From contig NZ_LWBP01000001.1 of the NCBI RefSeq assembly GCF_002078015.1, forward strand, positions 1-64,000: a DNA stretch of 64,000 bases, given 5' to 3'. A program made the position numbers and the translations under genes. Of this stretch, positions 1-64,000 are shown piece after piece. This DNA is from Niastella populi (GTDB lineage: Bacteria > Bacteroidota > Bacteroidia > Chitinophagales > Chitinophagaceae). How positions within the stretch are numbered: the first letter of the stretch is position 1; each line of letters begins with the position of its first letter. The notes beneath the pieces were generated by a model that saw only the letters and a program-made list of their open reading frames with translations, searched no databases and was not told the origin of the DNA.

Positions 1-76
1 TTGCTTTAAATGCAAATGCACTGCCAACAATAGCCAATACAATTACAGCTGCTACTATAATTTTTAACTTTTTCAT
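1..76 (-). CDS. Small secreted protein, partial (duplicate of the next gene)
   Basis: The reverse complement starts with ATG at 76 and reads MKKLKIIVAAVIVLAIVGSA, then FAFKA, before the window ends. This is nearly the same signal peptide as the gene at 325-600 (MKKLRMIVASVIVLAIVGSA). Only the signal peptide and the first mature residues are visible. The upstream DNA (about 131-184) also resembles the upstream DNA of the neighbour, so gene and leader were duplicated together. By analogy it should be a small exported, Cys-containing protein of unknown role. Confidence 0.7.
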   Translation of the reverse strand, partial: MKKLKIIVAAVIVLAIVGSAFAFKA

Positions 77-130
77 ATTAAAGATTTTATTTTAAAAAAG
101 CCCGTATGTTATCTCGTTTTTCCTCCGCGG

Positions 131-184
131 TTGTATGCAATTTAGTTTTACGTCAAATTAAATCTGTCGCATTTTTGGAATTAT
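131..184 (-). repeat. Conserved upstream block, copy 1
   Basis: This stretch upstream of the partial gene matches 645-697 upstream of the second copy: ATGCAATTTAG, TTTACG, a TCTGTCGC core, then TTTTTGGAATTATT. Conservation of non-coding DNA at the same distance from both start codons suggests a shared promoter or regulatory region. No perfect TAnnTTTG box is evident. Confidence 0.5.
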
Positions 185-324
185 TGAAGTCAATAACTCT
201 TTAAATTGTGTTTAGTTGAAATGTACTACAGGCATGAATTTCCGAGATTGGTTTCTAACTCATTTCATCGGTTTTAGGAGATGAAGTTTTGCAATAATTA
301 GTAATTTATGCCCAATGTAATTTC

Positions 325-600
325 TTAATCGTCTGCTAATCTAAAAGTAGCTGTACAAAGCCCATTGTTAGGAGCAGTACATGTAGCTTGATCCTGATCC
401 CAACATGGTGCATACTTCCATTGCGGGCTTAATAGACTTGTTGTTATCTTCTTATTGCATTGTGTATAAGTTGTACAATTGTTGCCAGGAGCTGTTGTGG
501 TTAAAATGCAAAAGCGGCCAGCTTTTGCTTTAAAGGCAAATGCACTGCCAACAATGGCCAATACAATTACAGAAGCTACAATCATTCTTAACTTTTTCAT
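325..600 (-). CDS. Small exported Cys-rich protein (DUF6520-like)
   Basis: This 91-residue protein has a clear Sec signal peptide (residues 1-22, MKKLRMIVASVIVLAIVGSA then FAF). The mature part of about 68 residues has six cysteines (31, 42, 48, 66, 74, 82), enough for three disulfides after export. Size, the GSAFAFK cleavage region and Cys-rich tail resemble DUF6520-type proteins, which occur in multicopy clusters in Bacteroidota and have no known function. A near-identical signal peptide starts at 76, so this is the second unit of a tandem array that continues beyond the window. The family assignment is from memory of its pattern. Confidence 0.75.
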   Translation of the reverse strand: MKKLRMIVASVIVLAIVGSAFAFKAKAGRFCILTTTAPGNNCTTYTQCNKKITTSLLSPQWKYAPCWDQDQATCTAPNNGLCTATFRLADD

Positions 601-644
601 ATTAATGATTTTGATTTAAAAAATGGTTTTCTCGCCAGCCTTAC

Positions 645-697
645 TATATGCAATTTAGCTTTACGACCAATAAATTCTGTCGCGTTTTTGGAATTAT
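645..697 (-). repeat. Conserved upstream block, copy 2
   Basis: Partner of 131-184. It shares ATGCAATTTAG, TTTACG, TCTGTCGC and TTTTTGGAATTATT at a similar distance from the start codon at 600. It is probably the promoter or regulatory region duplicated with the gene. Confidence 0.5.
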
Positions 698-790
698 TTA
701 AAGGTAGTAACTGTGATAAGCCGTTAGGTGGGATGTGTGTTTTTGTATGGCGGTGTTACAGATAAGGCTTATGTTACTCCGGGAGTGGCA

Positions 791-3481
791 TTACAATTTG
801 TTTATTCTGAAATTATACCTGAACGATAGCACAAAGACCCTTTTGAGTACTTCGGTCTTTGCTGTTTCAATATAGTTATCGCCGGTAAACTGGGAAAAGC
901 TGTTGCTTTTGTTGAGGATATCGAATGCAGATAGTTTGATCTCTCCGTTCTGGTTTTTAAACAATCTTTTTATAATGGAGGCGTTACATACGGCTGCCTG
1001 TGTGCCGGCCAGGTTCTGTTGTGCCTCGTTGATGGCAATGTTGATGTCGGAAGAGATACTCAAATGCCAGGGCAGTTCGTAATACAAAGATGCGTTATAG
1101 TTATGCCAGAACAACGTGGTGGTCTTACGGGCATCAACTGAATAGTTTGACCAGTCTCCATTAAACCGGGCCGATGCGGTGGCGCCGAATTTTTCATTTA
1201 TATAGTATTCTGCCCGCACCGTTTGCCGCCACGTATACGTTTTTCGTATATTCTTTTCTGCATTCACCAGGTTCACCGCATTATCATACCGTGCACTGGT
1301 GTTGAACCCAACGTTCCCTTTATTGGGCCCTTTGCCAAATGAGATGCCGTACTCTATATTGGCGCCGATAGTATAGTTGCCTTCCAGGTTCACGGACTGC
1401 TGTTCCTGGGCTCCCTGGCTATTGATACGGGTAGCATTCACTATTTTGTGAGCCGTATTGTTAAACTGTAATTGTCCAAAAAGGCTGCGGTTCTTTGCTG
1501 CATTAAAATCTTTGTACCGCAGGCTTATTTCATTGGTAAACTCCTGCTTCAGCGCAGGGTTGCCCAGCCTGATCAGTAAAGGATTTGTATAATCAGGTAT
1601 CGGTTGTAATTCCTGTATGGAGGGCGGCCGGTTGCGGCCATTGTAACTCACCTGCAGGTTTTTTTGTTTACTGATGCTGTAGAGCAGCGAGGCGCGGGGA
1701 AAGATGTTTGTGATCGATTGATGGACGTCCGTTTGCCGGCCGCTTTTGTCCTTATTCAACTGGGTGTTGCGGGCAAGCGAGATCCCCGCCTGCCACTGTA
1801 GTTTTTTGCGGAAATAATTATAGCCTAGTGCTATCTGTTGGCTGCTATTGCCGCTTTCAAAACTATTGCTGGCAACACTGTCCGGTTCATCATATTTGCC
1901 GGTTACCCCGTTATAATTAAAGGCTTCCTGTTTGGCTTTGCTGGCGCCGTTACCCAGGCTATAAGAGAAGTCAAGGATCTGGCCCCTTGCCAACGGCTCC
2001 GTATAGGTAATACCCACACTATAATCATGGCCGTTACCGTTTTGAAAGGATAGCTGGTCCCTTGCCAGGCTGTCTGTTGTGAACCCATGCTCACTATAAA
2101 AACGTGTCAATGATTGCAGGGCCGTGCGGCCTTTCGATTGGGAATTTCCTTTATGCAGGCTGATACCAACATACCGGCCCGCTTTTTTAAACCGGTGATC
2201 GTATTGAATGCCGATCGCTCCATTCCACCGGGCGCCAGAGCGGTTATTATTAGTGAAGGCATCGTTGACCGCATAAATCGTATTTGATCGTATTATCTGG
2301 CCGGCAGTGTAATCATTGTTGCCATTTTCATTATTTAACATATTGAAGGAGACATCGCTTCTGATGCTGTTAACTGAATCAATAGTATACTGCACTTTGG
2401 CGGTAAATGTATGGTGCTGTTGTTTGTCAAATCTGGATGTTTCTTTGTCCTGCAATAAAGACGAGTCCTGCAAAAAGGTTTGGCGCTGATTATAAACGGT
2501 ATTGCCCGAATTATTGCCGCCGCGCCGGTAGCCGGCCGTAATCACTAACTTTTCACCAAAATTACTCCGGTAGTCAAGCGAGCCCTCATTCACCCTGTTG
2601 TTCAGGGTGCCGCCACTGCCCTGGAGGTTACCGCCATTACTGCTATGGCCTACACCGCTCAGGTACGTATTGCCTTTAAAATAATTGGCGTTTGCCTTTA
2701 CGCCATACCTGTTCTGGCTGGCCAGCCCGCCTTCCCCATGCCCAAACAGGCCTTTTTTCTTATCGGGCTTTAGCCGCAAATTGATCACTTTACCAGGATC
2801 CTGGTCGGGGATGCCTGTCAGTTTTGCTCTTTCGCTTTTCTCGTTAAAGGCTTCTACTTTGTCAACCATATCAGCCAGCAGGTTTTGGGTAGCCAGCTTT
2901 GGGTCGTTCAAAAAAAACACCTTTCCATCGACGAACACTTTTTGTATTTTTTCTCCCTGCATGGTTATGTTGCCGTCCTTATCTACCTGAATGCCCGGTA
3001 ATTTTTTAAGTAACTCTTCCACGGTGGCATTGGGTCTTGTTTTAAAAGCGGACACGTTATAGATGACGGTATCGTTTTTTGTGATCACCGGCGGAATGAT
3101 GGCTTTTACCACTACCTCCACCAAAGAATGAACGGCGGGTTGTAACCATATGGCGCCGGTGTTAAACACCGTGTCAGCTGTTGTAAGCGTAATTGAGAGC
3201 ATGGTATCCCGGTAGCCAATGTTCGAAACGTACAACTGGTATTGGCCGGGTTTCAGGTGGTTAAATATAAAGCCGTTTTTACCGCTCAATGATCTTCTGA
3301 TGATCATTGAATCGGGCAGCCGTAATAAAGAAAGGCTGGCTTCGGGCAAAACAGCACGGGCAACAGAGTCGCCTACCTTTCCTTTTATAGCAACAACTTC
3401 CGTTTGAGCATATAAGGTATAAGAGGAAAGGGTGAGACAAACAAATAAACAGCTATGTAGCCACTTTTTAGCGTTTAGCAT
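791..3481 (-). CDS. TonB-dependent receptor-type outer membrane beta-barrel protein
   Basis: This 896-residue protein has an N-terminal signal peptide (about 1-25, ending YAQ). A carboxypeptidase-regulatory-like beta-sandwich follows (about 28-115, with the GQYQLYVSNIGYRD pattern), then a TonB plug-like segment (about 125-220, RPNATVEELLKKLPGIQVD and GKVFFLNDPKLAT) and a long barrel. It lacks the SusC signature and has no SusD partner next to it. It best fits the outer membrane beta-barrel family 3 receptors of Bacteroidota, often of unknown substrate. It sits about 120 bp downstream of the S9 peptidase gene on the same strand, so cotranscription is possible. The C-terminus (LSFRYNFRINKL) is a typical aromatic/hydrophobic barrel end. 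Confidence 0.85.
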   Translation of the reverse strand: MLNAKKWLHSCLFVCLTLSSYTLYAQTEVVAIKGKVGDSVARAVLPEASLSLLRLPDSMIIRRSLSGKNGFIFNHLKPGQYQLYVSNIGYRDTMLSITLTTADTVFNTGAIWLQPAVHSLVEVVVKAIIPPVITKNDTVIYNVSAFKTRPNATVEELLKKLPGIQVDKDGNITMQGEKIQKVFVDGKVFFLNDPKLATQNLLADMVDKVEAFNEKSERAKLTGIPDQDPGKVINLRLKPDKKKGLFGHGEGGLASQNRYGVKANANYFKGNTYLSGVGHSSNGGNLQGSGGTLNNRVNEGSLDYRSNFGEKLVITAGYRRGGNNSGNTVYNQRQTFLQDSSLLQDKETSRFDKQQHHTFTAKVQYTIDSVNSIRSDVSFNMLNNENGNNDYTAGQIIRSNTIYAVNDAFTNNNRSGARWNGAIGIQYDHRFKKAGRYVGISLHKGNSQSKGRTALQSLTRFYSEHGFTTDSLARDQLSFQNGNGHDYSVGITYTEPLARGQILDFSYSLGNGASKAKQEAFNYNGVTGKYDEPDSVASNSFESGNSSQQIALGYNYFRKKLQWQAGISLARNTQLNKDKSGRQTDVHQSITNIFPRASLLYSISKQKNLQVSYNGRNRPPSIQELQPIPDYTNPLLIRLGNPALKQEFTNEISLRYKDFNAAKNRSLFGQLQFNNTAHKIVNATRINSQGAQEQQSVNLEGNYTIGANIEYGISFGKGPNKGNVGFNTSARYDNAVNLVNAEKNIRKTYTWRQTVRAEYYINEKFGATASARFNGDWSNYSVDARKTTTLFWHNYNASLYYELPWHLSISSDINIAINEAQQNLAGTQAAVCNASIIKRLFKNQNGEIKLSAFDILNKSNSFSQFTGDNYIETAKTEVLKRVFVLSFRYNFRINKL

Positions 3482-3599
3482 GACAACAGCTTATCCTTTC
3501 GCCCCAGGGTGGAGCTACACAATTAGTACCCCGCATCAATGTGTAATGTAGTTATATGGGTTGTAGATGATGTCGCAATTCTGGAATTTCTGTGAAACG

Positions 3600-6500
3600 C
3601 TATTCAAGGCGCCAGTCCTGAATAGGTTGGTTAAACATTTCCGGATGTTTTTTGTACTGCTCATTCCACTTTTTACAAATAGTACAGACTTTTCCACAAC
3701 TACCTGTCGGGGCCAGTTCGTACCGGCTTTCTATACCTTTTACCGTAAGCGGTAGTCCCTGTGTCATCCATAAGGGGGCAGGCGCTTTCTTTAAATAGTG
3801 ATCAAAAAACTGGGTATAGCGAATGGTATAATCCCTGAGCTCTTTCAGATCGTGTAAGGTATGGTCACCATTATCATATTTTAGCCACCATACATTCTTT
3901 TCCAGTCTACGCAAAGCGGTAAATAATTGCACGGTTTGGTCCTGGTATTCGGGTGTACTTTCCTTATTGCAAAAAAGCAGCAGGGGACTTGTTGCTTTAT
4001 CGGCCTGCAGCACCGTTGTGTGGTCTATCCATGCTTCTTTATTCTCATACAAATTGCCATATTCCTGCCCGTTTTCAACGCTTTCCAGTTGATTCACGCC
4101 ATTGCTGTTAGACAATGCCATATTGATCACATTGGCGTATATATAACCCTCACTGATGGCCGTAGCGCTGAATGAGGTGGAATGGGTAAATATATAAGCG
4201 CCCAGTTTAGCCGAATAACTATGCGATGCGCAGCCCAGTTTATCGCCGTCCACATAAGGTAATTGTTTTAGATATTGCGCGGCGCCTTCCATTACGTTGT
4301 AGGCCGATGGACCATATTTAAGCGGGGTTGTATAAATATCAGGTGTAAACACCAGGTAGCCATTGTTCACCAGCCAGGTGGGTGATTTCCCGGGCTGCAT
4401 GGCCTGGTCAATATAAGCGGGCGCATGAAACTGGTGCAGGTTGTTCGAAAACGAACCATACAATGCTATCAACACCGGGTATTTCTTTGTTGAATCAAAA
4501 TTGTCGGGTTTATATAAAATGCCCTGTCCCTGGCGGCCATCCAAATGGTTAAAGGAATGCAGTTCTTCCGAGAGCCACCTGAAATCTTGCTGCGGTTGAA
4601 AGTTGGTTAATCTTTTAAAGTTTTTGAAGTCGTTTGTTTCATAATAATTGGGAGCATCGGTACCGGATTGTCGTTGAACGAGCCAGGTTTCACGATTTTT
4701 TGCCTTTACTGGCGCCACCCCGTCTTTTGATACATTGGGGTCATAACATCCCGGAATTTTATTCATAAAATAGTCACCCATATATAAAAGTTTCGGGGCG
4801 CCCGCACTCAGGTCGGCCTTCCGGTAAAATCCACTCTGTTTATTTTGAGTATTAAAAGCCCGTAAGACTTTCAGTGCACCAGCTTTTATAACAGGAATAT
4901 CAGTGCTGTAAATATTGGCTTCGGGTAATTTAAAGATCGTATTGTTCGAACGGCCAAAGCCATTGGTAATATTAACGCCCGGTTCCTTACCGGTAAGATC
5001 GAGCTTCCAGATGTCGTAATTATCATACACCAACAGACCTGCATCATTTTCCAGCCAGGCAGCCATACTGCCCGATGATGGTTTATGGCCGGAATACGGA
5101 TCTGTTATTCCAAGCTGATTATGCGGTATATTTTCTGAAATATCTCTTACTACACCGGTATGCAGATCGTAGCTAAAATAATGGCACCCTTTGTCTGCAT
5201 CAAAATAAACCAGGTACCTGCCACCTGGCGAAAACCAAAAATGACCGCCTGCTGCTTTGGTGGGAAGTAACCGACTGTTTCCATCCTTTAGAGAGACCAG
5301 CCAATTACTATCCAGGTCCATTTCATTGCTAACTTCCCAAAAGCGATCTCCATGTTCTCTTCTGGGGTTCTTATTTAAAACCGCAAAATCTCCCTGCAGT
5401 AAGTTCAACCTTTTGCCATTGCTTTCCAATGGCCATGCCTTACCATTTTCAAGGTTAAATAAAGCGGTATATTTTTTAGGCTGATTTGACAATTTGGCCT
5501 GGGCAGACTGTAAGTAAAGATCTTTGTGGTCCGATATCTCTACCTGCGCCATTTCAGGATCAGGTTTTCGGCTATTGGGAGGAGATTGCAAAGCAAAGGT
5601 GATGTAGCGGCCATTGTCTGTAAAGGATACGTCACCACTCAATACCTGTCCTTCCCCAATGCCCGGGGTTGCTTTGGTGATTTTCACCACCGCCTTATCC
5701 ATACCTGCGGTATAATGCCAGATACTGATGTCCGTACTATCCAAAACGCTAAAAACAACCTGCCGGCCTGAATTATCTAAACTATAGCTGCCTATGCCGG
5801 TTTTTTTCTGATCTGTTGACCAGATGGTCTTTTCCTGCCAGTAAGGAGCACCCTGGTATTTTAACGTGGTAATACTGCCGTTAGCGGTGTTTTCGGTTGC
5901 TTTTAACAGTACCGCCTTACCATTACCGGCAAATACATGCTCTGCAACAAATGGAATTAACTTTTCAGTACCTGTTACCAGGTTATACAGCAATAGGTCG
6001 TTTGCCCGTTTACAAACCAGCCATTCACCGGTGTTGCTGAATTGGTAATCTGTTACGCCGCTGAATGGTGTTTCTTTTCCTGTTACCAGGTTATGTAAAA
6101 TGAGATTCGGATCCCCGTTTTTTAATTGATAAGCCAGCCATTGATCTTTACCTTGCTGGGAACCCTTATAAGACACCACATCATTTACATGCCTGGGTTG
6201 TGATTTACCCAATGGCATAAAACACAGCGACCCGCCATTTTTAAAAATATACTGATCACCTTTGGCCGTAAAAAAACCTGGATTGGGGCCGGCGAATGCC
6301 CACCGCCAACCATTATGTATTGATTGTATCACCAAACTATCCAGCCTGCGGAACCAATACTGGGTACCAGTTGGTTTATTGATGGTATAGGCAAAATATT
6401 TACCATCGTCGCTAAAGGCTAAATATTCACCTAATCCCCGCCAGTTTTCAATGGCATTAAAATCGATCAACGACTTTTCACTTTTCCCGGAATTATTCTT

Positions 6501-6641
6501 AGCATACCCCCAAAGGAATTGCTCAAGATGTAAGCGATCGCCCGGGTTGAAGTTTTGTACACTGGTTGACCGGCTATTGCTTTGAGAAAACCCTGCAACG
6601 CTCAAAATGATAAATACAAGAATAGAACAACATTGTTTCAT
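3600..6641 (-). CDS. Secreted S9-type (prolyl oligopeptidase family) peptidase
   Basis: This 1013-residue protein has a signal peptide (residues 1-19, ending AGFSQ). A long N-terminal beta-propeller-like region carries repeated FSxDGxY/W blade motifs. The C-terminal alpha/beta-hydrolase domain (about 690-950) contains YPVLIALYGSFSNNLHQF. The nucleophile elbow reads SHSYSA, with Ser808 flanked by Ser where the family normally has Gly. A His is present in GDHTLHD. The usual acid in a DxxV/D-G loop is not obvious (FCNKESTPEYQDQ), so the triad may be altered. It is probably periplasmic and peptide-processing, but activity is uncertain. A short Cys-containing tail (GKVCTICKKW) follows the hydrolase domain and is unusual. 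The gene lies upstream of the TonB-type receptor on the same strand. Confidence 0.8.
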   Translation of the reverse strand: MKQCCSILVFIILSVAGFSQSNSRSTSVQNFNPGDRLHLEQFLWGYAKNNSGKSEKSLIDFNAIENWRGLGEYLAFSDDGKYFAYTINKPTGTQYWFRRLDSLVIQSIHNGWRWAFAGPNPGFFTAKGDQYIFKNGGSLCFMPLGKSQPRHVNDVVSYKGSQQGKDQWLAYQLKNGDPNLILHNLVTGKETPFSGVTDYQFSNTGEWLVCKRANDLLLYNLVTGTEKLIPFVAEHVFAGNGKAVLLKATENTANGSITTLKYQGAPYWQEKTIWSTDQKKTGIGSYSLDNSGRQVVFSVLDSTDISIWHYTAGMDKAVVKITKATPGIGEGQVLSGDVSFTDNGRYITFALQSPPNSRKPDPEMAQVEISDHKDLYLQSAQAKLSNQPKKYTALFNLENGKAWPLESNGKRLNLLQGDFAVLNKNPRREHGDRFWEVSNEMDLDSNWLVSLKDGNSRLLPTKAAGGHFWFSPGGRYLVYFDADKGCHYFSYDLHTGVVRDISENIPHNQLGITDPYSGHKPSSGSMAAWLENDAGLLVYDNYDIWKLDLTGKEPGVNITNGFGRSNNTIFKLPEANIYSTDIPVIKAGALKVLRAFNTQNKQSGFYRKADLSAGAPKLLYMGDYFMNKIPGCYDPNVSKDGVAPVKAKNRETWLVQRQSGTDAPNYYETNDFKNFKRLTNFQPQQDFRWLSEELHSFNHLDGRQGQGILYKPDNFDSTKKYPVLIALYGSFSNNLHQFHAPAYIDQAMQPGKSPTWLVNNGYLVFTPDIYTTPLKYGPSAYNVMEGAAQYLKQLPYVDGDKLGCASHSYSAKLGAYIFTHSTSFSATAISEGYIYANVINMALSNSNGVNQLESVENGQEYGNLYENKEAWIDHTTVLQADKATSPLLLFCNKESTPEYQDQTVQLFTALRRLEKNVWWLKYDNGDHTLHDLKELRDYTIRYTQFFDHYLKKAPAPLWMTQGLPLTVKGIESRYELAPTGSCGKVCTICKKWNEQYKKHPEMFNQPIQDWRLE

Positions 6642-6740
6642 ACGGAAACTTTAATTCATTGAAGAACGTATGTGATCTAAAAAAGGGGAAGAAAGAAACA
6701 ATTTGTTGATCGGGAAACCCTTTTTCCAATATTGTGACAT

Positions 6741-7232
6741 TTATTGCAAAAACGAACCCGGCCCCATTCTGCCGGCATAAAAGGTTTTTAGCTGTTTGTT
6801 GTTATCATAATAAGCGGTAAGCGGCACGGCTATTACCCGGTATGTTTTTAAAACAACACTTCCCGTATCTCTGCCTACAATTACATTCTTATACCTGTTT
6901 AATTTGAAATACCGGGCAAAATCTTTGGCTCCTTTCAGGTCTTCATTGGTTAATATACACAATTCTTTATCCTTAAATTTCTCCATGTTATTGAGCATAT
7001 CCCGCATTTGCGCCCGGCAGTAAGGGCAGGTGGGCTTGAAGTAAAATAAGACCAGGTTTTTGTTGGCAGACAGATCGTCGGAATGAATATAACTGGTACT
7101 GTCCAGTAACTGGATGGCAAACGAGGGCAGCGGTTTTCCTTCCTGTCCTGTTTTAACCTGTTGTGGTTTTTCCTCCTGGCAACCCAGCCAGGCTGCAGCC
7201 ATTATCAATAAGGCAACTAATTGTAAACGCAT
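6741..7232 (-). CDS. Thioredoxin-fold lipoprotein (TlpA/redoxin-like)
   Basis: This 163-residue protein has a lipoprotein signal (lipobox AAWLGC, Cys18) and a thioredoxin-like fold. The active-site motif CPYC sits in FYFKPTCPYCRAQMRDM, and the cis-Pro region reads AVPLTAYYD. It is likely a membrane-tethered periplasmic thiol-disulfide protein. It starts 14 bp downstream of the MauE-like membrane protein gene on the same strand. Redoxin plus MauE/DoxX-like pairs are common in Bacteroidota and are thought to form thiol redox relays. The client is not known. Confidence 0.8.
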   Translation of the reverse strand: MRLQLVALLIMAAAWLGCQEEKPQQVKTGQEGKPLPSFAIQLLDSTSYIHSDDLSANKNLVLFYFKPTCPYCRAQMRDMLNNMEKFKDKELCILTNEDLKGAKDFARYFKLNRYKNVIVGRDTGSVVLKTYRVIAVPLTAYYDNNKQLKTFYAGRMGPGSFLQ

Positions 7233-7246
7233 ATGATTGATGTTTT

Positions 7247-7738
7247 TTATTGTGTTATTGCATTGCTTTTGTTAAGCATTTTGATAGCCAAAATGCCCAA
7301 CAGGATAAAGGCGCCATTGAATACCAGGTGACCGCCCCAGCTTAATTCACTTATAAAGCCACCACAGGAACAGGGCAGGTGGGGGTAAAAGAGCATCATG
7401 TAAATAATATAGATCGTAAACAGGATCATCAGTACGGTGGACGCATACAACCCGATTTTTCTTGTCTGATGAATAAATATGAGCAGGGTAAGAACAATTT
7501 CGGTTGCCGGCAATAGCCACACTACAATATGCGCCACCGGTTCCAGCGCCGGCATCAGCGCCATTTGCTCCCGGGTGAGGGTGTAATCGCTCCACTTACT
7601 AAATGCGGTGTACAGGAACATGCTCATGTACAAGATGGAAATGATCTCGATCAGGGTGCTTTTTTTCAGCCACCGTACAAACAACAGGTGGGAGACAAGG
7701 TTTCGTTTTGGCATACTGCCGGCTGTAATTGTTTTCAT
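7247..7738 (-). CDS. MauE/DoxX-like redox-associated membrane protein
   Basis: This 163-residue protein has four predicted membrane helices (around residues 30-50, 68-88, 95-118, 138-157). A CSCGG motif follows the third helix, as in the MauE-type family, where the cysteines are taken to exchange electrons with a partner thioredoxin. The start at 7738 is used, but MPKRN eight residues in is also possible. It lies 12 bp downstream of the AraC-type gene and 14 bp upstream of the redoxin lipoprotein, so the three probably form one operon. The likely role is transmembrane thiol redox transfer. Confidence 0.75.
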   Translation of the reverse strand: MKTITAGSMPKRNLVSHLLFVRWLKKSTLIEIISILYMSMFLYTAFSKWSDYTLTREQMALMPALEPVAHIVVWLLPATEIVLTLLIFIHQTRKIGLYASTVLMILFTIYIIYMMLFYPHLPCSCGGFISELSWGGHLVFNGAFILLGILAIKMLNKSNAITQ

Positions 7739-7750
7739 TATGATTATGTT

Positions 7751-8110
7751 TTACTTTGATTTAATATTGCGTCGTTTCCATTCACCGGGTGTCATGCGGC
7801 GCAGCCGGGAAAAAGCCCGGTAAAAAGTGCTTCGTTCGTTATAACCTGCTTCAAAGGCCACTTCCTGCATGCTCATACCGGGGTTTGCCTGCATCAGCTC
7901 GCAGGCGTACTGCATCCTTAACTCCTCCTGGTAATCGCGGATGGTCTGTCCGAAAAAATGAACGAATCCATGCCGCAGCTCGTGGTCGTTCACACAGAAA
8001 GTTCTTACCAGGGAAGTATAGGGCAGCTTTTCCTTAAATTCCTTTTCCACTTTTCCCCTTATGGCATGGAAGAGCTGAACATCTTCCCGCGAAAATTGTA
8101 TGTCGTTCAT
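7751..8110 (-). CDS. Stand-alone AraC-type DNA-binding protein
   Basis: This 119-residue protein is almost entirely an AraC helix-turn-helix domain. It has two HTH motifs and the C-terminal signature MSMQEVAFEAGYNERSTFYR followed by AFSRLRRMTPGEWKR. It lacks the usual N-terminal ligand-binding domain, so it resembles MarA/SoxS-size regulators or needs a partner for sensing. It is the first gene of a three-gene unit with the MauE-like and redoxin genes and may regulate that unit. Similar small AraC proteins occur at 19461-19850 and 20633-21001. Confidence 0.85.
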   Translation of the reverse strand: MNDIQFSREDVQLFHAIRGKVEKEFKEKLPYTSLVRTFCVNDHELRHGFVHFFGQTIRDYQEELRMQYACELMQANPGMSMQEVAFEAGYNERSTFYRAFSRLRRMTPGEWKRRNIKSK

Positions 8111-8152
8111 GATAAGGCGTATTAATGTTAAAAGCCATAGGTAGTATTGTTT

Positions 8153-9661
8153 TTATGCCAACGATGGCGTTGGCTCAGCTTGAAATGAGCGTACTACCCA
8201 TGACATAAATAAAATGCAGAAGGGCAGGGTGATCACCACCGGAAAGATCTGGTACCGTAGCTCGGTAGGCGCCGATAACACCGTGAAAACGCAGTTGCCG
8301 ATCCACACCAACAGCATACAGGTAAGCAGGTGTTTGCTGGTTTTGCTGCATTGTTTCAGTCCCGAAAAACAGAAAAACAACAGCATGCCCGCTAAAAACA
8401 GGGGGTTCACAATGGCTAACACGGTTGGAAAAAAATCCATTAAATGAATAGACGGGTCATTGAACCGGTTGGGCAATCGATTGTTTTTCCAGTTAAACCA
8501 GTTTACGGCGGCGGAGTCTACTTCACCCTGCCCAAGGTTATACATGCCCATAAAATTCGGCGGTGGTTTATAGTATAATACGAGGTTGGGCCCGGCAAAA
8601 TGTTTCAGAAATAACGCCGGGTGTTCTTTGATCAACCAGCGGCCATAGTCGCCATACAGCGGCGCCATTTGAGCCCAAACTATGAAGTACTTTTTTTTGA
8701 CGCTGTCTTTGTCGCGCTGTTGTTTCGCATACGTTATCAATGGAGATTTTAAATTCCACAAATAATAAACGCCGATCTTAGCATAGGGCCACACCTCCAG
8801 TTTACGCAGGGAATCCATATGTTGGTTCACCACGCTGTGCAGGTCCTGGAACGGCCCGGGCACATCGTCGCGGGCAATGGGCCGGGCATGCGCATAGGCA
8901 TACAATGCATTGGCTGCCATTTGCCAGCCGCCAAAGGCGGAGTATTGCGTAGTGCCGGTTCTTTTGTGGTATTCATGCTGGGTGCTGCCGATAAAGGTGA
9001 GCAGTAAGAGGGCGATGGCACCGATGCCCAGCCATTTTGTTCTTTTGGGAATATAATTTACCAGCAAAATAAGCGCTATGCTTATAAACGGGTACCAGAG
9101 GGCGCTGAACCGTACGGTAAAAGCCAGCAACAAAATAAGGGCATGAAACAACAGCAGACGTAAACCGGGCTGAGCAATGATCCATAGCAATTGGGTAAAC
9201 CAAACCAGGCTAAGCGCAGCAAACAGGCTGTCACTGCCGACAAAATTGGCAATATGGGGCAGCAGGGGGTTGGCAGCACTTAGGGTCAGTATGATGCGGA
9301 ACAGCCATTTGCCCGGTGCAAACAGGTAACGAATGGTAAATAGTAAATACAATACGCTGGTCATTAACAGCAGGTACTGAACTATAACCAGGAACAGGTG
9401 CGACCGGCTGAATACACTGACGAGCCGTAAAAATTTGGAATACCCTATGGGCCACTGGTTAATGAAGTCATTTTTATCCGCCGCATCGAGGTAGCTGTAG
9501 CTATCCGGCGGCATAAAGTTAGGGTACGGATACCCGAACTTCAGCCAGGCAAAGGAGAGCACCATTATAGCTGCTGAAAACCAGAGTAATCGTTTGTTTT
9601 CTTTATCCTGCCATAGCCATGGTGTAAATGGCCGGGTGGTGATGGTTTGTTGAAATAGCAT
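8153..9661 (-). CDS. Polytopic GT-C-like membrane glycosyltransferase, divergent copy
   Basis: This 502-residue protein has about ten or more hydrophobic segments. The first periplasmic loop contains PPDSYSYLDAA, then WPIGYSKFLRLVSVFSRSHL. The same order is found in the five paralogues at 10550-18120 (DDSFxYLxAA, YPIGYSKFLRLVSV), so this is a sixth, more diverged member. The layout (short cytosolic N-terminus, acidic motif in the first outer loop, multiple TM helices) fits GT-C enzymes of the ArnT/PMT type that use polyprenyl-phosphate sugars. The start at 9661 lies 2 bp after the stop of the family-2 transferase gene, so the two are translationally close. Sugar and acceptor are unknown. Confidence 0.7.
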   Translation of the reverse strand: MLFQQTITTRPFTPWLWQDKENKRLLWFSAAIMVLSFAWLKFGYPYPNFMPPDSYSYLDAADKNDFINQWPIGYSKFLRLVSVFSRSHLFLVIVQYLLLMTSVLYLLFTIRYLFAPGKWLFRIILTLSAANPLLPHIANFVGSDSLFAALSLVWFTQLLWIIAQPGLRLLLFHALILLLAFTVRFSALWYPFISIALILLVNYIPKRTKWLGIGAIALLLLTFIGSTQHEYHKRTGTTQYSAFGGWQMAANALYAYAHARPIARDDVPGPFQDLHSVVNQHMDSLRKLEVWPYAKIGVYYLWNLKSPLITYAKQQRDKDSVKKKYFIVWAQMAPLYGDYGRWLIKEHPALFLKHFAGPNLVLYYKPPPNFMGMYNLGQGEVDSAAVNWFNWKNNRLPNRFNDPSIHLMDFFPTVLAIVNPLFLAGMLLFFCFSGLKQCSKTSKHLLTCMLLVWIGNCVFTVLSAPTELRYQIFPVVITLPFCILFMSWVVRSFQAEPTPSLA

Positions 9662-9663
9662 GA

Positions 9664-10521
9664 CTATGCGTGTTGAGTGTTAATTTTTTTTGATGCTGTG
9701 GTGTTAAACAGGCTGTATCTTAATGTGCAGTAAATAGAGCGGAAGCCATCGCGCCAGCCGATCTTTTTTCCTTCGGCAAAAGTTCTTCCATAATAAGAAA
9801 TGCCTACTTCATAAATTTTTATATGCGGGATCTTCGCCACTTTAACGGTTACCTCGGGATCGAACCCAAAGCGTTTTTCAACCAAAGGAATTCTTTTTAA
9901 GATATCTGACCGGAATAGCTTATAACAGGTGTTCATATCGGTCAGGTTCAGGTTACTGAACATGTTCGAAATATGGGTGAGGAACCTGTTGCCGATAGAA
10001 TGCCAGAAGAAAAGGATGCGGTGGGGATGACCGCCCATAAACCGGGAGCCATATACTACGTCTGCTGCCACCAGCAGAACTGGTTTCAGCAGGGTGTTGT
10101 ACTCGCCCGGGTCGTATTCGAGGTCGGCATCCTGCACCAACAGGTATTCACCAGTTGCGTTGGCAATGCCCGTATGAATAGCGGCGCCCTTTCCCTGGTT
10201 TATTTCGTGCCTGATGTATGTAAAGTAATTGCGCGTGCCGTTTTTTGTATTGGCGATATACGCTTTAATAACTGCTTCTGTATTGTCGGTACTGCAGTCA
10301 TTTACAATGATCACCTCTTTTTCAATATCCCGTATGAGTTTCACCGCATTGATGCGCTCGAGAATACGGGTAATGGTCTTTTCCTCGTTGAAAGCCGGGA
10401 TAATGATCGACAGCCTTTTTATATTGGTTGAAGCTGTGGAGCTCACCACCGGCTGTTGATTGCCGGCTGCCCGTTCCAGGGAAGATACCGGCAGCCCGGA
10501 TTTGTTTATAGTATGCGTCAT
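9664..10521 (-). CDS. Family 2 glycosyltransferase (dolichyl-phosphate-sugar synthase-like)
   Basis: This 285-residue cytosolic GT-A enzyme has LSIIIPAFNEEKTITRIL, then EVIIVNDCSTDNTE, GKGAAIHTG and the DxD metal site in LLVQDADLEYD. DVVYGSRFMGG and the FGFDPEVTVKVAKI tail are typical of DPM1-like synthases that charge a polyprenyl phosphate with a sugar. The product would feed the neighbouring GT-C membrane proteins. It is a close paralogue of 18177-19049; the two genes bracket the five-gene GT-C array. The start at 10521 (MTHTINKSG) is preceded by a leader resembling those of the genes at 19049 and 21001. Confidence 0.88.
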   Translation of the reverse strand: MTHTINKSGLPVSSLERAAGNQQPVVSSTASTNIKRLSIIIPAFNEEKTITRILERINAVKLIRDIEKEVIIVNDCSTDNTEAVIKAYIANTKNGTRNYFTYIRHEINQGKGAAIHTGIANATGEYLLVQDADLEYDPGEYNTLLKPVLLVAADVVYGSRFMGGHPHRILFFWHSIGNRFLTHISNMFSNLNLTDMNTCYKLFRSDILKRIPLVEKRFGFDPEVTVKVAKIPHIKIYEVGISYYGRTFAEGKKIGWRDGFRSIYCTLRYSLFNTTASKKINTQHA

Positions 10522-10549
10522 AGAACAAGGGTTTATAATTTACAAACTG

Positions 10550-12085
10550 TCATCCGATCGCTTTTTGTGCATATTCGCTGTTGGGTTGCTGCTGTTGACT
10601 TTCGGTTTTCAGGTGCTGTATTAACCGGCCCAGCCAGTCGATCAGCAATAATGAAAAGATCACACTTAGTGATGAGGTAAAGGCCTGGTATCTTAATACG
10701 GTGGGCGCCGCAAAAATGTTAAAGGCGGCATAGGTTATCCAGAAAACGCCAACCAGCAGAATGATCCTGTTAAAGGCGGGGTTGTATTGCCAGCCTTTTA
10801 ACAACAGGTAACACAACAGCATTAAGAACAGGATCATATTCACAAAACTTACCAGCCAGGGGAAGTACTGAACTGACCACAGGCCGCCGTTTTTCGTTCC
10901 TGCTCTTACCTGGTTGCTGCTATACCCAAACCATTTTACCGCTGACTCCTGAACAATGGGGTAACCCCAGTTATAATTTTCTAAATACTCAACCGGCGGA
11001 ACAAAATACTTCCAGGCATTAGGCAACACAAAGTGGCGTAAGAAATGCAGGGGATATTTTTTAATAATATACTTGCCATATGCGCTGTAAAAAGGTCCCA
11101 TGCCGGCCCACATTTTAAATTCGGTGGCCGACCCGTCATTTTGAAACAGGCTATCGCGGTATTGTACTAGCGGATAACGCGGCGTCCACATATAGGCCGG
11201 CGTAGCCTTCACTACATTCAAATTGGGGTGGGTGTCAAAAAAAGTACGGATCCTGTTGTCAAGCGCATGGAATTGCGGCGGTACGGGTTCCCGCTCTGTG
11301 TAGTGTAGTTCCCGGTATACGTTCATGGCATTGTTGCTCCATTGCCACCCGCTAAAAGGCGAAAACTGCCAGTAGCCGGTGAGTTTTTTATACTGGTACA
11401 TGGTAAGGCCCGCAAACCAGCCAATAAGCAGTAACGCCAGCCCAAGCCCTGCTGCTTTTTTTCGAACAGGCAAAGGAGAAAACCCAAATGCCAATGCTGC
11501 AATAAACGGGTAAATAAGCGCATTGTACCGCACCGTAAAAGCCAGGAATAACACAAGGGCATGCCAGCCAATGATCTTTTTGGAAGGCTTATAAATGAGC
11601 CAGATCAACAGCGCGAACCAGGTCATGCTTAATGACAGGAAGAGCGCATCGCTGCTTACCATATTGCCCAGCTGTAAAAACAGGGGATTCAACACCATAA
11701 AGCAGAACAATACGGTTTGTATTACCCTGCCGGCTTTATAGAAATAAAAGACGGTAAACAAAAAGAACAGTGAACTGCACTGGATCAACAGGTATTGACA
11801 AATTACCAATGCCAGATCGGGTTTGGCAACAACACTTACCAGCCGTAAAAATTTGGAATAGCCTATAGGGTAAGAATTGATCGTGAGGTTGTCATAGGCA
11901 GCCTCGATGTATCTGAAAGAGTCGTCATGGATATAATTGGCAAAAGGGTACAGGTATTTAAACACCACGAACTGTATTACAATCACTGCCGCTGCCACGT
12001 ACAGGATGATCCTGTTCCCCCGGTTATGAAAGAGGAACTGGCGGAAGGTTTGTTTGCTGGCCGGTGCGTTTGGTAAAATGTTCAT
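10550..12085 (-). CDS. GT-C-like membrane protein, array copy 5 (last)
   Basis: This protein has 511 residues starting MNILPNAPASKQ at 12085. An upstream in-frame start at 12250 is rejected because it would run inside the preceding gene. The ATG overlaps the preceding gene's TGA (ATGA, 12082-12085), a sign of translational coupling. The first loop reads NYIHDDSFRYIEAA, then SYPIGYSKFLRLVSVVAKPDL; multiple TM helices follow. The conserved FSPFSGWQ and FTVRYNALIYPFI blocks are shared with the other copies. The tail is longer and Gln-rich (ESQQQQPNSEY). The likely role is transfer of a lipid-linked sugar to an envelope acceptor, inferred from fold and neighbours only. Confidence 0.75.
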   Translation of the reverse strand: MNILPNAPASKQTFRQFLFHNRGNRIILYVAAAVIVIQFVVFKYLYPFANYIHDDSFRYIEAAYDNLTINSYPIGYSKFLRLVSVVAKPDLALVICQYLLIQCSSLFFLFTVFYFYKAGRVIQTVLFCFMVLNPLFLQLGNMVSSDALFLSLSMTWFALLIWLIYKPSKKIIGWHALVLFLAFTVRYNALIYPFIAALAFGFSPLPVRKKAAGLGLALLLIGWFAGLTMYQYKKLTGYWQFSPFSGWQWSNNAMNVYRELHYTEREPVPPQFHALDNRIRTFFDTHPNLNVVKATPAYMWTPRYPLVQYRDSLFQNDGSATEFKMWAGMGPFYSAYGKYIIKKYPLHFLRHFVLPNAWKYFVPPVEYLENYNWGYPIVQESAVKWFGYSSNQVRAGTKNGGLWSVQYFPWLVSFVNMILFLMLLCYLLLKGWQYNPAFNRIILLVGVFWITYAAFNIFAAPTVLRYQAFTSSLSVIFSLLLIDWLGRLIQHLKTESQQQQPNSEYAQKAIG

Positions 12086-13593
12086 ATGGCTAAGCTTTGC
12101 TTTTGATTTTGCAGTTTCATCTGCTGCATTAACCGACCTATCCAGTCGATCAGCAGCAGGGAAAAAGTAACACTGATGAGTATGGGAAAGGCCTGGAACC
12201 GTAATGCGACGGGCGCCGAAAGAATGGTAAATGCGGCATTCGCCAGCCACACAAAACCCGCCAGTAGAATGATCTTGTTAAAGATGCTGTTGTTTTGCCA
12301 GCCTTTCATTAGCAGGTAAGTGAGGAATAGTAAGAACAGCATGAAATTGGTAATGCTCACTAAAAATGGATAATACTGAAGAATGTAAACCGTACCGCTT
12401 TTCATTCTTGTTCTTACCTGGTCGTTTGTATACCCAAACCATGTCACCGCCGATTCCAGCACCGTTGTTTTGTAACCATTGTATTTTTCCAAAAACTCAA
12501 CCGGCGGGAAAAAATAGTTCAGCGAATTGGGCGCCGCAAAGTACCGTAGATAATGTATGGGATAGTTTTTAATAAGCACCAAACCATACGAACTGTACAA
12601 AGGCCCCATGCTTGCCCATTTTTTAAATTCGCTTGTGGTGGTATCTTTTGCAAACAGATCTTCTTTATACACCATTAATGGAAGCGAAGGCGCCCACATA
12701 TAGTACGTGCCGGCCTCACCAACGGGCAGATAAGGGTACCTGTCATACATTCTACGGTTCATCTTGTCTAACGCCTGAAACTTGAGTGGAACGGGTTTTC
12801 GGGCTGCACTGTCTACTTTTCGGTACGCATACATGGCATTGTTGGCGAGTTGCCAGCCGCTAAATGGCGAAAACTGGTAATGACCGGTTAGTTTTTTATA
12901 CTGGAACATTGAAAGACCTACAAACCAGCCGATAAGTAAGAATGCAAGCCCCAGTCCCAACACTTTTTTGCGAAGTGGCAATTTTGATAACCCGAATGCC
13001 AGCAGGGAAATAAACGGATAGATCAATGCATTATAGCGCACCGTAAAAGCCGCCAGTAATACCAGGGCATGCCAGAAATTGATTTTACTGGATGGCTTGT
13101 ACATGATCCATAACAACAGCGCAAACCAGGTGGTGCTTAATGCCAGGAACAGCCCGTCGCTGCTAACCATGTTACCCATGTGTAAGAACAGGGGGTTAAC
13201 AACCATAAAACAGAGTAAGATGTTTTGCGTAAGCCGGCCAACCCGGTAGAAATAAAAAAGGGTAAACAAAAAGAAAAGCGTGCTGCATTGGATCATTATA
13301 TATTGAAGGCTCACCAGTGCCAGATCAGGTTTTGCAAAAACACTTACCAGTCGTAAAAACTTTGAATAGCCGATAGGGTAAGTAGCGATCGTCATGTTAT
13401 CCAATGCCGCATCGAGGTAAGCAAAGGAGTCGTCGCGGATATAGTTGGCAAACGGATATAAGTATTTAAAAACAATGAATTGTACAACAATCGCAGCCGC
13501 CGCCCAATACAGGATGGTCCTGTTCCTTCGGTTATGAAAGAGGAATTGGACAAAGGTATGTTCGCCGGCCGGTGTGTGTTGTATAGTATTCAT
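12082..13593 (-). CDS. GT-C-like membrane protein, array copy 4
   Basis: This protein has 503 residues from MNTIQHTPAG at 13593; an apparent earlier start at 13809 reads through the neighbour and is rejected. ATGA overlaps link it on both sides (13590-13593 and 12082-12085). The first-loop acidic motif is RDDSFAYLDAA (DDS at residues 54-56), followed by TYPIGYSKFLRLVSVFAKPDL. It shares HYQFSPFSGWQLANNAMYAY and a C-terminus ending QSLAI with copies 1-3. It belongs to the array discussed in the findings; substrate unknown. Confidence 0.75.
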   Translation of the reverse strand: MNTIQHTPAGEHTFVQFLFHNRRNRTILYWAAAAIVVQFIVFKYLYPFANYIRDDSFAYLDAALDNMTIATYPIGYSKFLRLVSVFAKPDLALVSLQYIMIQCSTLFFLFTLFYFYRVGRLTQNILLCFMVVNPLFLHMGNMVSSDGLFLALSTTWFALLLWIMYKPSSKINFWHALVLLAAFTVRYNALIYPFISLLAFGLSKLPLRKKVLGLGLAFLLIGWFVGLSMFQYKKLTGHYQFSPFSGWQLANNAMYAYRKVDSAARKPVPLKFQALDKMNRRMYDRYPYLPVGEAGTYYMWAPSLPLMVYKEDLFAKDTTTSEFKKWASMGPLYSSYGLVLIKNYPIHYLRYFAAPNSLNYFFPPVEFLEKYNGYKTTVLESAVTWFGYTNDQVRTRMKSGTVYILQYYPFLVSITNFMLFLLFLTYLLMKGWQNNSIFNKIILLAGFVWLANAAFTILSAPVALRFQAFPILISVTFSLLLIDWIGRLMQQMKLQNQKQSLAI

Positions 13594-15101
13594 ATGGCTA
13601 AACTTTGCTGTTGATTTTGAAGTTTCAGGTGCTGCGTTAAACCAACCAGCCAGTCGATCAGCAGCACAGAAAAAGTAACGCTGATCAATGCGGGGAACGC
13701 CTGGAACCTCAATGCGGGGGAAGACGCAAAAATGGTAAACCCCGCATTGGCCAGCCACACAAAGCCGGCGAGGCAAACGCTTTTGTACAATAAAGGTCTG
13801 TACTGCCATCCTTTTAAAAGCAGGTAAGCGATGAGCATTAACACCATTACCAGGTTGGTAATGGCAACAAAATACTGGAACGGTAGCAGGATATATACTT
13901 TATTGCTTTTCATTCTTGTGCGTACCTGGTTGTTCTCATAGCCAAACCATTTTGCGGCCGTTTCCGGAACGGTAGGATGGCTCCAGTTATAATAGCCCAG
14001 GTATTCAACCGGCGGAAGAAAATATTTCAGGGAATTAGGCAAAACAAAATGCTGGAGAAAATGCCCCGGATAGGTTTTTATAATGTGCCAGCCATACGAA
14101 CTATAAAAAGGTCCCATTCCCGCCCATTTTTTTAACTGGGTTGCCGAAGGGTCGTTTTTAAACATACTGTCGCGGTACCGCATTAACGGCAGCCAGGGCG
14201 CCCACATATAGAACGTACTTGCTTCACCAATTTCAAGGTCGGGGTACCGGTCGTATAGCTTACGGACCATATCATCCAGTTCCCGGAATTGCGGCGGCAC
14301 CGGTAGCCGCGCGGCGCTGTCTACTTTCCGGTAAGCATACATGGCATTGTTGGCCAGTTGCCAGCCGCTAAAAGGCGAAAACTGGTAATGACCGGTTAGT
14401 TTTTTATACTGGAACATAGAAAGGCCCACGAACCAGCCTAACAGCAGGAGTGCAAATGCCAGCCCTGCCGCTTTTTTTCGAACCGGCAGTTTTGATAAGC
14501 CAAAGGCCACTCCTGCAATGAATGGATAGATGAGCGCATTGTACCGCACGGTGAAAGCCGCGAATAACACAATGCCATGCCAGAAAATGATTTTATTGGA
14601 AGGTTTATACATGATCCATAAAAGCAGTGCAAACCAGCTCATGCTTAACGCCAGGAAAAGCCCATCGCTGCTTACCATATTGCCGAGGTGTAAGAACAAG
14701 GGATTAAAAACCATAAAACACCACAGTATTCTTTGCGCTACTTTGCCGGCCCTATAGAAATAAAAAATGGTAAACAGTAAGAAAAGCACACTGCACTGGA
14801 TCATCAGATATTGAATACCTGTCAATACAAGGTCGGGTTTTGCAAAAACGCTCACCAGCCGTAAAAACTTTGAATAACCTATAGGGTAGGAGTTGATGGT
14901 AAAATTCTTTATCGCCGCATTCAGGTATACAAAAGAGTCGCCGTGTATATAGTTAGCAAAAGGATAGAGGTATTTAAACACCGCGAACTGGATAATAATG
15001 GCGGCCGCCGCCAGGTACAGGGTCATCCTGTTTTGCCTGTTATGAAAAAGGAACTGAGCAAAAGTTTGTTCGCCGGCCGGTGCGTTTTGTAAATTGTTCA
15101 T
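13590..15101 (-). CDS. GT-C-like membrane protein, array copy 3
   Basis: This protein has 503 residues from MNNLQNAPAG at 15101 (start chosen by the ATGA overlap with the preceding stop and by alignment to the paralogues). The first-loop motif is HGDSFVYLNAA: the first acidic residue of the DDS seen in copies 1, 4 and 5 is Gly here, while the second Asp is kept. Otherwise it closely follows copy 4, including HYQFSPFSGWQLANNAMYAY and YRKVDSAAR. The likely cell location is the inner membrane. Confidence 0.75.
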   Translation of the reverse strand: MNNLQNAPAGEQTFAQFLFHNRQNRMTLYLAAAAIIIQFAVFKYLYPFANYIHGDSFVYLNAAIKNFTINSYPIGYSKFLRLVSVFAKPDLVLTGIQYLMIQCSVLFLLFTIFYFYRAGKVAQRILWCFMVFNPLFLHLGNMVSSDGLFLALSMSWFALLLWIMYKPSNKIIFWHGIVLFAAFTVRYNALIYPFIAGVAFGLSKLPVRKKAAGLAFALLLLGWFVGLSMFQYKKLTGHYQFSPFSGWQLANNAMYAYRKVDSAARLPVPPQFRELDDMVRKLYDRYPDLEIGEASTFYMWAPWLPLMRYRDSMFKNDPSATQLKKWAGMGPFYSSYGWHIIKTYPGHFLQHFVLPNSLKYFLPPVEYLGYYNWSHPTVPETAAKWFGYENNQVRTRMKSNKVYILLPFQYFVAITNLVMVLMLIAYLLLKGWQYRPLLYKSVCLAGFVWLANAGFTIFASSPALRFQAFPALISVTFSVLLIDWLVGLTQHLKLQNQQQSLAI

Positions 15102-16609
15102 ATGGCTAAGCTTTGCTGTTGATTTTGGAGTTTCAGGTGCTGCACTAACCGGGCCATCCAGTCGATCAGCAGCAGGGAAAAGGTGGCGCTTAACAATGCG
15201 GGGAACGCCTGGAATCGTAAGGCGGCAGAAGCCGAAAAGATGGTAAACCCGGCATTCGCTATCCACACGAACCCGGCCAAAAGAATGCTTTTATTAAAGG
15301 TGGTGCTGTATTGCCAGCCTTTTAAAAGCAGGAACGCCAGGAGCATCAGAACCATGATCAGATTGGTGATGCTGATAAGATAGGGGTAGGGTAGCAGCAC
15401 CCATATTTTACCGCTTTTCATTCTTGTGTTTACCTGGTTATTTGTATAACCAAACCATTTCACCGCCGTTGGCCGAACGGTTGGGTGGTTCATGTTATAG
15501 TATTCAAGAAACTCAAGGGGCGGCGCTAAATACTTCTTCGAATTAGGCCACGCAAAGTAGCGCAGGAAATGCATGGGATATTTTTTGATAAAGTACATTC
15601 CATACGAACTATAAAATGGCCCCATACCGGCCCATTTTTTAAATTTTGTTGCGGACGTGTCTTTTGCAAACAGGCCGTCGCGGTATTGTCCCAGCGGAAA
15701 CCAGGGCGTCCACATATAGGCGGTACTGGCTTCGCCCCCAGGCAAAACAGGGGTGTTGTCATAAAAATTGCGGATCATGCTGTCAAGCACCCGGAATTTT
15801 GCCGGTACCGGTTCGCGGTTGGCGCTGTCTACTTCGTGGTAAACGTACATGGCATTGTTTGCCAGTTGCCAGCCGCTGAATGGCGTATACTGCCAGTAAC
15901 CGGTGAGCTTTTTATACTGCAACATAGAAAGGCCAACAAAACAGCCGCACAGCAGCAGGCCAAATCCGAATCCCAGTGCTTTTTTTCGAAGTGATAATTT
16001 TGACAACGCAAAAGCCACCAGCGCAATAAATGGATAGATCATTGCATTGTATCGCACGGTGAAGGCTGCGAACAATACAATGGCATGCCAGCAGATTATT
16101 CTATTGGATGGTTTAAAGATGATCCATAAAAGCAGGGCAAACCAGGTCATGCTTAATGCCAGAAAAACCCCATCGCTGCTTACCATATTGCCCAGGTGTA
16201 AAGCCAGTGGATTAAAAACCATGAAACATAGCAGTACCGCCTGCGTCACCCTGCCAGCCCTGTAGAAATAAAAAAGGGTAAACAATAAAAAAAGCGTACT
16301 GCACTGGATCATCAGGTATTGAAGGCTCACCAATACAAGATCAGGCTTTGCAAAAACGCTTACCAGGCGTAAAAACTTTGAATAACCAATCGGGTACGTA
16401 TTGATAGTCAGGTTCTGACTGGCGGCATCCAGGTAGGCAAAAGAATCGCCATGTATATAATTGGCAAAAGGATATAAGTATTTGAACACAGCAAACTGTA
16501 TTATGATGGCAGCCGCAGCCATGTACAGGATGATCCTGTTCCGCCGGTTATGAAGGAGGAACTGCGCAAATGTTTGTTCGCTGGCCGGTGCGTGTTGAAA
16601 ACTGTTCAT
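15098..16609 (-). CDS. GT-C-like membrane protein, array copy 2
   Basis: This protein has 503 residues from MNSFQHAPAS at 16609, with ATGA overlaps at both ends (16606-16609 and 15098-15101). The first-loop motif is HGDSFAYLDAA, again with Gly in place of the first Asp. YWQYTPFSGWQLANNAMYVY and the QSLAI tail match the other copies. Polytopic with about 10-12 hydrophobic stretches. Same inferred role as the other array members. Confidence 0.75.
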   Translation of the reverse strand: MNSFQHAPASEQTFAQFLLHNRRNRIILYMAAAAIIIQFAVFKYLYPFANYIHGDSFAYLDAASQNLTINTYPIGYSKFLRLVSVFAKPDLVLVSLQYLMIQCSTLFLLFTLFYFYRAGRVTQAVLLCFMVFNPLALHLGNMVSSDGVFLALSMTWFALLLWIIFKPSNRIICWHAIVLFAAFTVRYNAMIYPFIALVAFALSKLSLRKKALGFGFGLLLCGCFVGLSMLQYKKLTGYWQYTPFSGWQLANNAMYVYHEVDSANREPVPAKFRVLDSMIRNFYDNTPVLPGGEASTAYMWTPWFPLGQYRDGLFAKDTSATKFKKWAGMGPFYSSYGMYFIKKYPMHFLRYFAWPNSKKYLAPPLEFLEYYNMNHPTVRPTAVKWFGYTNNQVNTRMKSGKIWVLLPYPYLISITNLIMVLMLLAFLLLKGWQYSTTFNKSILLAGFVWIANAGFTIFSASAALRFQAFPALLSATFSLLLIDWMARLVQHLKLQNQQQSLAI

Positions 16610-18120
16610 ATCGCTAAGCTTTGCTGTTGACTTTGCAATTTCATGCGCTGCACCAACTGAACCATCCAGTCGATCAGCAGCAGGGAAAAACTAACACTGA
16701 GTAATGCCGGGAACGTCTGGAATCTTATTGCAGCGGAAGATGCAATTATGGTAAACGCTGCATTGGCTATCCATACAGACCCGGCCAGGAGAATGATCTT
16801 GTTAAATGCCCTGTTGTGTTGCCATCCTTTCAAAAGCAGGTAAGCCAGGAGCATCAGCAACAGGATCAAATTGGCAATACCTGCCAGGTAGGGGAAAGGT
16901 ATAAGGACCCAAATTCTGCCGTTTTTCATTCTTGTGTGTACCCGGTAGTCTTTATAACCAAACCATTTTTTGGGCCATTCCGGAACATATGCATGGCCCC
17001 AGTTATAGTATTCCAGGAACTCGAGGGGCGGCACGAAATATTTCTGCGCATTGGGCCAGGCAAAATAGCGGAGAAAATGCATGGGGTATTTTTTAATAAT
17101 GAACCATCCGTACGAACCGTACAAAGGCGCCATAGCGGCCCATTCTTTAAATGGGGGTGTGGAACTGTCTTTTGCTTTAAAAACGCTGTTGCTGTATTTC
17201 ATTAACGGGTACCACTCCGTCCACATATAGGCAGTACTGGCTACGCCTGCCGGTTTATCGGGGTGTGTGTCATAGAAATCACGCACCATATTGTCCAGTG
17301 CCTGGAATTTGGGTGGCACCGGTTGCCGGTTGGCGCCGGTTACTTCCTGGTAGGCATACATGGCATTGTTTGCCAGTTGCCAGCCGCTAAAAGGCGAAAA
17401 CTGCCAATAACCGGTGAGCTTTTTATATTGGTACATAGAAAGCAGTACAAACCAGCCCATGACCAACAACCCCCATCCCAGCCCCGCCAGTTTTTTTCGA
17501 AGCGAAAGCGTTGATAAGCCAAATGCCAGTATGGCAATGAATGGATAGATCAATGCGTTGTAGCGCACGGTGAAAGCGGCGAATAACACCATGGCATGCC
17601 AGAAAATAATTCTATTCGAGGGTTTGTAGATAATCCATAATAACAATGTAAACCAGGTCATGCTTAATGCCACGAACAACCCATCGCTGCTTACCATATT
17701 GCCAAGATGTAAAAGCAGGGGATTGATGATCATAAAACAAAACAATATTACCTGCGTTACCCGGCCAACGTTATAGAAATAAAAGATGGTAAACAGTAAG
17801 AACAGCGCACTGCACTGGATCACCAGGTATTGAAGGCTTACCAATACGAGATCCGGCCTGGCAAAAACACTCACCAGCCGTAAAAATCTGGAATAACCTA
17901 TCGGGTACATATAGATAGTCAGGTTCTCATCTGCAGCTATCAGGTACCGGAATGAGTCGTCATAGATATAATTGGCGAAGGGATACAGGTATTTGAATAT
18001 GGCGAACTGTATAATGGTTGCTGCCGCGGCCAGGTATAGGATGGTCCTGTTCCACCGGTGATGAAACAGGAATTGGGAAAAGGTTTGTTCGCCGGCCGGA
18101 GCCTGTTGAAATACGTTCAT
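16606..18120 (-). CDS. GT-C-like membrane protein, array copy 1 (first)
   Basis: This protein has 504 residues from MNVFQQAPAG at 18120. It is the first gene of the paralogue array in the direction of transcription and the only one not start-coupled to another GT-C gene; it lies 56 bp after the family-2 transferase stop. The first-loop motif is YDDSFRYLIAA with both Asp kept, then MYPIGYSRFLRLVSVFARPDL. Its stop overlaps the next start (ATGA). The array architecture suggests equimolar translation of related transferases or diversification of acceptor specificity. Confidence 0.75.
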   Translation of the reverse strand: MNVFQQAPAGEQTFSQFLFHHRWNRTILYLAAAATIIQFAIFKYLYPFANYIYDDSFRYLIAADENLTIYMYPIGYSRFLRLVSVFARPDLVLVSLQYLVIQCSALFLLFTIFYFYNVGRVTQVILFCFMIINPLLLHLGNMVSSDGLFVALSMTWFTLLLWIIYKPSNRIIFWHAMVLFAAFTVRYNALIYPFIAILAFGLSTLSLRKKLAGLGWGLLVMGWFVLLSMYQYKKLTGYWQFSPFSGWQLANNAMYAYQEVTGANRQPVPPKFQALDNMVRDFYDTHPDKPAGVASTAYMWTEWYPLMKYSNSVFKAKDSSTPPFKEWAAMAPLYGSYGWFIIKKYPMHFLRYFAWPNAQKYFVPPLEFLEYYNWGHAYVPEWPKKWFGYKDYRVHTRMKNGRIWVLIPFPYLAGIANLILLLMLLAYLLLKGWQHNRAFNKIILLAGSVWIANAAFTIIASSAAIRFQTFPALLSVSFSLLLIDWMVQLVQRMKLQSQQQSLAI

Positions 18121-18176
18121 ATTGCTTACTGTATTGTAAGTGTTACGTAAGGTGGATCTGAATACTTGTTACGTTC

Positions 18177-19049
18177 TTAAACAGTAGCTTTTACCCTTTT
18201 ATTAGCCGAGATGCTGATATTGAAAGACCCGTACTTCAGGATGCAATAGATGGCCCTGAAGCCATCGCGCCAGCTGATCTTCTTTCCCTCGGCAAATGTT
18301 CGACCGTAATAACTGATGCCTACTTCATAGATGCGCACACCAGGCACTGCCGCCATTTTTGCCGTTACTTCCGGTTCAAACCCAAAACGCTTTTCTTTTA
18401 AAGAAATTCCCTGAATTAATTCTGTACGGAACATTTTATAACCCGTTTCCATGTCGGTTAAATTCAGGTTGGTAAACATGTTACTTAGGAAAGTAAGGAA
18501 CTTATTGCCGATAGAATGCCAGAAGAACAGGATGCGGTGTGGATTGCCGCCCATAAATCGCGAGCCGTATACCACATCTGCCGAGCCAAGTATAATGGGT
18601 TTTATGAGCGTATTATACTCGCCCGGGTCGTATTCAAGGTCGGCATCCTGCACCAACAGGTAGTCGCCGGTTGCCTGGGCGATACCCGTATGGATAGCCG
18701 CACCCTTCCCCTGGTTTACATCGTGCTTTATGTATTTGAAAAAGTTGATGCTGAGATCAGTAGCGTTGGAGATATAACTTTGTATAGCTAATTCTGTATT
18801 ATCTGTTGAGCAATCATTGACGATGATCACTTCTTTTTCTATATTTCGTATCAGTTTTACCTGGTTTATTCTATCGAGTATCAGTGCAATAGTTTTTTCC
18901 TCGTTATATGCGGGAATGATGATGGAGAGTTTCTTAATTGGCAGGGGATGTTGATTGGTGGCCGCCATTAACGTATCACCTGTTTCAATTGCTGATACCG
19001 GATCAGGAGCAGGATCCTGAGCAATAGGCATGCTGAATACATCGTTCAT
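18177..19049 (-). CDS. Family 2 glycosyltransferase (dolichyl-phosphate-sugar synthase-like)
   Basis: This 290-residue protein contains LSIIIPAYNEEKTIALIL, EVIIVNDCSTDNTE, GKGAAIHTG, the DxD site in LLVQDADLEYD, and FGFEPEVTAKMA, as in polyprenyl-phosphate sugar synthases. It is a clear paralogue of 9664-10521 over its full length. It is the first gene of the minus-strand glycan operon running to 8153. Its leader shares a 16-base string with the leader of the AraC gene starting at 21001. Confidence 0.88.
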   Translation of the reverse strand: MNDVFSMPIAQDPAPDPVSAIETGDTLMAATNQHPLPIKKLSIIIPAYNEEKTIALILDRINQVKLIRNIEKEVIIVNDCSTDNTELAIQSYISNATDLSINFFKYIKHDVNQGKGAAIHTGIAQATGDYLLVQDADLEYDPGEYNTLIKPIILGSADVVYGSRFMGGNPHRILFFWHSIGNKFLTFLSNMFTNLNLTDMETGYKMFRTELIQGISLKEKRFGFEPEVTAKMAAVPGVRIYEVGISYYGRTFAEGKKISWRDGFRAIYCILKYGSFNISISANKRVKATV

Positions 19050-19460
19050 ATGAACAAGGTTTAATAATTAACAATATGGAAATGATTTACCGGTGTTGGG
19101 GTGTTGCTTCAGAGGGAACGTTTTGATCGCTTCAAATTCTTATTGAACAGCCGGCTCAAGCTGTAGCTAGACAACCACGGCGTACCGGCGGAAACCTTAT
19201 CCGTAAGGATAAAGACTTTATACTCCTGAAAAACAGTAAAGATTTGTACCCCACGCCTGATGCGGGAGTAGAATATTTTATAACATGAATTGTTTTGTGT
19301 TGACTTTGCCTTTATAAGAAATGAAACAGCTACAAATGGGCCTCGATTCGTTCTTTTTATTTTCTTCCGGGGCACTTACCGGAGCATCGTTGATTCTGTA
19401 TGCAAGTTACTATCGCAGATTTACATTTTTGCATCACTATTTATCATTTTTGCTTCACTA
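19050..19460. other. Intergenic region with hairpin and CATTTTTGC repeats
   Basis: This 411-bp stretch has no convincing gene. It contains the leader of the GT operon (19050-19075), a small perfect hairpin TTATCC-GTAA-GGATAA (19197-19212), and the first copies of a 9-mer repeated at 21-bp intervals (19424, 19445, 19466). Open frames of 88 aa (minus) and 68-79 aa (plus) exist but have no recognisable features. Confidence 0.5.
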
Positions 19461-19474
19461 TTATTCATTTTTGC
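19424..19474 (+). repeat. CATTTTTGC x3 at exact 21-bp period
   Basis: The 9-mer CATTTTTGC occurs at 19424-19432, 19445-19453 and 19466-19474, so the copies start exactly 21 bp apart (two helical turns). The third copy overlaps the 3' end of the AraC-type gene. The 15-mer TTATTCATTTTTGCA at 19461 recurs exactly at 21189. The sequence resembles Bacteroidota -7 boxes (TAnnTTTGc) or a protein-binding array. Confidence 0.6.
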
Positions 19475-19850
19475 AAGGATCTTGTCGCTTCGTTAGAATT
19501 TCCATTTTTTGCCATTCGGTAGGACTGACGTTAAACTCCCTTTTAAAAGCCCGGCAATAAGCTGTTTGACTACTATAGAAACACTTCGAAGCTATTAGTT
19601 TTTTGGTCATCCCGTTTTGCAGGAATTTTTTGGAAGCTTCCAGTCTTTTCCTCACCTGGTATTCTTTGATGCCGGTTCCAAATACATCTTTAAACGCTTT
19701 TTCTACCGAATTGCGGTTGGCTGTACTTACATTGTTCAGCAATTCTGCTGCTGTTCTGAATTGAAATGGATTGTCGTCGATATTTTTTTTGAGAGATTCA
19801 ATTGCCAGCAATACATAAACTGAACAAGACTTTTGATCATTATTGAACAT
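19461..19850 (-). CDS. Stand-alone AraC-type DNA-binding protein
   Basis: This 129-residue protein has an AraC-type double HTH at residues about 35-120 (VEKAFKDVFGTGIKEYQVRK, then TAYCRAFKREFNVSPTEWQK). There is no ligand-binding domain, only a short N-terminal helix region. The second recognition helix region (SKCFYSSQTAYC) is Cys-containing. It is one of three AraC proteins in this regulator island. Its start is preceded by ACAAGG in the plus orientation, as upstream of the genes at 19049, 10521 and 21001. Its target is unknown. Confidence 0.8.
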   Translation of the reverse strand: MFNNDQKSCSVYVLLAIESLKKNIDDNPFQFRTAAELLNNVSTANRNSVEKAFKDVFGTGIKEYQVRKRLEASKKFLQNGMTKKLIASKCFYSSQTAYCRAFKREFNVSPTEWQKMEILTKRQDPCKNE

Positions 19851-20045
19851 GGGACAAGGTTTTTACTTATCAAATCAAGTTTACAATTAATTAGTAAATG
19901 TGATTAATTAAGTAAGGTTTATCGTGGTGCGAAGTGTGTAAGGACTTTTTTCTACTGGTTGTAATCAGGGGCAACTGATATGTACGTTTATTGTTTGTAT
20001 TCAATTGTGAGGTTGCTGTGGAATTGGTTTTTGCTAAGAGGGTTT

Positions 20046-20387
20046 TTAAACCTGAATTTCCCCTTTTTGAACCTGCGTTATTTTACTGCTTAATTCGTTT
20101 AATACTTTTGCTCCTGCACCTCTCAGCATCTTAATATTATCCCAATTGGATGCTCTTTCAATTAATGAACCGATAGTAAGTATATTATTATACCTAAGCA
20201 CTTTTTCGGCGCGTGGAGTTAAATTCAAATGTTGAATGCTTTTTTGGCAAAGAACATTGTCGCCTTCAATTAAGTTCATATGTTCAGCAAGCCAGTTTGC
20301 AATCGCCCTGCAATCCTGAAGATCCAATGTGCTAATTCTATTTATGATATATTGCACTTCTTTTTTATGGTATTTTATAGCCTCCAT
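20046..20387 (-). CDS. Stand-alone RNA polymerase alpha C-terminal domain-like protein
   Basis: This 113-residue protein ends in a domain (about residues 45-104) that follows the alpha-CTD pattern: IQHLNLTPRAEKVLRYNNIL, TIGSLIERA, then MLRGAGAKVLNELSSKI. In E. coli RpoA the matching segment is [20 protein letters not shown] with GKKSLTEI. The Arg that contacts UP-element DNA in RpoA (R265) appears to be kept as Arg59. No RpoA N-terminal domain is present, so this is not a core subunit. A short helical N-terminus (EVQYIINRISTLDLQDCRAI) may mediate protein contacts. It could bind AT-rich DNA or activators as a decoy or adaptor; this is inference. Confidence 0.7.
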   Translation of the reverse strand: MEAIKYHKKEVQYIINRISTLDLQDCRAIANWLAEHMNLIEGDNVLCQKSIQHLNLTPRAEKVLRYNNILTIGSLIERASNWDNIKMLRGAGAKVLNELSSKITQVQKGEIQV

Positions 20388-20459
20388 AAAAAAGTATTTT
20401 AGTTATTTAATTGATGTCAAGTTACATTGGTGAATCTGGAAAGCAATGAAGAACTTGTT

Positions 20460-20489
20460 CATGTTTTGCCCATTTAAGTCATATTTTGC
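20460..20489 (+). repeat. CATnTTTTGC pair, 20-bp spacing
   Basis: CATGTTTTGC (20460-20469) and CATATTTTGC (20480-20489) lie 20 bp apart, 73-102 bp upstream of the alpha-CTD-like gene start at 20387. They resemble the CATTTTTGC array at 19424-19474 and the pair at 21194-21222. Confidence 0.45.
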
Positions 20490-20632
20490 ACTCAAAAGGT
20501 GTTAGTTCAGTGCTTTTTGCTTATTTATTGAAAGTGTGGCCGTTTCTTCCCTTTGAATTGGGCTTTCTGGTGGCGCCTTGAGGGCGGGTTGTGGGGGTAA
20601 TTGAGATAATAGCGTATCCGGTTGTGTTAGTG

Positions 20633-21001
20633 TTATGTTCTCTGACGTTTCATGTCTTTTGCCCAATGTTTGGGCGATTTTCCCATAACCTTCCTGAACG
20701 CCCTGGTAAAGTTGCTGCCGGCTTTAGGGCCCCGGTAACCACATTTGTAGGCGATCTGCTGCATGGTTTGTTCCCGACCGGTTAACATATTGGCAGCAGC
20801 TTCCATCAATTTGCGTGTGCGGTATTCTTTTACCGATCTGCCTTTGATCGTTTCAAAGGCGGCATAAATAATATTCCGGTTGGAATAATATTGGGGGAAA
20901 AGCGTGCTGATACTTTTCCTGTTCAGCGGATTGCTATCTATGAACTGTGCCAGTTCTTCCACAGCCTGAACGGCGGCTTTCGACAATGTGTGCTCGATCA
21001 T
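20633..21001 (-). CDS. Stand-alone AraC-type DNA-binding protein
   Basis: This 122-residue AraC HTH protein contains IYAAFETIKGRSVKEYRTRK, TMQQIAYKCGYRGPKAGSNF and TRAFRKVMGKSPKHWAKD. It lacks a sensing domain. The first half resembles the 19461-19850 protein (NRNxxxxAFxxxxGxxxKEYxxRKxxEA), so the two are probably distant paralogues. The leader AAGGTTTAATAATTAA (plus orientation, 21007-21022) is identical to that upstream of the GT operon at 19056-19071. Target unknown. Confidence 0.82.
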   Translation of the reverse strand: MIEHTLSKAAVQAVEELAQFIDSNPLNRKSISTLFPQYYSNRNIIYAAFETIKGRSVKEYRTRKLMEAAANMLTGREQTMQQIAYKCGYRGPKAGSNFTRAFRKVMGKSPKHWAKDMKRQRT

Positions 21002-21314
21002 GAGTTAAGGTTTAATAATTAATGCCCACGCGCCCTTCAGGCAAAGTTGTATTTTATATAGCATGACGCAACGGTTTACAAGGTTTTGAAATGTAATACC
21101 CAAAACGTTGCATTTTATAAGTGAGGTTCATCCTGTGAAAGCTATTGTGAGTTCAACTGTTAGCTCATACGCAAGTTACAGTGGCTGTTTATTCATTTTT
21201 GCACTTTCGATTCATACTTTGCACCTGTTTTGATTTTTCTTAAGGTGGCGCGACTTCATCTTTTTGTACGTATTTCTGCTACTTGCCTTTAATAATCATT
21301 GAATTAGGCTGTTG
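21002..21314. other. Intergenic region with promoter-like repeats
   Basis: This 313-bp region between two minus-strand AraC genes has no supported gene. It carries the shared leader 16-mer (21007-21022), the exact 15-mer TTATTCATTTTTGCA (21189-21203) also found at 19461, and a second partial copy CATACTTTGC at 21213-21222. Confidence 0.5.
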
Positions 21315-22100
21315 CTAACTTCTTCTGAACTCCGACGGCCGTACATGCGTGAATTCCCGGAACGCATCGCTGAAGGAGCTGAGGCTTTCATATCCTACTT
21401 CAAAGGCAATGTCGCCCATTGATCGTTGCGTTTTCAATATCAGCTCTATGGCCTTCACCATCCTGATGGTTTTAAGATACTGCAGGAAGGTCATTTGCAG
21501 GGTGCCCTGGAATAAGCGCGACAGGGTGCGCTCGCTGATATTGAACCGGCTGCTTACGCCGGCAATGGTGAGCCGCTCACCCAGGTGCTTTTCGAGGTAG
21601 TGTATGATCCGCTGCATTTGTTCATTACCGGTGGTGGGAAGTATAATGGGCAGCGCCTGGGTATCGAGCTGCGGCAGTATTTTTTTCAGGGCTATCAAAA
21701 ATTCGAAATTATCATCTTTCCGGCTTACATGGCGCCCATCCCAGCGTTCGGTATAATTGATCATGGCTATCAACAGGTCGCTGGCCGGGTAGATGCCCAG
21801 TTTACCGTAAAAAGCGTTCGACGCATCGTCATGCGCATAGAAGTACAACGAACGCAGCACCGTTGCCGAATAACCGATGCGCAAAATATGCTCCATGCCA
21901 CGCGGGATCCAGAAAAAATGCCTCGCGGGCACCACATACGTGCGGTTGCCACAGGTAATATAGGCAATACCGCCTTCCACATAACTCAGTTGGCCCTTGC
22001 TATGTTTATGCAGCGGGATCAGTTTCTCCGACTTCTCGTGCATCACGAAAACGCTTGCTTTCTGCTTTTCTATCTCCGGCAAAGAGGCGATCAGTCCCAT
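21315..22100 (-). CDS. AraC family transcriptional regulator with cupin domain
   Basis: This 261-residue protein has an N-terminal cupin-like sensing domain (residues about 15-100; LIPLHKHSKGQLSYVEGG and VVPARHFFWIPRGMEH) and a C-terminal AraC double HTH (about 160-258; LTIAGVSSRFNISERTLSRL and SMGDIAFEVGYESLSSFSDA). It is divergent from the HlyD/EmrB pair, with 98 bp between start codons. That layout is typical of a local regulator of an efflux system, so the ligand is probably an efflux substrate. Confidence 0.88.
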   Translation of the reverse strand: MGLIASLPEIEKQKASVFVMHEKSEKLIPLHKHSKGQLSYVEGGIAYITCGNRTYVVPARHFFWIPRGMEHILRIGYSATVLRSLYFYAHDDASNAFYGKLGIYPASDLLIAMINYTERWDGRHVSRKDDNFEFLIALKKILPQLDTQALPIILPTTGNEQMQRIIHYLEKHLGERLTIAGVSSRFNISERTLSRLFQGTLQMTFLQYLKTIRMVKAIELILKTQRSMGDIAFEVGYESLSSFSDAFREFTHVRPSEFRRS

Positions 22101-22178
22101 AGATGGTAAAATTATGTTTTTGGCAGGATTGACGAAAAGGTTGGCTTTATTAGGGAAATAAAACCAACCGCCGCCCGG

Positions 22179-22187
22179 TATTTTTGC
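22179..22187 (+). promoter_or_regulatory. Candidate -7 box TATTTTTGC
   Basis: TATTTTTGC matches the Bacteroidota -7 consensus TAnnTTTGc and ends 11 bp before the ATG at 22199. Transcription would start within a few bases of the start codon, giving a very short leader. No clear TTG at -33 was identified. Confidence 0.4.
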
Positions 22188-22198
22188 GGCTCCTGAAC

Positions 22199-23035
22199 AT
22201 GAAAAAGAAGTATACCCTTACCGACAGGCTCATTACAAAGATCACAGGATGGCTCTCGGCGCTCATCATCGTTGCCCTCGCCGCCTGGGGCATTGTCACC
22301 CTCTGGGGCTTTTACCGCTTCGAACAAACCAACGACGCCCAGATAGACGAATATGTAACCCCCATTATTTCGCGGGCCGCCGGTGCTATAACATCCGTTC
22401 GGTTTGAAGAATACCAGCCCGTAAAAAAGGGCGACACCTTGCTCACCATCGATAACCGCGAATACCTGCTGCAACTGCAGCAAACCGAAGCCGCCATGCA
22501 AAAATGCAGCGCCCAACTAAAACAGCTGGCAAACAGGCAAACAGCGGAAAAAGCCCTGGTGCAGGCCGAACTATCGCGTTTGCAGGCACTGTGGCAGCAA
22601 CAGCAACTCGGGCTGAACAATACTATCATTACCGCCCCCAACAACGGCAGCATGGGCCGAAGGATCGTGTCGACCAATCAAATCATCAATGCCGGCGACA
22701 TGCTTGCCTACATCGTAAACGATGAAACCGATAAATGGGTAGTGGCGAACTTCAAAGAAACCCAGGTGGCCGGCCTGCACATCGGCGATTCGGTACACCT
22801 CACCGTAGATGCGTACCCCGGCCGCAAATTCACCGGCACCATCATCTCATTTTCCCCCGCCACCGGTTCGCGCTTCTCGTTATTGCCGCCCGATAACGCT
22901 ACCGGCAACTTTGTAAAGATCGTTCAGCGCATCCCCGTGCGCATCCGTATTCATGGCAGCAGGGAAGAACTGTGTATGCTGAAAGCCGGCATGAACGTGA
23001 ACGTATCGGTACCCAAAAAACAACAGCGTGGGTAA
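22199..23035 (+). CDS. HlyD/EmrA-type membrane fusion protein
   Basis: This 278-residue protein starts at the ATG 22199 (MKKKYTLTDR); a TTG start at 22184 would lie inside the probable promoter box. It has one N-terminal TM helix (about 18-40), a lipoyl-like half-motif (PIISRAAGAITSVRFEEYQP), a short coiled-coil hairpin, the second half (ITAPNNGSMGRRIVSTNQII) and a beta-barrel domain (VVANFKETQVAGLHIGD). It is shorter than E. coli EmrA (about 390 aa) mainly in the hairpin. It overlaps the EmrB-like gene by 8 bp, so the two form an efflux unit, probably for drugs or toxic organics. Confidence 0.85.
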   Translation: MKKKYTLTDRLITKITGWLSALIIVALAAWGIVTLWGFYRFEQTNDAQIDEYVTPIISRAAGAITSVRFEEYQPVKKGDTLLTIDNREYLLQLQQTEAAMQKCSAQLKQLANRQTAEKALVQAELSRLQALWQQQQLGLNNTIITAPNNGSMGRRIVSTNQIINAGDMLAYIVNDETDKWVVANFKETQVAGLHIGDSVHLTVDAYPGRKFTGTIISFSPATGSRFSLLPPDNATGNFVKIVQRIPVRIRIHGSREELCMLKAGMNVNVSVPKKQQRG

Positions 23036-24617
23036 CCCCATTCCCGTATTCCGTTCATGGGCGCCCGAATGGTTGATCAGGGGCAGCCTGTTCCTGGTGT
23101 TGTTGCCCAGCATCGTGCTTTTCTTTTTGCCCCTCGCTAACATCGATGCAGCGGCCGGGTATTATGGCTGCACGCGGGCAGACGTTCAATTTTCGGTAGT
23201 CATATTTTATGCGGGGTACACCGGCTTCTATTGCCTCGAGCACCGTTTCATTGCTTACCTCGCCAGTAAACAGTATTTTATCTTATTCACCTCGCTGCAA
23301 ATGACGGCCAGCCTGGTTTGTTATTTTACCCATGAACTGTATATCCTGCTGCCGGTACGGTTTATCCAGGGCCTGTTGTTCTGCAGCACGGCCAGTTTAT
23401 CGCTCTCGCTCATGTTCACCCGCCTGCACAGCGAACGCGCCCGGGAAGTGAGTTTCTCCGTTTTCTTCGGCCTGCTCATCTGCGCCATCCCTTTCAATAA
23501 TTTTGTAACGGCCGGTATCATCGATTCGTTCAATTTTAACGTCGTTTATAAATGCGCCTTGTTCTCCTTTGTTCCCTGCCTCATCCTGTTCCTGCTTATT
23601 ATGAACAATGTGCGGTTGAAAGCGCATTTTCCGCTGCATAAGCCCGACTGGCAAAGTTGCTCGCTGTACACCCTCATCCTTTGCCTTACCGGTTATACCA
23701 TGGTGTATGGGCAGCCTTATGAGTGGCTGCACGATGCGCGCATCCGGTACAGCATCATCGCCATTGCCGCGCTTGCGGTCATTGGCGTGTTGCGGCAGCG
23801 GCACCTGAAACGGCCCTACATCAATTTGCAGATCTTTAGTTTCAGGAACTTCAAAGTGGGGCTGCTGGTGTTGTTCGTAATGTACATTGGCCGTTTTGCC
23901 GTGGGCATCACCAACGGTTTCCTGGCCGGGGTACTGGGTTTCGACCCTAAACATATTTCGTATATGAACCTGTTCAACCTCGCCGGGCTGGTTTCCGGCG
24001 TGATCATCGCGTGTTGTATGACGTTGCAAAAAAAGCCAATCAGGTACATCTGGCTGCCGGGTTTTATGATCCTGCTGGTCTTTCATATGGTGATGTTCTT
24101 TTTGTTCACCGCACCGGCCAACGGGCACAACTATTTTATGCCGCTTTTTATTCAGGGAGTAGGGGTGGGCATCATCATGGTGCCTACGATCGTATACACC
24201 ATTTCCTCAGTGCCTGTTGTCATGGGCCCATCCGCGGCCGCGGTTTCCCTGGCCACCCGGTACCTGGGTTTTTGCGTAAGCATCGGCCTCATCAACTACT
24301 TCGAAAAATTGGGCAGCAACAGCCACTACAATACTTTCCGCGATCATCTTACAACGATCGACCTTCCCTTCAAACAGGCCCTTCAAACCCATACCCAACA
24401 ACTGATGGCGCGCGGTATGCCGCCGGCCGCGGCTGCGCGGGCGGCATACAAGCTGGTGATGGCCGGTATAAACCGCCAGACACAGCTGCGGTTTGCCATG
24501 GATTACTATGAGCTTATTTCGTGGCTGCTCGCCGGCATGTTGCTGTTGATCGCTCTTTTCCCTTACCTCAACAGAACGGTGATCTATCTGCGATCGAGGT
24601 ACCTGGCGCCCGTATAA
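23028..24617 (+). CDS. MFS transporter, EmrB/DHA2-like
   Basis: This 529-residue integral membrane protein has about 12-14 hydrophobic segments. It starts at GTG 23028, overlapping the fusion-protein gene by 8 bp. An early acidic/aromatic loop (ANIDAAAGYYGCTRADVQFS) replaces the usual DHA2 motif D1, and the family motif A region is weakly conserved (RFIQGLLFCS is the best match to RxxQGxG). A C-terminal helix follows a soluble loop rich in Ala/Arg. With the EmrA-like partner and the divergent AraC regulator it forms a regulated drug-efflux locus. Confidence 0.82.
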   Translation: MGNPIPVFRSWAPEWLIRGSLFLVLLPSIVLFFLPLANIDAAAGYYGCTRADVQFSVVIFYAGYTGFYCLEHRFIAYLASKQYFILFTSLQMTASLVCYFTHELYILLPVRFIQGLLFCSTASLSLSLMFTRLHSERAREVSFSVFFGLLICAIPFNNFVTAGIIDSFNFNVVYKCALFSFVPCLILFLLIMNNVRLKAHFPLHKPDWQSCSLYTLILCLTGYTMVYGQPYEWLHDARIRYSIIAIAALAVIGVLRQRHLKRPYINLQIFSFRNFKVGLLVLFVMYIGRFAVGITNGFLAGVLGFDPKHISYMNLFNLAGLVSGVIIACCMTLQKKPIRYIWLPGFMILLVFHMVMFFLFTAPANGHNYFMPLFIQGVGVGIIMVPTIVYTISSVPVVMGPSAAAVSLATRYLGFCVSIGLINYFEKLGSNSHYNTFRDHLTTIDLPFKQALQTHTQQLMARGMPPAAAARAAYKLVMAGINRQTQLRFAMDYYELISWLLAGMLLLIALFPYLNRTVIYLRSRYLAPV

Positions 24618-24779
24618 GGTTTTGTTTGCTGCAACTACATATATAAGTTATGCTTTATGAGCGCGGTTTTCTTTTTAATTTCCGCTTTAAAAGCTGGCAT
24701 TTATTACAGGATGTACTACATTTACGACTGCGCAGCCAGATATCAGCTAATTTCAAATATTTAATAAAACCCCCTTCCT

Positions 24780-25205
24780 ATGAGTAGTGAAGAAAAAGGA
24801 TCGACCCATCACCACCATCACCGTCATGGCGGAAGAATTCCGCTTGAACAGGCTAAGAAAGAAATAAAAAGATGGAAAGAGCACATTGCCGATATGGGCG
24901 ACGACTGCCCGTACGATTACGTTCAATCATTTTTTATTCCCATGGAAGACATCAAACGGTTGTACGAAAATTATCAACACCTGCATCCTACGGGCGTAAG
25001 GGCCTACATTGGCATTAAAGAGAAAAACGAGAAGGGATGTGCGCCGTTGCGGCTGTTGCTGGTGCCGGCCACGAAGCATACCGATTTTTATAATAACGGG
25101 CCGCTGGCAGATGAAGCAGGCAACAATGCCGGCAATTCCTCGGTGTACGATTTTACCATGCCCTGTCCCGATGTTTGTGCATCGGAAAATGACCTGAATA
25201 GCTGA
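24780..25205 (+). CDS. Hypothetical His-rich cytosolic protein
   Basis: This 141-residue soluble protein has no signal peptide. The N-terminus carries a natural polyhistidine run (HHHHHRH, residues 10-16), which may bind metal. The rest has no motif I recognise; there is a PYDYVQSFFIPMEDIKRLYE segment and a C-terminal VYDFTMPCPDVC with two Cys. It lies 31 bp upstream of the 7-TM protein and the two-component genes on the same strand and may belong to that sensory unit. Function unknown. Confidence 0.65.
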   Translation: MSSEEKGSTHHHHHRHGGRIPLEQAKKEIKRWKEHIADMGDDCPYDYVQSFFIPMEDIKRLYENYQHLHPTGVRAYIGIKEKNEKGCAPLRLLLVPATKHTDFYNNGPLADEAGNNAGNSSVYDFTMPCPDVCASENDLNS

Positions 25206-25236
25206 TAGCTTTTTATTTTCCTGAACCGTTTATTAC

Positions 25237-25884
25237 ATGCAGTCCCTGGCGTATTTATACATGGGGGTTATTGTGCCTGCATCTGTTGTTGTTCCTGTTG
25301 TTTTTGCAATAGTTAAATTCAGCGATCTCAATAAACCCCTTACCACCATTTTTTTCTACCTGCTGTTTGCAGGTATGGTAAATGCCTGTGCCGCCTGGCT
25401 GGCTTTCAGGCAGATCAATAATCTTCCGTTGTTGCATGTGTATACCATTGTCGAGTTCCTGTTCCTGGCCCTGTTCTTTTACCAGGTAACCGGCAGCCCG
25501 GGAATGAAAAAAGGGATGTTGGTAAGCATGCTGTTGTTCCCGGTGTACGGGTTCATCAATTTTACCTTTGTTCAGTCGCTGCAGGTGTTCAATTCCTATA
25601 CGCGGCCGGTGGAAGCTATTTTGCTCATAACCGGCAGCCTGGCGTTTTTTTATCTGCAGTCGGTCAAAAACCAGCACAGGCCCTGGCAGGCGCAGCCTGA
25701 AACCTGGATAGTGATCGGCATCCTGGTGTACTTTTCAAGCAGCCTGGTACAATTTTCATTTTCGAATGTGATAAGCAGCCAGGCCGGCAGGAATATCAAA
25801 CTGCTCATCTGGACCATTCATGCCACGCTGGTACTTATTATGTATGTATTATTTGCCGTAGGGTTTGCCAAATGCAGGGAATAA
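25237..25884 (+). CDS. Seven-TM membrane protein upstream of a histidine kinase
   Basis: This 215-residue protein has seven hydrophobic segments (about 6-28, 36-57, 65-82, 92-110, 122-141, 155-176, 186-210) with short loops. No enzymatic motif is seen. It overlaps the histidine kinase start by 13 bp. The kinase itself has only one TM helix and no sensor domain. I infer that this protein acts as the membrane sensing partner. Other roles are possible. Confidence 0.65.
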   Translation: MQSLAYLYMGVIVPASVVVPVVFAIVKFSDLNKPLTTIFFYLLFAGMVNACAAWLAFRQINNLPLLHVYTIVEFLFLALFFYQVTGSPGMKKGMLVSMLLFPVYGFINFTFVQSLQVFNSYTRPVEAILLITGSLAFFYLQSVKNQHRPWQAQPETWIVIGILVYFSSSLVQFSFSNVISSQAGRNIKLLIWTIHATLVLIMYVLFAVGFAKCRE

Positions 25885-26672
25885 CCGATAATATTTCGTT
25901 ACTGGTGGTAATGGTGATGATGGGTATTTTTATCCTCGTTGCATCGTTCATATTCCTGTTGCTGCGCAACCAGAACAGGCTGGTAGCGGAAAAGAACAAA
26001 CGCCAGGCCATTGAAATTGAGCACCAGAAACAATTGCTGCGGTCGGTAATAGAATCGCAGGAGGCCGAGCGTACGCGCATAGGGCGCGACCTGCACGACA
26101 GCGTTGGCGCCGCTTTATACGGGTTGCGGGTAACGGTTGACCGGTTTGAAAAAGAGCACCCCGGTCACCCTTTTGTACAGGCATTCACCGGTACCGGCAA
26201 ATCGCTTGTAGACGATTGTATAGGAAGGGTGCGCGATATTTCGCATAACCTGTCGCCCGGCATTTTGGCCATACAAACGCTTACGGAGGCAATGGAAGAA
26301 CTTTGTTATACCATCGACAGCAACGCCGGGTTGAATGTTTATTTTACCAATGAAGCGGGCGCCGCGGCCGACAGCCTCGACCTTACTTCCTCACTTGCCG
26401 TTTACCGTATACTGGAAGAACTGATCACCAATACGCTGAAACATGCGGCCGCTGCCAACATTCACGTATACCTGGGCATGGAAGAGAACAAACTGGTATT
26501 GGATTACCGCGACGATGGAAAAGGCCTGCCGGTTGGCGCCGGGTTGAACCGGGGCAGGGGATTGCAAAATATAGAAAGCCGGTTGCAGATCATGAATGGC
26601 GTTTATACTTCCGCTTCAACCGGTGGTTATCATATCAGGATCAGTATTTCAATGCCGCTCAATCAACTATAA
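25872..26672 (+). CDS. NarL-type sensor histidine kinase
   Basis: This 266-residue protein has one TM helix (about 8-32), then a coiled coil and a HisKA_3 dimerisation domain (ERTRIGRDLHDSVGAALYGL, phospho-acceptor His75). The HATPase domain has the N box ELITNTLKHA (Asn187), the G1 box DYRDDGKGLP (Asp215) and the G2 box GRGLQNIESR. It has no periplasmic sensor, so input probably comes from the overlapping 7-TM protein. The response regulator starts 2 bp after its stop. This pair sits directly upstream of the injection-system operon. Confidence 0.9.
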   Translation: MQGITDNISLLVVMVMMGIFILVASFIFLLLRNQNRLVAEKNKRQAIEIEHQKQLLRSVIESQEAERTRIGRDLHDSVGAALYGLRVTVDRFEKEHPGHPFVQAFTGTGKSLVDDCIGRVRDISHNLSPGILAIQTLTEAMEELCYTIDSNAGLNVYFTNEAGAAADSLDLTSSLAVYRILEELITNTLKHAAAANIHVYLGMEENKLVLDYRDDGKGLPVGAGLNRGRGLQNIESRLQIMNGVYTSASTGGYHIRISISMPLNQL

Positions 26673-26674
26673 TT

Positions 26675-27340
26675 ATGGAGCCCATTCGCATTGCTATAGT
26701 AGAAGACCAGCCGCTGGCGCGGCAGAGTTTATCGGCCCTGTTGAAAACGATAGATGGCCTGCAGCTGTTAATGGAAGCCGCCGACGGCGGCACTTTTTTG
26801 CAGCAGCTGGCCGGCAGTCCGCAGGCGCCGGACATTGCCATCATCGATATCAATATGCCCGGCCTCAACGGCATGGACCTGAATGAACTGCTGCGCGAGC
26901 GGTATCCCGCCATAAAGGTGATCGTGCTCTCGATCCATTCCCAGGAACGGCTGATCTCCAAAATGATCAATGCCGGGGCGCGCGCTTACCTCAATAAGAA
27001 CTGCGAAGTGAACGAACTGGTAGCGGCCATCCGCGCCGTGCACCAGGTGGGTTTTTATATGAACGAGCCCACCATGAAAGCCATTCAGCAGGTGGCCGGT
27101 TACCGCAATAAAAAAGTAAAAAACCTGCAGGCCATTCCAATAGAATTAACGGCCCGTGAAAAGGAGATCCTCGCCCTCATTTGTAAAGAAAAAAGCAATT
27201 CGGAAATTGCCGCCAGCCTGAACCTCAGCACAAGAACGGTTGAAGGGCACCGTAATAACCTGCTTATAAAGATAGGTTGTAAAAATACGGCGGGGCTGGT
27301 ATTGTTCGCCGTGAAATATGGCATCGTCGATGTATTCTGA
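26675..27340 (+). CDS. NarL/LuxR-type response regulator
   Basis: This 221-residue protein has a receiver domain (1-125) with the acidic pocket VEDQ and phospho-acceptor Asp58 in IAIIDINMPGLNGMDL. The switch Ser sits in VLSIHSQ and the Lys in AYLNKN. A LuxR-type HTH follows (about 152-210; ELTAREKEILALICKEKSNS and LNLSTRTVEGHRNNL). It is the cognate partner of the kinase 2 bp upstream. A palindrome GGTAGAAATACC 35 bp downstream, repeated upstream of other eCIS transcription units, is a candidate binding site. Confidence 0.92.
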   Translation: MEPIRIAIVEDQPLARQSLSALLKTIDGLQLLMEAADGGTFLQQLAGSPQAPDIAIIDINMPGLNGMDLNELLRERYPAIKVIVLSIHSQERLISKMINAGARAYLNKNCEVNELVAAIRAVHQVGFYMNEPTMKAIQQVAGYRNKKVKNLQAIPIELTAREKEILALICKEKSNSEIAASLNLSTRTVEGHRNNLLIKIGCKNTAGLVLFAVKYGIVDVF

Positions 27341-27371
27341 GATATAACTTCCTCCCTCATCTCCATTATTG

Positions 27372-27396
27372 AACAGGTAGAAATACCTGTTTTTTT
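27372..27396 (+). terminator. Intrinsic terminator hairpin / palindrome
   Basis: A perfect 8-bp stem AACAGGTA (27372-27379), a GAAA loop, TACCTGTT (27384-27391), then a run of T to 27396. This fits a rho-independent terminator after the response regulator gene. The GGTAGAAATACC core recurs at 51249-51266 without a long T run in that orientation, so the palindrome may also be a regulator-binding site. Confidence 0.7.
27376..27393. promoter_or_regulatory. 18-mer palindromic motif, copy 1
   Basis: GGTAGAAATACCTGTTTT lies 60-77 bp upstream of the first structural eCIS gene. An identical 18-mer is on the opposite strand at 51249-51266 in the divergent region controlling the cargo operon and the GH18-like gene. 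The dyad symmetry fits a dimeric NarL-type regulator. The role is inferred. Confidence 0.5.
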
Positions 27397-27436
27397 ATTC
27401 CGTATTACTGCCTGTAATTAACCCGGCCGGGTTAAA

Positions 27437-27444
27437 TATTTTTG
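27437..27444 (+). promoter_or_regulatory. Candidate -7 box of the eCIS structural operon
   Basis: TATTTTTG matches TAnnTTTG and ends 8 bp before the ATG at 27453. It is the best -7 candidate for the long structural operon. No clear -33 TTG is visible, consistent with dependence on an activator. Confidence 0.4.
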
Positions 27445-27452
27445 AGGGCATT

Positions 27453-28013
27453 ATGATCTACGAGAGCCTGAGTTGCCTTGCGGCGGAAATGAATATTTTT
27501 TTCAGGAGCAAACTGAAAATTACCGAAGATAAGGTGGTGGTTTCGGCACTCGTAAACCAGGATGGTTCGGTGGCTATACAGGGCGAAAATAAAATAGCCA
27601 TAACCCTGGTTAACATGACGAAAGACATGGGTATCAGAAGGGAGTATACCACCGGCGCCGGGGTAGTGGCCAATGCGGCCAAACCGGTATGCCTTAATTT
27701 GTTCATCCTGTTGTCGTGTTATTTCACCGCCGGTAACTATGCCGAATCGCTCAGGTTCCTGTCGTTTGTCATCAGCTTTTTACAAACAAAAAATGTGTTC
27801 GATCATACCAATACGCCGCAGCTCGATGCGGCAATAGATAAACTGGTATTTGAGCTGGAATCGTTCGAGCCCGACAGGTTGAGCAATATGTGGGGAACCC
27901 TCGGCGCCAAATATATGCCTTCCGTTCTGTACAGGATGCGCATGATCATTCTCGATGCCACGGTAATAAGGGAATACAGGCCGGCGGTTACAGGTATATC
28001 GACCGGTTTATAA
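27453..28013 (+). CDS. cis16: eCIS tail terminator / cap protein (DUF4255, Pvc16/Afp16-like)
   Basis: This 186-residue protein matches the DUF4255 pattern: an N-terminal MIYESLSCLAAEMNIFFRSK helix, ITLVNMTKDMGIRREY, LNLFILLSCYF, and FLSFVISFLQTKNVFDH ending in VLYRMRMIILD. In AFP/PVC systems this protein caps the sheath and tube end distal to the baseplate. It is the first gene of the structural operon, as in many Bacteroidota eCIS loci. Length agrees with the family's N-terminal domain. Confidence 0.85.
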   Translation: MIYESLSCLAAEMNIFFRSKLKITEDKVVVSALVNQDGSVAIQGENKIAITLVNMTKDMGIRREYTTGAGVVANAAKPVCLNLFILLSCYFTAGNYAESLRFLSFVISFLQTKNVFDHTNTPQLDAAIDKLVFELESFEPDRLSNMWGTLGAKYMPSVLYRMRMIILDATVIREYRPAVTGISTGL

Positions 28014-28033
28014 AACAGGATGCAACAAAAACC

Positions 28034-28873
28034 ATGATGCAGCAGCAATACGAAATAGCATTTAGTATTTTTTTCAGGCATGAGTTCTTTTTAGATGGTG
28101 ATCTGAAATGCCTCACGGTAAAACCGTCGGGCAAAACAGCACATCAGCTGAAACGGGCCGGGGCCATCATGCACCTGTTCCAGAATGGCATCCATGTGTT
28201 ATATGAGTCGTATACAGCGGGCCGGAAAAGATCGCGGGAAGAATTCCTGGCAGATGAATGGGAACTTACCTTTCTGCTGGAAAATACCGATCCCGATTTC
28301 TTCAATTATACCTCGGCTTTGGATATGGACCTGATCTGCAATTATTTCTTTTTTGAAAACGATACCGCCGCGCCGGTTACCGGTAAAGGCATGTTGCATA
28401 AGGCCCCGTTTGCAGGCCCCGACAATATCAGGTCGATAGCCGACATCCCCGGTGAATATTTTATAAAACCTTTCGGCATTGTGCACATTCATGTACATAA
28501 GGCACTGGAGCAAAGTTTCGAGATCGCATTTGCCGGTATTTCAACCTGGTGGTGTTATGTGCTTACACAGGATTATTTGCAGGAACTGGTTAACCCGGCC
28601 ATCATGCACAAGGAAACAAAACAGGTTTTCACCGGGCCCGAACCCATTGTGTTGCCCAATAACAAAATGGCCATGGCCTTTTTTTCAACGGAACCCATCG
28701 CGGTGCGGGAGTACCAGAAAGCATGTTACCAGCTGGTAGAGCATTACACAACGCCGGCGCAAAAGTACAAGGTGGTGTTGCCTTCGCTTCCATACCCTAA
28801 CCGGAACCACATTTCGGTGCTTAAAGGCGTATCGGCATCGAAAGGAAAAAATTTCTCTTACATTTTTATATAA
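28034..28873 (+). CDS. eCIS-associated protein of unknown function (possible cap adaptor)
   Basis: This 279-residue protein starts MMQQQYEIAF at 28034; a longer frame from 27890 overlaps the terminator gene out of frame and is rejected. It is soluble and beta-rich with no motif I can name (FRHEFFLDGDLKCLTV and YIFI at the C-terminus). It sits between the tail terminator and sheath genes, 20 bp after one and 46 bp before the other. From memory, the Algoriphagus particle has a second cap-module protein in this neighbourhood, so a cap or adaptor role is plausible but not shown here. Confidence 0.55.
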   Translation: MMQQQYEIAFSIFFRHEFFLDGDLKCLTVKPSGKTAHQLKRAGAIMHLFQNGIHVLYESYTAGRKRSREEFLADEWELTFLLENTDPDFFNYTSALDMDLICNYFFFENDTAAPVTGKGMLHKAPFAGPDNIRSIADIPGEYFIKPFGIVHIHVHKALEQSFEIAFAGISTWWCYVLTQDYLQELVNPAIMHKETKQVFTGPEPIVLPNNKMAMAFFSTEPIAVREYQKACYQLVEHYTTPAQKYKVVLPSLPYPNRNHISVLKGVSASKGKNFSYIFI

Positions 28874-28919
28874 CAGGTGTTTTCGCATTCAATATTAACC
28901 ACACTAAACAATAAAAATT

Positions 28920-30422
28920 ATGGCAACTACCTTGATGACACCCGGTGTGTACATCGAAGAAAAGAACGCCTTTCCCGGCTCTGCGGTAGCGGTTGAAACA
29001 GCAGTACCTGTATTCATAGGCTATACCGAAAAGGCCGGGCGTAACGGAAAGTCGTTATTGTACAAACCTACACGCGTTACTTCGCTGGCAGTATTCGCCG
29101 AATACTTTGGCGGCGCCTTTCAGTCGAAATATTCCATTGTTGACGCTGCCACCGCCCCGGGCGAGGAAACCTTTATGATCGACGGCCGGCAAATGGTGGT
29201 TCAGGTGAACCCCAACCATGTGGCATTGCTCTACAACGCCATCCGGCTTTTTTATTACAATGGCGGAAGCGCCTGTTATATCCTGTCGGTAGGTACGTAT
29301 GGCGACAAACCCGATGGGTTCGAGATTGCCATGGACGATTTTCTTGGCAGCGAAACCAAACCGAATGTGTTCGCTATTCTCGAAAAAGAGTACGAACCTA
29401 CCCTGGTACTGATGCCCGATATCATTTCAAAGGGCGCGGCTGCCTATGCGTTATACCAGCAGGTGTTGCTGCATTGCAGTAAAATGCAAAGCCGTTTTGG
29501 GTTGTTCGATGTATATCACAAAGCGGGCAGAACCATTGCTGAAGAAATAACCGAGTTCAGGGAACAAATAGGGGTGAACGCATTGAACTACGGCGCAGCT
29601 TATTATCCCTACCTGAAAACTTCGGTGGTGCAGGCAAACGAGCTCGATTACCAGCACCTCGATGCGGCGGTTGACCTGGAAGCATTGCTGCCCGAAGCGG
29701 CCGCAAAGGATGTGGTACAGAAGTTCAAAGCGCTTCCGCCCGACGCAGTAACCGCTACCTCAAGAAAGAATTATCACCAGTCGTTGAAAGCGGCCAGCCC
29801 TACCTATTCAGGCATCCTGGAGGAACTGAGGCGTAAAATGAACGAACTGCCCCCGAGCGCTGCCATGGCCGGCATTTATACGCTTATAGATACCACAAGA
29901 GGCGTATGGAAATCACCGGCGAACGTTTCGGTAAGCATGGTGAACGAGCCCTGCATCAATGTATCGCACGATGAGCAGCAGCAATTGAACGTAGACGTTA
30001 TTTCGGGTAAATCGGTGAACGTGATTAGGCCGTTCCCCGGCATAGGCACCCTGGTATGGGGCGCCAGAACGCTCGATGGCAACAGCCAGGACTGGCGGTA
30101 TATAAATGTACGGCGTACGCTGATCATGATAGAGCAGTCGTTAAAGCTGGCCACCCGGGCTTATGTGTTTGAGGCCAATGATAATGGCACCTGGGTAACG
30201 GTTAGCAGTATGATCACCAATTTCCTGTTCAACTTATGGAAACAGGGCGCCCTGGCCGGCGCTGCCCCCGAACAGGCGTTCAATGTACAGATCGGCCTCG
30301 GCTCTACCATGACGCCTACCGATATCCTCGACGGCATCATGCGTATAACGGTGAAGCTGGCTATCGTACGCCCGGCAGAGTTTATCGTTATTACATTCCA
30401 GCAACAACAACAGCAGTCGTAA
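28920..30422 (+). CDS. cis2: eCIS contractile tail sheath protein
   Basis: This 500-residue phage tail-sheath family protein begins with the signature LMTPGVYIEEKNAFPGSAVA and PVFIGYTEKAG. Conserved later segments are NVFAILEKEYEPTLVLMPD, YIN(V)RRTLIMIEQSLK and the C-terminal IVRPAEFIVITF strand used for inter-subunit handshake contacts. It forms the contractile outer cylinder. Only one sheath gene is present; PVC and AFP have three. Downstream tube genes follow with short gaps. Confidence 0.95.
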   Translation: MATTLMTPGVYIEEKNAFPGSAVAVETAVPVFIGYTEKAGRNGKSLLYKPTRVTSLAVFAEYFGGAFQSKYSIVDAATAPGEETFMIDGRQMVVQVNPNHVALLYNAIRLFYYNGGSACYILSVGTYGDKPDGFEIAMDDFLGSETKPNVFAILEKEYEPTLVLMPDIISKGAAAYALYQQVLLHCSKMQSRFGLFDVYHKAGRTIAEEITEFREQIGVNALNYGAAYYPYLKTSVVQANELDYQHLDAAVDLEALLPEAAAKDVVQKFKALPPDAVTATSRKNYHQSLKAASPTYSGILEELRRKMNELPPSAAMAGIYTLIDTTRGVWKSPANVSVSMVNEPCINVSHDEQQQLNVDVISGKSVNVIRPFPGIGTLVWGARTLDGNSQDWRYINVRRTLIMIEQSLKLATRAYVFEANDNGTWVTVSSMITNFLFNLWKQGALAGAAPEQAFNVQIGLGSTMTPTDILDGIMRITVKLAIVRPAEFIVITFQQQQQQS

Positions 30423-30457
30423 TTCCCATTTAATTAACTCACTAATAAAACGCTTTT

Positions 30458-30913
30458 ATGGCAGACAATGGAGCCGCACAGGCAGCCACCACCTGGCCCC
30501 TGGTAAAATTTCAGTTCTCGGTTAAGATCGGCAGCGATGAGATCCTGTTCCAGGAAGTAACGGGCCTTGCTTCCGAAACCCAGGTAATTGAATACCGCGT
30601 AGGTAACAGTTCGGTATATTCTACCGTAAAGATGCCGGGCATAAAGAAATTCGGGAACGTTACCTTGAAAAAAGGCATTTTCAAAGACGACAAGAAACTG
30701 TGGGAAATGTACAATAAGATAAAGATGAACACTTTTGAGCGGCAAACGGTAGTGATCAGTTTGCTCGATGAAAGCAATAACGTAGCCATGTCGTGGAACC
30801 TTACCAATGCTTTCCCGGCCAAGATGTCGGTAACGGATATGAAGTCCGATGCCAATGAACCTGCCGTAGAAACCATAGAGCTGGCGCATGAAGGGTTTAA
30901 TATAGCCAGTTAA
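30458..30913 (+). CDS. cis1: eCIS inner tube protein (gp19/Hcp-like), copy a
   Basis: This 151-residue T4 gp19-like tube protein has the signature FSVKIGSDEILFQEVTGLAS followed by KKFGNVTLKKGIF and AFPAKMSVTDMKS. It should assemble into stacked hexameric rings inside the sheath. It is paired with a second, more diverged tube-like gene 27 bp downstream. Confidence 0.93.
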   Translation: MADNGAAQAATTWPLVKFQFSVKIGSDEILFQEVTGLASETQVIEYRVGNSSVYSTVKMPGIKKFGNVTLKKGIFKDDKKLWEMYNKIKMNTFERQTVVISLLDESNNVAMSWNLTNAFPAKMSVTDMKSDANEPAVETIELAHEGFNIAS

Positions 30914-30940
30914 CCGGTACCGTTATTAAAATAGTTCACC

Positions 30941-31384
30941 ATGCCAACCCCATATTCCATTCCGGTAGCTTTTAGTTTCGAGGTCAGGATCCCGGGTTTC
31001 AGCAACGAAGGCGAATGCAGCTTCAGAGATGTAGGCGGGCTGGTGGTAAAGCTGGGCCTTGAATCGGTAAACGAAGGCGGTGTAAATGATTATGTGCACA
31101 AGTTCCCCAAACGCGCCGCGTATAACGAACTGGTGTTCAGGCGGGGGATCTTAACAGGTTCCCAGTTCTATACCTGGATAAACGACGCCGTCAGGAATTT
31201 TACCTTCAAACCAAAGCAGATCTATATCAGCCTCATCAACGAGCAAAAAACGCCCGTTATAAGATGGCGGGTCGAAAATGCCTTTCCCATTGGGATAGAG
31301 ATTGCCGAATTCAAGGCGCTGGAGAATTCCCTGGCTATTGAAACGCTTACCGTTGCCTACGATTATTTTGTAAGAACAGGTTAA
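30941..31384 (+). CDS. eCIS tube-initiator-like protein (gp19-like), copy b
   Basis: This 147-residue protein of the same fold family has FSFEVRIPGFSNEGECSFRD, LVFRRGILTGSQFYTW and VENAFPIGIEIAEFK. Divergence from the first tube protein, and the order tube-a then tube-b, match PVC1/PVC5-type pairs. There the second protein forms the first ring above the baseplate hub. This role is inferred from gene order. Confidence 0.85.
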   Translation: MPTPYSIPVAFSFEVRIPGFSNEGECSFRDVGGLVVKLGLESVNEGGVNDYVHKFPKRAAYNELVFRRGILTGSQFYTWINDAVRNFTFKPKQIYISLINEQKTPVIRWRVENAFPIGIEIAEFKALENSLAIETLTVAYDYFVRTG

Positions 31385-31395
31385 TAACAACTACT

Positions 31396-31560
31396 ATGCC
31401 TTTGGAAATACGCGAACTGGTAATAAAGGTAGAGATCGATGAAGCCACGCAAAAGCATGACGGCGACGACAGGCAGCGGTATGAAGAGCTGAAAAAAGAG
31501 ATCATGAAGGAGTGTATGAAAAAGATAGAATCAAAATTGGAAAATTTATTTACCCGGTAA
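31396..31560 (+). CDS. Small eCIS-associated protein (DUF5908-like)
   Basis: This 54-residue protein begins MPLEIRELVIKVEIDEATQK and continues as a charged helix ending KIESKLENLFTR. Small proteins with the PxEIRELVIK start lie in this position in Bacteroidota eCIS operons (DUF5908). The gene is 11 bp after the tube-b gene and 1 bp before the LysM gene. A structural or chaperone role near tube and hub is plausible; function is unknown. Confidence 0.8.
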   Translation: MPLEIRELVIKVEIDEATQKHDGDDRQRYEELKKEIMKECMKKIESKLENLFTR

Positions 31561-31561
31561 T

Positions 31562-32227
31562 ATGGCGCTCGAAAAACTCCAGATCCAGGCTTTTTCCGAT
31601 GCGGCCTGTACCAAAGCAACGTCGAATGCGGTCAAAGCCTTTATAAATCCCGAAGGTTATTCCCGGAATTGCTCCATTACCTATAAGGATGTTGAGCTGA
31701 TAGGCGATTCCGGGAATACCAAAGCTTTCGTTGGCATGGGCGATGATACGTTGTCGTTGAACAATCTTATCGTAGACGGCACCGGCATCGTTTCACTGGG
31801 CAACTACCAAAATGTGGATGCGTATATCAAAGCATTTACCGATGTGGTATACAAATTCAACGGCAGTATGCACCAGGCCAATTTCCTGATGGTGACCTGG
31901 GGCAACCTGAAATATACCGGCGTGTGTAAGTCGTTCAAGGTAAGGTACACCTTATTCAAACCGGATGGCAGCGCTTTGCGGGCATTTATCGACCTGGTGA
32001 TCGGATCGTCGATCGACCTGAAGACCAAAAGCAAACTGGCCGTAAAGGAATCGCCCGACCTCACGCATTACCGCACGGTGAAAGCGGGCGATACCCTGCC
32101 ATTGATGACCTACAGGATCTATGGCGACAGCGCTTATTATCTTCAGGTGGCGCAGATAAATAACCTGAAAAGCATTTTTGCACTTAAACCGGGCGATAAG
32201 ATCTATTTTCCACCACTAAAGAAATGA
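31562..32227 (+). CDS. cis7: eCIS baseplate hub protein with LysM (Cis7/gp53-like)
   Basis: This 221-residue protein has an N-terminal tube/hub-like domain (1-160: LQIQAFSD, FINPEGYSRN, FKVRYTLFKPDGSALRAFID) and a C-terminal LysM-like module (168-219: YRTVKAGDTLPLMTYRIYGD to LKPGDKIYFPP). In AFP/PVC the equivalent protein joins the spike hub and the wedges. It lies 1 bp upstream of the VgrG-like gene, as expected for hub partners. Confidence 0.9.
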   Translation: MALEKLQIQAFSDAACTKATSNAVKAFINPEGYSRNCSITYKDVELIGDSGNTKAFVGMGDDTLSLNNLIVDGTGIVSLGNYQNVDAYIKAFTDVVYKFNGSMHQANFLMVTWGNLKYTGVCKSFKVRYTLFKPDGSALRAFIDLVIGSSIDLKTKSKLAVKESPDLTHYRTVKAGDTLPLMTYRIYGDSAYYLQVAQINNLKSIFALKPGDKIYFPPLKK

Positions 32228-32228
32228 T

Positions 32229-34034
32229 ATGCCGGCCCCTTCACCTGAAAGTAATATCGATGACCTGTCGTTACGGGTAACCGTTACTGTAAACGGCGCC
32301 CCCCTCAAGGATAACACAGGCATTATGGCCATTACTATTTTTCACGAAATAAACAGGATCTCCACCGCGGAAATAGTACTGAGCGGGGAGATCGATATTG
32401 ACAATGCAACGCTTGAAGCTTCCGATGGCGATGACTTTGCACCCGGCAGCGAAATACAAATTACGGCCGGGTACGGCGATAAAGGGGAGAAGGCCATTTT
32501 TGAAGGGGTTATCGTAAAACATGGGATCGAGATCAGCTCCGTTACTTCTTATACGCTCAGGCTCTTCTGCAAACACAAGGCCGTGCGTTTGACCTTTAAC
32601 CGCAGCTCGGCCGAGTTTAAAGACAAAACAGACAGTGCGATCATCTCCGGCATACTGGGTAATTATGGCCTGGATGCAACCGTAGACAGTACCACTATAC
32701 AAAATGAGAACTTCTTTCAGAAACAGGCTACCGACTGGGACCTGGTATTATCGAGGGCGGAATTCAACGGCTTTTTGATCCTGCTGGATGGCGATACGGT
32801 GAAAATAGGAAAACCGCTGCTTACCGCTTCACCGGTATTACGGGTAGCAGCCAGCGAATCGATGATGGCCTTTACCGCCGAATTGAACGTAGAGGGGCAG
32901 GCGCCGGCTATAGAAGCTGCAGCCTGGGACAGCAAAACCCAGGCGCTGTTGCAATCGACAGCTACCGAGCCTTCGATCAATGAACAGGGCAACCTGAAGC
33001 CCAAAGACCTGTCGGCCAAACTGAGCCAGGTGAAACTTAACCTGCATGCCGCCGCCGCTTTGACGGCAGATGAACTGAAGGCATGGGCCGATGGCAAGTT
33101 ATTGCGGATGCGGTTAAGCGCTTTTAAGGGCCGGGTTAGTTTTATAGGTAATGCCGATGTAAAGACCGGCAGCCTGATAACACTGGAAGGGGTTGGCAAA
33201 AAATTCAATGGCGATGCTTTTGTGGCGGGGGTGGTGCATGAACTGGAAAAGGGAATATGGAAAACGACCGTCAAATTCGGGTTGGAAAGCAGGCAGGTGG
33301 CGGAAAGCCCTGGTTTTTCCTATACACCTGCAACCGGGCAGTTGCCTGCTGTACAGGGCTTACAAATAGGAACGGTAAAAAAGCTGTCGGCAGATCCGCA
33401 GGCTGCCTACCGGATCCTGGTAACGCTTTCTTCCGGCGCTCAGAATGCCAGCGGCATCTGGGCAAGAATGGCTAATTTTTATGCTACTTCATCAGCCGGC
33501 CTGGGTTTTTTGCCTGAAGTGAACGACGAGGTGGTGGTGGGTTTTTTAGATAACGATCCCCGCTTCCCGGTGATCCTCGGTTCATTGTACAGCGCAAAAA
33601 ATGCCGCGCCCAACCCGGCCGCCGATGAAAACAATTACATCAAGAGCATTACCACCAAAAGTAAAATGAAGGTTAGTTTCGACGATCAGAACAAGATCAT
33701 AAAAATTGAAACGCCGGGCGCCAATACCATTACCATCAGCGACCAGGACAAAGCGATAGAAATAAAAGACCAGAACAGCAACAATATAAAAATGAATGCC
33801 GAGGGCATCAGCCTGAGCAGTGCAAAGGATATCACGATCGATGCCAGGGGAAATTTAAAGCTCAGTGCCGTTAGTAAGATCTCACTGAATGCGAGCGGCG
33901 GCGATGTAGAGTTGGCGGGATTAAATGTAAAACATACCGCACAGGTTGGCTTTACCGCAAAAGGCACGGCTACCGCAGAGCTTTCGGCTTCAGGACAAAC
34001 TACCGTAAAAGGGGCGATGGTGATGATTAATTGA
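32229..34034 (+). CDS. cis8: eCIS spike protein (VgrG/gp27-gp5-like)
   Basis: This 601-residue protein has a gp27-like hub region (about 10-350), a gp5-type OB fold (about 376-460; GIWARMANFYATSSAGLGFL, EVNDEVVVGFLDNDPRFPVI) and a C-terminal triple beta-helix of short repeats (IKIETPGANTITISDQDKAI, IEIKDQNSNNIKMNAEG). There is no C-terminal effector domain. The trimer should carry the PAAR tip encoded downstream. The next gene is 244 bp away, the only large gap in the operon, and it is filled by a tandem repeat. Confidence 0.95.
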   Translation: MPAPSPESNIDDLSLRVTVTVNGAPLKDNTGIMAITIFHEINRISTAEIVLSGEIDIDNATLEASDGDDFAPGSEIQITAGYGDKGEKAIFEGVIVKHGIEISSVTSYTLRLFCKHKAVRLTFNRSSAEFKDKTDSAIISGILGNYGLDATVDSTTIQNENFFQKQATDWDLVLSRAEFNGFLILLDGDTVKIGKPLLTASPVLRVAASESMMAFTAELNVEGQAPAIEAAAWDSKTQALLQSTATEPSINEQGNLKPKDLSAKLSQVKLNLHAAAALTADELKAWADGKLLRMRLSAFKGRVSFIGNADVKTGSLITLEGVGKKFNGDAFVAGVVHELEKGIWKTTVKFGLESRQVAESPGFSYTPATGQLPAVQGLQIGTVKKLSADPQAAYRILVTLSSGAQNASGIWARMANFYATSSAGLGFLPEVNDEVVVGFLDNDPRFPVILGSLYSAKNAAPNPAADENNYIKSITTKSKMKVSFDDQNKIIKIETPGANTITISDQDKAIEIKDQNSNNIKMNAEGISLSSAKDITIDARGNLKLSAVSKISLNASGGDVELAGLNVKHTAQVGFTAKGTATAELSASGQTTVKGAMVMIN

Positions 34035-34044
34035 GAAAAAGGCA

Positions 34045-34232
34045 TAAAGGCAGAGGCAACGAGGCAACGAGGCAACGAGGCAACGAGGCAGAAAGGCAGA
34101 AAGGCAAAGGCAACAAGGCATAAAGGCAAAGGCAACAAGGCATAAAGGCAAAGGCAACAAGGCAGAATGCAAAGGCAACAAGGCAAAAAGGCAGAAAGGC
34201 AAAGGCAAAAAGGCAACAAGGCAACAAGGCAA
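34045..34232 (+). repeat. Tandem GGCA-based minisatellite between spike and tip genes
   Basis: About 188 bp built from 6- and 8-base units: AGGCAACG x4, AGGCAGAA, AGGCAA, AGGCAACA and AGGCATAA, about 24 units in all. A 22-bp higher-order unit (AGGCAAAGGCAACAAGGCAT plus AA) is repeated. The array starts 10 bp after the spike stop codon and ends 46 bp before the PAAR start. Open frames across it on the minus strand (Leu/Pro/Cys/Ala repeats) are by-products of the repeat. Copy number is likely to vary by slippage. Confidence 0.9.
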
Positions 34233-34278
34233 CGAGAAAAATACCCTATTCTAAATTACTAACACCAAAAACAGATGT

Positions 34279-34581
34279 ATGGGAATGATGGCTGCGCGTA
34301 TAACTGACCTGCACACCTGCCCGATGGTGACGCCGGGGCTTCCGCCTGTACCGCATGTGGGCGGCCCCATCGTTGGACCGGGCGCCCCAACAGTGCTGAT
34401 CGGCAATATGCCGGCAGCGGTGATGGGCGATAGCGCGGTATGTACCGGCCCGCCCGATTCAATTATGAAGGGGTCGGCCACCGTTTTAATTTGTGGTAAA
34501 CCGGCTGCGCGGGTGGGCGATATTACCGCCCATGGCGGAACAATTACCCTGGGCTGTGCAACTGTATTAATAGGAGGATGA
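34279..34581 (+). CDS. cis10: PAAR-domain spike tip protein
   Basis: This 100-residue protein consists of a PAAR domain with repeated turn motifs: HTCPMVTPGLPPVPHVGGPI, APTVLIGNMPAAVMGD, GSATVLICGKPAARVGD and ITLGCATVLIGG. His and Cys residues suitable for the tip metal site are present. It should cap the VgrG-like beta-helix and pierce the target membrane. The start at 34279 is used, though MMAARITD (34285) is equally possible. It carries no extension, so cargo is not fused to the tip. Confidence 0.95.
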   Translation: MGMMAARITDLHTCPMVTPGLPPVPHVGGPIVGPGAPTVLIGNMPAAVMGDSAVCTGPPDSIMKGSATVLICGKPAARVGDITAHGGTITLGCATVLIGG

Positions 34582-34584
34582 AAT

Positions 34585-35001
34585 ATGGAACCTGCAGTAA
34601 ATACTTTTTTAGGACGCGGCTGGAGTTTTCCCCCGTCGTTCGACCGCATCAATAACGCCAACCAGATGGCGTCCGACGTGGCTGATATAGAAGAAAGCAT
34701 CCGCATCATTTTGGGAACCACACCGGGTGAACGGATGATGCAGCCTGCTTTCGGGTGCCCCATCAAAAACGTGGTGTTCGAACAGATGAGCGCCAACCTG
34801 GTTACAGAAGTGAACCATATAATAGGCCATGCATTACTGAATTTTGAGCCGAGGATAAAATTCCTGCAGGCAGTTTTTTTAGATGAGATCGATAACGATG
34901 GAGTTATTCATATCCGCATAGACTATTCAATCATTACTACAAATACCAGACATAACATCGTATATCCATTCTATATGGCAGAAGGGACCAATGTTTTCTG
35001 A
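34585..35001 (+). CDS. cis9: Baseplate wedge protein, gp25/GPW family
   Basis: This 138-residue gp25-like protein contains FLGRGWSFPPSFDRINNANQ, VADIEESIRIILGTTPGERM and FGCPIKNVVFEQM (the EPR-like core loop of the family is GERMMQP here). It links wedge and sheath at the baseplate. It starts 3 bp after the PAAR stop. Confidence 0.93.
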   Translation: MEPAVNTFLGRGWSFPPSFDRINNANQMASDVADIEESIRIILGTTPGERMMQPAFGCPIKNVVFEQMSANLVTEVNHIIGHALLNFEPRIKFLQAVFLDEIDNDGVIHIRIDYSIITTNTRHNIVYPFYMAEGTNVF

Positions 35002-35016
35002 TAAAAAACTGTTTTG

Positions 35017-38000
35017 ATGGCAACAGAGTTGAAACCGGCGATCAAAGATGGAATGAGCCAGTCGGAGCGGTATCTCTCATCGCTCGATGCCGGCTATTTT
35101 GGCATCGATGAAAAGAATACCACGGATTTGCTGAAGCTCATTGTCGATCTTTCAGCGCAGTTCAATTACTATAATTTTTCGAACAGGATCGAGGGGAACT
35201 GGAAAGATTTTTTACTGTCGGACCCCGATATCCTTATTGCCCTGTTTTCGGGGCTCGACAGCCGGCATTATACAAATGAATATAAAAAATTGTGCGACAA
35301 CCTGTCGTTGGCAGAGAATGAAACCCTGCTGGCCGAAGGGTTGAAACATATTTTTCATTTTATCCGCGACTTCATTCTGCTTCAACTGGAATATCAGCCG
35401 GTATTTGAAAGGGCTGAAAACCGGCATCCTGCCCGGCACGCCGGTCATCTGCTGCAGCAGCTAAACAAATTACATACCTGGAACCTGGCGGCGGTACAAT
35501 TGTTAGGCGATGAAGTACGCATCGCTTTTGAGCACAGGTACCTGCAACCGGTTAACGATACAAATGACGGCGATACCGGCAACCCTTTCGATCACAACGG
35601 AACCATTCGCGAAAAGGTAATTCTTTCGCTTGCTCACTTCAACAGGCTGGTTACCGGTTTGAATGGAAAATATGCCGCCATTTTACATTCCTGCCGGAAT
35701 TACATAAAAGAACAACGACCCGAAGGAAATATATACGATCCCCATGTGGCCCTTTTAATGTCGTTCCTGCACCTGTATGGGCATTTGCAAAAGCCCGTTA
35801 ACCAGCTGCTGCAAAAACACCTCGATTATTATTACCAGGATATAGTGGGAATGAAACCCCGAAAGGAGATCCCCGATAAAGTACACCTGGTGCTGGAACC
35901 GGATGATACGGCCGATAACTTTTTTTTGAATAAAGGAGAACTGCTGGTTGCGGAAATAGAGGGATCCCGGGAACAATTGCTGTATGCCCTTGAAAATGAT
36001 GTACAGATCTCCGCCGCGCAGATCAGGGAATTGAAAACGATCTTCATCAGCAATGACAATCACCCCGGCGAGCGCGCAGGCGGCGCCGGCGCCGTAAGAG
36101 AGATGCAGGTGTATAAAGGCGACTATGCCGCATGGCAGCCGGCAAACTTTTTAAAAGATGCGGTGTCATCCAAAGCATGGCCGCTGTTGGGTTCGGCGCA
36201 AAGTGAACTGCCTGCCGGGCAAAGAACGATGACCGAAGCCGATACAGGATTGCTGGCTGCATCGCCCCTGTTTTTTGTAGAAGACGGAGAACGCGAATTT
36301 TCGATAAAGTTCTTTATACAGGAACAGGCATTCAGCCGGTTCGAACAGCATGTGGAAGGTTTGGCAAAAGCCACTTCAATAAACCGCGACGTATTGATCC
36401 CTGAACTGCTCAATCAATCGTTCGTTATTGCCATCACCGGTAGCACGGGATGGATAGCCGTCGAAAACTATGTGGTATCCTGTTCATCGGGCGCTGACGC
36501 CGACCGCTTCATTGAAGTAAAATTCAAATTGAACGCAACCGCAGAAGCGGTTGGCATTTATGACAAAAACCTGCATGGGTATGGATTCGACATGGCCTGG
36601 CCGGTTATCCGTTTTTTGCTCAATAACTCCTCTTTTCATCATCCCTACAGCTTTCTCTCTTATTTTATTATAGAACGGGTAACCATAAAGGTGAATGTGG
36701 AAGGATCGAAATTGTTTAAGTTAAAGAACAATCTCGGGGAACTGTATAGTGGATCGCCTTTTCAGCCGTTCGGGCCGGTTCCAGCCATCGGCGCTTACCT
36801 CGATATAAAAAACACCAATATCTTTAACCGGTACACAACCCGGTTCTCCATCAGGATCAACTGGTTCGATCTGCCGAAAGAGGAAGGCGGGTTTGAAACG
36901 TATTACCAGGGATATAACTATCCCTTCACGAACGGGGTGTTCAAAATTCAATTGAACAGCGTTGCTGATGCAAAAGCGGTCGTTTCACCGGAAGAACAAC
37001 AGGAGTTCCGGTTGTTTGAGGATAGAGCGGGGGAAGGTGCGCCACACCTGAGCCGGATAAAGCCCTGTACCACCATTTCGGGCATCGATTTTAAAAAGAT
37101 AAAGTTCGATAATACGCAGGCGCTGCAGCGCGAGTGGGAAACGGCAGCGACATTTTATAAACAGGGGGCGCTGCGGCTTGAACTGTCGGCGCCGCATGAA
37201 GCATTCGGGCATCGGTTGTACCCGCTGGTATTTACCGAAACGGTAATGCACAATGCAAAACGCTTTACCAAAGACCATGCGATACCCAATCAGCCGTATG
37301 TACCCGTTATACGATCCCTTTCAATAGATTACACCCTCGAGCATGCCGAATTCACCAACGGAGGAGCCGGTACGGTGGAAGAAGAGATCATGCTCATTCA
37401 CCTGTATCCTTTCGGGTACCATACGTTCTTTACCGGCAAAAATTCGATCTATAATTATTTTGTACCGCCGCCCGACCAGGAAAGCAATTTGCTCATCGGG
37501 TTAACGGGCCTGGTTCCGGGGCAGGAATTATCGCTTCTTTTCCAGTTGTCGGAGGAAAACTTTCACCACAGCGTGCATGAACCCGAAACCGTTAACTGGA
37601 GTTACCTGGTCAATAACAGGTGGAACCCGGTGCCGGCATCATGGATCATACAGGATACCACCAACAACTTTATCAATACAGGCATTGTGACATTGAAAAT
37701 ACCCGGTGATATAGAGAAGGGGAATACCATCCTGAACCCTGACCTGTACTGGCTGAGGGCTTCTTTGCCCGGGGAAAGTTCGGTGCGTTCAAAAGTGATC
37801 GCCTTGTTTGCCCAGGCCGTTGGCGCCGTTCGCCTGCCCGGGCAGCACCAGTTTCCCGAACATGCGTACACGCTGCCTGCAGGTTCGGTAAAAGCATTTA
37901 AAGGCAAACGGGCGGGTATTAAAGAAGTGCGGCAGTTCTTTCCTTCATTCCACGGGCAGCCCGGGGAAACCGGTTTGCAGTACAATATAAGAGTGAGCGA

Positions 38001-38823
38001 AAGGCTCAGGCATAAACAGCGGTTATCGTCTGCCCTCGATATTACTCAGGCGGTGCTGGATGCTTTTCCGCAGATATTGATGGTGAAATGTTATAACCCC
38101 GGCAATAGCAATGCGGTGATCCCCGGCGTTGACCTGCACCTGGTAGTAATACCCAGGGAGCGAGAAGACGGGGGCTTTATCAGCCAGGAGCCGAGGGTTA
38201 ATTTGTCGCTGTTATATAAAATAAAAAAGTTCGTTGCCCATGCGGTTTCAGGCTTTGTAAAAGTAGAGGTAGGCAACCCGGTGTATGAAAAAATTATGGT
38301 GGTTGCCAGCGTGCGGTTTAAAAATATCAATGGCGTTTATCAAAGCAATGGCTATTACCTGAACCAGATGAATGAGGATATAAAAAAATATATCTCACCC
38401 TGGCTTTATAATGCCAGCCACGATTTTCAGATCGGTTCCGAAATATATGTTGCCGAAATTTTAAACTACCTGCAGAACAGGGAGTACATAGACTATATAA
38501 CGGGTTTTTCCCTGGTGCATTTTTATAAGGTGATGAATAAAATTAGCAAAAGACTGCATGCACAGGTTACCGACACTTCTGTAAACGATGTACACACCAT
38601 CAAAGGGTCGATACCGGGCGCTATCCTCATCCCGGCCCGGGATCACCTGCTGACGGTGATGGATCAGCCGGCGCCGGCAGCAGCCGAACCGTCGGGAATA
38701 GGCCGGTTTACGATCGGCAGCGGCCTGCTGGTGAATCAGTCGCCAGGTAATGAAGAAAGGGAAGCCAATACTGCCGCACAGCTTTCAACGGAGCTGTACG
38801 ATCTTACTATTTATAACGACTAA
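35017..38823 (+). CDS. cis11: Large baseplate wedge protein (gp6/baseplate J-like, Cis11)
   Basis: This 1268-residue protein starts at ATG 35017 (a TTG at 35014 is less likely), 15 bp after the gp25 gene. The N-terminal half resembles long Bacteroidota wedge proteins. The C-terminal region has baseplate J-like segments (GETGLQYNIRVSERLRHKQR, AVLDAFPQILMVKCYNPGNS, VDLHLVVIPRE, VKVEVGNPVYEKIMVVASVR). It should form the wedge ring around the hub. Its size is larger than phage gp6-type proteins and probably includes outward-facing decorations. Confidence 0.88.
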   Translation: MATELKPAIKDGMSQSERYLSSLDAGYFGIDEKNTTDLLKLIVDLSAQFNYYNFSNRIEGNWKDFLLSDPDILIALFSGLDSRHYTNEYKKLCDNLSLAENETLLAEGLKHIFHFIRDFILLQLEYQPVFERAENRHPARHAGHLLQQLNKLHTWNLAAVQLLGDEVRIAFEHRYLQPVNDTNDGDTGNPFDHNGTIREKVILSLAHFNRLVTGLNGKYAAILHSCRNYIKEQRPEGNIYDPHVALLMSFLHLYGHLQKPVNQLLQKHLDYYYQDIVGMKPRKEIPDKVHLVLEPDDTADNFFLNKGELLVAEIEGSREQLLYALENDVQISAAQIRELKTIFISNDNHPGERAGGAGAVREMQVYKGDYAAWQPANFLKDAVSSKAWPLLGSAQSELPAGQRTMTEADTGLLAASPLFFVEDGEREFSIKFFIQEQAFSRFEQHVEGLAKATSINRDVLIPELLNQSFVIAITGSTGWIAVENYVVSCSSGADADRFIEVKFKLNATAEAVGIYDKNLHGYGFDMAWPVIRFLLNNSSFHHPYSFLSYFIIERVTIKVNVEGSKLFKLKNNLGELYSGSPFQPFGPVPAIGAYLDIKNTNIFNRYTTRFSIRINWFDLPKEEGGFETYYQGYNYPFTNGVFKIQLNSVADAKAVVSPEEQQEFRLFEDRAGEGAPHLSRIKPCTTISGIDFKKIKFDNTQALQREWETAATFYKQGALRLELSAPHEAFGHRLYPLVFTETVMHNAKRFTKDHAIPNQPYVPVIRSLSIDYTLEHAEFTNGGAGTVEEEIMLIHLYPFGYHTFFTGKNSIYNYFVPPPDQESNLLIGLTGLVPGQELSLLFQLSEENFHHSVHEPETVNWSYLVNNRWNPVPASWIIQDTTNNFINTGIVTLKIPGDIEKGNTILNPDLYWLRASLPGESSVRSKVIALFAQAVGAVRLPGQHQFPEHAYTLPAGSVKAFKGKRAGIKEVRQFFPSFHGQPGETGLQYNIRVSERLRHKQRLSSALDITQAVLDAFPQILMVKCYNPGNSNAVIPGVDLHLVVIPREREDGGFISQEPRVNLSLLYKIKKFVAHAVSGFVKVEVGNPVYEKIMVVASVRFKNINGVYQSNGYYLNQMNEDIKKYISPWLYNASHDFQIGSEIYVAEILNYLQNREYIDYITGFSLVHFYKVMNKISKRLHAQVTDTSVNDVHTIKGSIPGAILIPARDHLLTVMDQPAPAAAEPSGIGRFTIGSGLLVNQSPGNEEREANTAAQLSTELYDLTIYND

Positions 38824-38835
38824 ATAACCAATACC

Positions 38836-39612
38836 GTGTTTAAAAAGAAAATATACAGCCGCGAAGACCTGAAAAAGTATTTTCGTAACGGCGAAATACC
38901 CACGGAAAATCATTTTGCCAGTCTCATAGATTCAATGCTCAACAAACAGGATGACGGGTTTGCAAAAGACGATGAGAACGGCCTGATCATTGCACCCCGC
39001 GGCAGCTCTACGAAGTTCGTTACTTTATACAGGAGCGTAGATGATCTGAATCCCTTCTTTTCTATGGAAAAAGATGAACGGGAGATGGCCGGTTTGCGTT
39101 TCACGCCTTCCGGTGAGAACAATGAGGAGAACGAAGAGCGGCAAAGTTTCTTTTTTCATGTAAACGGCAGTGCCGGTATAGGTACGCGGTGTAAGGAAGA
39201 ATACAAACTGCAGGTAAACGGTTTCGTTGGCATAGAGGGCAGGGTAGGTACGTATTTGCAGGGGCAGGTGCCGGCCGACGGCAAATGGCATTCGATAATA
39301 GAAGGACTGGACAACTGCCAGGCCTTCGAGCTCATTGCCCGTACCGGGAAAAAAGGCTTTGGCAAATTTGCCATTCTTCATGCCTGGGCGTTGAGCGCAT
39401 TCGGCAGGTCGCGCGGCAGCATCAGGAAGGTGAGTGCCCGTTATGGTTCATTCTGGAACAGGATCGGTATAAGGTGGAAAAGTAAAGGCACGCACGATTA
39501 TGCGCTTCAGTTACGCACCGGCCGTAATTACGGGCAGGATGTGTTTATCTATTATAAAGTAAGCAAATTGTGGGACGACGAAAAGTTCCTTCCGCCGGCA
39601 TATTACTATTAA
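38836..39612 (+). CDS. eCIS-associated protein, possible fibre or baseplate decoration
   Basis: This 258-residue protein starts at GTG 38836 (MFKKKIYSREDLKKYFRNGE). The N-terminus ENHFASLIDSMLNKQDDGF with DDENGLII resembles attachment domains at the head of phage/eCIS tail fibre-like proteins. The central HVNGSAGIGTRCKEEYKLQV segment is a fibre-type GxxxxxxxLxVxG repeat. A jelly-roll-like C-terminus follows. Its location between the two wedge genes fits a peripheral, receptor-contacting or anchoring protein. No enzymatic motif is seen. Confidence 0.55.
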   Translation: MFKKKIYSREDLKKYFRNGEIPTENHFASLIDSMLNKQDDGFAKDDENGLIIAPRGSSTKFVTLYRSVDDLNPFFSMEKDEREMAGLRFTPSGENNEENEERQSFFFHVNGSAGIGTRCKEEYKLQVNGFVGIEGRVGTYLQGQVPADGKWHSIIEGLDNCQAFELIARTGKKGFGKFAILHAWALSAFGRSRGSIRKVSARYGSFWNRIGIRWKSKGTHDYALQLRTGRNYGQDVFIYYKVSKLWDDEKFLPPAYYY

Positions 39613-39638
39613 CCGCATCGCAAAAAACTGTGTAGGGA

Positions 39639-42494
39639 ATGCTTCCTCAACCGCCAAAAAATATTGTGATCGATACAGACAGGAAAGCCCTGGAGCCGGC
39701 GTTGGATTATGCCTTCTTACGAACCAGGGGTATTGAGTTGATACAACAATTTGCGGGAAGCAACTGGAGTGATTTCAACCTGCACGACCCGGGCGTTACC
39801 ATCCTGGAATATTTGTGTTATGCGCTTACTGATGTGGCTTACAGGACCACCTTCCCGATTGCCGATATCCTGGCCGGCCCCGACGGGGTGATTGACCGGG
39901 AAGCGAATTTTTTTTTCCCAAAGGAAGAAGTGCTTTCTTCCGGCGCATTTACCCCTGATGATTACCGGAAGCTGCTGATAGATTCCATCCCGGAATTAGG
40001 CAATGTGTGGCTCGAGCCGGTCACTTCTTCTTATACGGCAACACACAGTAAAGGGATCTATAAAGTAATTATTGAACCGGCTGCGCAAACCGGGAGCAAC
40101 TATAGCGAAGAACGCCTGGTGCGTACTGTAAAGGAACTATTGCAGGCAAACAGGAACATCGGCGAGCATTTCGAGTGCTTCCGGGTATTGCAGCCGCAGC
40201 CTGTTTATATAAAAGCGGAAGTGATCATAGAGAAAAATGCCTTTCCAGAAGGTGTGCTGGCCTCGATCTATGAAGCCGTGGCGCAAACGGTAAACCCCAC
40301 GGTTACGCGATATTCGGAGGCCGAATTGCTGGGCCAGGGATACGCCATAGAAGAGATCTATTCCGGCCCCTTGGCTGAAAATGGGATCATTCCCGACAGT
40401 TCGTTGAAGCCGCGGATAAAAGAACTGGACCCTTTTGTACTGGTAAAAGCCATTTCGGGCATCAAAGGGGTTACCGGTGTTAAAAAGTTATTGCTGTCTA
40501 TCGATGATGCACACTACCATTCGGAAGTACTGCAGTTTGACGACCGGCATTTTCCATTGGTGATCATCGATGACACGCACCCCGATATAATCCTGTATAA
40601 TGATAATTTCCCGCTTTATATCAGGAAACCCGACGTGCTTAAAAAAGAACATGGCATAAACAGGAAACTGAAAACAGCCGGCGTACAAAAAAGAACAGCT
40701 GCTCCTTTACACGGGGTGTATAAAGGTTTGCAAGAATATATTTCCATTCAAACTTTATTTCCGGCCATCTACGGCATCAGTGAAGAAGTTGTACCAGGAA
40801 GCCGCCAGCCCGCGAGGGTGGCGCAAAGCCGCCAGTTGAAAGCGTTCCTGATGTTCTTTGAACAGTTACTGGCCAATTCGCTTTCCCAGTTAGCCAATAT
40901 CAGCCAGCTATTTTCTACAAACACTACGGGGGCCGGCGCTACCTATTATGCCCAGCCTTTGTACAGCGTTCCCGATGCAAAGTATATACTAAATGCGTTT
41001 ACAGCCGAAAGCCCGGGCGTAAGTATGGTTGACTGGGAACGTTTTAAAAACGATCCCGAAAATGCTTTTATCCGTGCGTTACATACATTTATAGAAACCG
41101 ATGCGCAGTATAAAGACCGGAAGAAAAGGGTGTTCGATCATTTACTGGCAAGGTTCAATATTGCCCTGGATAAACACCCGGTTTATATGTATGAGTTTTA
41201 TTATGACAGGGAGAATGCAGATAAACGAACCGACCTGGAGATAGCGTGGAAAGCGGCCATCCTTCAACATCTTCCGGTATTTACCGGCAACAGGATGAAA
41301 GCGGAAAATTATTATGCTTTGCATGAGGATGAAAACACGGAGAACGGGTTTAGAAAGAAGATGTCGCTGTTGCTGCATATCAGGAATGGCGCAAGACGCA
41401 GGTTGAGCGAAGTTCCCGGCCGGTTAAGCCGGCAATTACTGCTTGCGGAAGCTGTTAATGAGAACGATGCGGCAGCGGAACCCCTTACCGTTAACCTGAA
41501 CGAGGAAGTGCTGGATATTTTACCCGGTATAAGCGAGGATTCCCTTACCAGCCACATTACATTTAAGGGGCAAACCGAACAATTGTTTCAATCGGCCATT
41601 GAATTGAATAACTACAGGATGGTGCCTGCGCGGTCGACCGCAACGGGCGAACAGGTATTGTTGTTTAAGCATCCGGCCGGTACAGGGTGGAGCAGGATAA
41701 GCAAACATGCAAGTGAATACGAGGCGGTACGGGCGCTGAAAAATACGGTGCGGTTCTTTAAAGAACTGAGTATCGAAAGCGAGGGATTTTATGTGCTGGA
41801 GCACCTGCTGCTGAAACCACCGGTTACGGCGCCGCAATACGGGTTTACATTTGCCGATACCGAAAATAATCCGTTGATACAACAATGGCAGGCGCAGCCA
41901 TTTGAAGAAAGGGAAGCAACGGTAAATGAACTGCTGACGATAGCGGCAAACTATTCAAACGACAATTATGAAACAACGGCCAACCGGTTACAGGACCTTT
42001 GCCTTTTTTACAACGATAAAAGGTGTGGCGCACCTGAACATGCGGCGGAAGAGAGGTGGGCCACACCTGCCTTTGTGCGGCCCGGTAAAGAAGCGATAGA
42101 ACATCTTATCGATAACCTGGTGAAGTTTGCCCGGCGGCCAACCGATTTTTATCCTTCGTTTGAGTATACGGTACAGTTGACCGATGGCGCCGGAATAGCG
42201 GAAGACTTTTTTAGTTTTCGCATGACCATCGTTTTACCGGCGTGGCCCGCGCGTTTTCAGGATAAAGGTTTCCGTGAAATGGCAGCGGCGCTGTTCAGGG
42301 AAGAATGCCCTGCCCACATGCGGGTGTCGTTCCTGTGGTTATCGCTTGCTCAACTGAAAATATTCGATGGCCTTTACTTCAACTGGCTGCAGGCGTTACA
42401 AACCGACCCCGATAGCGCAGGTACCCGGTCGCATGCGCAGGAACTTACCCGGTTCCTGATAGCCAATGGCGCACCCTGGCATGGCAATATATGA
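39639..42494 (+). CDS. Second baseplate wedge protein (Cis12-like)
   Basis: This 951-residue protein has the N-terminal wedge signature SNWSDFNLHDPGVTILEYLC and YALTDVAYRT, as found at the start of baseplate J/gp7-like proteins, followed by a long alpha/beta body without enzymatic motifs (SDNYETT-like helical region near 780, LPAWPARFQDKGFREMAAAL near 905). It overlaps the tape-measure start by ATGA (42491-42494). It probably pairs with the 1268-residue protein to form the heteromeric wedge. Confidence 0.8.
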   Translation: MLPQPPKNIVIDTDRKALEPALDYAFLRTRGIELIQQFAGSNWSDFNLHDPGVTILEYLCYALTDVAYRTTFPIADILAGPDGVIDREANFFFPKEEVLSSGAFTPDDYRKLLIDSIPELGNVWLEPVTSSYTATHSKGIYKVIIEPAAQTGSNYSEERLVRTVKELLQANRNIGEHFECFRVLQPQPVYIKAEVIIEKNAFPEGVLASIYEAVAQTVNPTVTRYSEAELLGQGYAIEEIYSGPLAENGIIPDSSLKPRIKELDPFVLVKAISGIKGVTGVKKLLLSIDDAHYHSEVLQFDDRHFPLVIIDDTHPDIILYNDNFPLYIRKPDVLKKEHGINRKLKTAGVQKRTAAPLHGVYKGLQEYISIQTLFPAIYGISEEVVPGSRQPARVAQSRQLKAFLMFFEQLLANSLSQLANISQLFSTNTTGAGATYYAQPLYSVPDAKYILNAFTAESPGVSMVDWERFKNDPENAFIRALHTFIETDAQYKDRKKRVFDHLLARFNIALDKHPVYMYEFYYDRENADKRTDLEIAWKAAILQHLPVFTGNRMKAENYYALHEDENTENGFRKKMSLLLHIRNGARRRLSEVPGRLSRQLLLAEAVNENDAAAEPLTVNLNEEVLDILPGISEDSLTSHITFKGQTEQLFQSAIELNNYRMVPARSTATGEQVLLFKHPAGTGWSRISKHASEYEAVRALKNTVRFFKELSIESEGFYVLEHLLLKPPVTAPQYGFTFADTENNPLIQQWQAQPFEEREATVNELLTIAANYSNDNYETTANRLQDLCLFYNDKRCGAPEHAAEERWATPAFVRPGKEAIEHLIDNLVKFARRPTDFYPSFEYTVQLTDGAGIAEDFFSFRMTIVLPAWPARFQDKGFREMAAALFREECPAHMRVSFLWLSLAQLKIFDGLYFNWLQALQTDPDSAGTRSHAQELTRFLIANGAPWHGNI

Positions 42495-45400
42495 GCAACC
42501 AGTACTTTTCCATACAACAGTTGGGCTTTGCTATTGGCTTTTCATCGAAAGAGAAAGGCTACGAGCTGCAAAACAGGATCAGCCGTTTATACCATCAACA
42601 GCTTCATGCATTGTTGCAAAGCTTTTTTTATAGAACGGTTCCGGAGGATGTGCTTATCAGGAAAGACAGCCTGTTGCTCGACCTGGGCAGGCTGTCGTAC
42701 AACGAACTGGAAACCGAATTGCCAAAGCGTTTGGAAAAAGCGCTGGCGGAGCAGTTCGCGGTGTTTCTGCTAAATGACAACAATGGGCAGCCGGCCGCCG
42801 GCGGGTTTGAAAGTTTGCCTGCGGCCGGCGGATATGAATCTTTACTGGAATATTTTTTAACGACCGGAACGCTTCCCTGGCAGGCTTCCGTGCATCCGCA
42901 CCTGACGTGGCAGGTGATGCTGCAGGAGCTTTATAAGCGGCAACGGGATGCACTGGGCCGCCTGTTATGTAAACTGGGCCGTTTGCCGGCAGTGCGGGTG
43001 AGGCTGGCTTTTCAGTCGGCCGCAGAAGATCTGCAACAAATAATTACGGCTGCAGAGCCGGTGGAAGCGCCGTTCATACTCGCTTACAAAAAGAAAATGG
43101 AGGCCATACAGCAGGAAAAACAATTGGTAAGGTCAGATGCAGTGGGGTTCAGACAGGCGATCGCTTATTTTATACTTACTTACCTGTTTGAAGAAAAAGA
43201 GAGCCTGTTCAGCAAAAAGGCGTTCATTAAAAGCGTTTTGTACCAGATGGCTGCACATTACAATATTTCCTTTACCGGCCTGCTGCAGGTGTTGTACGAT
43301 GCATTGCCGGCAGCGGTCACTGCTGCCCGGTCGACCGGTTCGCTGTTTGGGTTGATACAGGCACTTTTTATGGAAAGCCGGTCTTCGATCATACAGGCTG
43401 AATATACAGGTAATGATGCCAGTGAGCATACGCCTTCTGCAGCCGGCGCGCTGGCCCTGGTTGAATATTTTTTAGTTACCGGCCGGCTGCCGAAGCAGGC
43501 AACAGCGAAAGGCGCTTTCACCTGGCAGGCAGTTTTGGATGAATTGTATGAACGCGACCGCGATGGCCTGAACCTATTGCTGCGCAGGTTAGGCCGTGAA
43601 CATCCTGTACGCAAAAGACTGGCTTACCAGTTAACGGAAGAAGCGCTGCAAAAAGTGTTCGAGGTGCTTGAGCCGGTAGAAGCGCCGTTTATAATCGTGT
43701 ATAAAAAAAATATTGTAGAAGTTCAGTACGACAAACAGTTGGTAATGGCTGCCGGCACCGATCTCAGGCGGGCCGTTTCTTTTTTTATTCTCACGTATCT
43801 GCTTGAAGAAAGGGAAAGTATATTCAGCAAAAGGATGTTCATTAAAAGTGTATTGCGCCAGATGGCCGGTCATTACAATGTTTCTTTTCCCGATCTGCTG
43901 GCAGTTTTATATGAAGCCGTGCCGGCGGAAAACATAACCGGTTCGCAGCAGGCGTCATTTTTTCAAACGATCCGGGATATTTACCGGGAAGAGCAGTTTG
44001 CCCCCGGCTCGCGCGGGGTAACTGCATCGGGTACCTTTTCTACCCGCGTTAACCGTTCGATCGCTGATGCACTGCATTACTTTTTGCAACATGGCGCGAT
44101 GCCGTGGTGGGTAAAAGAAAAGAACGGGCAGGCGCCCGGCACCCTGCTTCAACAGTTGTATACGCATTCGGTTGAAGATGCGCTGCAATTATTGAAAAGC
44201 GCCGGCATGCAGCAGCGATCGAAACAGCGGTTCGTATGGCAGTTCCCCGAGCCGCTTTTGTATAAAGTGTTCAGTCATTTGCCCGGATGGAACGGGGCGA
44301 TGGCAATTGTTGAGCTCACCATTCAGTTTATTGAAGCCATACCTGCGTTGCGGCGCATTAGCTGGCAATCGCTGAAGTATGCAATGCTCGATGCGGTATG
44401 GAGCAGTTATATAAAACAGGGGTATAATGCATTTAATGAAACTCATTTTTACCAGCTCGTGCTTGAACACCTGGCATATGTAACAACGATTGACAGACTG
44501 GAGATCGGCGATCTTTTTCGTGAGGCCATCGGCCGGGAAAGCGCAGCGTTGATAAATGCGGGAAGCGATGAAACACTCAGGCGCTTCGGTCGGGCGATCG
44601 ACTTATTTAGTGCAGGCAATACAGTTACAGCAGCAGGGGCCGCCGGCCGTATCCGGCACGACCAATTGGATCCCCTGTTGCGGTCATATGCAGGTACAGC
44701 GGCCGCTGTATCTGGTAGAGACCGGCTACAACAGGTAATCGGTCTCCTCGAATATTATCTAACCTGGAATCGTTTTCCCGACAGGTTGCTTACGGGAAGC
44801 AGGCAGGAGCAGGACAACCTGCTGGAAGCTATGCTGTTGTTGTTGTATCATGAAAACCGGGAAGGGCTCAAACGGGTGCTTCAGAGCGATAAGCATTCAG
44901 CTACTGCCAGGATGCGCCTTCATCATTTGTTTACTTCAGGCAAAGGCGGTGAGTTTAAACAGGCAAGCCTCTTTTTAGATGCGTATATGGAAAAAGATGC
45001 GCTGCAGTATATAAAGGAAATGGCCGGCAACCGGTCAATTGCCAGTGAAGCCGGGTTCAATCACCTGCTTGAAAAAGCAAAAGCCGGAATGGGGGAGGGA
45101 ATGGCAACACTTTTAAGGGACCTGCTACGTAAAATAAAGGCCGGTATCAATCTGCCTGCTGTTGATAAAGAAATAATGCAAATGCTACAGGTGCCGGAGC
45201 GGCGCCTGCAACAACGGGCAGATGAAGAGGTGCAGAAAAAACAACAGGAAGCGGCAGCCCGCAAAAAAGAGGAAGAAACGAACAAAGCGCTACAACGGCA
45301 ATTACAGCAGGAATTACAAATGCAAAAGGAAGCCCGGCAAAAGCAACCGATGCTTTCAAACAAGACGGAGCAGTTATATGTTACCAATGCCGGACTGGTA

Positions 45401-45868
45401 TTGTTGCATCCGTTCCTGGGCACTTACTTCACGCGTTTGAACCTGATGAACGAAGGACAGTTTGTGAACCGGGAGGCGCAGGCGAGGGCGGTGCACCTGT
45501 TGCAGTACCTGGCTTATAACACCACGGAGCACCCGGAGCATGAATTGGTACTCAACAAAATTTTGTGCAACTATCCGTTGCACGAACCGTTGCCACTTGA
45601 AATCACCCCCGAACCGAACGAAACCGGTCTGTCGGCCGAATTGCTGCAGGTAGTCATTCAGCGGTCGGGTAAATTATCCGGCTCCACTGTAGACGGCTTC
45701 AGGGTCTCGTTCCTGCACCGGGAAGGCGTGCTAACCGAAACCGAAGCGGCCTGGACGCTGCGGGTAGAGCAGCGCGGTTATGATATGATACTGCAAACGC
45801 TGCCCTGGGCTTTTGGGATGATCAAATTCAGCTGGATGGATAAGCCGGTGGAGGTGGAGTGGGTGTGA
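42491..45868 (+). CDS. cis14: eCIS tape measure protein (Cis14) with internal repeats
   Basis: This 1125-residue protein has an N-terminal conserved domain (1-95; FSIQQLGFAIGFSSKEKGYE), then repeats of about 205 residues starting near 116, 321 and 526, and a weaker one near 749. Repeats 1 and 2 are strongly similar (VEAPFILAYKKKMEAIQQEK versus VEAPFIIVYKKNIVEVQYDK; FIKSVLYQMAAHYNIS versus FIKSVLRQMAGHYNVS). A Lys/Gln/Glu-rich coiled coil covers about 900-955. The conserved C-terminal domain (960-1125) begins YVTNAGLVLLHPFLGTYF. It should set particle length during assembly. It is the last structural gene and is convergent with the cargo operon. Confidence 0.9.
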   Translation: MSNQYFSIQQLGFAIGFSSKEKGYELQNRISRLYHQQLHALLQSFFYRTVPEDVLIRKDSLLLDLGRLSYNELETELPKRLEKALAEQFAVFLLNDNNGQPAAGGFESLPAAGGYESLLEYFLTTGTLPWQASVHPHLTWQVMLQELYKRQRDALGRLLCKLGRLPAVRVRLAFQSAAEDLQQIITAAEPVEAPFILAYKKKMEAIQQEKQLVRSDAVGFRQAIAYFILTYLFEEKESLFSKKAFIKSVLYQMAAHYNISFTGLLQVLYDALPAAVTAARSTGSLFGLIQALFMESRSSIIQAEYTGNDASEHTPSAAGALALVEYFLVTGRLPKQATAKGAFTWQAVLDELYERDRDGLNLLLRRLGREHPVRKRLAYQLTEEALQKVFEVLEPVEAPFIIVYKKNIVEVQYDKQLVMAAGTDLRRAVSFFILTYLLEERESIFSKRMFIKSVLRQMAGHYNVSFPDLLAVLYEAVPAENITGSQQASFFQTIRDIYREEQFAPGSRGVTASGTFSTRVNRSIADALHYFLQHGAMPWWVKEKNGQAPGTLLQQLYTHSVEDALQLLKSAGMQQRSKQRFVWQFPEPLLYKVFSHLPGWNGAMAIVELTIQFIEAIPALRRISWQSLKYAMLDAVWSSYIKQGYNAFNETHFYQLVLEHLAYVTTIDRLEIGDLFREAIGRESAALINAGSDETLRRFGRAIDLFSAGNTVTAAGAAGRIRHDQLDPLLRSYAGTAAAVSGRDRLQQVIGLLEYYLTWNRFPDRLLTGSRQEQDNLLEAMLLLLYHENREGLKRVLQSDKHSATARMRLHHLFTSGKGGEFKQASLFLDAYMEKDALQYIKEMAGNRSIASEAGFNHLLEKAKAGMGEGMATLLRDLLRKIKAGINLPAVDKEIMQMLQVPERRLQQRADEEVQKKQQEAAARKKEEETNKALQRQLQQELQMQKEARQKQPMLSNKTEQLYVTNAGLVLLHPFLGTYFTRLNLMNEGQFVNREAQARAVHLLQYLAYNTTEHPEHELVLNKILCNYPLHEPLPLEITPEPNETGLSAELLQVVIQRSGKLSGSTVDGFRVSFLHREGVLTETEAAWTLRVEQRGYDMILQTLPWAFGMIKFSWMDKPVEVEWV
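42836..43309 (+). repeat. Tape-measure internal repeat 1
   Basis: Codes for residues about 116-273 of the tape measure. It is aligned with 43451-43924 at an offset of 205 residues, with shared LLEYFL-TG-LP, W-A/V-L-ELY-R-RD, EP-VEAPFI and FIKSVL-QMA-HYN-SF blocks. Confidence 0.8.
43451..43924 (+). repeat. Tape-measure internal repeat 2
   Basis: Codes for residues about 321-478, the closest copy of repeat 1. A more degenerate third unit starts near residue 526 (ALHYFLQHGAMPWW), again 205 residues later. Confidence 0.8.
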
Positions 45869-45891
45869 GGTGTTGTTCGCTGTTCAAGGTT

Positions 45892-46758
45892 TTACAAATC
45901 CATTTCTACAGGGTCTGAATAGCCTGGTGAATTGGGTATGTCGATTTTCTGTTGTACAGCCTTAGGGTCCCAATAATAACCGGTTTTGATCCATTTGCTT
46001 AAATGTTTTTTCATGATTTGTTTTCGGTTCTTACTTCCATTCTTGTAATAATCATTGAGTGCCTCATAATCCACCTTTAACAACTTATCTGTTTTTTCTT
46101 TTTTACCGTTACATTCAGGGCAAAGCATCCATAAGTTATTAGTGTCTGATAATACCTCATATTGATAGCCTTTGAAATCCAGTCCTTTTTTTACTTTATA
46201 GTTACCATATCTTTCTCTCATGCTTGTTGAGAAATTCTCATTGGTCAAAGAGGAATCGAATTCATCCCTTTTTGTCCAGTCAAGCTGTAATTCATCGGCA
46301 ATGGTTTCTCCTCTGGCTTTATCTTCGTTATATACGTCAAGAAGTTTTAGCAAAAATGCTTCGGGGACCATGTGATCAACCTGTAACCGGTCCATAAATT
46401 CTGCTTTATTACAAGCCTCGCACGTCGCAACTCTTCTTCCGCTACCCCCACTAACCATAGGTGTTTTACTATAAACTCTTTCCTGGGCATACCGGCGGGC
46501 ATCACTGTGGTCATGGGTGTCAGGGACTTTTACTCTTTGTACCGGGCAACATGTTGCGCAGGTACAAGCTGCTTCATGTAAGTCCTGCTTCAGCTGGATT
46601 GGATTGTTAGCTGGCTGTTTTAGTTGAAGCGGATTCATTTGCAATGGATCATCCTTCTCACCAGCGGACTTTTGCTGTAGTGGATTGTTTGTTGCTTTGC
46701 CGTTTGTTGTAACGGCAGGTTGGGAGGCCTGTTTTTTCTGTAATGCAACAGGTTGCAT
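45892..46758 (-). CDS. Putative eCIS cargo: HNH endonuclease with cargo leader
   Basis: This 288-residue protein starts MQPVALQKKQ at 46758; a longer frame from 46902 overlaps the neighbour out of frame and is rejected. Residues 1-75 are a low-complexity leader with DPLQMNPLQLKQPANNPIQL and a Cys cluster (CTCATCC) ending PVQRV. Residues 108-225 form an HNH fold: CEAC (113-116), the catalytic VDHMVPEA (Asp128, His129), NNLWML, then CPECN (213-217), so both zinc Cys pairs and the HNH core are intact. The C-terminus is Lys-rich. It should cut DNA in the target cell. The DNA is visibly AT-richer than the structural operon. No adjacent immunity gene was seen. Confidence 0.75.
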   Translation of the reverse strand: MQPVALQKKQASQPAVTTNGKATNNPLQQKSAGEKDDPLQMNPLQLKQPANNPIQLKQDLHEAACTCATCCPVQRVKVPDTHDHSDARRYAQERVYSKTPMVSGGSGRRVATCEACNKAEFMDRLQVDHMVPEAFLLKLLDVYNEDKARGETIADELQLDWTKRDEFDSSLTNENFSTSMRERYGNYKVKKGLDFKGYQYEVLSDTNNLWMLCPECNGKKEKTDKLLKVDYEALNDYYKNGSKNRKQIMKKHLSKWIKTGYYWDPKAVQQKIDIPNSPGYSDPVEMDL

Positions 46759-46798
46759 AGAAGTATGTTTTATTAATTTGCCCTTTTGGGTTAAATGT

Positions 46799-48001
46799 TC
46801 AGGTATCCTTTCGTGTGAATTCCATCTCTCTGCATCCGCAACCCTTACCTGTGAAGTTATGATCCGCCGGTCCTTTATCTGTAAAGTCTTTGCCTTTGTC
46901 ACTGTACCATTCTGCGGCAGAATGAGCAGATTCTAATTTAATTGTCTTAAGCTTTTCTTTCTCCAATAGCGCTTTGGCTTTTTTAATTAATTCACTGCCG
47001 CCACCGCCTTTTGCGGGGTGGCCCACCAGCCACCTGACGTACAGGTATTGAGGTCCTTCTATCTCTTCATCATCACTTTCTTCACCCGCTTTCAGCTTAT
47101 CTGCCCGTGTCTCTATTATCATTACTGCTATCGGTTCTCCTTCGCCCTTATATACAGCTTTATAGATCCATAGTTTTTTCGTTACCCCATAAGGTTGCCT
47201 GTCCTCTTCGTTCATCATATCACTGGCTACATCAGGTCCTTCATCAAACTGGTCCCAAACCGGGCACGAACAGAGTTCATTTTTCTCCATCTCCTTCTTG
47301 TTCCTCTTTTCCAGTCCCACGCTACGTCTGCGTTTCTTTTTTCCTAATGCTATCCACTCATCGTTTATTTGCTGTAATGCCGCATCCATTTCTTCTTCTT
47401 CCCAGTTCTCTACCTCAACTACTTCTATGTCTTTTGGCGCCGGCCTGCCTTTATCCGGCGCCACGGATGTGAAGGTTATGGTTTCTTTCCTTACATACAC
47501 ATTCTGTTTCGAAAGATCTATTTTTCCACCATCGCCATTTATGATCCCCAAAACACGGATCCATTGGTGAGAATGGGATCCCTTCTTATCCGCGGCCCGC
47601 TTCCCGGCGTTTTCCTGGTTTGCCCCTCTGCGTGACAACATTACGGGTTCATCATCTAAAAGAAGTTTTTGCCCTTTGGTTAGCTGCCCACCCTTATTAA
47701 CAGGCAACTCATTTGCCAGTGCATCGGCTCCACCGAATAAACTATCTTCCTGTTCTTCAACGAGGTGAGTAATTTCCCAAACTACTGTTGCTTCCCGCTC
47801 CACTCTTTGAACCACCTGTGATTTTGCTGTCTGTAGTTGTATAGGATTACTGGCAGGTTGTTTTAGTTGCAACGGATTTTGTGCTCTCGTTTTTAACTGC
47901 AAGGGTACCCGGTTCATTTGCACCGGGTTGCTGCCGGCTTTTCCGGTGGTGGGTGTTACATATTTGAAAGGCTTACTTTGTAGCGGTGCTGCAACTGACA
48001 T
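46799..48001 (-). CDS. Putative eCIS cargo: GNAT-like acetyltransferase with cargo leader
   Basis: This 400-residue protein has a leader (1-67) with NPVQMNRVPLQLKTRAQNP and QNPLQLKQPASNPIQLQ, ending VVQRV as in the HNH protein. A middle domain (70-200, VVWEITHLVEEQEDSLFG; SHSHQWIRVLGIING) is unrecognised. An acidic and then basic linker follows (NWEEEE, KKKRRR at 221-226, which could act as a nuclear localisation signal). The C-terminal domain (about 275-378) fits GNAT: PIAVMIIETRADKL, the acetyl-CoA loop WLVGHPAKGGGGSELI and the late motif LESAHSAAEWYSDKGKDF. I infer acetylation of a target-cell molecule. Key residues would need structural confirmation. Confidence 0.65.
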   Translation of the reverse strand: MSVAAPLQSKPFKYVTPTTGKAGSNPVQMNRVPLQLKTRAQNPLQLKQPASNPIQLQTAKSQVVQRVEREATVVWEITHLVEEQEDSLFGGADALANELPVNKGGQLTKGQKLLLDDEPVMLSRRGANQENAGKRAADKKGSHSHQWIRVLGIINGDGGKIDLSKQNVYVRKETITFTSVAPDKGRPAPKDIEVVEVENWEEEEMDAALQQINDEWIALGKKKRRRSVGLEKRNKKEMEKNELCSCPVWDQFDEGPDVASDMMNEEDRQPYGVTKKLWIYKAVYKGEGEPIAVMIIETRADKLKAGEESDDEEIEGPQYLYVRWLVGHPAKGGGGSELIKKAKALLEKEKLKTIKLESAHSAAEWYSDKGKDFTDKGPADHNFTGKGCGCREMEFTRKDT

Positions 48002-48071
48002 ATTGATGAGATTAACTGCTCATTAAACAATGATCAATAAAAGGGAACTGTCTGGCAAATTGAATGACTTC

Positions 48072-48950
48072 CTAGTCATATTCACCGCGGTCGTATTTTT
48101 TACGAATTTGCTTCATAGCGTTTGCTACTCCATTTGAATGCTGATTGCCTTTTCCTCCTCCGCCCTGATTTTTTTTCGTCACAAGCCCTCCTTCCTCCTC
48201 ATGACTGCCATGCTCTCGTAGCAGCTCCTGTCGTCTAACAGAGGTCAGATTTTCCCACCAGGTGCCAAAAGCCTGTCTTCCCTCCTGAACCTCTGATATA
48301 TTCGTAGAATTACATTCAGGACATTTTTTTTTGGGTTTTCCCGGCCCTTCTTCATCGCAATCGTTACATTTCCATTTACCCTGAACCACCGCAGTTAGTT
48401 GCGATGGGGCAGAATGAGCTGTGATAGCCGGCGCTTTTTGGCAGCCGGCACAACCACATCCTTCACCATGTGCAACAGTCTTCATTTGAACTGCTCTGTC
48501 ACCCATTACATCAGCCTCTTCCTCCAACCCCTTGTCATCATTCACCGCTATTCCTTGCTTCATTTGCATGGTCGCCTGTACTCTTCCCTGTTTTTGCTGT
48601 ACTACATGCCATGCTTCGTGGGGCAGGTGTTTCTCCTGTCCCGGTGCTATATGTATGTCGGTGCCCTGCGCATAAGCCAGCGCCTGTAACTGAGTCGGTT
48701 TTTCGCTATTGAAATGTACTTTCACATCATCCATGCTGAAACCCGAGAGTGCTTCCACGCCGGCTTTCAGGTTATCGGGTAAGCCGGTATTGTTCTGTTT
48801 GGGTTGTGAGGTGGCGGTTTCTTCTGTCTGTAATTGTAAGGGATTATTGGCCGGCTGCTTTGGTTGCAGTGGGTTGGCGGTGCTACCGATGATAGTGTCG
48901 GTAGTGTTGGTTTTTGAGTCGTCTTTTTTCTTCAGGATAACAGTTCGCAT
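48072..48950 (-). CDS. DUF4157 (eCIS core) metallopeptidase-like protein with zinc ribbon
   Basis: This 292-residue protein has a short leader (24-41: TANPLQPKQPANNPLQLQ), then a DUF4157 domain (about 56-152): DNLKAGVEALSGFSMDDVKV, DIHIAPGQEKHLPHEAWHVV with the zinc site HEAWH (111-115), and the third-ligand motif GLEEEADVMG (141-150). A CGCAGC cluster (165-170) follows. The junction TAVVQG (186-191) resembles the VVQR junctions of the two other cargos. A zinc ribbon has Cys195, Cys198, Cys210 and Cys213. The C-terminal 70 residues (RQAFGTWWENLTSVRRQELL) are unrecognised and may be a toxin domain. DUF4157 is known to associate with eCIS cargos. It lies directly downstream of the AAA+ gene. 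Confidence 0.8.
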   Translation of the reverse strand: MRTVILKKKDDSKTNTTDTIIGSTANPLQPKQPANNPLQLQTEETATSQPKQNNTGLPDNLKAGVEALSGFSMDDVKVHFNSEKPTQLQALAYAQGTDIHIAPGQEKHLPHEAWHVVQQKQGRVQATMQMKQGIAVNDDKGLEEEADVMGDRAVQMKTVAHGEGCGCAGCQKAPAITAHSAPSQLTAVVQGKWKCNDCDEEGPGKPKKKCPECNSTNISEVQEGRQAFGTWWENLTSVRRQELLREHGSHEEEGGLVTKKNQGGGGKGNQHSNGVANAMKQIRKKYDRGEYD

Positions 48951-48982
48951 AAGAGATATTTTTTACTGTATGAAAACTTATT

Positions 48983-50329
48983 TTATACCACCGCCTTTCC
49001 TTCCTTGTGCATTTCCTTTCGGATCGCATGTTTAACATCGGGCAAAAAAATTTCCGTTGTGTTACGTCCCAGGGCCCGAAGGCAGCACCAGCGTACTACA
49101 TTCATTATGGCGGCGCCGGTTATGGCATGGTCTGCTGCCAGTTTGGGCAAACTTACCTCCGGCGCCAGTTTACAGGGTGGGGAAAAGGCGACTGTCCACA
49201 ATTGCAGCCGCTGGTGCTCGTCGGGCTTTTTGAAATCGATCATTACCTGGAATCGGCGGGCAAAAGCTTCATCCACATTGTTCTTAAAATTGGTGGCCAG
49301 CACTATCAATCCGTTATAGTCTTCAATTCGCTGTAACAGGTACGACACTTCCTGGTTGGCATGCCGGTCATGCGCATCCGACACATTGGTACGTTTGCCG
49401 AACAATGCATCGGCCTCATCGAAGAACAGGATCCAGTTCCTGTTCTCGGCCATATCAAATACGCTGGCCAGGTTCTTTTCCGTTTCACCTATGTATTTTG
49501 ACACAACCATCGAAAGATCTATGCGGTAGACGTCCATGCCGGCCCATTTGCCCAGCAGGGCGGCGGTGAGCGTTTTGCCGGTGCCGGGCGGCCCTGAGAA
49601 TAAGACCCGGAAACCGGGTTTTATCTTTTTGGCATAACCCCAGTCGTTCAGCAGGGTAGGGCCGTGCTGCAGCCAGGTCTTTATTTCTTCCAGTTCGGCC
49701 ATTACTTCATCATCTACCACCAGGTCGGCCCACTCCATACCGGTAGTTAACCGCTTTGCCGGAAAACCGGCGGTGAAGTCGGGCCTGAATTTTTCCCCGG
49801 TAGTGAGCAGGGTAAGGTATTCGGTTGAGGGTATAAGTAATCCGCTCAGGCGTGGCTCACCCGGTGCAACGGGTTGTAACTTCAGTATATTTTGCGTGTG
49901 AAAAATGTGTGTATCGTTAAACAGGTGCAGCAGGCGGTAACGCTGTTGCAGATCGTTGCCGGCTAAAAGGAATACCGCCGTTTCGCCCGTAGGCAGGTTG
50001 CAGCCTCCCGGGCTTTTTTGTCCGCCCAACTGGGTGAACGGATGCCCGGTACTTTCATTCTTCATCAGCAACATGTCGAGCAGTTCGGGCTGCAGGTGCG
50101 GCGCGAGGGAAAGGATGAGCACAAAACGCTCTGCATGCGACAAATTGAACTGGCGGATAACGGCAGCGTAGGGTGACGGGTCGTTGGTGACGGCAGGAGG
50201 GGTGATCGTATTCACCGGCGGCTGGCTGGGGTCGTTATTGAATGAAATGGCGCCGCGGGCCGTAAGGATGGCCGAGAACCATTCCAGTTCCCTGGCAGCG
50301 GTAACGGCATTGGCCTGTAATGTGTCCAT
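48983..50329 (-). CDS. cis15: eCIS AAA+ ATPase (Cis15)
   Basis: This 448-residue protein has an N-terminal helical domain typical of Cis15 proteins (FSAILTARGAISF, FNLSHAERFVLILSLAPHLQ) and one AAA+ module: Walker A GPPGTGKT (246-253), Walker B ILFFDEAD (300-307), sensor-1 Asn347 and the arginine finger pair ARRF (357-360). In PVC/AFP loci the homologue is proposed to act in assembly or cargo loading. Here it is transcribed with the cargo genes rather than the structural genes, in keeping with a loading role. Confidence 0.92.
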   Translation of the reverse strand: MDTLQANAVTAARELEWFSAILTARGAISFNNDPSQPPVNTITPPAVTNDPSPYAAVIRQFNLSHAERFVLILSLAPHLQPELLDMLLMKNESTGHPFTQLGGQKSPGGCNLPTGETAVFLLAGNDLQQRYRLLHLFNDTHIFHTQNILKLQPVAPGEPRLSGLLIPSTEYLTLLTTGEKFRPDFTAGFPAKRLTTGMEWADLVVDDEVMAELEEIKTWLQHGPTLLNDWGYAKKIKPGFRVLFSGPPGTGKTLTAALLGKWAGMDVYRIDLSMVVSKYIGETEKNLASVFDMAENRNWILFFDEADALFGKRTNVSDAHDRHANQEVSYLLQRIEDYNGLIVLATNFKNNVDEAFARRFQVMIDFKKPDEHQRLQLWTVAFSPPCKLAPEVSLPKLAADHAITGAAIMNVVRWCCLRALGRNTTEIFLPDVKHAIRKEMHKEGKAVV

Positions 50330-50346
50330 AGAAAAGATGATTGGGT

Positions 50347-51141
50347 TTAAACAGGTTTTGCCGCATCGGTTTTTTCCATCTGAAGAATGGCCTTATACGC
50401 TTCCGGCTCAATTTTCAGTTTACCGGTAAAGGGATGATCGAGAATAATGATGATATAAATGACCAACCCCATAAACGCACCTAATAAACCATTAGCGGTT
50501 ATATGCAGGCGCCTGCTTTCCACATCAACCAGCACGGCGAAGATCAGTATAATAGCGCCTCCCATCAATAATGGCAGCCATATTTCCAGTGGGATAGAAG
50601 AGGTGGCGTCGAGAAAACGTAAACTCCGGTTTTCAGCCAGCTCATTCAACTGCCTGAACATTTCGCTGAAATAGGCATCTTTATCAAGTTTCACCATTTC
50701 CTGGAAAACCGCATTGAAATGGACGTGGTTGTTGGCGGTTACTGGCTTCATTGCTTCCATTTCAGGAAATTCCTCATTTACCACCGATCGTATATAATCT
50801 ATATACAATGCTTTCAGTGACGCCGCTTTGCCGGGCTGGGGATAAAATTTTATATCGCGGTATAAAGCACGGGCTATGCTGCCTTCACGGTTGGTATTGG
50901 TTTGGGCCTCATTTACTGCATCCCATACAAGAAATACCACAAAACCCAGCAGTAACCCGTAAAAACCACCAACCGTAGCAAAGATGTAACCTACCAGCTC
51001 ATTGTGCGAACGCAGTGGCTTCATGTTCACATACCTGCGAAAGAAATACGTACAGGCAATGCCGGTTAACGAGAAAAGCAGCACAATGATGATCAGCAGC
51101 AGTAAAGGAGGAAATTCCAGCATAAAGCGTACAAAGTTCAT
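50347..51141 (-). CDS. DUF4239-like (bestrophin-like) inner membrane protein
   Basis: This 264-residue protein has TM helices at about 9-33, 48-72, 186-207 and 214-234. The motif LRSHNELVGYIFATVGGFYG and LLLGFVVFLVWDAV is typical of the DUF4239/bestrophin-like family. The middle region is soluble. It is the first gene of the minus-strand cargo operon, 17 bp upstream of the AAA+ gene. A role in membrane association, particle release or lysis can be imagined. This is context inference. Confidence 0.75.
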   Translation of the reverse strand: MNFVRFMLEFPPLLLLIIIVLLFSLTGIACTYFFRRYVNMKPLRSHNELVGYIFATVGGFYGLLLGFVVFLVWDAVNEAQTNTNREGSIARALYRDIKFYPQPGKAASLKALYIDYIRSVVNEEFPEMEAMKPVTANNHVHFNAVFQEMVKLDKDAYFSEMFRQLNELAENRSLRFLDATSSIPLEIWLPLLMGGAIILIFAVLVDVESRRLHITANGLLGAFMGLVIYIIIILDHPFTGKLKIEPEAYKAILQMEKTDAAKPV

Positions 51142-51248
51142 AAACCGGATTTTAAATAGCGCAATGTATAACAGGATGTATGGTCCTTCTCCTACCCGAA
51201 AGTACAGGTTGCGCCGGTACAGATTGCCGGTACAATTACCCGAATTTC

Positions 51249-51266
51249 AAAACAGGTATTTCTACC
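51249..51266. promoter_or_regulatory. 18-mer palindromic motif, copy 2
   Basis: AAAACAGGTATTTCTACC is the exact reverse complement of 27376-27393. It lies 53-70 bp upstream of the GH18-like gene (plus) and 108-125 bp upstream of the DUF4239 gene (minus), in the 177-bp divergent region. It is a candidate shared operator. Confidence 0.5.
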
Positions 51267-51290
51267 CGGGCTTCAACATGGCGGCTTTTT

Positions 51291-51298
51291 TACTTTTA
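51291..51298 (+). promoter_or_regulatory. Candidate -7 box of the GH18-like gene
   Basis: TACTTTTA is one base from TAnnTTTG and ends 20 bp before the ATG at 51319. The 18-mer copy 2 is centred about 45 bp upstream of the expected start, a normal activator position. Confidence 0.35.
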
Positions 51299-51318
51299 AC
51301 CTATGAAGTTGTGTTATT

Positions 51319-53505
51319 ATGAAAAGATTTTCACATGCTGCAGCCTGTTTAATTTGTTTATTGCTATTCTTTACTTCAAACGCTCAAACAATTGTTGATG
51401 GGGCTGAAGTGAAAAAAGAAACCAGGAAGAGCTTTGTAAAAGTGCTTCTCGATAAAATAAAATTTACAAAGAACGCAAGGGAAAAAGAAAGGGAACGCAT
51501 TCTTACGCTCGTTGAAAACCTGGGATTACAGGACTCGATCACTGCCAATGCCAATAATATTCAATTGATCATTCATGAGCTCGAAAAAAAGGAAAACCAG
51601 CATTATGATTCCCTGAAGAAGATCATAAATACGATCAGGTTGGCCGATCAGGGCTTAGCTGCCGGAATGCCCGGTGAAAATTCAGTGCAGCCGGAAAACG
51701 GTTTTTCTGATAAGGACCTCGAAACGCTTGCCAGCCAGATAATGCCGTTGCTGAGGGAAAAAGAGGCTGGTGATAAAGAGGAAAAAGAAAAGCAGGAAGT
51801 GTTAAAAAAGCTGCGGGAAATAAGAGATAACAATGCGGGAATAATTCATACCCGGAAAATAGCAGACAGCGTAATTAAAAGGTTTAGCGTAACGTTGAAG
51901 AACAGGGCTGCGCTTTTCGGTTTTTATGATAGCGACGCCGGTTCATTTGCCGGCACACCTGTTTTACAAACTTTAAATTCATTTATTTATCATTCCCTGT
52001 TTGTAAACGAAACAACAGGTGATATTATCAATAAAGCGCCATTGTACGCTTCGCCCGCCATAAGCGCGGCACAGGCTGCAGGGTGCGGTGTTTATTTTTC
52101 CGTGCTGGTACATAACAGCGATAGCAGGTCATCTTTTCTTTATAACGCCAACGCCTGGCAAACATGTGTCGACACGCTGCTTGTGCTATTGAAAAAAAGC
52201 CACGCAAAGGGTATTGTACTCAGCTATAAAAACCTGAGAAAGAAGGACCGCCGTTTGTTTACCGATCTTGTTCTATTTATTTCCGGCGCGTTGCAGCAAT
52301 ACAATGCTTCGTATGAATTGTTCCTCACCGTTCCGCGGGTTGACCTTGCCGGTGCTTATGACATACAGGCCCTTGACGAAGCGGCCGATAAATTTTTTAT
52401 CGACTTTGCCACCAATACAACTTCGGTATGCAGCCCGTTGGCGCCGTTGAAAGGCAGCCAATACAATACGATTGAAAATTCTTTTGCCTGGTATGAGTCG
52501 CAGGGTGTGAAAGCAAATAAAATGGTATTGATATTGCCATACCGTGGAACAAGCTGGCAAATGCGGGACGCTTCTTTGAAACAGGATATTTTTACCGGGT
52601 ATTTAAACATAAGCACCATAAAGAATAAATATGGCGAAGCAGCTTTTTACGATGAAGAAACCTCGAGCGTTTACATTGACACTGTATATGCAAACAACCG
52701 GGTAGGCCGTATATGGTACGACAATGAATTTACACTGGGAGAAAAATATGATTTCATACTGAATAACGGCCTTGGCGGCGCAGCTCTTTTTTGCATCAAT
52801 TACGATGAAGGTTTAAAAGTGCTTAGAGATGAGCTTATGTATAAGTTTGCCTTTGCCGATACTACTTACCTGCAGGACAGTATAATAAGAAGCGTTGCCG
52901 GTTTGTCTTTTTTACAAAAGGCGGAAAGGTATTTATCCTTATACGGATATATTCTCCAGAATCCCTGTGCTACCTGTTACCAGAACTATGAAGGCGATGG
53001 AAGCGCAAGTCAGCGGGAACAGGTGCTTATTTCGTATTTGAGCGAATTGAAGATCGACTCATTGATAAGAGCGAAGAATGGCCGGGTCGCCCCCACATCC
53101 CTGAAAGAACAATTTAACTATATAAACAGCCGGCTTACCACTACTTTACTGTATATAACAGTGGGTCTGTTGCTTGTTAGTTTGGGATTTATATTTATTT
53201 ACGTGGCCGGATTGAGGTATAACGGGGAGGACTGGCAATACAAAAAAACGGTAGCGTTTATATTGATCTTGTTCAGCGCCCTGTTTGTTTTTTCGGGGTT
53301 CACGTGGTGCTTTACCAACGATCTGATTCCCTTGTTCGGGGTTTCGGGCAGTTTTGCGCTGGGTGCCGATTGCCGCACCGACCCCAACTGCATCAATATC
53401 CCCTTCAGTACTTTACTGCTGATCATCATCTCCGGAATTGTCATCGGCTTTATTTTGTTCAGGTACTTTATAACGCCACTGCTTAAAAGGAAAGACGTGC
53501 CCTGA
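51319..53505 (+). CDS. Membrane-anchored GH18-like protein with degenerate active site
   Basis: This 728-residue protein has a signal peptide (1-22, ending NAQ) and a charged coiled-coil region (30-190). A GH18-like barrel spans about 196-498: AALFGFYDSDAG, LPYRGTSW (406-413), AAFYDEETSSVYI, RIWYDNEFTLGEKYDFILNN and GLGGAALFCINYDEG. The expected DxxDxDxE strand reads KGIVLSYKNL (297-306), lacking the catalytic acids. Three TM helices (about 608-630, 643-665, 696-716) anchor the C-terminus. It may bind rather than cleave a glycan. The location next to the eCIS cargo operon and the shared 18-mer suggest a role in envelope passage or anchoring of particles. The GH18 call is by pattern only. Confidence 0.65.
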   Translation: MKRFSHAAACLICLLLFFTSNAQTIVDGAEVKKETRKSFVKVLLDKIKFTKNAREKERERILTLVENLGLQDSITANANNIQLIIHELEKKENQHYDSLKKIINTIRLADQGLAAGMPGENSVQPENGFSDKDLETLASQIMPLLREKEAGDKEEKEKQEVLKKLREIRDNNAGIIHTRKIADSVIKRFSVTLKNRAALFGFYDSDAGSFAGTPVLQTLNSFIYHSLFVNETTGDIINKAPLYASPAISAAQAAGCGVYFSVLVHNSDSRSSFLYNANAWQTCVDTLLVLLKKSHAKGIVLSYKNLRKKDRRLFTDLVLFISGALQQYNASYELFLTVPRVDLAGAYDIQALDEAADKFFIDFATNTTSVCSPLAPLKGSQYNTIENSFAWYESQGVKANKMVLILPYRGTSWQMRDASLKQDIFTGYLNISTIKNKYGEAAFYDEETSSVYIDTVYANNRVGRIWYDNEFTLGEKYDFILNNGLGGAALFCINYDEGLKVLRDELMYKFAFADTTYLQDSIIRSVAGLSFLQKAERYLSLYGYILQNPCATCYQNYEGDGSASQREQVLISYLSELKIDSLIRAKNGRVAPTSLKEQFNYINSRLTTTLLYITVGLLLVSLGFIFIYVAGLRYNGEDWQYKKTVAFILILFSALFVFSGFTWCFTNDLIPLFGVSGSFALGADCRTDPNCINIPFSTLLLIIISGIVIGFILFRYFITPLLKRKDVP

Positions 53506-53556
53506 GGGTTTGTTGATCTGCATGCTGCAGCTTCTTTCGCCGGTATAAATAAGAAT

Positions 53557-53586
53557 AGCACCACCCGCCAACCGGCAAATGGTGCT
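53557..53586. terminator. Hairpin between convergent genes
   Basis: AGCACCA (53557-53563) and TGGTGCT (53580-53586) form a 7-bp stem around a 16-nt loop. It lies between the stop codons of the GH18-like gene (plus) and the SusD-like gene (minus). AT-rich flanks on both sides fit a bidirectional terminator, though T runs are imperfect. Confidence 0.45.
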
Positions 53587-53595
53587 CTAAAAATT

Positions 53596-55464
53596 TTATC
53601 TTTCCCAGCCATAATTCTGTACCAGTACGCCGGGCGCTTTGGTGATCTCAACCGTGGGTATGGGCATCAGGTAATGATGGATGTTGAACACTCTTGAACC
53701 GCTGCGAACCGGTGCTGGTTTGTAAAAATTCTCACCGCCGGCATTGATGTTAAGTCCCATCAACTCGGTACACTCTGCGGTATGCGCAATGAGCCAGCGG
53801 CGGGTGTCGAAGAAGCGATGCCCTTCCATTGACAGCTCTATTTTTCGTTCATTACGAATGCGCTGGCGCATACCCTGTTTCGTAAGGTCTTCGGCCCGGC
53901 CGGTAACAGGCAACGCGGGCATCTTTACGCGGTTGCGCACTTCATTGAGATACCGGTATACTTCATTGTCGGGCGCATCCTGGAACTCATTCATGGCTTC
54001 GGCATACCACAGGTATACATCGGCCAGGCGGTAAATAGGGAAGTTGCGCATATTGGTGTTGGGCCGGTCGCGCGGGTTCTGGGTGGGGTCAACCCATTTT
54101 TGCACATAATAACCGGTTCGGGTATTCTGGCCCGTTTTATTGCCCCAGCCGTCGTTGTTGCTGCCGGCATTGGTTACATACTCTGTAATAACGTTGCGGT
54201 GCAGCAGCGGCATGCCATTGAAATATACATCGGTGTAAAAACGGGGATCGCGGTTATGGTACATGCCCCTTATGCGTACATTGGCGGTTTTCCAGGTGCG
54301 GTCGCGGAACACGCGCATCGAAGTGTCAACCCATCTGTCGGGCAGGTGCCCCGAATTAGGATCATCGGGCGGAAGCCCGTTCTTCATTTCATACGAGTTG
54401 ATCATGGCATTGGTCATACTCAGCGAACCCGAGCTGCCATAATCAGTACCGTTAGGCATCAGGTTGCGGTCCCAGGCGTTTGCATCGAAAGCCCGGCCCT
54501 GTTTGTGCCAGATGACCTCGGTGAAATTCCTTTTATAAAATAATTCCTGCTGAACGGGGTGCAGAGTGTACCGGCCCAGGTTGATCACTGCCAGCGCTGC
54601 GTCTGCAGCCAGCTTCCATTTATTGGCATCGTACTGCTGGTTGAACAGCGGTGTACCGTCACTGTTGGTTACCGCCAGCAGGGTAGTCTTTACATTTCTT
54701 CCGTTTACGGTAATGGGCTGGCCGTCAACTTCACCGCCATTGAACAACGGACTGGCGGCATACAACAGGGTTTTGGCTTTCAGCGCAAGTGCTGCGCCCC
54801 TGGTAACCCGGCCCACTTCGTTGGGGTCGTCTTCATAGGTTAATGGAAGGTTGGGTGCTGCCTCATCGCAGAGTTTCACAATAAATGCCACCACTTCGTT
54901 CACCGGCCGTCGTTCTATTTGAAGCAGTTCATTCATTTCTGCTATCTTATAATAACGGTCGATAATGGGCACCGCGCCATACCGTTTGAACAACTCGAAA
55001 TAATAAAAAGCCAGCAGGAATTTGACTTCATTCTTATAGCGGGGAATAACTACATCCTGGTACTGCTGCCTGATCCTTTCTTCCAGTACCGGCACCTTGT
55101 CGATGTTTTCGAGAAAATGCCAGGCGATGCGTACATTCTCAAAGGTGACATAATAATTGCTCAACGGGTTCGAGAGCGGATTCCAGGCGCCCTGTTCAAA
55201 TAAACGCGCATCGCTCTGGTCCCAGTTATGATAGGCTTCATCGCTGCCGGCTGAAAGCAGGGTGCCGTTGGTGCCGTCATTGGCATTGAAATCCCAGGGC
55301 AGCCGGCTGTACAACACCGCCACTTCTTTTTCAGCCTGTTTAATATCGGTGAAAAGATCTTCTTCCTGGTGAAACTCACGCGGTATTACATCGAGGAACT
55401 TGCTGCAGGCCGCCATCATAAAGGCGAACGATAGCAGCAGCATATAGGTATTCAACTTTCTCAT
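53596..55464 (-). CDS. susD: SusD/RagB family substrate-binding lipoprotein
   Basis: This 622-residue protein has a lipobox MMAAC (Cys20) and the SusD fold of TPR helices. Typical family blocks are SKFLDVIPREFHQEEDLFTD, GAALALKAKTLLYAASPLF, YRLADVYLWYAEAMNEF and the C-terminal IRNERKIELSMEGHRFFDTR RW stretch. It acts as an outer-surface lid on the SusC-type transporter encoded 20 bp upstream in transcription order. The substrate is unknown, as no hydrolases are adjacent. Confidence 0.95.
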   Translation of the reverse strand: MRKLNTYMLLLSFAFMMAACSKFLDVIPREFHQEEDLFTDIKQAEKEVAVLYSRLPWDFNANDGTNGTLLSAGSDEAYHNWDQSDARLFEQGAWNPLSNPLSNYYVTFENVRIAWHFLENIDKVPVLEERIRQQYQDVVIPRYKNEVKFLLAFYYFELFKRYGAVPIIDRYYKIAEMNELLQIERRPVNEVVAFIVKLCDEAAPNLPLTYEDDPNEVGRVTRGAALALKAKTLLYAASPLFNGGEVDGQPITVNGRNVKTTLLAVTNSDGTPLFNQQYDANKWKLAADAALAVINLGRYTLHPVQQELFYKRNFTEVIWHKQGRAFDANAWDRNLMPNGTDYGSSGSLSMTNAMINSYEMKNGLPPDDPNSGHLPDRWVDTSMRVFRDRTWKTANVRIRGMYHNRDPRFYTDVYFNGMPLLHRNVITEYVTNAGSNNDGWGNKTGQNTRTGYYVQKWVDPTQNPRDRPNTNMRNFPIYRLADVYLWYAEAMNEFQDAPDNEVYRYLNEVRNRVKMPALPVTGRAEDLTKQGMRQRIRNERKIELSMEGHRFFDTRRWLIAHTAECTELMGLNINAGGENFYKPAPVRSGSRVFNIHHYLMPIPTVEITKAPGVLVQNYGWER

Positions 55465-55484
55465 AGTAATAGTAATTGAAACGG

Positions 55485-58400
55485 TTAAAATCCGACGTTG
55501 ATGCCGAAATTATAGGTTGCCATAAGCGGATAGGTAGGGGAGCCGTAGTTCTCTTCGGGGTCAAAGAGTTTCACATGATCCCAGGTGTACAGGTTATTAC
55601 CGTTAGTGTATATACGCACATTGGTCATGCCCAGGCGCCGGATTAGCCGTGGCGGAATGGAATAACCGATCTCCATATTTTTAAGCCTTACATAATTACC
55701 GTTGCGCAGGTAATGGGTGCTGCGTTCGGTATTGTTGGGTGTTTTCTGGCTCATGGCGCGGGGGTATGCAGCGTTTGGCCGCTCGGGCGTCCAGTAATCG
55801 GTACCGGGTTCATACATCAGTTGCCTGAACTCGTAATTGGTGCCGAACATGGTGGAGCCGTCGGTAAACAACCAGCGGCCGAAACCGCCCTGGAACATTA
55901 CACTGAGATCGAATCCCCGCCAGGAGAATCCGGCTGAGGCGCCCATGATAGCCGTTGGCTCTGAGTTTTTACCTATAAATGTTCTGTCGTAAGAATCGAT
56001 GATGCCATCGCCATTCACATCCTGGTAACGTATATCGCCAGGTTGCACGGTGCCGAAGAATGTTTGTGAAGGGGCTTTGGCGATCTCTTCGGCGCTCTGG
56101 AAATAACCGGTAGCCACATAGGTTTGAATGTCGGATAGCATGCGTCCCTTGCGGGTTTGCCAGGGCCGGTCAGAGGTAGGTTCCTCCAGGTAATCGAGAA
56201 TTTTGTTGCGTGCATAGGTATAGTTGCCGCGGATAAAATAAGTAAAATGTTTGCTCAGCCGGTTCTGGTGTTTAAGGTCTATTTCGAAACCCCGGTTCTC
56301 CACCATGCCTGCGTTGATAGTAGGTAAATTGCCTGCGGGTATGCCCATCAGTGCAGAGGTAATGCGGGAGGAGGTGGTGAAAATGCCGGTGCGTTTTTCA
56401 TAAAAGATATCGGTGGTGAGCGTGAACAGGTTGTTCAGCATATTGAAGTCGAGGCCAAAGTTGGTCATGCGGGCTGTTTCCCAGGTAGTGAGCGCATTGC
56501 CGGTTTTACCTTCCAGGGCGCCGCCCTGGTTGTTCTGGTAGTCTGTGCCGAAAACATAACCGCCTGCGGCCAGGTTCCACTGGCTCTGGTAAGCGAAACG
56601 GGTACCGGGGTCCTGGTTACCTACCATGCCGTGCGAAAGCCTGATCTTCAGCAGATCGATCCATGATACCTCTTTCATAAAGTCTTCGCGGTTGATGACC
56701 CATGCGGCTGAAAAGGAAGGAAAGAAACCGAAGCGCCGCCCCTTCATAAAGTTCTCGGAACCATTATAGCCAAAGTTGGCTTCGGCAAAATACTTTTCAT
56801 TGTACCCGTAAGCGATACGGCCAACCAGTCCCTGTTCCCTGCGGGGCAGGGCATCAACCGCATTACCGGCGCGGCGCGATTCATTTTTCAACCGGTACAG
56901 GATCATGGCGCCAATGTCGTGTTTACCAAAACGGCGGTCGTAATTGAGATAAAACTCCGGGTTTATTTGTGTTTGCCAGTGATCATTGATGAGGGTATAG
57001 TTAAGGAAGTCCTGTCCCTGTTTTACCTGGTCGTATTTGCCGTTGCCGGCATACAGGAACGACCAGTAATTCTTCGCACGTTCGTACCCGCCATTGGCCA
57101 GTGCGTCGTAAGAGAAGCGCGTGCGTGCGGTAAGCCCTTTTGTTATAAAGCTAAGATTGGCGGTAATGCCGAGGGTACCCTGCAGGTACGAGTTTAGCAT
57201 TCTTTTATATCCGCGTTGGGTAAGCTGCGCATACGGGTTGCTGTTTCCACGGGTAGGTTCTGCAATGGAACCGTTGGGGTTGAATACAGGCATTTCATAC
57301 GGCGCGGTGGTTTTCAGCGAAACAAAATAATCGCCGGCGGTGGGCACCGGGTAATTGCGGTAACGAACGATGGTGCTAAGACCCAGTTCGGCCTTGAACC
57401 ATTTACTGATCTCCATATCGATATTCGACCGGAAATTGAATCTTTTTTCATTGGCCTGGATGTTATAATCCTTTATGGTCTTGTCGTGGTTATAAATGCC
57501 ATCTTCGGTGAAGTAGGAGCCCGATACAAAGTATTTGAACTTATCGGTACCACCTCTTACGTTCACATTGGCCGTGCTGCGCCACGAACTTTCTTTCAAC
57601 ATGTAATCCATCCAGTTCACATTCGGGTACAGGTATTCATACTCCAGGTCGGCCGGCCAGTCGATACTGCGGTCGTACCGCGAAATGTATTCATCGGTAT
57701 ACCGTTGTGCTTCGGTGAGGCGGCCATCGTTGATAAGCCCGGCGCGGTAATAGCGAAAATAATCCACCGAGTTCAGGTATTCAGGCAGCCGGGTAGGGGT
57801 GTTCACCGCCGATTCTATATTGAATTGTACGGTGGGTTTGCCTACCGTTCCTCTTTTTGTAGTAAGAAGCACTACGCCGTTGGCGCCGCGCACCCCGTAT
57901 ACCGCAGTGGCCGATGCATCTTTGAGGATGGTGATTGATTCCACTTCGTTGGGGTCAATAAATTCAAAACCATCGCGCGGTACCCCGTCGATCATGATGA
58001 GGGGGCCGCTGCTGCCCGAGTAGGTGCTTTGGCCGCGCAACCAGATGGTAGACCCATTGGCGCCCGGTTCGCCGCTTGGCTGGCGGGCGATAAGACCGGG
58101 TAATCTTCCTACCAGTGCGCTTGACAAATTGGAAACGGCCGACTGTTTCAGTTCTTTGGTTTGTACGGAAGCTACTGAACCGGTAAGGGTGATCTTACGC
58201 TGGGTACCGAAACCTACCACCACCACTTCATTCAACCCCGTTCTGTTGTCGAGCAGGGTGATGTGGAGGGGCTGCCGGTCTTTTACCGTAACTTCTTCCG
58301 ATGTAAAACCGATCATTGAAATTACCAGCGAGGCACCCACAGGTACCTGCAGGGTGAATTCACCATTTGCGTTGGTGCGGGCGCCTGCGGCGTTACCCTT

Positions 58401-58877
58401 TACCATAACCGAAACGCCATTGAGCGGCCGGCCGGCTGAGTCGGCAACGATACCGCTGGCGGTAATTTTTTCCTGGCTGGCGCTAACGGGCGCCGCTGCC
58501 TGTACCGCTTTTTTTATAACGATCATGTTGCCTACCACTTCATAGGTTAGCCTGCCGGGTTCCAGCAGGTCGTCGAGGATATGCACCAAACGGGTATTGA
58601 CGTACTGCCTCGAGATGGTGCCGTCCTGCTTCACTAAACTATTGGGATAGGCGAATTTTACTTTTGATACGGCGGAGATCTCCTGGAGCGCCGCATCGAG
58701 CGATTTCTTTTTGAGGGTGATGGAAATCTCTTTTTGAAGTATATCCTGTGCATAACCACCGGATGCCTGCAGTAGCGGAACAATCAATAGCAGTAATACT
58801 CTTGCAATGGCGCAGCATCGTTTGGTTAGGGACAAAGAAGGACATACTCTACTCTTTGCAGATAGAGCTCTTTTCAT
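55485..58877 (-). CDS. susC: SusC/RagA family TonB-linked outer membrane transporter
   Basis: This 1130-residue protein has a signal peptide (ending SGGYAQ), an STN domain (about 48-122, SITLKKKSLDAALQEISAVS) for sigma/anti-sigma signalling, a carboxypeptidase-regulatory-like domain (about 138-215), and a plug domain with the SusC signature VVVGFGTQRKITLTGSVAS and the ILKDASATAVYGVRGANGVV block. A 22-strand-type barrel follows. The STN domain ties it to the FecR anti-sigma gene 108 bp upstream, so expression is probably substrate-induced. Forms a pair with the SusD-like protein. Confidence 0.96.
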   Translation of the reverse strand: MKRALSAKSRVCPSLSLTKRCCAIARVLLLLIVPLLQASGGYAQDILQKEISITLKKKSLDAALQEISAVSKVKFAYPNSLVKQDGTISRQYVNTRLVHILDDLLEPGRLTYEVVGNMIVIKKAVQAAAPVSASQEKITASGIVADSAGRPLNGVSVMVKGNAAGARTNANGEFTLQVPVGASLVISMIGFTSEEVTVKDRQPLHITLLDNRTGLNEVVVVGFGTQRKITLTGSVASVQTKELKQSAVSNLSSALVGRLPGLIARQPSGEPGANGSTIWLRGQSTYSGSSGPLIMIDGVPRDGFEFIDPNEVESITILKDASATAVYGVRGANGVVLLTTKRGTVGKPTVQFNIESAVNTPTRLPEYLNSVDYFRYYRAGLINDGRLTEAQRYTDEYISRYDRSIDWPADLEYEYLYPNVNWMDYMLKESSWRSTANVNVRGGTDKFKYFVSGSYFTEDGIYNHDKTIKDYNIQANEKRFNFRSNIDMEISKWFKAELGLSTIVRYRNYPVPTAGDYFVSLKTTAPYEMPVFNPNGSIAEPTRGNSNPYAQLTQRGYKRMLNSYLQGTLGITANLSFITKGLTARTRFSYDALANGGYERAKNYWSFLYAGNGKYDQVKQGQDFLNYTLINDHWQTQINPEFYLNYDRRFGKHDIGAMILYRLKNESRRAGNAVDALPRREQGLVGRIAYGYNEKYFAEANFGYNGSENFMKGRRFGFFPSFSAAWVINREDFMKEVSWIDLLKIRLSHGMVGNQDPGTRFAYQSQWNLAAGGYVFGTDYQNNQGGALEGKTGNALTTWETARMTNFGLDFNMLNNLFTLTTDIFYEKRTGIFTTSSRITSALMGIPAGNLPTINAGMVENRGFEIDLKHQNRLSKHFTYFIRGNYTYARNKILDYLEEPTSDRPWQTRKGRMLSDIQTYVATGYFQSAEEIAKAPSQTFFGTVQPGDIRYQDVNGDGIIDSYDRTFIGKNSEPTAIMGASAGFSWRGFDLSVMFQGGFGRWLFTDGSTMFGTNYEFRQLMYEPGTDYWTPERPNAAYPRAMSQKTPNNTERSTHYLRNGNYVRLKNMEIGYSIPPRLIRRLGMTNVRIYTNGNNLYTWDHVKLFDPEENYGSPTYPLMATYNFGINVGF

Positions 58878-58985
58878 AATTTTTAAACATTAAAGTGTAT
58901 ACAATCGTAATCCCCCCATGAGTGCAGGGGCGCAGCAGTTTAGGGCCTATGGTCTCTTATACGCGGTTCTGTTATACGTTTTGGA

Positions 58986-59888
58986 TCAATTACTACAACC
59001 TTCACCTGTAATATGGTAGCTGCCGTTCTTTCGTTCAACCTTCCCGTTTACCAACCGTGCCAGTACGGTCATTACGTTTGCAACCGGTTCGCCGGTAAAA
59101 TCGGCAGAAACGATACAATCGGCAACAGGTGCATGGAGCCTGATGGTTATGCCATACCACCGTTCAAGCGATGCTGCTACCTGTAACAGGCTTTTATTGT
59201 TGTATATAATTTTATGTTCTTTCCACCCGGTGATTTCGCCGGGATCAATATTTTCATAGAATGCTACCGTTTTGCCATCCTGGCTGCAGGTGGCCTGTTG
59301 CCGCGGAGTAAGCTGGTGGTTACCCACACTTACTTTTCCGGTGAGTACGGTAACCGATACCTGTTTGTTTTGTGGCCAGGTGGCTACATTGAACGAGGTG
59401 CCCAGTACATGCGTAATAATGTTTCCCGTATGTACCAGGAAGGGCCTTTTAGCATCTTTACTTACCTCGAAAAAAGCTTCGCCTTCCAAAAATATTTCGC
59501 GCTTACCGGTGGCAAAAGCGGCAGGATACCGGACCGTGCTGCCTGCGTTGAGCCAGATGGTTGAACCATCTGCCAACTGTACCTGCGCAATGTTACCCGC
59601 ACCGGTTGTTTTTTCCAGCATGGCAACATATTGAGGTTGGGCCGTATGTTGTTGCCACAGCGCAATACTGCCCAGCAACAGTACAAGAACAGCGGCAGCA
59701 GCGGCAACGCTGAATAGGATTACACGTCTTCTTTTAGCTGCAATATTATTTTTAATGCATTGGAAAACGCCCTGGCCGTCAAAGTGGCCACTGCTTTCAA
59801 CACCGGTTTCTTCGGCTTTTTTGAAATAGCGGCTTACCAGGTTTTCCAGCCTGCTGTCATCTGAGTGTTCTTTGCTTTTTCTTTTCAT
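58986..59888 (-). CDS. fecR: FecR-type anti-sigma factor
   Basis: This 300-residue protein starts MKRKSKEHSD at 59888; an upstream start at 59930 adds a Cys-rich stretch unlike the family and is rejected. It has a cytosolic N-terminus, one TM helix (about 55-78), a FecR beta domain (about 95-200: VQLADGSTIWLNAGSTVRYP, REIFLEGEAFFEVSKDAKRP) and a C-terminal STN-like DUF4974 domain (LQVAASLERWYGITIRL). It holds the ECF sigma factor until the TonB receptor is engaged. Confidence 0.92.
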   Translation of the reverse strand: MKRKSKEHSDDSRLENLVSRYFKKAEETGVESSGHFDGQGVFQCIKNNIAAKRRRVILFSVAAAAAVLVLLLGSIALWQQHTAQPQYVAMLEKTTGAGNIAQVQLADGSTIWLNAGSTVRYPAAFATGKREIFLEGEAFFEVSKDAKRPFLVHTGNIITHVLGTSFNVATWPQNKQVSVTVLTGKVSVGNHQLTPRQQATCSQDGKTVAFYENIDPGEITGWKEHKIIYNNKSLLQVAASLERWYGITIRLHAPVADCIVSADFTGEPVANVMTVLARLVNGKVERKNGSYHITGEGCSN

Positions 59889-59948
59889 TACGTTATTAGT
59901 TAAGATGCAGGAACAGGCGGTACCCCCCAAAGCGAAATAAAAAATAGA

Positions 59949-60509
59949 TCACAGGAAGAAGGATAAAAAGTCTTTCAGGGAAGATCGTAGGCGTTTCATC
60001 GCAATGGTCATTTGGTTTTCAACTGTTTTGGCGGAGATGTTCAACTGGCTGGCGATCTCTTTGTGCGAGCGTTTTTCTTCGCGGCTGAGCATAAAAATGG
60101 TGCGGCATTTTTCGGGCAGCTGTGCTACGTTGCGGTCGATGCATTGTTGCAGTTCTTTTGCATCTATATTATCTGAAGCGGTATGTTGTGCCACGAGCGC
60201 TTCCAGGTCGCACAGTGCAACCTTTATCTTTCCTGAGCGAATGGTCATGAGCACATTGTTCTTTGTAGCGGTGAACAGGTATGATCTGAGATGGTGAATA
60301 TGGAGGCTTTTGCGCTTTACCCAAAGATTGGTGAATAGTTCCTGTACAATGTCTTCACAGGTTGGGCGGTCTTTCAGAATGGCGTGGGCAGCATGAAAAA
60401 GCTGCGCTGCATATTTATTATAAACCGCCTCAAAGGCAACAGCATCGCCCTGCCTTATCAGGCCAGTAAGCACCTCATCGGACCAGGGAGCAGTTTCGTT
60501 CAATTTCAT
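59949..60509 (-). CDS. ECF sigma-70 factor (FecI-type)
   Basis: This 186-residue sigma factor has region 2 (about 22-90; FEAVYNKYAAQLFHAAHAIL and DRPTCEDIVQELFTNLWVKR) and region 4 (about 122-178; LPEKCRTIFMLSREEKRSHK and EIASQLNISAKTVENQMTIA). It should direct transcription of the downstream SusC/SusD genes under FecR control. The start lies 22 bp from an inverted repeat (60532-60552). Confidence 0.94.
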   Translation of the reverse strand: MKLNETAPWSDEVLTGLIRQGDAVAFEAVYNKYAAQLFHAAHAILKDRPTCEDIVQELFTNLWVKRKSLHIHHLRSYLFTATKNNVLMTIRSGKIKVALCDLEALVAQHTASDNIDAKELQQCIDRNVAQLPEKCRTIFMLSREEKRSHKEIASQLNISAKTVENQMTIAMKRLRSSLKDFLSFFL

Positions 60510-60988
60510 AAATTCGTGATAGCAAGCCCGGTCAAATTATAATTTAATTTGACATTCACCAAAATTTAAATTGGTTCATGACTTCCCATTCTTTAATGTG
60601 GGTATTTTAAATTTTGCCGCACAGGTAATTTTTTGTATCAGAAATTTACAGTAACATTGAATTACTGACCCCAGGTTCACCTGTATAACACGAGAAGGCA
60701 TTGTTTAAACCGTTATCATTAATTGTAATAAATGTTACACGGCATGCTTTTTACATTAAGCCTTATTCCGTTACGCATTACTCCACGTAGCCATTGTTTA
60801 CTCATTTTCTTATTGGCGCTTTTTAGGTAGCAGCATTCATTGCCACTTTGCTGTATACGGCCCTGCCAGTTTCCCTTACAGGTTTCCGGCAAGCCCTGCC
60901 GTACGTATAAGCCATTGCTTTCTAATGGGTGGAAGATTATTCTTAAATTTATACAGGGAAGTTTCCTCCGAACCATCAACACCTCGCT
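60510..60988. other. Divergent intergenic region
   Basis: This 479-bp AT-rich region separates the sigma gene (minus) from the outer membrane protein gene (plus). It contains the inverted repeat at 60532-60552 and several ATTTTGCC/AATTT runs but no convincing gene; an 87-aa minus-strand frame (60719-60982) has no recognisable features. Confidence 0.6.
60532..60552. promoter_or_regulatory. Inverted repeat upstream of the ECF sigma gene
   Basis: TCAAATTA-N5-TAATTTGA is a perfect 8-bp inverted repeat with a 5-bp spacer, 23-43 bp upstream of the sigma start codon. It could be an operator or promoter element. It is AT-rich, so chance is possible. Confidence 0.4.
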
Positions 60989-61537
60989 ATGAAGAAAAGA
61001 TCAACGCTGGCCATAATCGCCTTCGTTTGCACCATTGCTGCTGCCAACGCACAACTCAGTAAAGGCACTGTGATGTGGGGTGGTAATTTGATCGGCGGCT
61101 ATGTGCAAACGGATAAAGCCGGTGAACTGAACGTGTTATTGTCGCCTAAAATAGCCAAATTTATCAGGAACGGTATTGCCGTTGGCGGTTATGCCAACCT
61201 GGGGCTGGCCCGCTCGTACCAGGTAGCCATTGAATGGATCTATCAGGCAGGTGCGCTGGCCCGTTACTATGTTGGCAAAAACGATGGTAATTTATCAGGC
61301 ACAAGCCGGTTGTTCATAGAAGCAACCGCCGGTTATGCCGGTTCTACCATTGCGGAAGTTTCGTCTTCAGGGATCAATCTGGGCGTTGGTCCCGGCTTCG
61401 CTTATTTTATCAGGGAGAATGCATCGATAGAAGGCATCATTAAATATGATGCATTGCTGCGATCGGACAATGAAGACGCGATAAACGAAATTAGGTTTGG
61501 TTTGGGCTTCCAGTTGTATTTATTTCCACGGAAGTAA
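60989..61537 (+). CDS. Small outer membrane beta-barrel protein
   Basis: This 182-residue protein has a signal peptide (ending ANAQ) and about eight amphipathic strands with alternating pattern (KGTVMWGGNLIGGYVQTDKA, NGIAVGGYANLGLARSYQVA, RLFIEATAGYAGSTIAE). The C-terminal GLGFQLYLFPRK resembles a barrel-end strand. It is similar in size to OmpX/OmpW-like porin-fold proteins of Bacteroidota (outer membrane protein beta-barrel domain). It is 11 bp upstream of the PQQ dehydrogenase lipoprotein start at 61549, so the two are probably cotranscribed. Confidence 0.75.
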   Translation: MKKRSTLAIIAFVCTIAAANAQLSKGTVMWGGNLIGGYVQTDKAGELNVLLSPKIAKFIRNGIAVGGYANLGLARSYQVAIEWIYQAGALARYYVGKNDGNLSGTSRLFIEATAGYAGSTIAEVSSSGINLGVGPGFAYFIRENASIEGIIKYDALLRSDNEDAINEIRFGLGFQLYLFPRK

Positions 61538-61548
61538 AAATGGTGTGT

Positions 61549-62652
61549 ATGAAAAAAGAATACTTTTTTTCAGGAATGCTGACGGTACTGCTTTTTTGCG
61601 GCGTTGCTTCATGCAAAAAGAAGGCGGTTGTAATTAACGGCTCGCTTACGCAAACACCGCGGGTAGTAAAAGAAGGACTGGAGTTCCCCTGGGAAATTGT
61701 GTGGGGCAGTGACGGTAAGATCTGGATGACCGAAAGGATTGGCCGTGTGTCACGCATCGACCCCGCCAGTGGAAATACCGAGTTCTCGTTTATGATCGAC
61801 GAAGTGCTGCCGATGGGCGAGGGCGGACTGCTGGGGATGGCGCTGCATCCGGCTTTTTCCGGCAACGGCTTTATATACCTTGTTTACAATTATGATAACG
61901 GCGACGGTTATAAAGAAAAACTGGTGCGGTATACGTACAGTAACAATACGCTTACCAATGCAACTGTGCTGTTGGATGACATTCCCGCTTCCGGCAAACA
62001 TAACGGCTCCCGCTTATGGATCACTAACGAAGCAGCGCCAAAGATCTTCATGACAACCGGTGAGGCAGGCGATCAGGCCGCTGCGCAAAAAACAAATTCG
62101 CTCAGTGGCAAAGTGCTGCGCCTGAATATCGATGGAAGTATTCCTGCCGATAATCCGGTACCCGGCGACCCGGTGTGGAGTTATGGGCACCGCAATCCGC
62201 AGGGACTGGTGATGGCCAACGGAATGCTGTATTCTTCTGAACACGGTGCGGGCGTTGAGGATGAAATAAACATTATCGAAAAAGGACGTAATTACGGTTG
62301 GCCGCTGGTGTTGGGCCCCTGTGATGTCGATGAGGGCCGTTTTTGTAAGGAAGCAAATGTAAAAGAACCTTTGTGGAGCAGCGGGCGGGGCACGGTGGCC
62401 ACCTGCGGACTGGAATACTACAACCACGATCTTATAACGCAATGGAAAAACTCATTGCTGCTGGCCACACTAAAGGATAAAACGTTATGGCAATTACAGC
62501 TTGATGCTACCGGTGAGCACGTTATTAATACTACCATTTATTTAAGGGGCCATTTTGGCCGGTTGCGCGATCTTTGTATTTCTCCCCAGGGAAAAGTGTA
62601 TCTCTGTACATCTAATGGCAATAACGATAAGATCATTGAAATTAGCGGGTAG
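61549..62652 (+). CDS. PQQ-dependent sugar dehydrogenase-like lipoprotein
   Basis: This 367-residue protein starts at ATG 61549 (MKKEYFFSGM); a start at 61540 adds only MVC. It has a lipobox (GVASC). The beta-propeller carries family motifs: LEFPWEIVWGSDGKIWMTER, GEGGLLGMALHPAFSGNGFI, SGKVLRLNIDGSIPADNP, YGHRNPQGLVM and the catalytic/calcium region SEHGAGVEDEINIIEKGRNY then GWP. It belongs to the soluble glucose/sorbosone dehydrogenase (GSDH) family. It is probably periplasmic or surface-exposed; substrate unknown. Confidence 0.9.
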   Translation: MKKEYFFSGMLTVLLFCGVASCKKKAVVINGSLTQTPRVVKEGLEFPWEIVWGSDGKIWMTERIGRVSRIDPASGNTEFSFMIDEVLPMGEGGLLGMALHPAFSGNGFIYLVYNYDNGDGYKEKLVRYTYSNNTLTNATVLLDDIPASGKHNGSRLWITNEAAPKIFMTTGEAGDQAAAQKTNSLSGKVLRLNIDGSIPADNPVPGDPVWSYGHRNPQGLVMANGMLYSSEHGAGVEDEINIIEKGRNYGWPLVLGPCDVDEGRFCKEANVKEPLWSSGRGTVATCGLEYYNHDLITQWKNSLLLATLKDKTLWQLQLDATGEHVINTTIYLRGHFGRLRDLCISPQGKVYLCTSNGNNDKIIEISG

Positions 62653-62801
62653 TGTTTACGGATGGCTGTTATATTTAATATGATTGATGCGCCCGGTGAT
62701 TTAACTACAATGTGATAATTTTTATTGGTTAAAGAAGATCTCTGGAACGATTTTTTATCATGAAGTGGAAACTCTGATTTAACCACCAAAAATTGAAGTT
62801 C

Positions 62802-64000
62802 ATGAAATCTTTTTCCTGGTTTATCAGCCTTGCAGCTGCATTCACTGTGTTGAATGCCTGTGATAAGGATGATAAAGATAAAAAACCCGAGTCGCCGTCA
62901 ACAGGTAAACCCGTGGAGACAAAGCCGGCCAATACCACGTATGCGCCCGCGTTTACCGGCCAAACCCGCGTCAATGGCGTTAAAACTTCCGCCGCTTATA
63001 AGGCAACGGTACTCACTTCATCGCTGGCATCGCCCTGGGGCATCACCAGCCTGCCCGATGGCCGGTTGCTGATCACGCAAAAAGCAGGTACAATGCGTAT
63101 TGTTACGAATACCGGCGCGGTAAGTAATCCCATAACCGGTCTGCCTGCGGTCAATGCCGGCGGGCAGGGCGGACTGTTAGGTTTGTGTATCGACCCGCAG
63201 TTCAGTTCGAACCGGATGGTGTATTGGGTATTTTCTGAAAATGTATCAGGCGGTACGGTCACCGCTGTTGCCAAAGGCAGGCTGGCTGATAATGAGGCCA
63301 GCATCGAGAATGCAACGGTGATCTATCGTGCCATTCCCGCATATAATGGCACACTGCATTACGGTAGCCGTATCCTTTTCGACAAAACCGGTAACCTGTT
63401 CGTAAGCACAGGTGAACGCTCAGATTTAGCTACCCGGCCACTGGCCCAGTCGGTAACGGCTGCATTGGGAAAAATTATCCGCATTACCACCAGCGGAGCG
63501 CCGGCGCCGGGAAATCCGACCTTCAGCCAGACGGGTGCGTTGCCTGAACTATTCAGCATCGGTCACAGGAACCCGCAGGGGATAGCCATACACCCTGAAA
63601 CCGGAGAATTATGGCAAAGCGAACATGGTCCGCGCGGCGGCGATGAAATAAACCGGGTAAAAGGCGGCGCCAACTATGGTTGGCCGGTTATTACTTACGG
63701 GATAGAATATAGCGGACAACCCATCGGTAATCCGCCCATTCAGCAGCAAAACGGTATGGAGCAACCGGTATATTACTGGGACCCTGTAATTTCACCCAGC
63801 GGCATGACGTTTTACAATGGCAACCGTATTCCTGAATGGGAGAACGATCTGTTCATTGGCGCATTGAGCGGTACCCATATCGCCCGCCTGGTGCTCGAGG
63901 ATAACAAAGTAGTAGGAGAGGAGAGATTGCTGGAAAGCGAAGGCCAGCGCTTCAGGGATGTTACCCAGGGGACTGATGAAGCGTTGTACGCCATCACCGA
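62802..64000 (+). CDS. PQQ-dependent sugar dehydrogenase-like lipoprotein, 3' end outside window
   Basis: The open frame from 62802 (MKSFSWFISL, lipobox TVLNAC) runs to the window end without a stop, giving at least 399 residues. A low-complexity DKDDKDKK linker precedes the propeller. Family motifs are SLASPWGITSLPDGRLLITQ, GGQGGLLGLCIDPQFSSN, IGHRNPQGIAIHPETGELW, SEHGPRGGDEINRVKGGANY and GWPVITYGIEYSG. It is closer to the YliI/Asd-type aldose dehydrogenases than the preceding gene. The two GSDH-type genes lie in tandem, 149 bp apart. Confidence 0.88.
   Translation, partial: MKSFSWFISLAAAFTVLNACDKDDKDKKPESPSTGKPVETKPANTTYAPAFTGQTRVNGVKTSAAYKATVLTSSLASPWGITSLPDGRLLITQKAGTMRIVTNTGAVSNPITGLPAVNAGGQGGLLGLCIDPQFSSNRMVYWVFSENVSGGTVTAVAKGRLADNEASIENATVIYRAIPAYNGTLHYGSRILFDKTGNLFVSTGERSDLATRPLAQSVTAALGKIIRITTSGAPAPGNPTFSQTGALPELFSIGHRNPQGIAIHPETGELWQSEHGPRGGDEINRVKGGANYGWPVITYGIEYSGQPIGNPPIQQQNGMEQPVYYWDPVISPSGMTFYNGNRIPEWENDLFIGALSGTHIARLVLEDNKVVGEERLLESEGQRFRDVTQGTDEALYAIT

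Follow-up and report, generated by a model that had tools for sequence, protein, structure and literature searches.

The window, the 64,000-nucleotide stretch of Niastella populi DNA analyzed here, carries from 27453 to 50329 what sequence evidence supports as a contractile injection system of a known kind, whose gene set is complete and of the extracellular contractile injection system (eCIS) type. The genes at the locus and next to it are as follows.

25872-26672 and 26675-27340, forward: histidine kinase and LuxR-type response regulator (Pfam HisKA_3, Response_reg, GerE)
27453-28013, forward: tail terminator/cap protein (Pvc16_N, DUF4255; Pfam, 105 bits)
ORF 27890-28873, forward: cap adaptor candidate (position; the AlgoCIS cap adaptor matches weakly, E 0.0081)
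28920-30422, forward: contractile sheath (Phage_sheath_1C; best solved relatives 9r9h_T, E 1.5e-133, and 7adz, E 6e-108)
30458-30913 and 30941-31384, forward: two gp19-type tube proteins (Pfam, 137.9 and 114.3 bits)
31396-31560, forward: putative spike plug, 54 aa, in the Afp6/Alg6 position (DUF5908, 53.5 bits, cut-off 27.7)
31562-32227, forward: tube initiator/hub with weak LysM (CIS_tube, 140.6 bits)
32229-34034, forward: VgrG-like central spike (Phage_base_V; vgr_GE, 166.7 bits)
34279-34581, forward: PAAR tip (Pfam, 88.3 bits)
34585-35001, forward: gp25 baseplate wedge (Pfam, 74.3 bits)
35014-38823, forward: large baseplate wedge of Cis11/Alg11 type, 1269 aa (All3317, E 9.3e-91; 7aeb_G, E 4e-85)
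38836-39612, forward: fibre-like candidate between the wedges, 258 aa (weak All3316 match, E 0.0068)
39639-42494, forward: second baseplate wedge of Cis12/Alg12 type, 951 aa (All3315, E 4.2e-76; Algo12, E 1.4e-57)
42491-45868, forward: long tape measure, 1125 aa, with internal repeats (CIS_TMP, 425 bits in 4 stretches; long class)
45892-46902, reverse: candidate cargo 1, leader and HNH nuclease-like body (HNH profile; shared leader)
46799-48001, reverse: candidate cargo 2, leader and GNAT acetyltransferase-like body without DUF4157 (DUF4157-fused relatives; predicted fold)
48072-48950, reverse: candidate cargo 3 or adaptor, leader, DUF4157 (HEAWH) and zinc-ribbon-like tail (eCIS_core, 34.8 bits, cut-off 22)
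48983-50329, reverse: AAA+ ATPase, presumed loader (Pfam AAA, 95.5 bits; about 52% identical to ATPases of other loci)
50347-51141, reverse: bestrophin-like membrane protein (PF14023, 179.8 bits; membership uncertain)
51319-53505: GH18-like protein (Pfam), outside the injection genes

A Pfam profile search of the proteins matched the eCIS core families and bore out the DUF4255 terminator, sheath, two gp19 tubes, VgrG-like spike, PAAR, gp25, tape measure, AAA+ ATPase, and DUF4157 protein named in a preliminary description of this DNA. The LysM hub of that description corresponds to the CIS_tube match, with a weak LysM below the Pfam cut-off; its two wedge proteins had no Pfam match, yet both matched solved baseplate proteins. 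The left part of the boundaries it proposed (27453 to 53505) stands, but the right edge was drawn too far because 51319-53505 encodes the GH18-like protein; the last of the injection genes ends at 50329, and counting the bestrophin-like gene would move that edge to 51141. Three genes had been overlooked: the plug, the fibre-like candidate, and the cap adaptor candidate ending at 28873, whose true start lies downstream of 27890. From its position, the DUF5908 gene would encode the spike plug (Cis6). The protein at 38836-39612 had no Pfam match; its relatives occupy the same place in other loci, and its role as a fibre-like protein is putative. The histidine kinase and LuxR-type regulator lie directly upstream and are, by position, possible regulators of the injection genes. 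A second injection system, also overlooked, lies on the same contig about 80 kb from the first. The long tape measure is not unique to the window, since other loci also have the long class.

The machine is best explained as a phage-tail-like system of a lineage whose hallmarks are long tape measures and HEAWH-type DUF4157 proteins. AlgoCIS of Algoriphagus machipongonensis, as described in the available text of PMC8894135, has a similar sheath, wedges, cap adaptor, and plug. Bacteroidales injection systems (BIS), also from Bacteroidota, have DUF4157 and an ATPase in the cluster, and inversions of these genes have been reported; human-gut BIS are reported to be without Cis6 and typical fibres, whereas the window has a plug candidate, the likeness being one of description in the available text of PMC7394362 and PMC12210884. 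The ATPase lies opposite the tape measure only in the window, 1 of 73 tape-measure/ATPase pairs that take in the window and the second system of the same genome. For both wedges and the gene between them, the best sequence matches are proteins of the thylakoid-anchored Anabaena CIS (PMC8894136, available text), for the wedges by a slight margin over AlgoCIS, which leaves the extracellular character of the machine putative. The bestrophin-like membrane protein is encoded 17 nt upstream of the ATPase. Both observations would suit a membrane-anchored machine, like type 6 subtype iv or thylakoid systems, that fires inside the producer or after lysis and is not released. We consider this unlikely: AlgoCIS matched the wedges nearly as well; the best match of the sheath is 9r9h, with AlgoCIS next; and just one other of the 134 stretches searched has the bestrophin-like gene, there too beside the ATPase (L154). 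Thylakoid anchoring itself cannot apply to this organism.

While the injection machine is of a known kind, the novelty sits in the cargo operon. The combination of HNH, GNAT-like, and DUF4157/zinc-ribbon cargos had been called unfamiliar, and it is unusual: neither the fetched loci nor 374 other genomes sampled from the phylum contained a relative of the HNH body, and the GNAT body had one weak partial match among 394 other genomes. The HNH assignment held, with 27.9 bits for the body and 26 bits for the whole ORF against a cut-off of 21.4; a single-sequence structure model reached a pLDDT of only 40, too low to support the beta-beta-alpha metal fold. To judge from the sequence, GTG 46902 is probably not the start of the HNH gene, and ATG 46758, 40 nt past the stop codon of the GNAT gene, is the likelier one. 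The GNAT body in the window gave no GNAT Pfam match up to E 1. Its predicted fold is GNAT-like, and a relative about 34% identical to it (in L115) matched Acetyltransf_10 at 25.8 bits (cut-off 23.6), which together uphold the GNAT-like claim; in a second relative (L175) the GNAT profile stayed below cut-off, as did profile matches to the zinc-ribbon-like tail of the DUF4157 protein. A search of solved structures returned no convincing relatives of the HNH and DUF4157 proteins and, by sequence, none of the GNAT protein. No cargo was named by an NCBIfam search, and a scan of named genomes with the ATPase as the query confirmed no relative. In the two other genomes represented by L115 and L175, the GNAT body is fused behind a leader and DUF4157; in the window only the leader precedes it, with DUF4157 encoded by the adjacent gene, so that the two arrangements form a natural cis/trans pair.

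The HNH, GNAT, and DUF4157 proteins have unrelated bodies and a common repeated N-terminal leader, NPLQLKQPANNPIQLK, which is probably disordered. Compared with shuffles, the leaders of the three cargo pairs gave z values of 12.1, 8.0, and 9.4, by which chance likeness was rejected, and the bodies gave −1.3, 2.9, and 0.1. The leader itself is private to this locus, which counts against the loading-tag reading set out below. A widespread exact form was rejected: the leader had no match anywhere else in its own genome, weak matches in four others of 395 class genomes (its own included) all contained an internal stop, and a degenerate DNA pattern matched four viral contigs, none convincing as a leader. 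The lack of HNH relatives among the fetched loci and phylum-sample genomes would be expected if the HNH and GNAT genes were bystanders (e.g., mobile or defence genes) and the DUF4157 protein the sole cargo. This seems very improbable in light of the leader common to all three proteins, the fusion of GNAT to leader-DUF4157 in two other genomes, and the leader-sharing neighbors without DUF4157 that other loci contain. These number 25 among 584 genes and are spread over 18 of 102 loci, a count that includes the two window genes and in which the L134 row looks false and several retain DUF4157 remnants. The suggestion that the convergent operon, ending in three leader-bearing proteins, is the payload is supported in part, by the shared leader, the enrichment of its motif in the leaders of other DUF4157 proteins, and the GNAT-DUF4157 fusions; the three proteins are putative cargos.

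That motif, [LIVMFA]Q.K, was enriched about tenfold in the leaders of 162 DUF4157 proteins from other loci. In set 1 (52 chosen loci, L056-L107), 159 copies were found versus 16.0 in shuffles (50 DUF4157 proteins, with the second system of this genome counted and the window left out). An unchanged repeat on set 2, the best 80 of at least 551 relatives, gave 256 versus 26.1, with the motif present in 99 of 114 proteins; the sets have no N-terminus in common. Outside Bacteroidota, a group assigned by hand, the count was 91 versus 8.2 (29 proteins). Across the 162 proteins, with two recurring blocks masked, 358 copies stood against 37.4 in shuffles. Enrichment was also found in leaders of quite different wording, a check made on the same basis as the set-1 count. 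The window and the second system were both left out of the set-2, non-Bacteroidota, and masked-block motif counts, as well as the chain-neighbor counts, leader-pair counts, and N-terminus comparison. The loci are mutually related, and the shuffles preserve composition while leaving shared ancestry in place. Forty-eight DUF4157 proteins passed into one sample, 13 from 8 of 20 long-tape loci and 35 from the remaining 32, among which a few loci have tape measures in fragments; this sample leaves out the window and second system, and proteins with the core in the first 60 residues (one in L067) were dropped.

Leaders were shared in 53 of 62 same-locus pairs with unrelated bodies and in 112 of 388 pairs between loci. 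Among same-strand chain neighbors without DUF4157, at least two motifs occurred in 6 of 118 versus 3 of 391 controls (set 1) and in 18 of 283 versus 4 of 631 (set 2). The majority (112 of 118 and 265 of 283) lacked two motifs, and many of these are structural or housekeeping genes; the two-motif neighbors take in at least two wedge or tape-measure pieces and several genes with DUF4157 remnants. Gene calling simply took the longest ORF, and DUF4157 was recognized by an HExxH..QQ-type pattern rather than Pfam, so diverged copies were missed and some were then counted as without DUF4157. A structural relative lies inside the fetched stretch in 35 of 80 set-2 loci only, which leaves many set-2 cargos as orphans with no machine assigned. 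A VVQR-like junction marking all cargos was rejected; [VIL]VQR followed the core in just 4 of 48 DUF4157 proteins, and no cleavage site is therefore claimed.

Within-locus leader sharing could reflect duplication with swapped bodies, and the motif is also present just inside or after the DUF4157 core (core-region motif and [VIL]VQR counts include the second system and omit the window) and might therefore belong to the DUF4157 linker. Both points are what would be expected of an ordinary eCIS in which duplication of a leader(-DUF4157) cassette with toxin swap spread unspecific disordered tails and loading reads only disorder and polarity, with no recognition of a motif. The available text of PMC11297309 agrees with such a view: it reports finding no conserved signal sequence in eCIS-associated toxins and that physical features predict cargo. 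This alternative is a serious one, if short of probable. Set against it are a motif far above composition-preserving shuffles, with two blocks masked and across differently worded leaders, and two window cargos that retain the leader without DUF4157.

The best reading, about as likely as not, takes the leaders as loading tags particular to each locus, which the ATPase probably recognizes, and gives DUF4157 a role in cis or in trans. The convergent operon would supply the ATPase, as presumed loader, together with three effectors. Each effector starts with a leader in which a short motif (hydrophobic-Q-x-K; NPLQLKQPANNPIQLK in the window) is repeated. The AAA+ ATPase would bind several motif copies, a step that might instead fall to a tube protein or DUF4157, and would thread the effector into the tube ahead of firing. 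DUF4157 would help loading either fused to the effector or as a separate protein, as for the HNH and GNAT effectors of the window. Contraction would then deliver the effectors into a target, where the putative nuclease and acetyltransferase would act.

Parts of this scheme have precedents in the available text of earlier reports. In AlgoCIS, the cargos Cgo1 and Cgo2 were shown to lie in the tube lumen; their N-terminal domains are similar and disordered, and both carry DUF4157, whereas two of the three leader-bearing window proteins do not (PMC8894135). PVC effectors are loaded by way of N-terminal signals and the ATPase Pvc15, and in the PVC/Afp lineage signal peptides have already been grouped by sequence alignment (PMC11495950). 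The window resembles PVC/Afp in pairing an AAA+ ATPase with N-terminal leaders on unrelated effectors and differs in lineage, in its repeated motif, in its separate DUF4157 gene, and in having the ATPase within the cargo operon. For eCIS toxins, DUF4157 in or beside effectors has been proposed as a chaperone in cis or trans (PMC11297309, PMC8213781); the present analysis differs in finding one effector body in both arrangements and in measuring a leader motif.

A broader and more doubtful proposal is that cargo in several phyla is addressed by hydrophobic-Q-x-K arrays with locus-specific wording, each machine loading its own set, and that DUF4157 is a separable loading factor. The window operon, which has the ATPase, the adaptor, and a private leader dialect on one strand, would then be a self-contained loading module, and the second system in the same cell would use another dialect. 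If the dialect reading is true, that second system offers a natural test of orthogonality. That cargos of other injectors also have leaders based on a similar short motif suggests how these machines may recognize their load, and the motif would help to find cargos without DUF4157. With a measurable motif, a leader shared by bodies that lack DUF4157, and a natural cis/trans pair, cargo recognition would become open to simple deletion and swap tests.

The structural genes of the window, which occupies the initial 64 kb of a contig of 602 kb (genome, 8.6 Mb in 263 contigs), were compared with known families. On the plus strand, Pfam matches were obtained for Pvc16_N, the sheath, two gp19 tubes, CIS_tube (with a weak Pfam match to LysM on the same protein), a VgrG-like spike, PAAR, gp25, and CIS_TMP. 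With these core genes matched by Pfam and the large wedges by sequence comparison, the injection gene cluster reported in the preliminary description was borne out, and its reading of the gene set as an extracellular contractile injection system (eCIS) is sound, with release from the cell putative. The right boundary placed at 53505 was not upheld, since the last gene before it is no part of the cluster.

Features of the injection cluster and its surroundings
Directly upstream of the cluster: histidine kinase and LuxR-type regulator
Second gene of the cluster: candidate cap adaptor, weak match to the AlgoCIS cap adaptor (E 0.0081)
31396-31560: DUF5908 gene in the plug position, 54 aa
35014-38823, plus strand: baseplate wedge, no Pfam match; by sequence matches All3317 (Anabaena) and AlgoCIS 7aeb_G
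Between the two wedges, plus strand: 258-aa protein, weak match to All3316 (E 0.0068)
39639-42494, plus strand: baseplate wedge, no Pfam match; by sequence matches All3315 and Algo12
Minus strand, operon in gene order: bestrophin-like, ATPase, DUF4157, GNAT, HNH
51319-53505: GH18-like protein, at the right edge of the region first described

Elsewhere in the window, six tandem paralogous proteins of ∼500 aa (8153-19049, minus strand; 35-74% identical) gave no Pfam or NCBIfam match. Two family-2 glycosyltransferases lie within this array (9664-10521 and 18177-19049) and are ∼70% identical to each other. This arrangement suggests recent amplification of a membrane glycosylation locus.

The DUF4157, GNAT, and HNH proteins share an N-terminal leader, NPLQ[LP]KQPA[NS]NP[IL]QL (pairwise z, 12.1, 8.0, and 9.4), while their bodies are unmatched (pairwise z, −1.3, 2.9, and 0.1). 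No match to this leader was found at any other place in the genome. These proteins had been proposed as the payload; a leader common to three unrelated bodies supports that proposal, and loading of the three proteins remains putative. The ATPase, which elsewhere goes with the tape measure, sits here with the cargo genes, and only in the window, among 73 tape-measure/ATPase pairs, are the two on opposite strands. In the window, the immediate neighbor of the ATPase gene encodes a bestrophin-like membrane protein (50347-51141), and the same arrangement is present in L154, a locus of Flavobacteriaceae bacterium CRH (11546-12397); no further relatives were found in 134 stretches searched. Roles in anchoring, release, or immunity are all possible for this protein.

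Leaders are local to their locus. Among 66 same-locus DUF4157 pairs (39 loci), 62 had unrelated bodies, and in 53 of these the two members had matching leaders (z > 5; median, 19.7); for between-locus pairs with unrelated bodies, leaders matched in 112 of 388 (median, 2.7). A local leader was also present on 25 of 584 same-strand neighbors lacking DUF4157 (18 of 102 loci), the two window genes (HNH and GNAT) included. For each of these two, 80 leaders from other loci were sampled, and all of them scored lower.

A short motif, [LIVMFA]Q.K, recurs in N-termini preceding DUF4157. In set 1 (52 chosen loci, L056 to L107), it occurred 159 times versus 16.0 in shuffles (50 proteins), with no enrichment over shuffles of Q..K or [LIVMFA]E.K. 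Tested unchanged in set 2 (the best 80 of at least 551 relatives), which has no identical N-terminus in common with set 1, the motif occurred 256 times versus 26.1 and was present in 99 of 114 proteins. Enrichment was also observed in the author-labeled non-Bacteroidota group (91 versus 8.2; 29 proteins), with two recurring blocks masked (358 versus 37.4; 162 proteins), and in both DUF4157 subclasses (273 versus 29.3 in 128 proteins and 142 versus 13.1 in 36 proteins). The commonest surrounding residues give P[LIV]Q[RKGL]K. Chain neighbors lacking DUF4157 carried two or more motifs in 6 of 118 cases in set 1 (one a wedge) versus 3 of 391 controls, and in 18 of 283 cases in set 2 (including at least one tape-measure piece and several that retain DUF4157 remnants) versus 4 of 631 controls, one of which resembles a cargo. 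A further recurring leader block, DNRP....Q(R)KL, was seen in L061, L068, L114, L115, L130, L146, and other loci, and DNR occurred in 54 of 114 set 2 N-termini versus 1.9 in shuffles. No description of a leader motif of this kind was found within the literature accessible to full-text search; the sole "QxK" match there concerns DUF4365 residues.

The injection cluster as such is not rare. According to the available text of one survey (PMC8213781), eCIS occur in 89% of sequenced Chitinophaga, some genomes having several copies; CIS_TMP was present in 5 of 10 genomes of the genus examined and 52 of 395 genomes of the class sample, N. populi included in both. A second system (L010 and L011) lies at ∼130 to 157 kb of the same contig, ∼80 kb from the first. 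Its tape measure has 486 aa, and it includes two large DUF4157 proteins. These proteins are of the HELTH type, ∼1,100 and 1,259 to 1,491 aa long, and their leaders have the same motif in other wording.

Excluding fragments and exceptions, tape-measure frames span 459 to 907 aa where CIS_TMP gives one full-length match and 825 to 2,279 aa where it matches several stretches; the window tape measure is of the latter kind. In set 1, HE[AT]WH was found in 13 of 13 DUF4157 proteins at long-tape loci (8 loci) and HELTH in 34 of 35 at the other loci. Thus, DUF4157 subclass tracks tape-measure class in the fetched loci; the window system combines a long tape with HEAWH, and the second system a short tape with HELTH. 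The HEAWH core, used as a query in a named-genome scan, yielded the relatives from which set 2 was taken; the 80 members of this set come mostly from Bacteroidota but also from Nitrosomonas, Cellvibrio, Okeania, SAR324, and others. The window system has a structural relative in 35 of these 80 stretches; in the remainder, the DUF4157 gene was an orphan within the stretch fetched. HEAWH-type genes at L130, L144, L171, and L183 (three Chitinophaga species and one [Flexibacter] strain) had no structural-gene relatives visible within 20 kb and are orphan cargo genes.

In PVC, it is established that effectors are loaded through disordered N-terminal signals and that the ATPase Pvc15 assists this step (PMC11495950); for DUF4157, a chaperone role, either in cis or in trans, has been suggested (PMC11297309). 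The mechanism proposed here joins these two: the motif arrays would serve as a loading tag, the ATPase would probably read them, and DUF4157 would aid loading from a cis or trans position. The chief alternative is that the leaders are disordered tails with no specificity, multiplied by duplication. The shuffle controls count against composition alone as the cause of the motif but leave room for a linker of common descent, an explanation that the presence of the motif around the DUF4157 core also fits. The window encodes a variant form of an already known type of contractile injection system. The parts worth follow-up are the leader motif, read here as a candidate loading tag, and the cis/trans pair, in which the GNAT body, separate from DUF4157 in the window, is fused behind leader-DUF4157 at loci L115 and L175.
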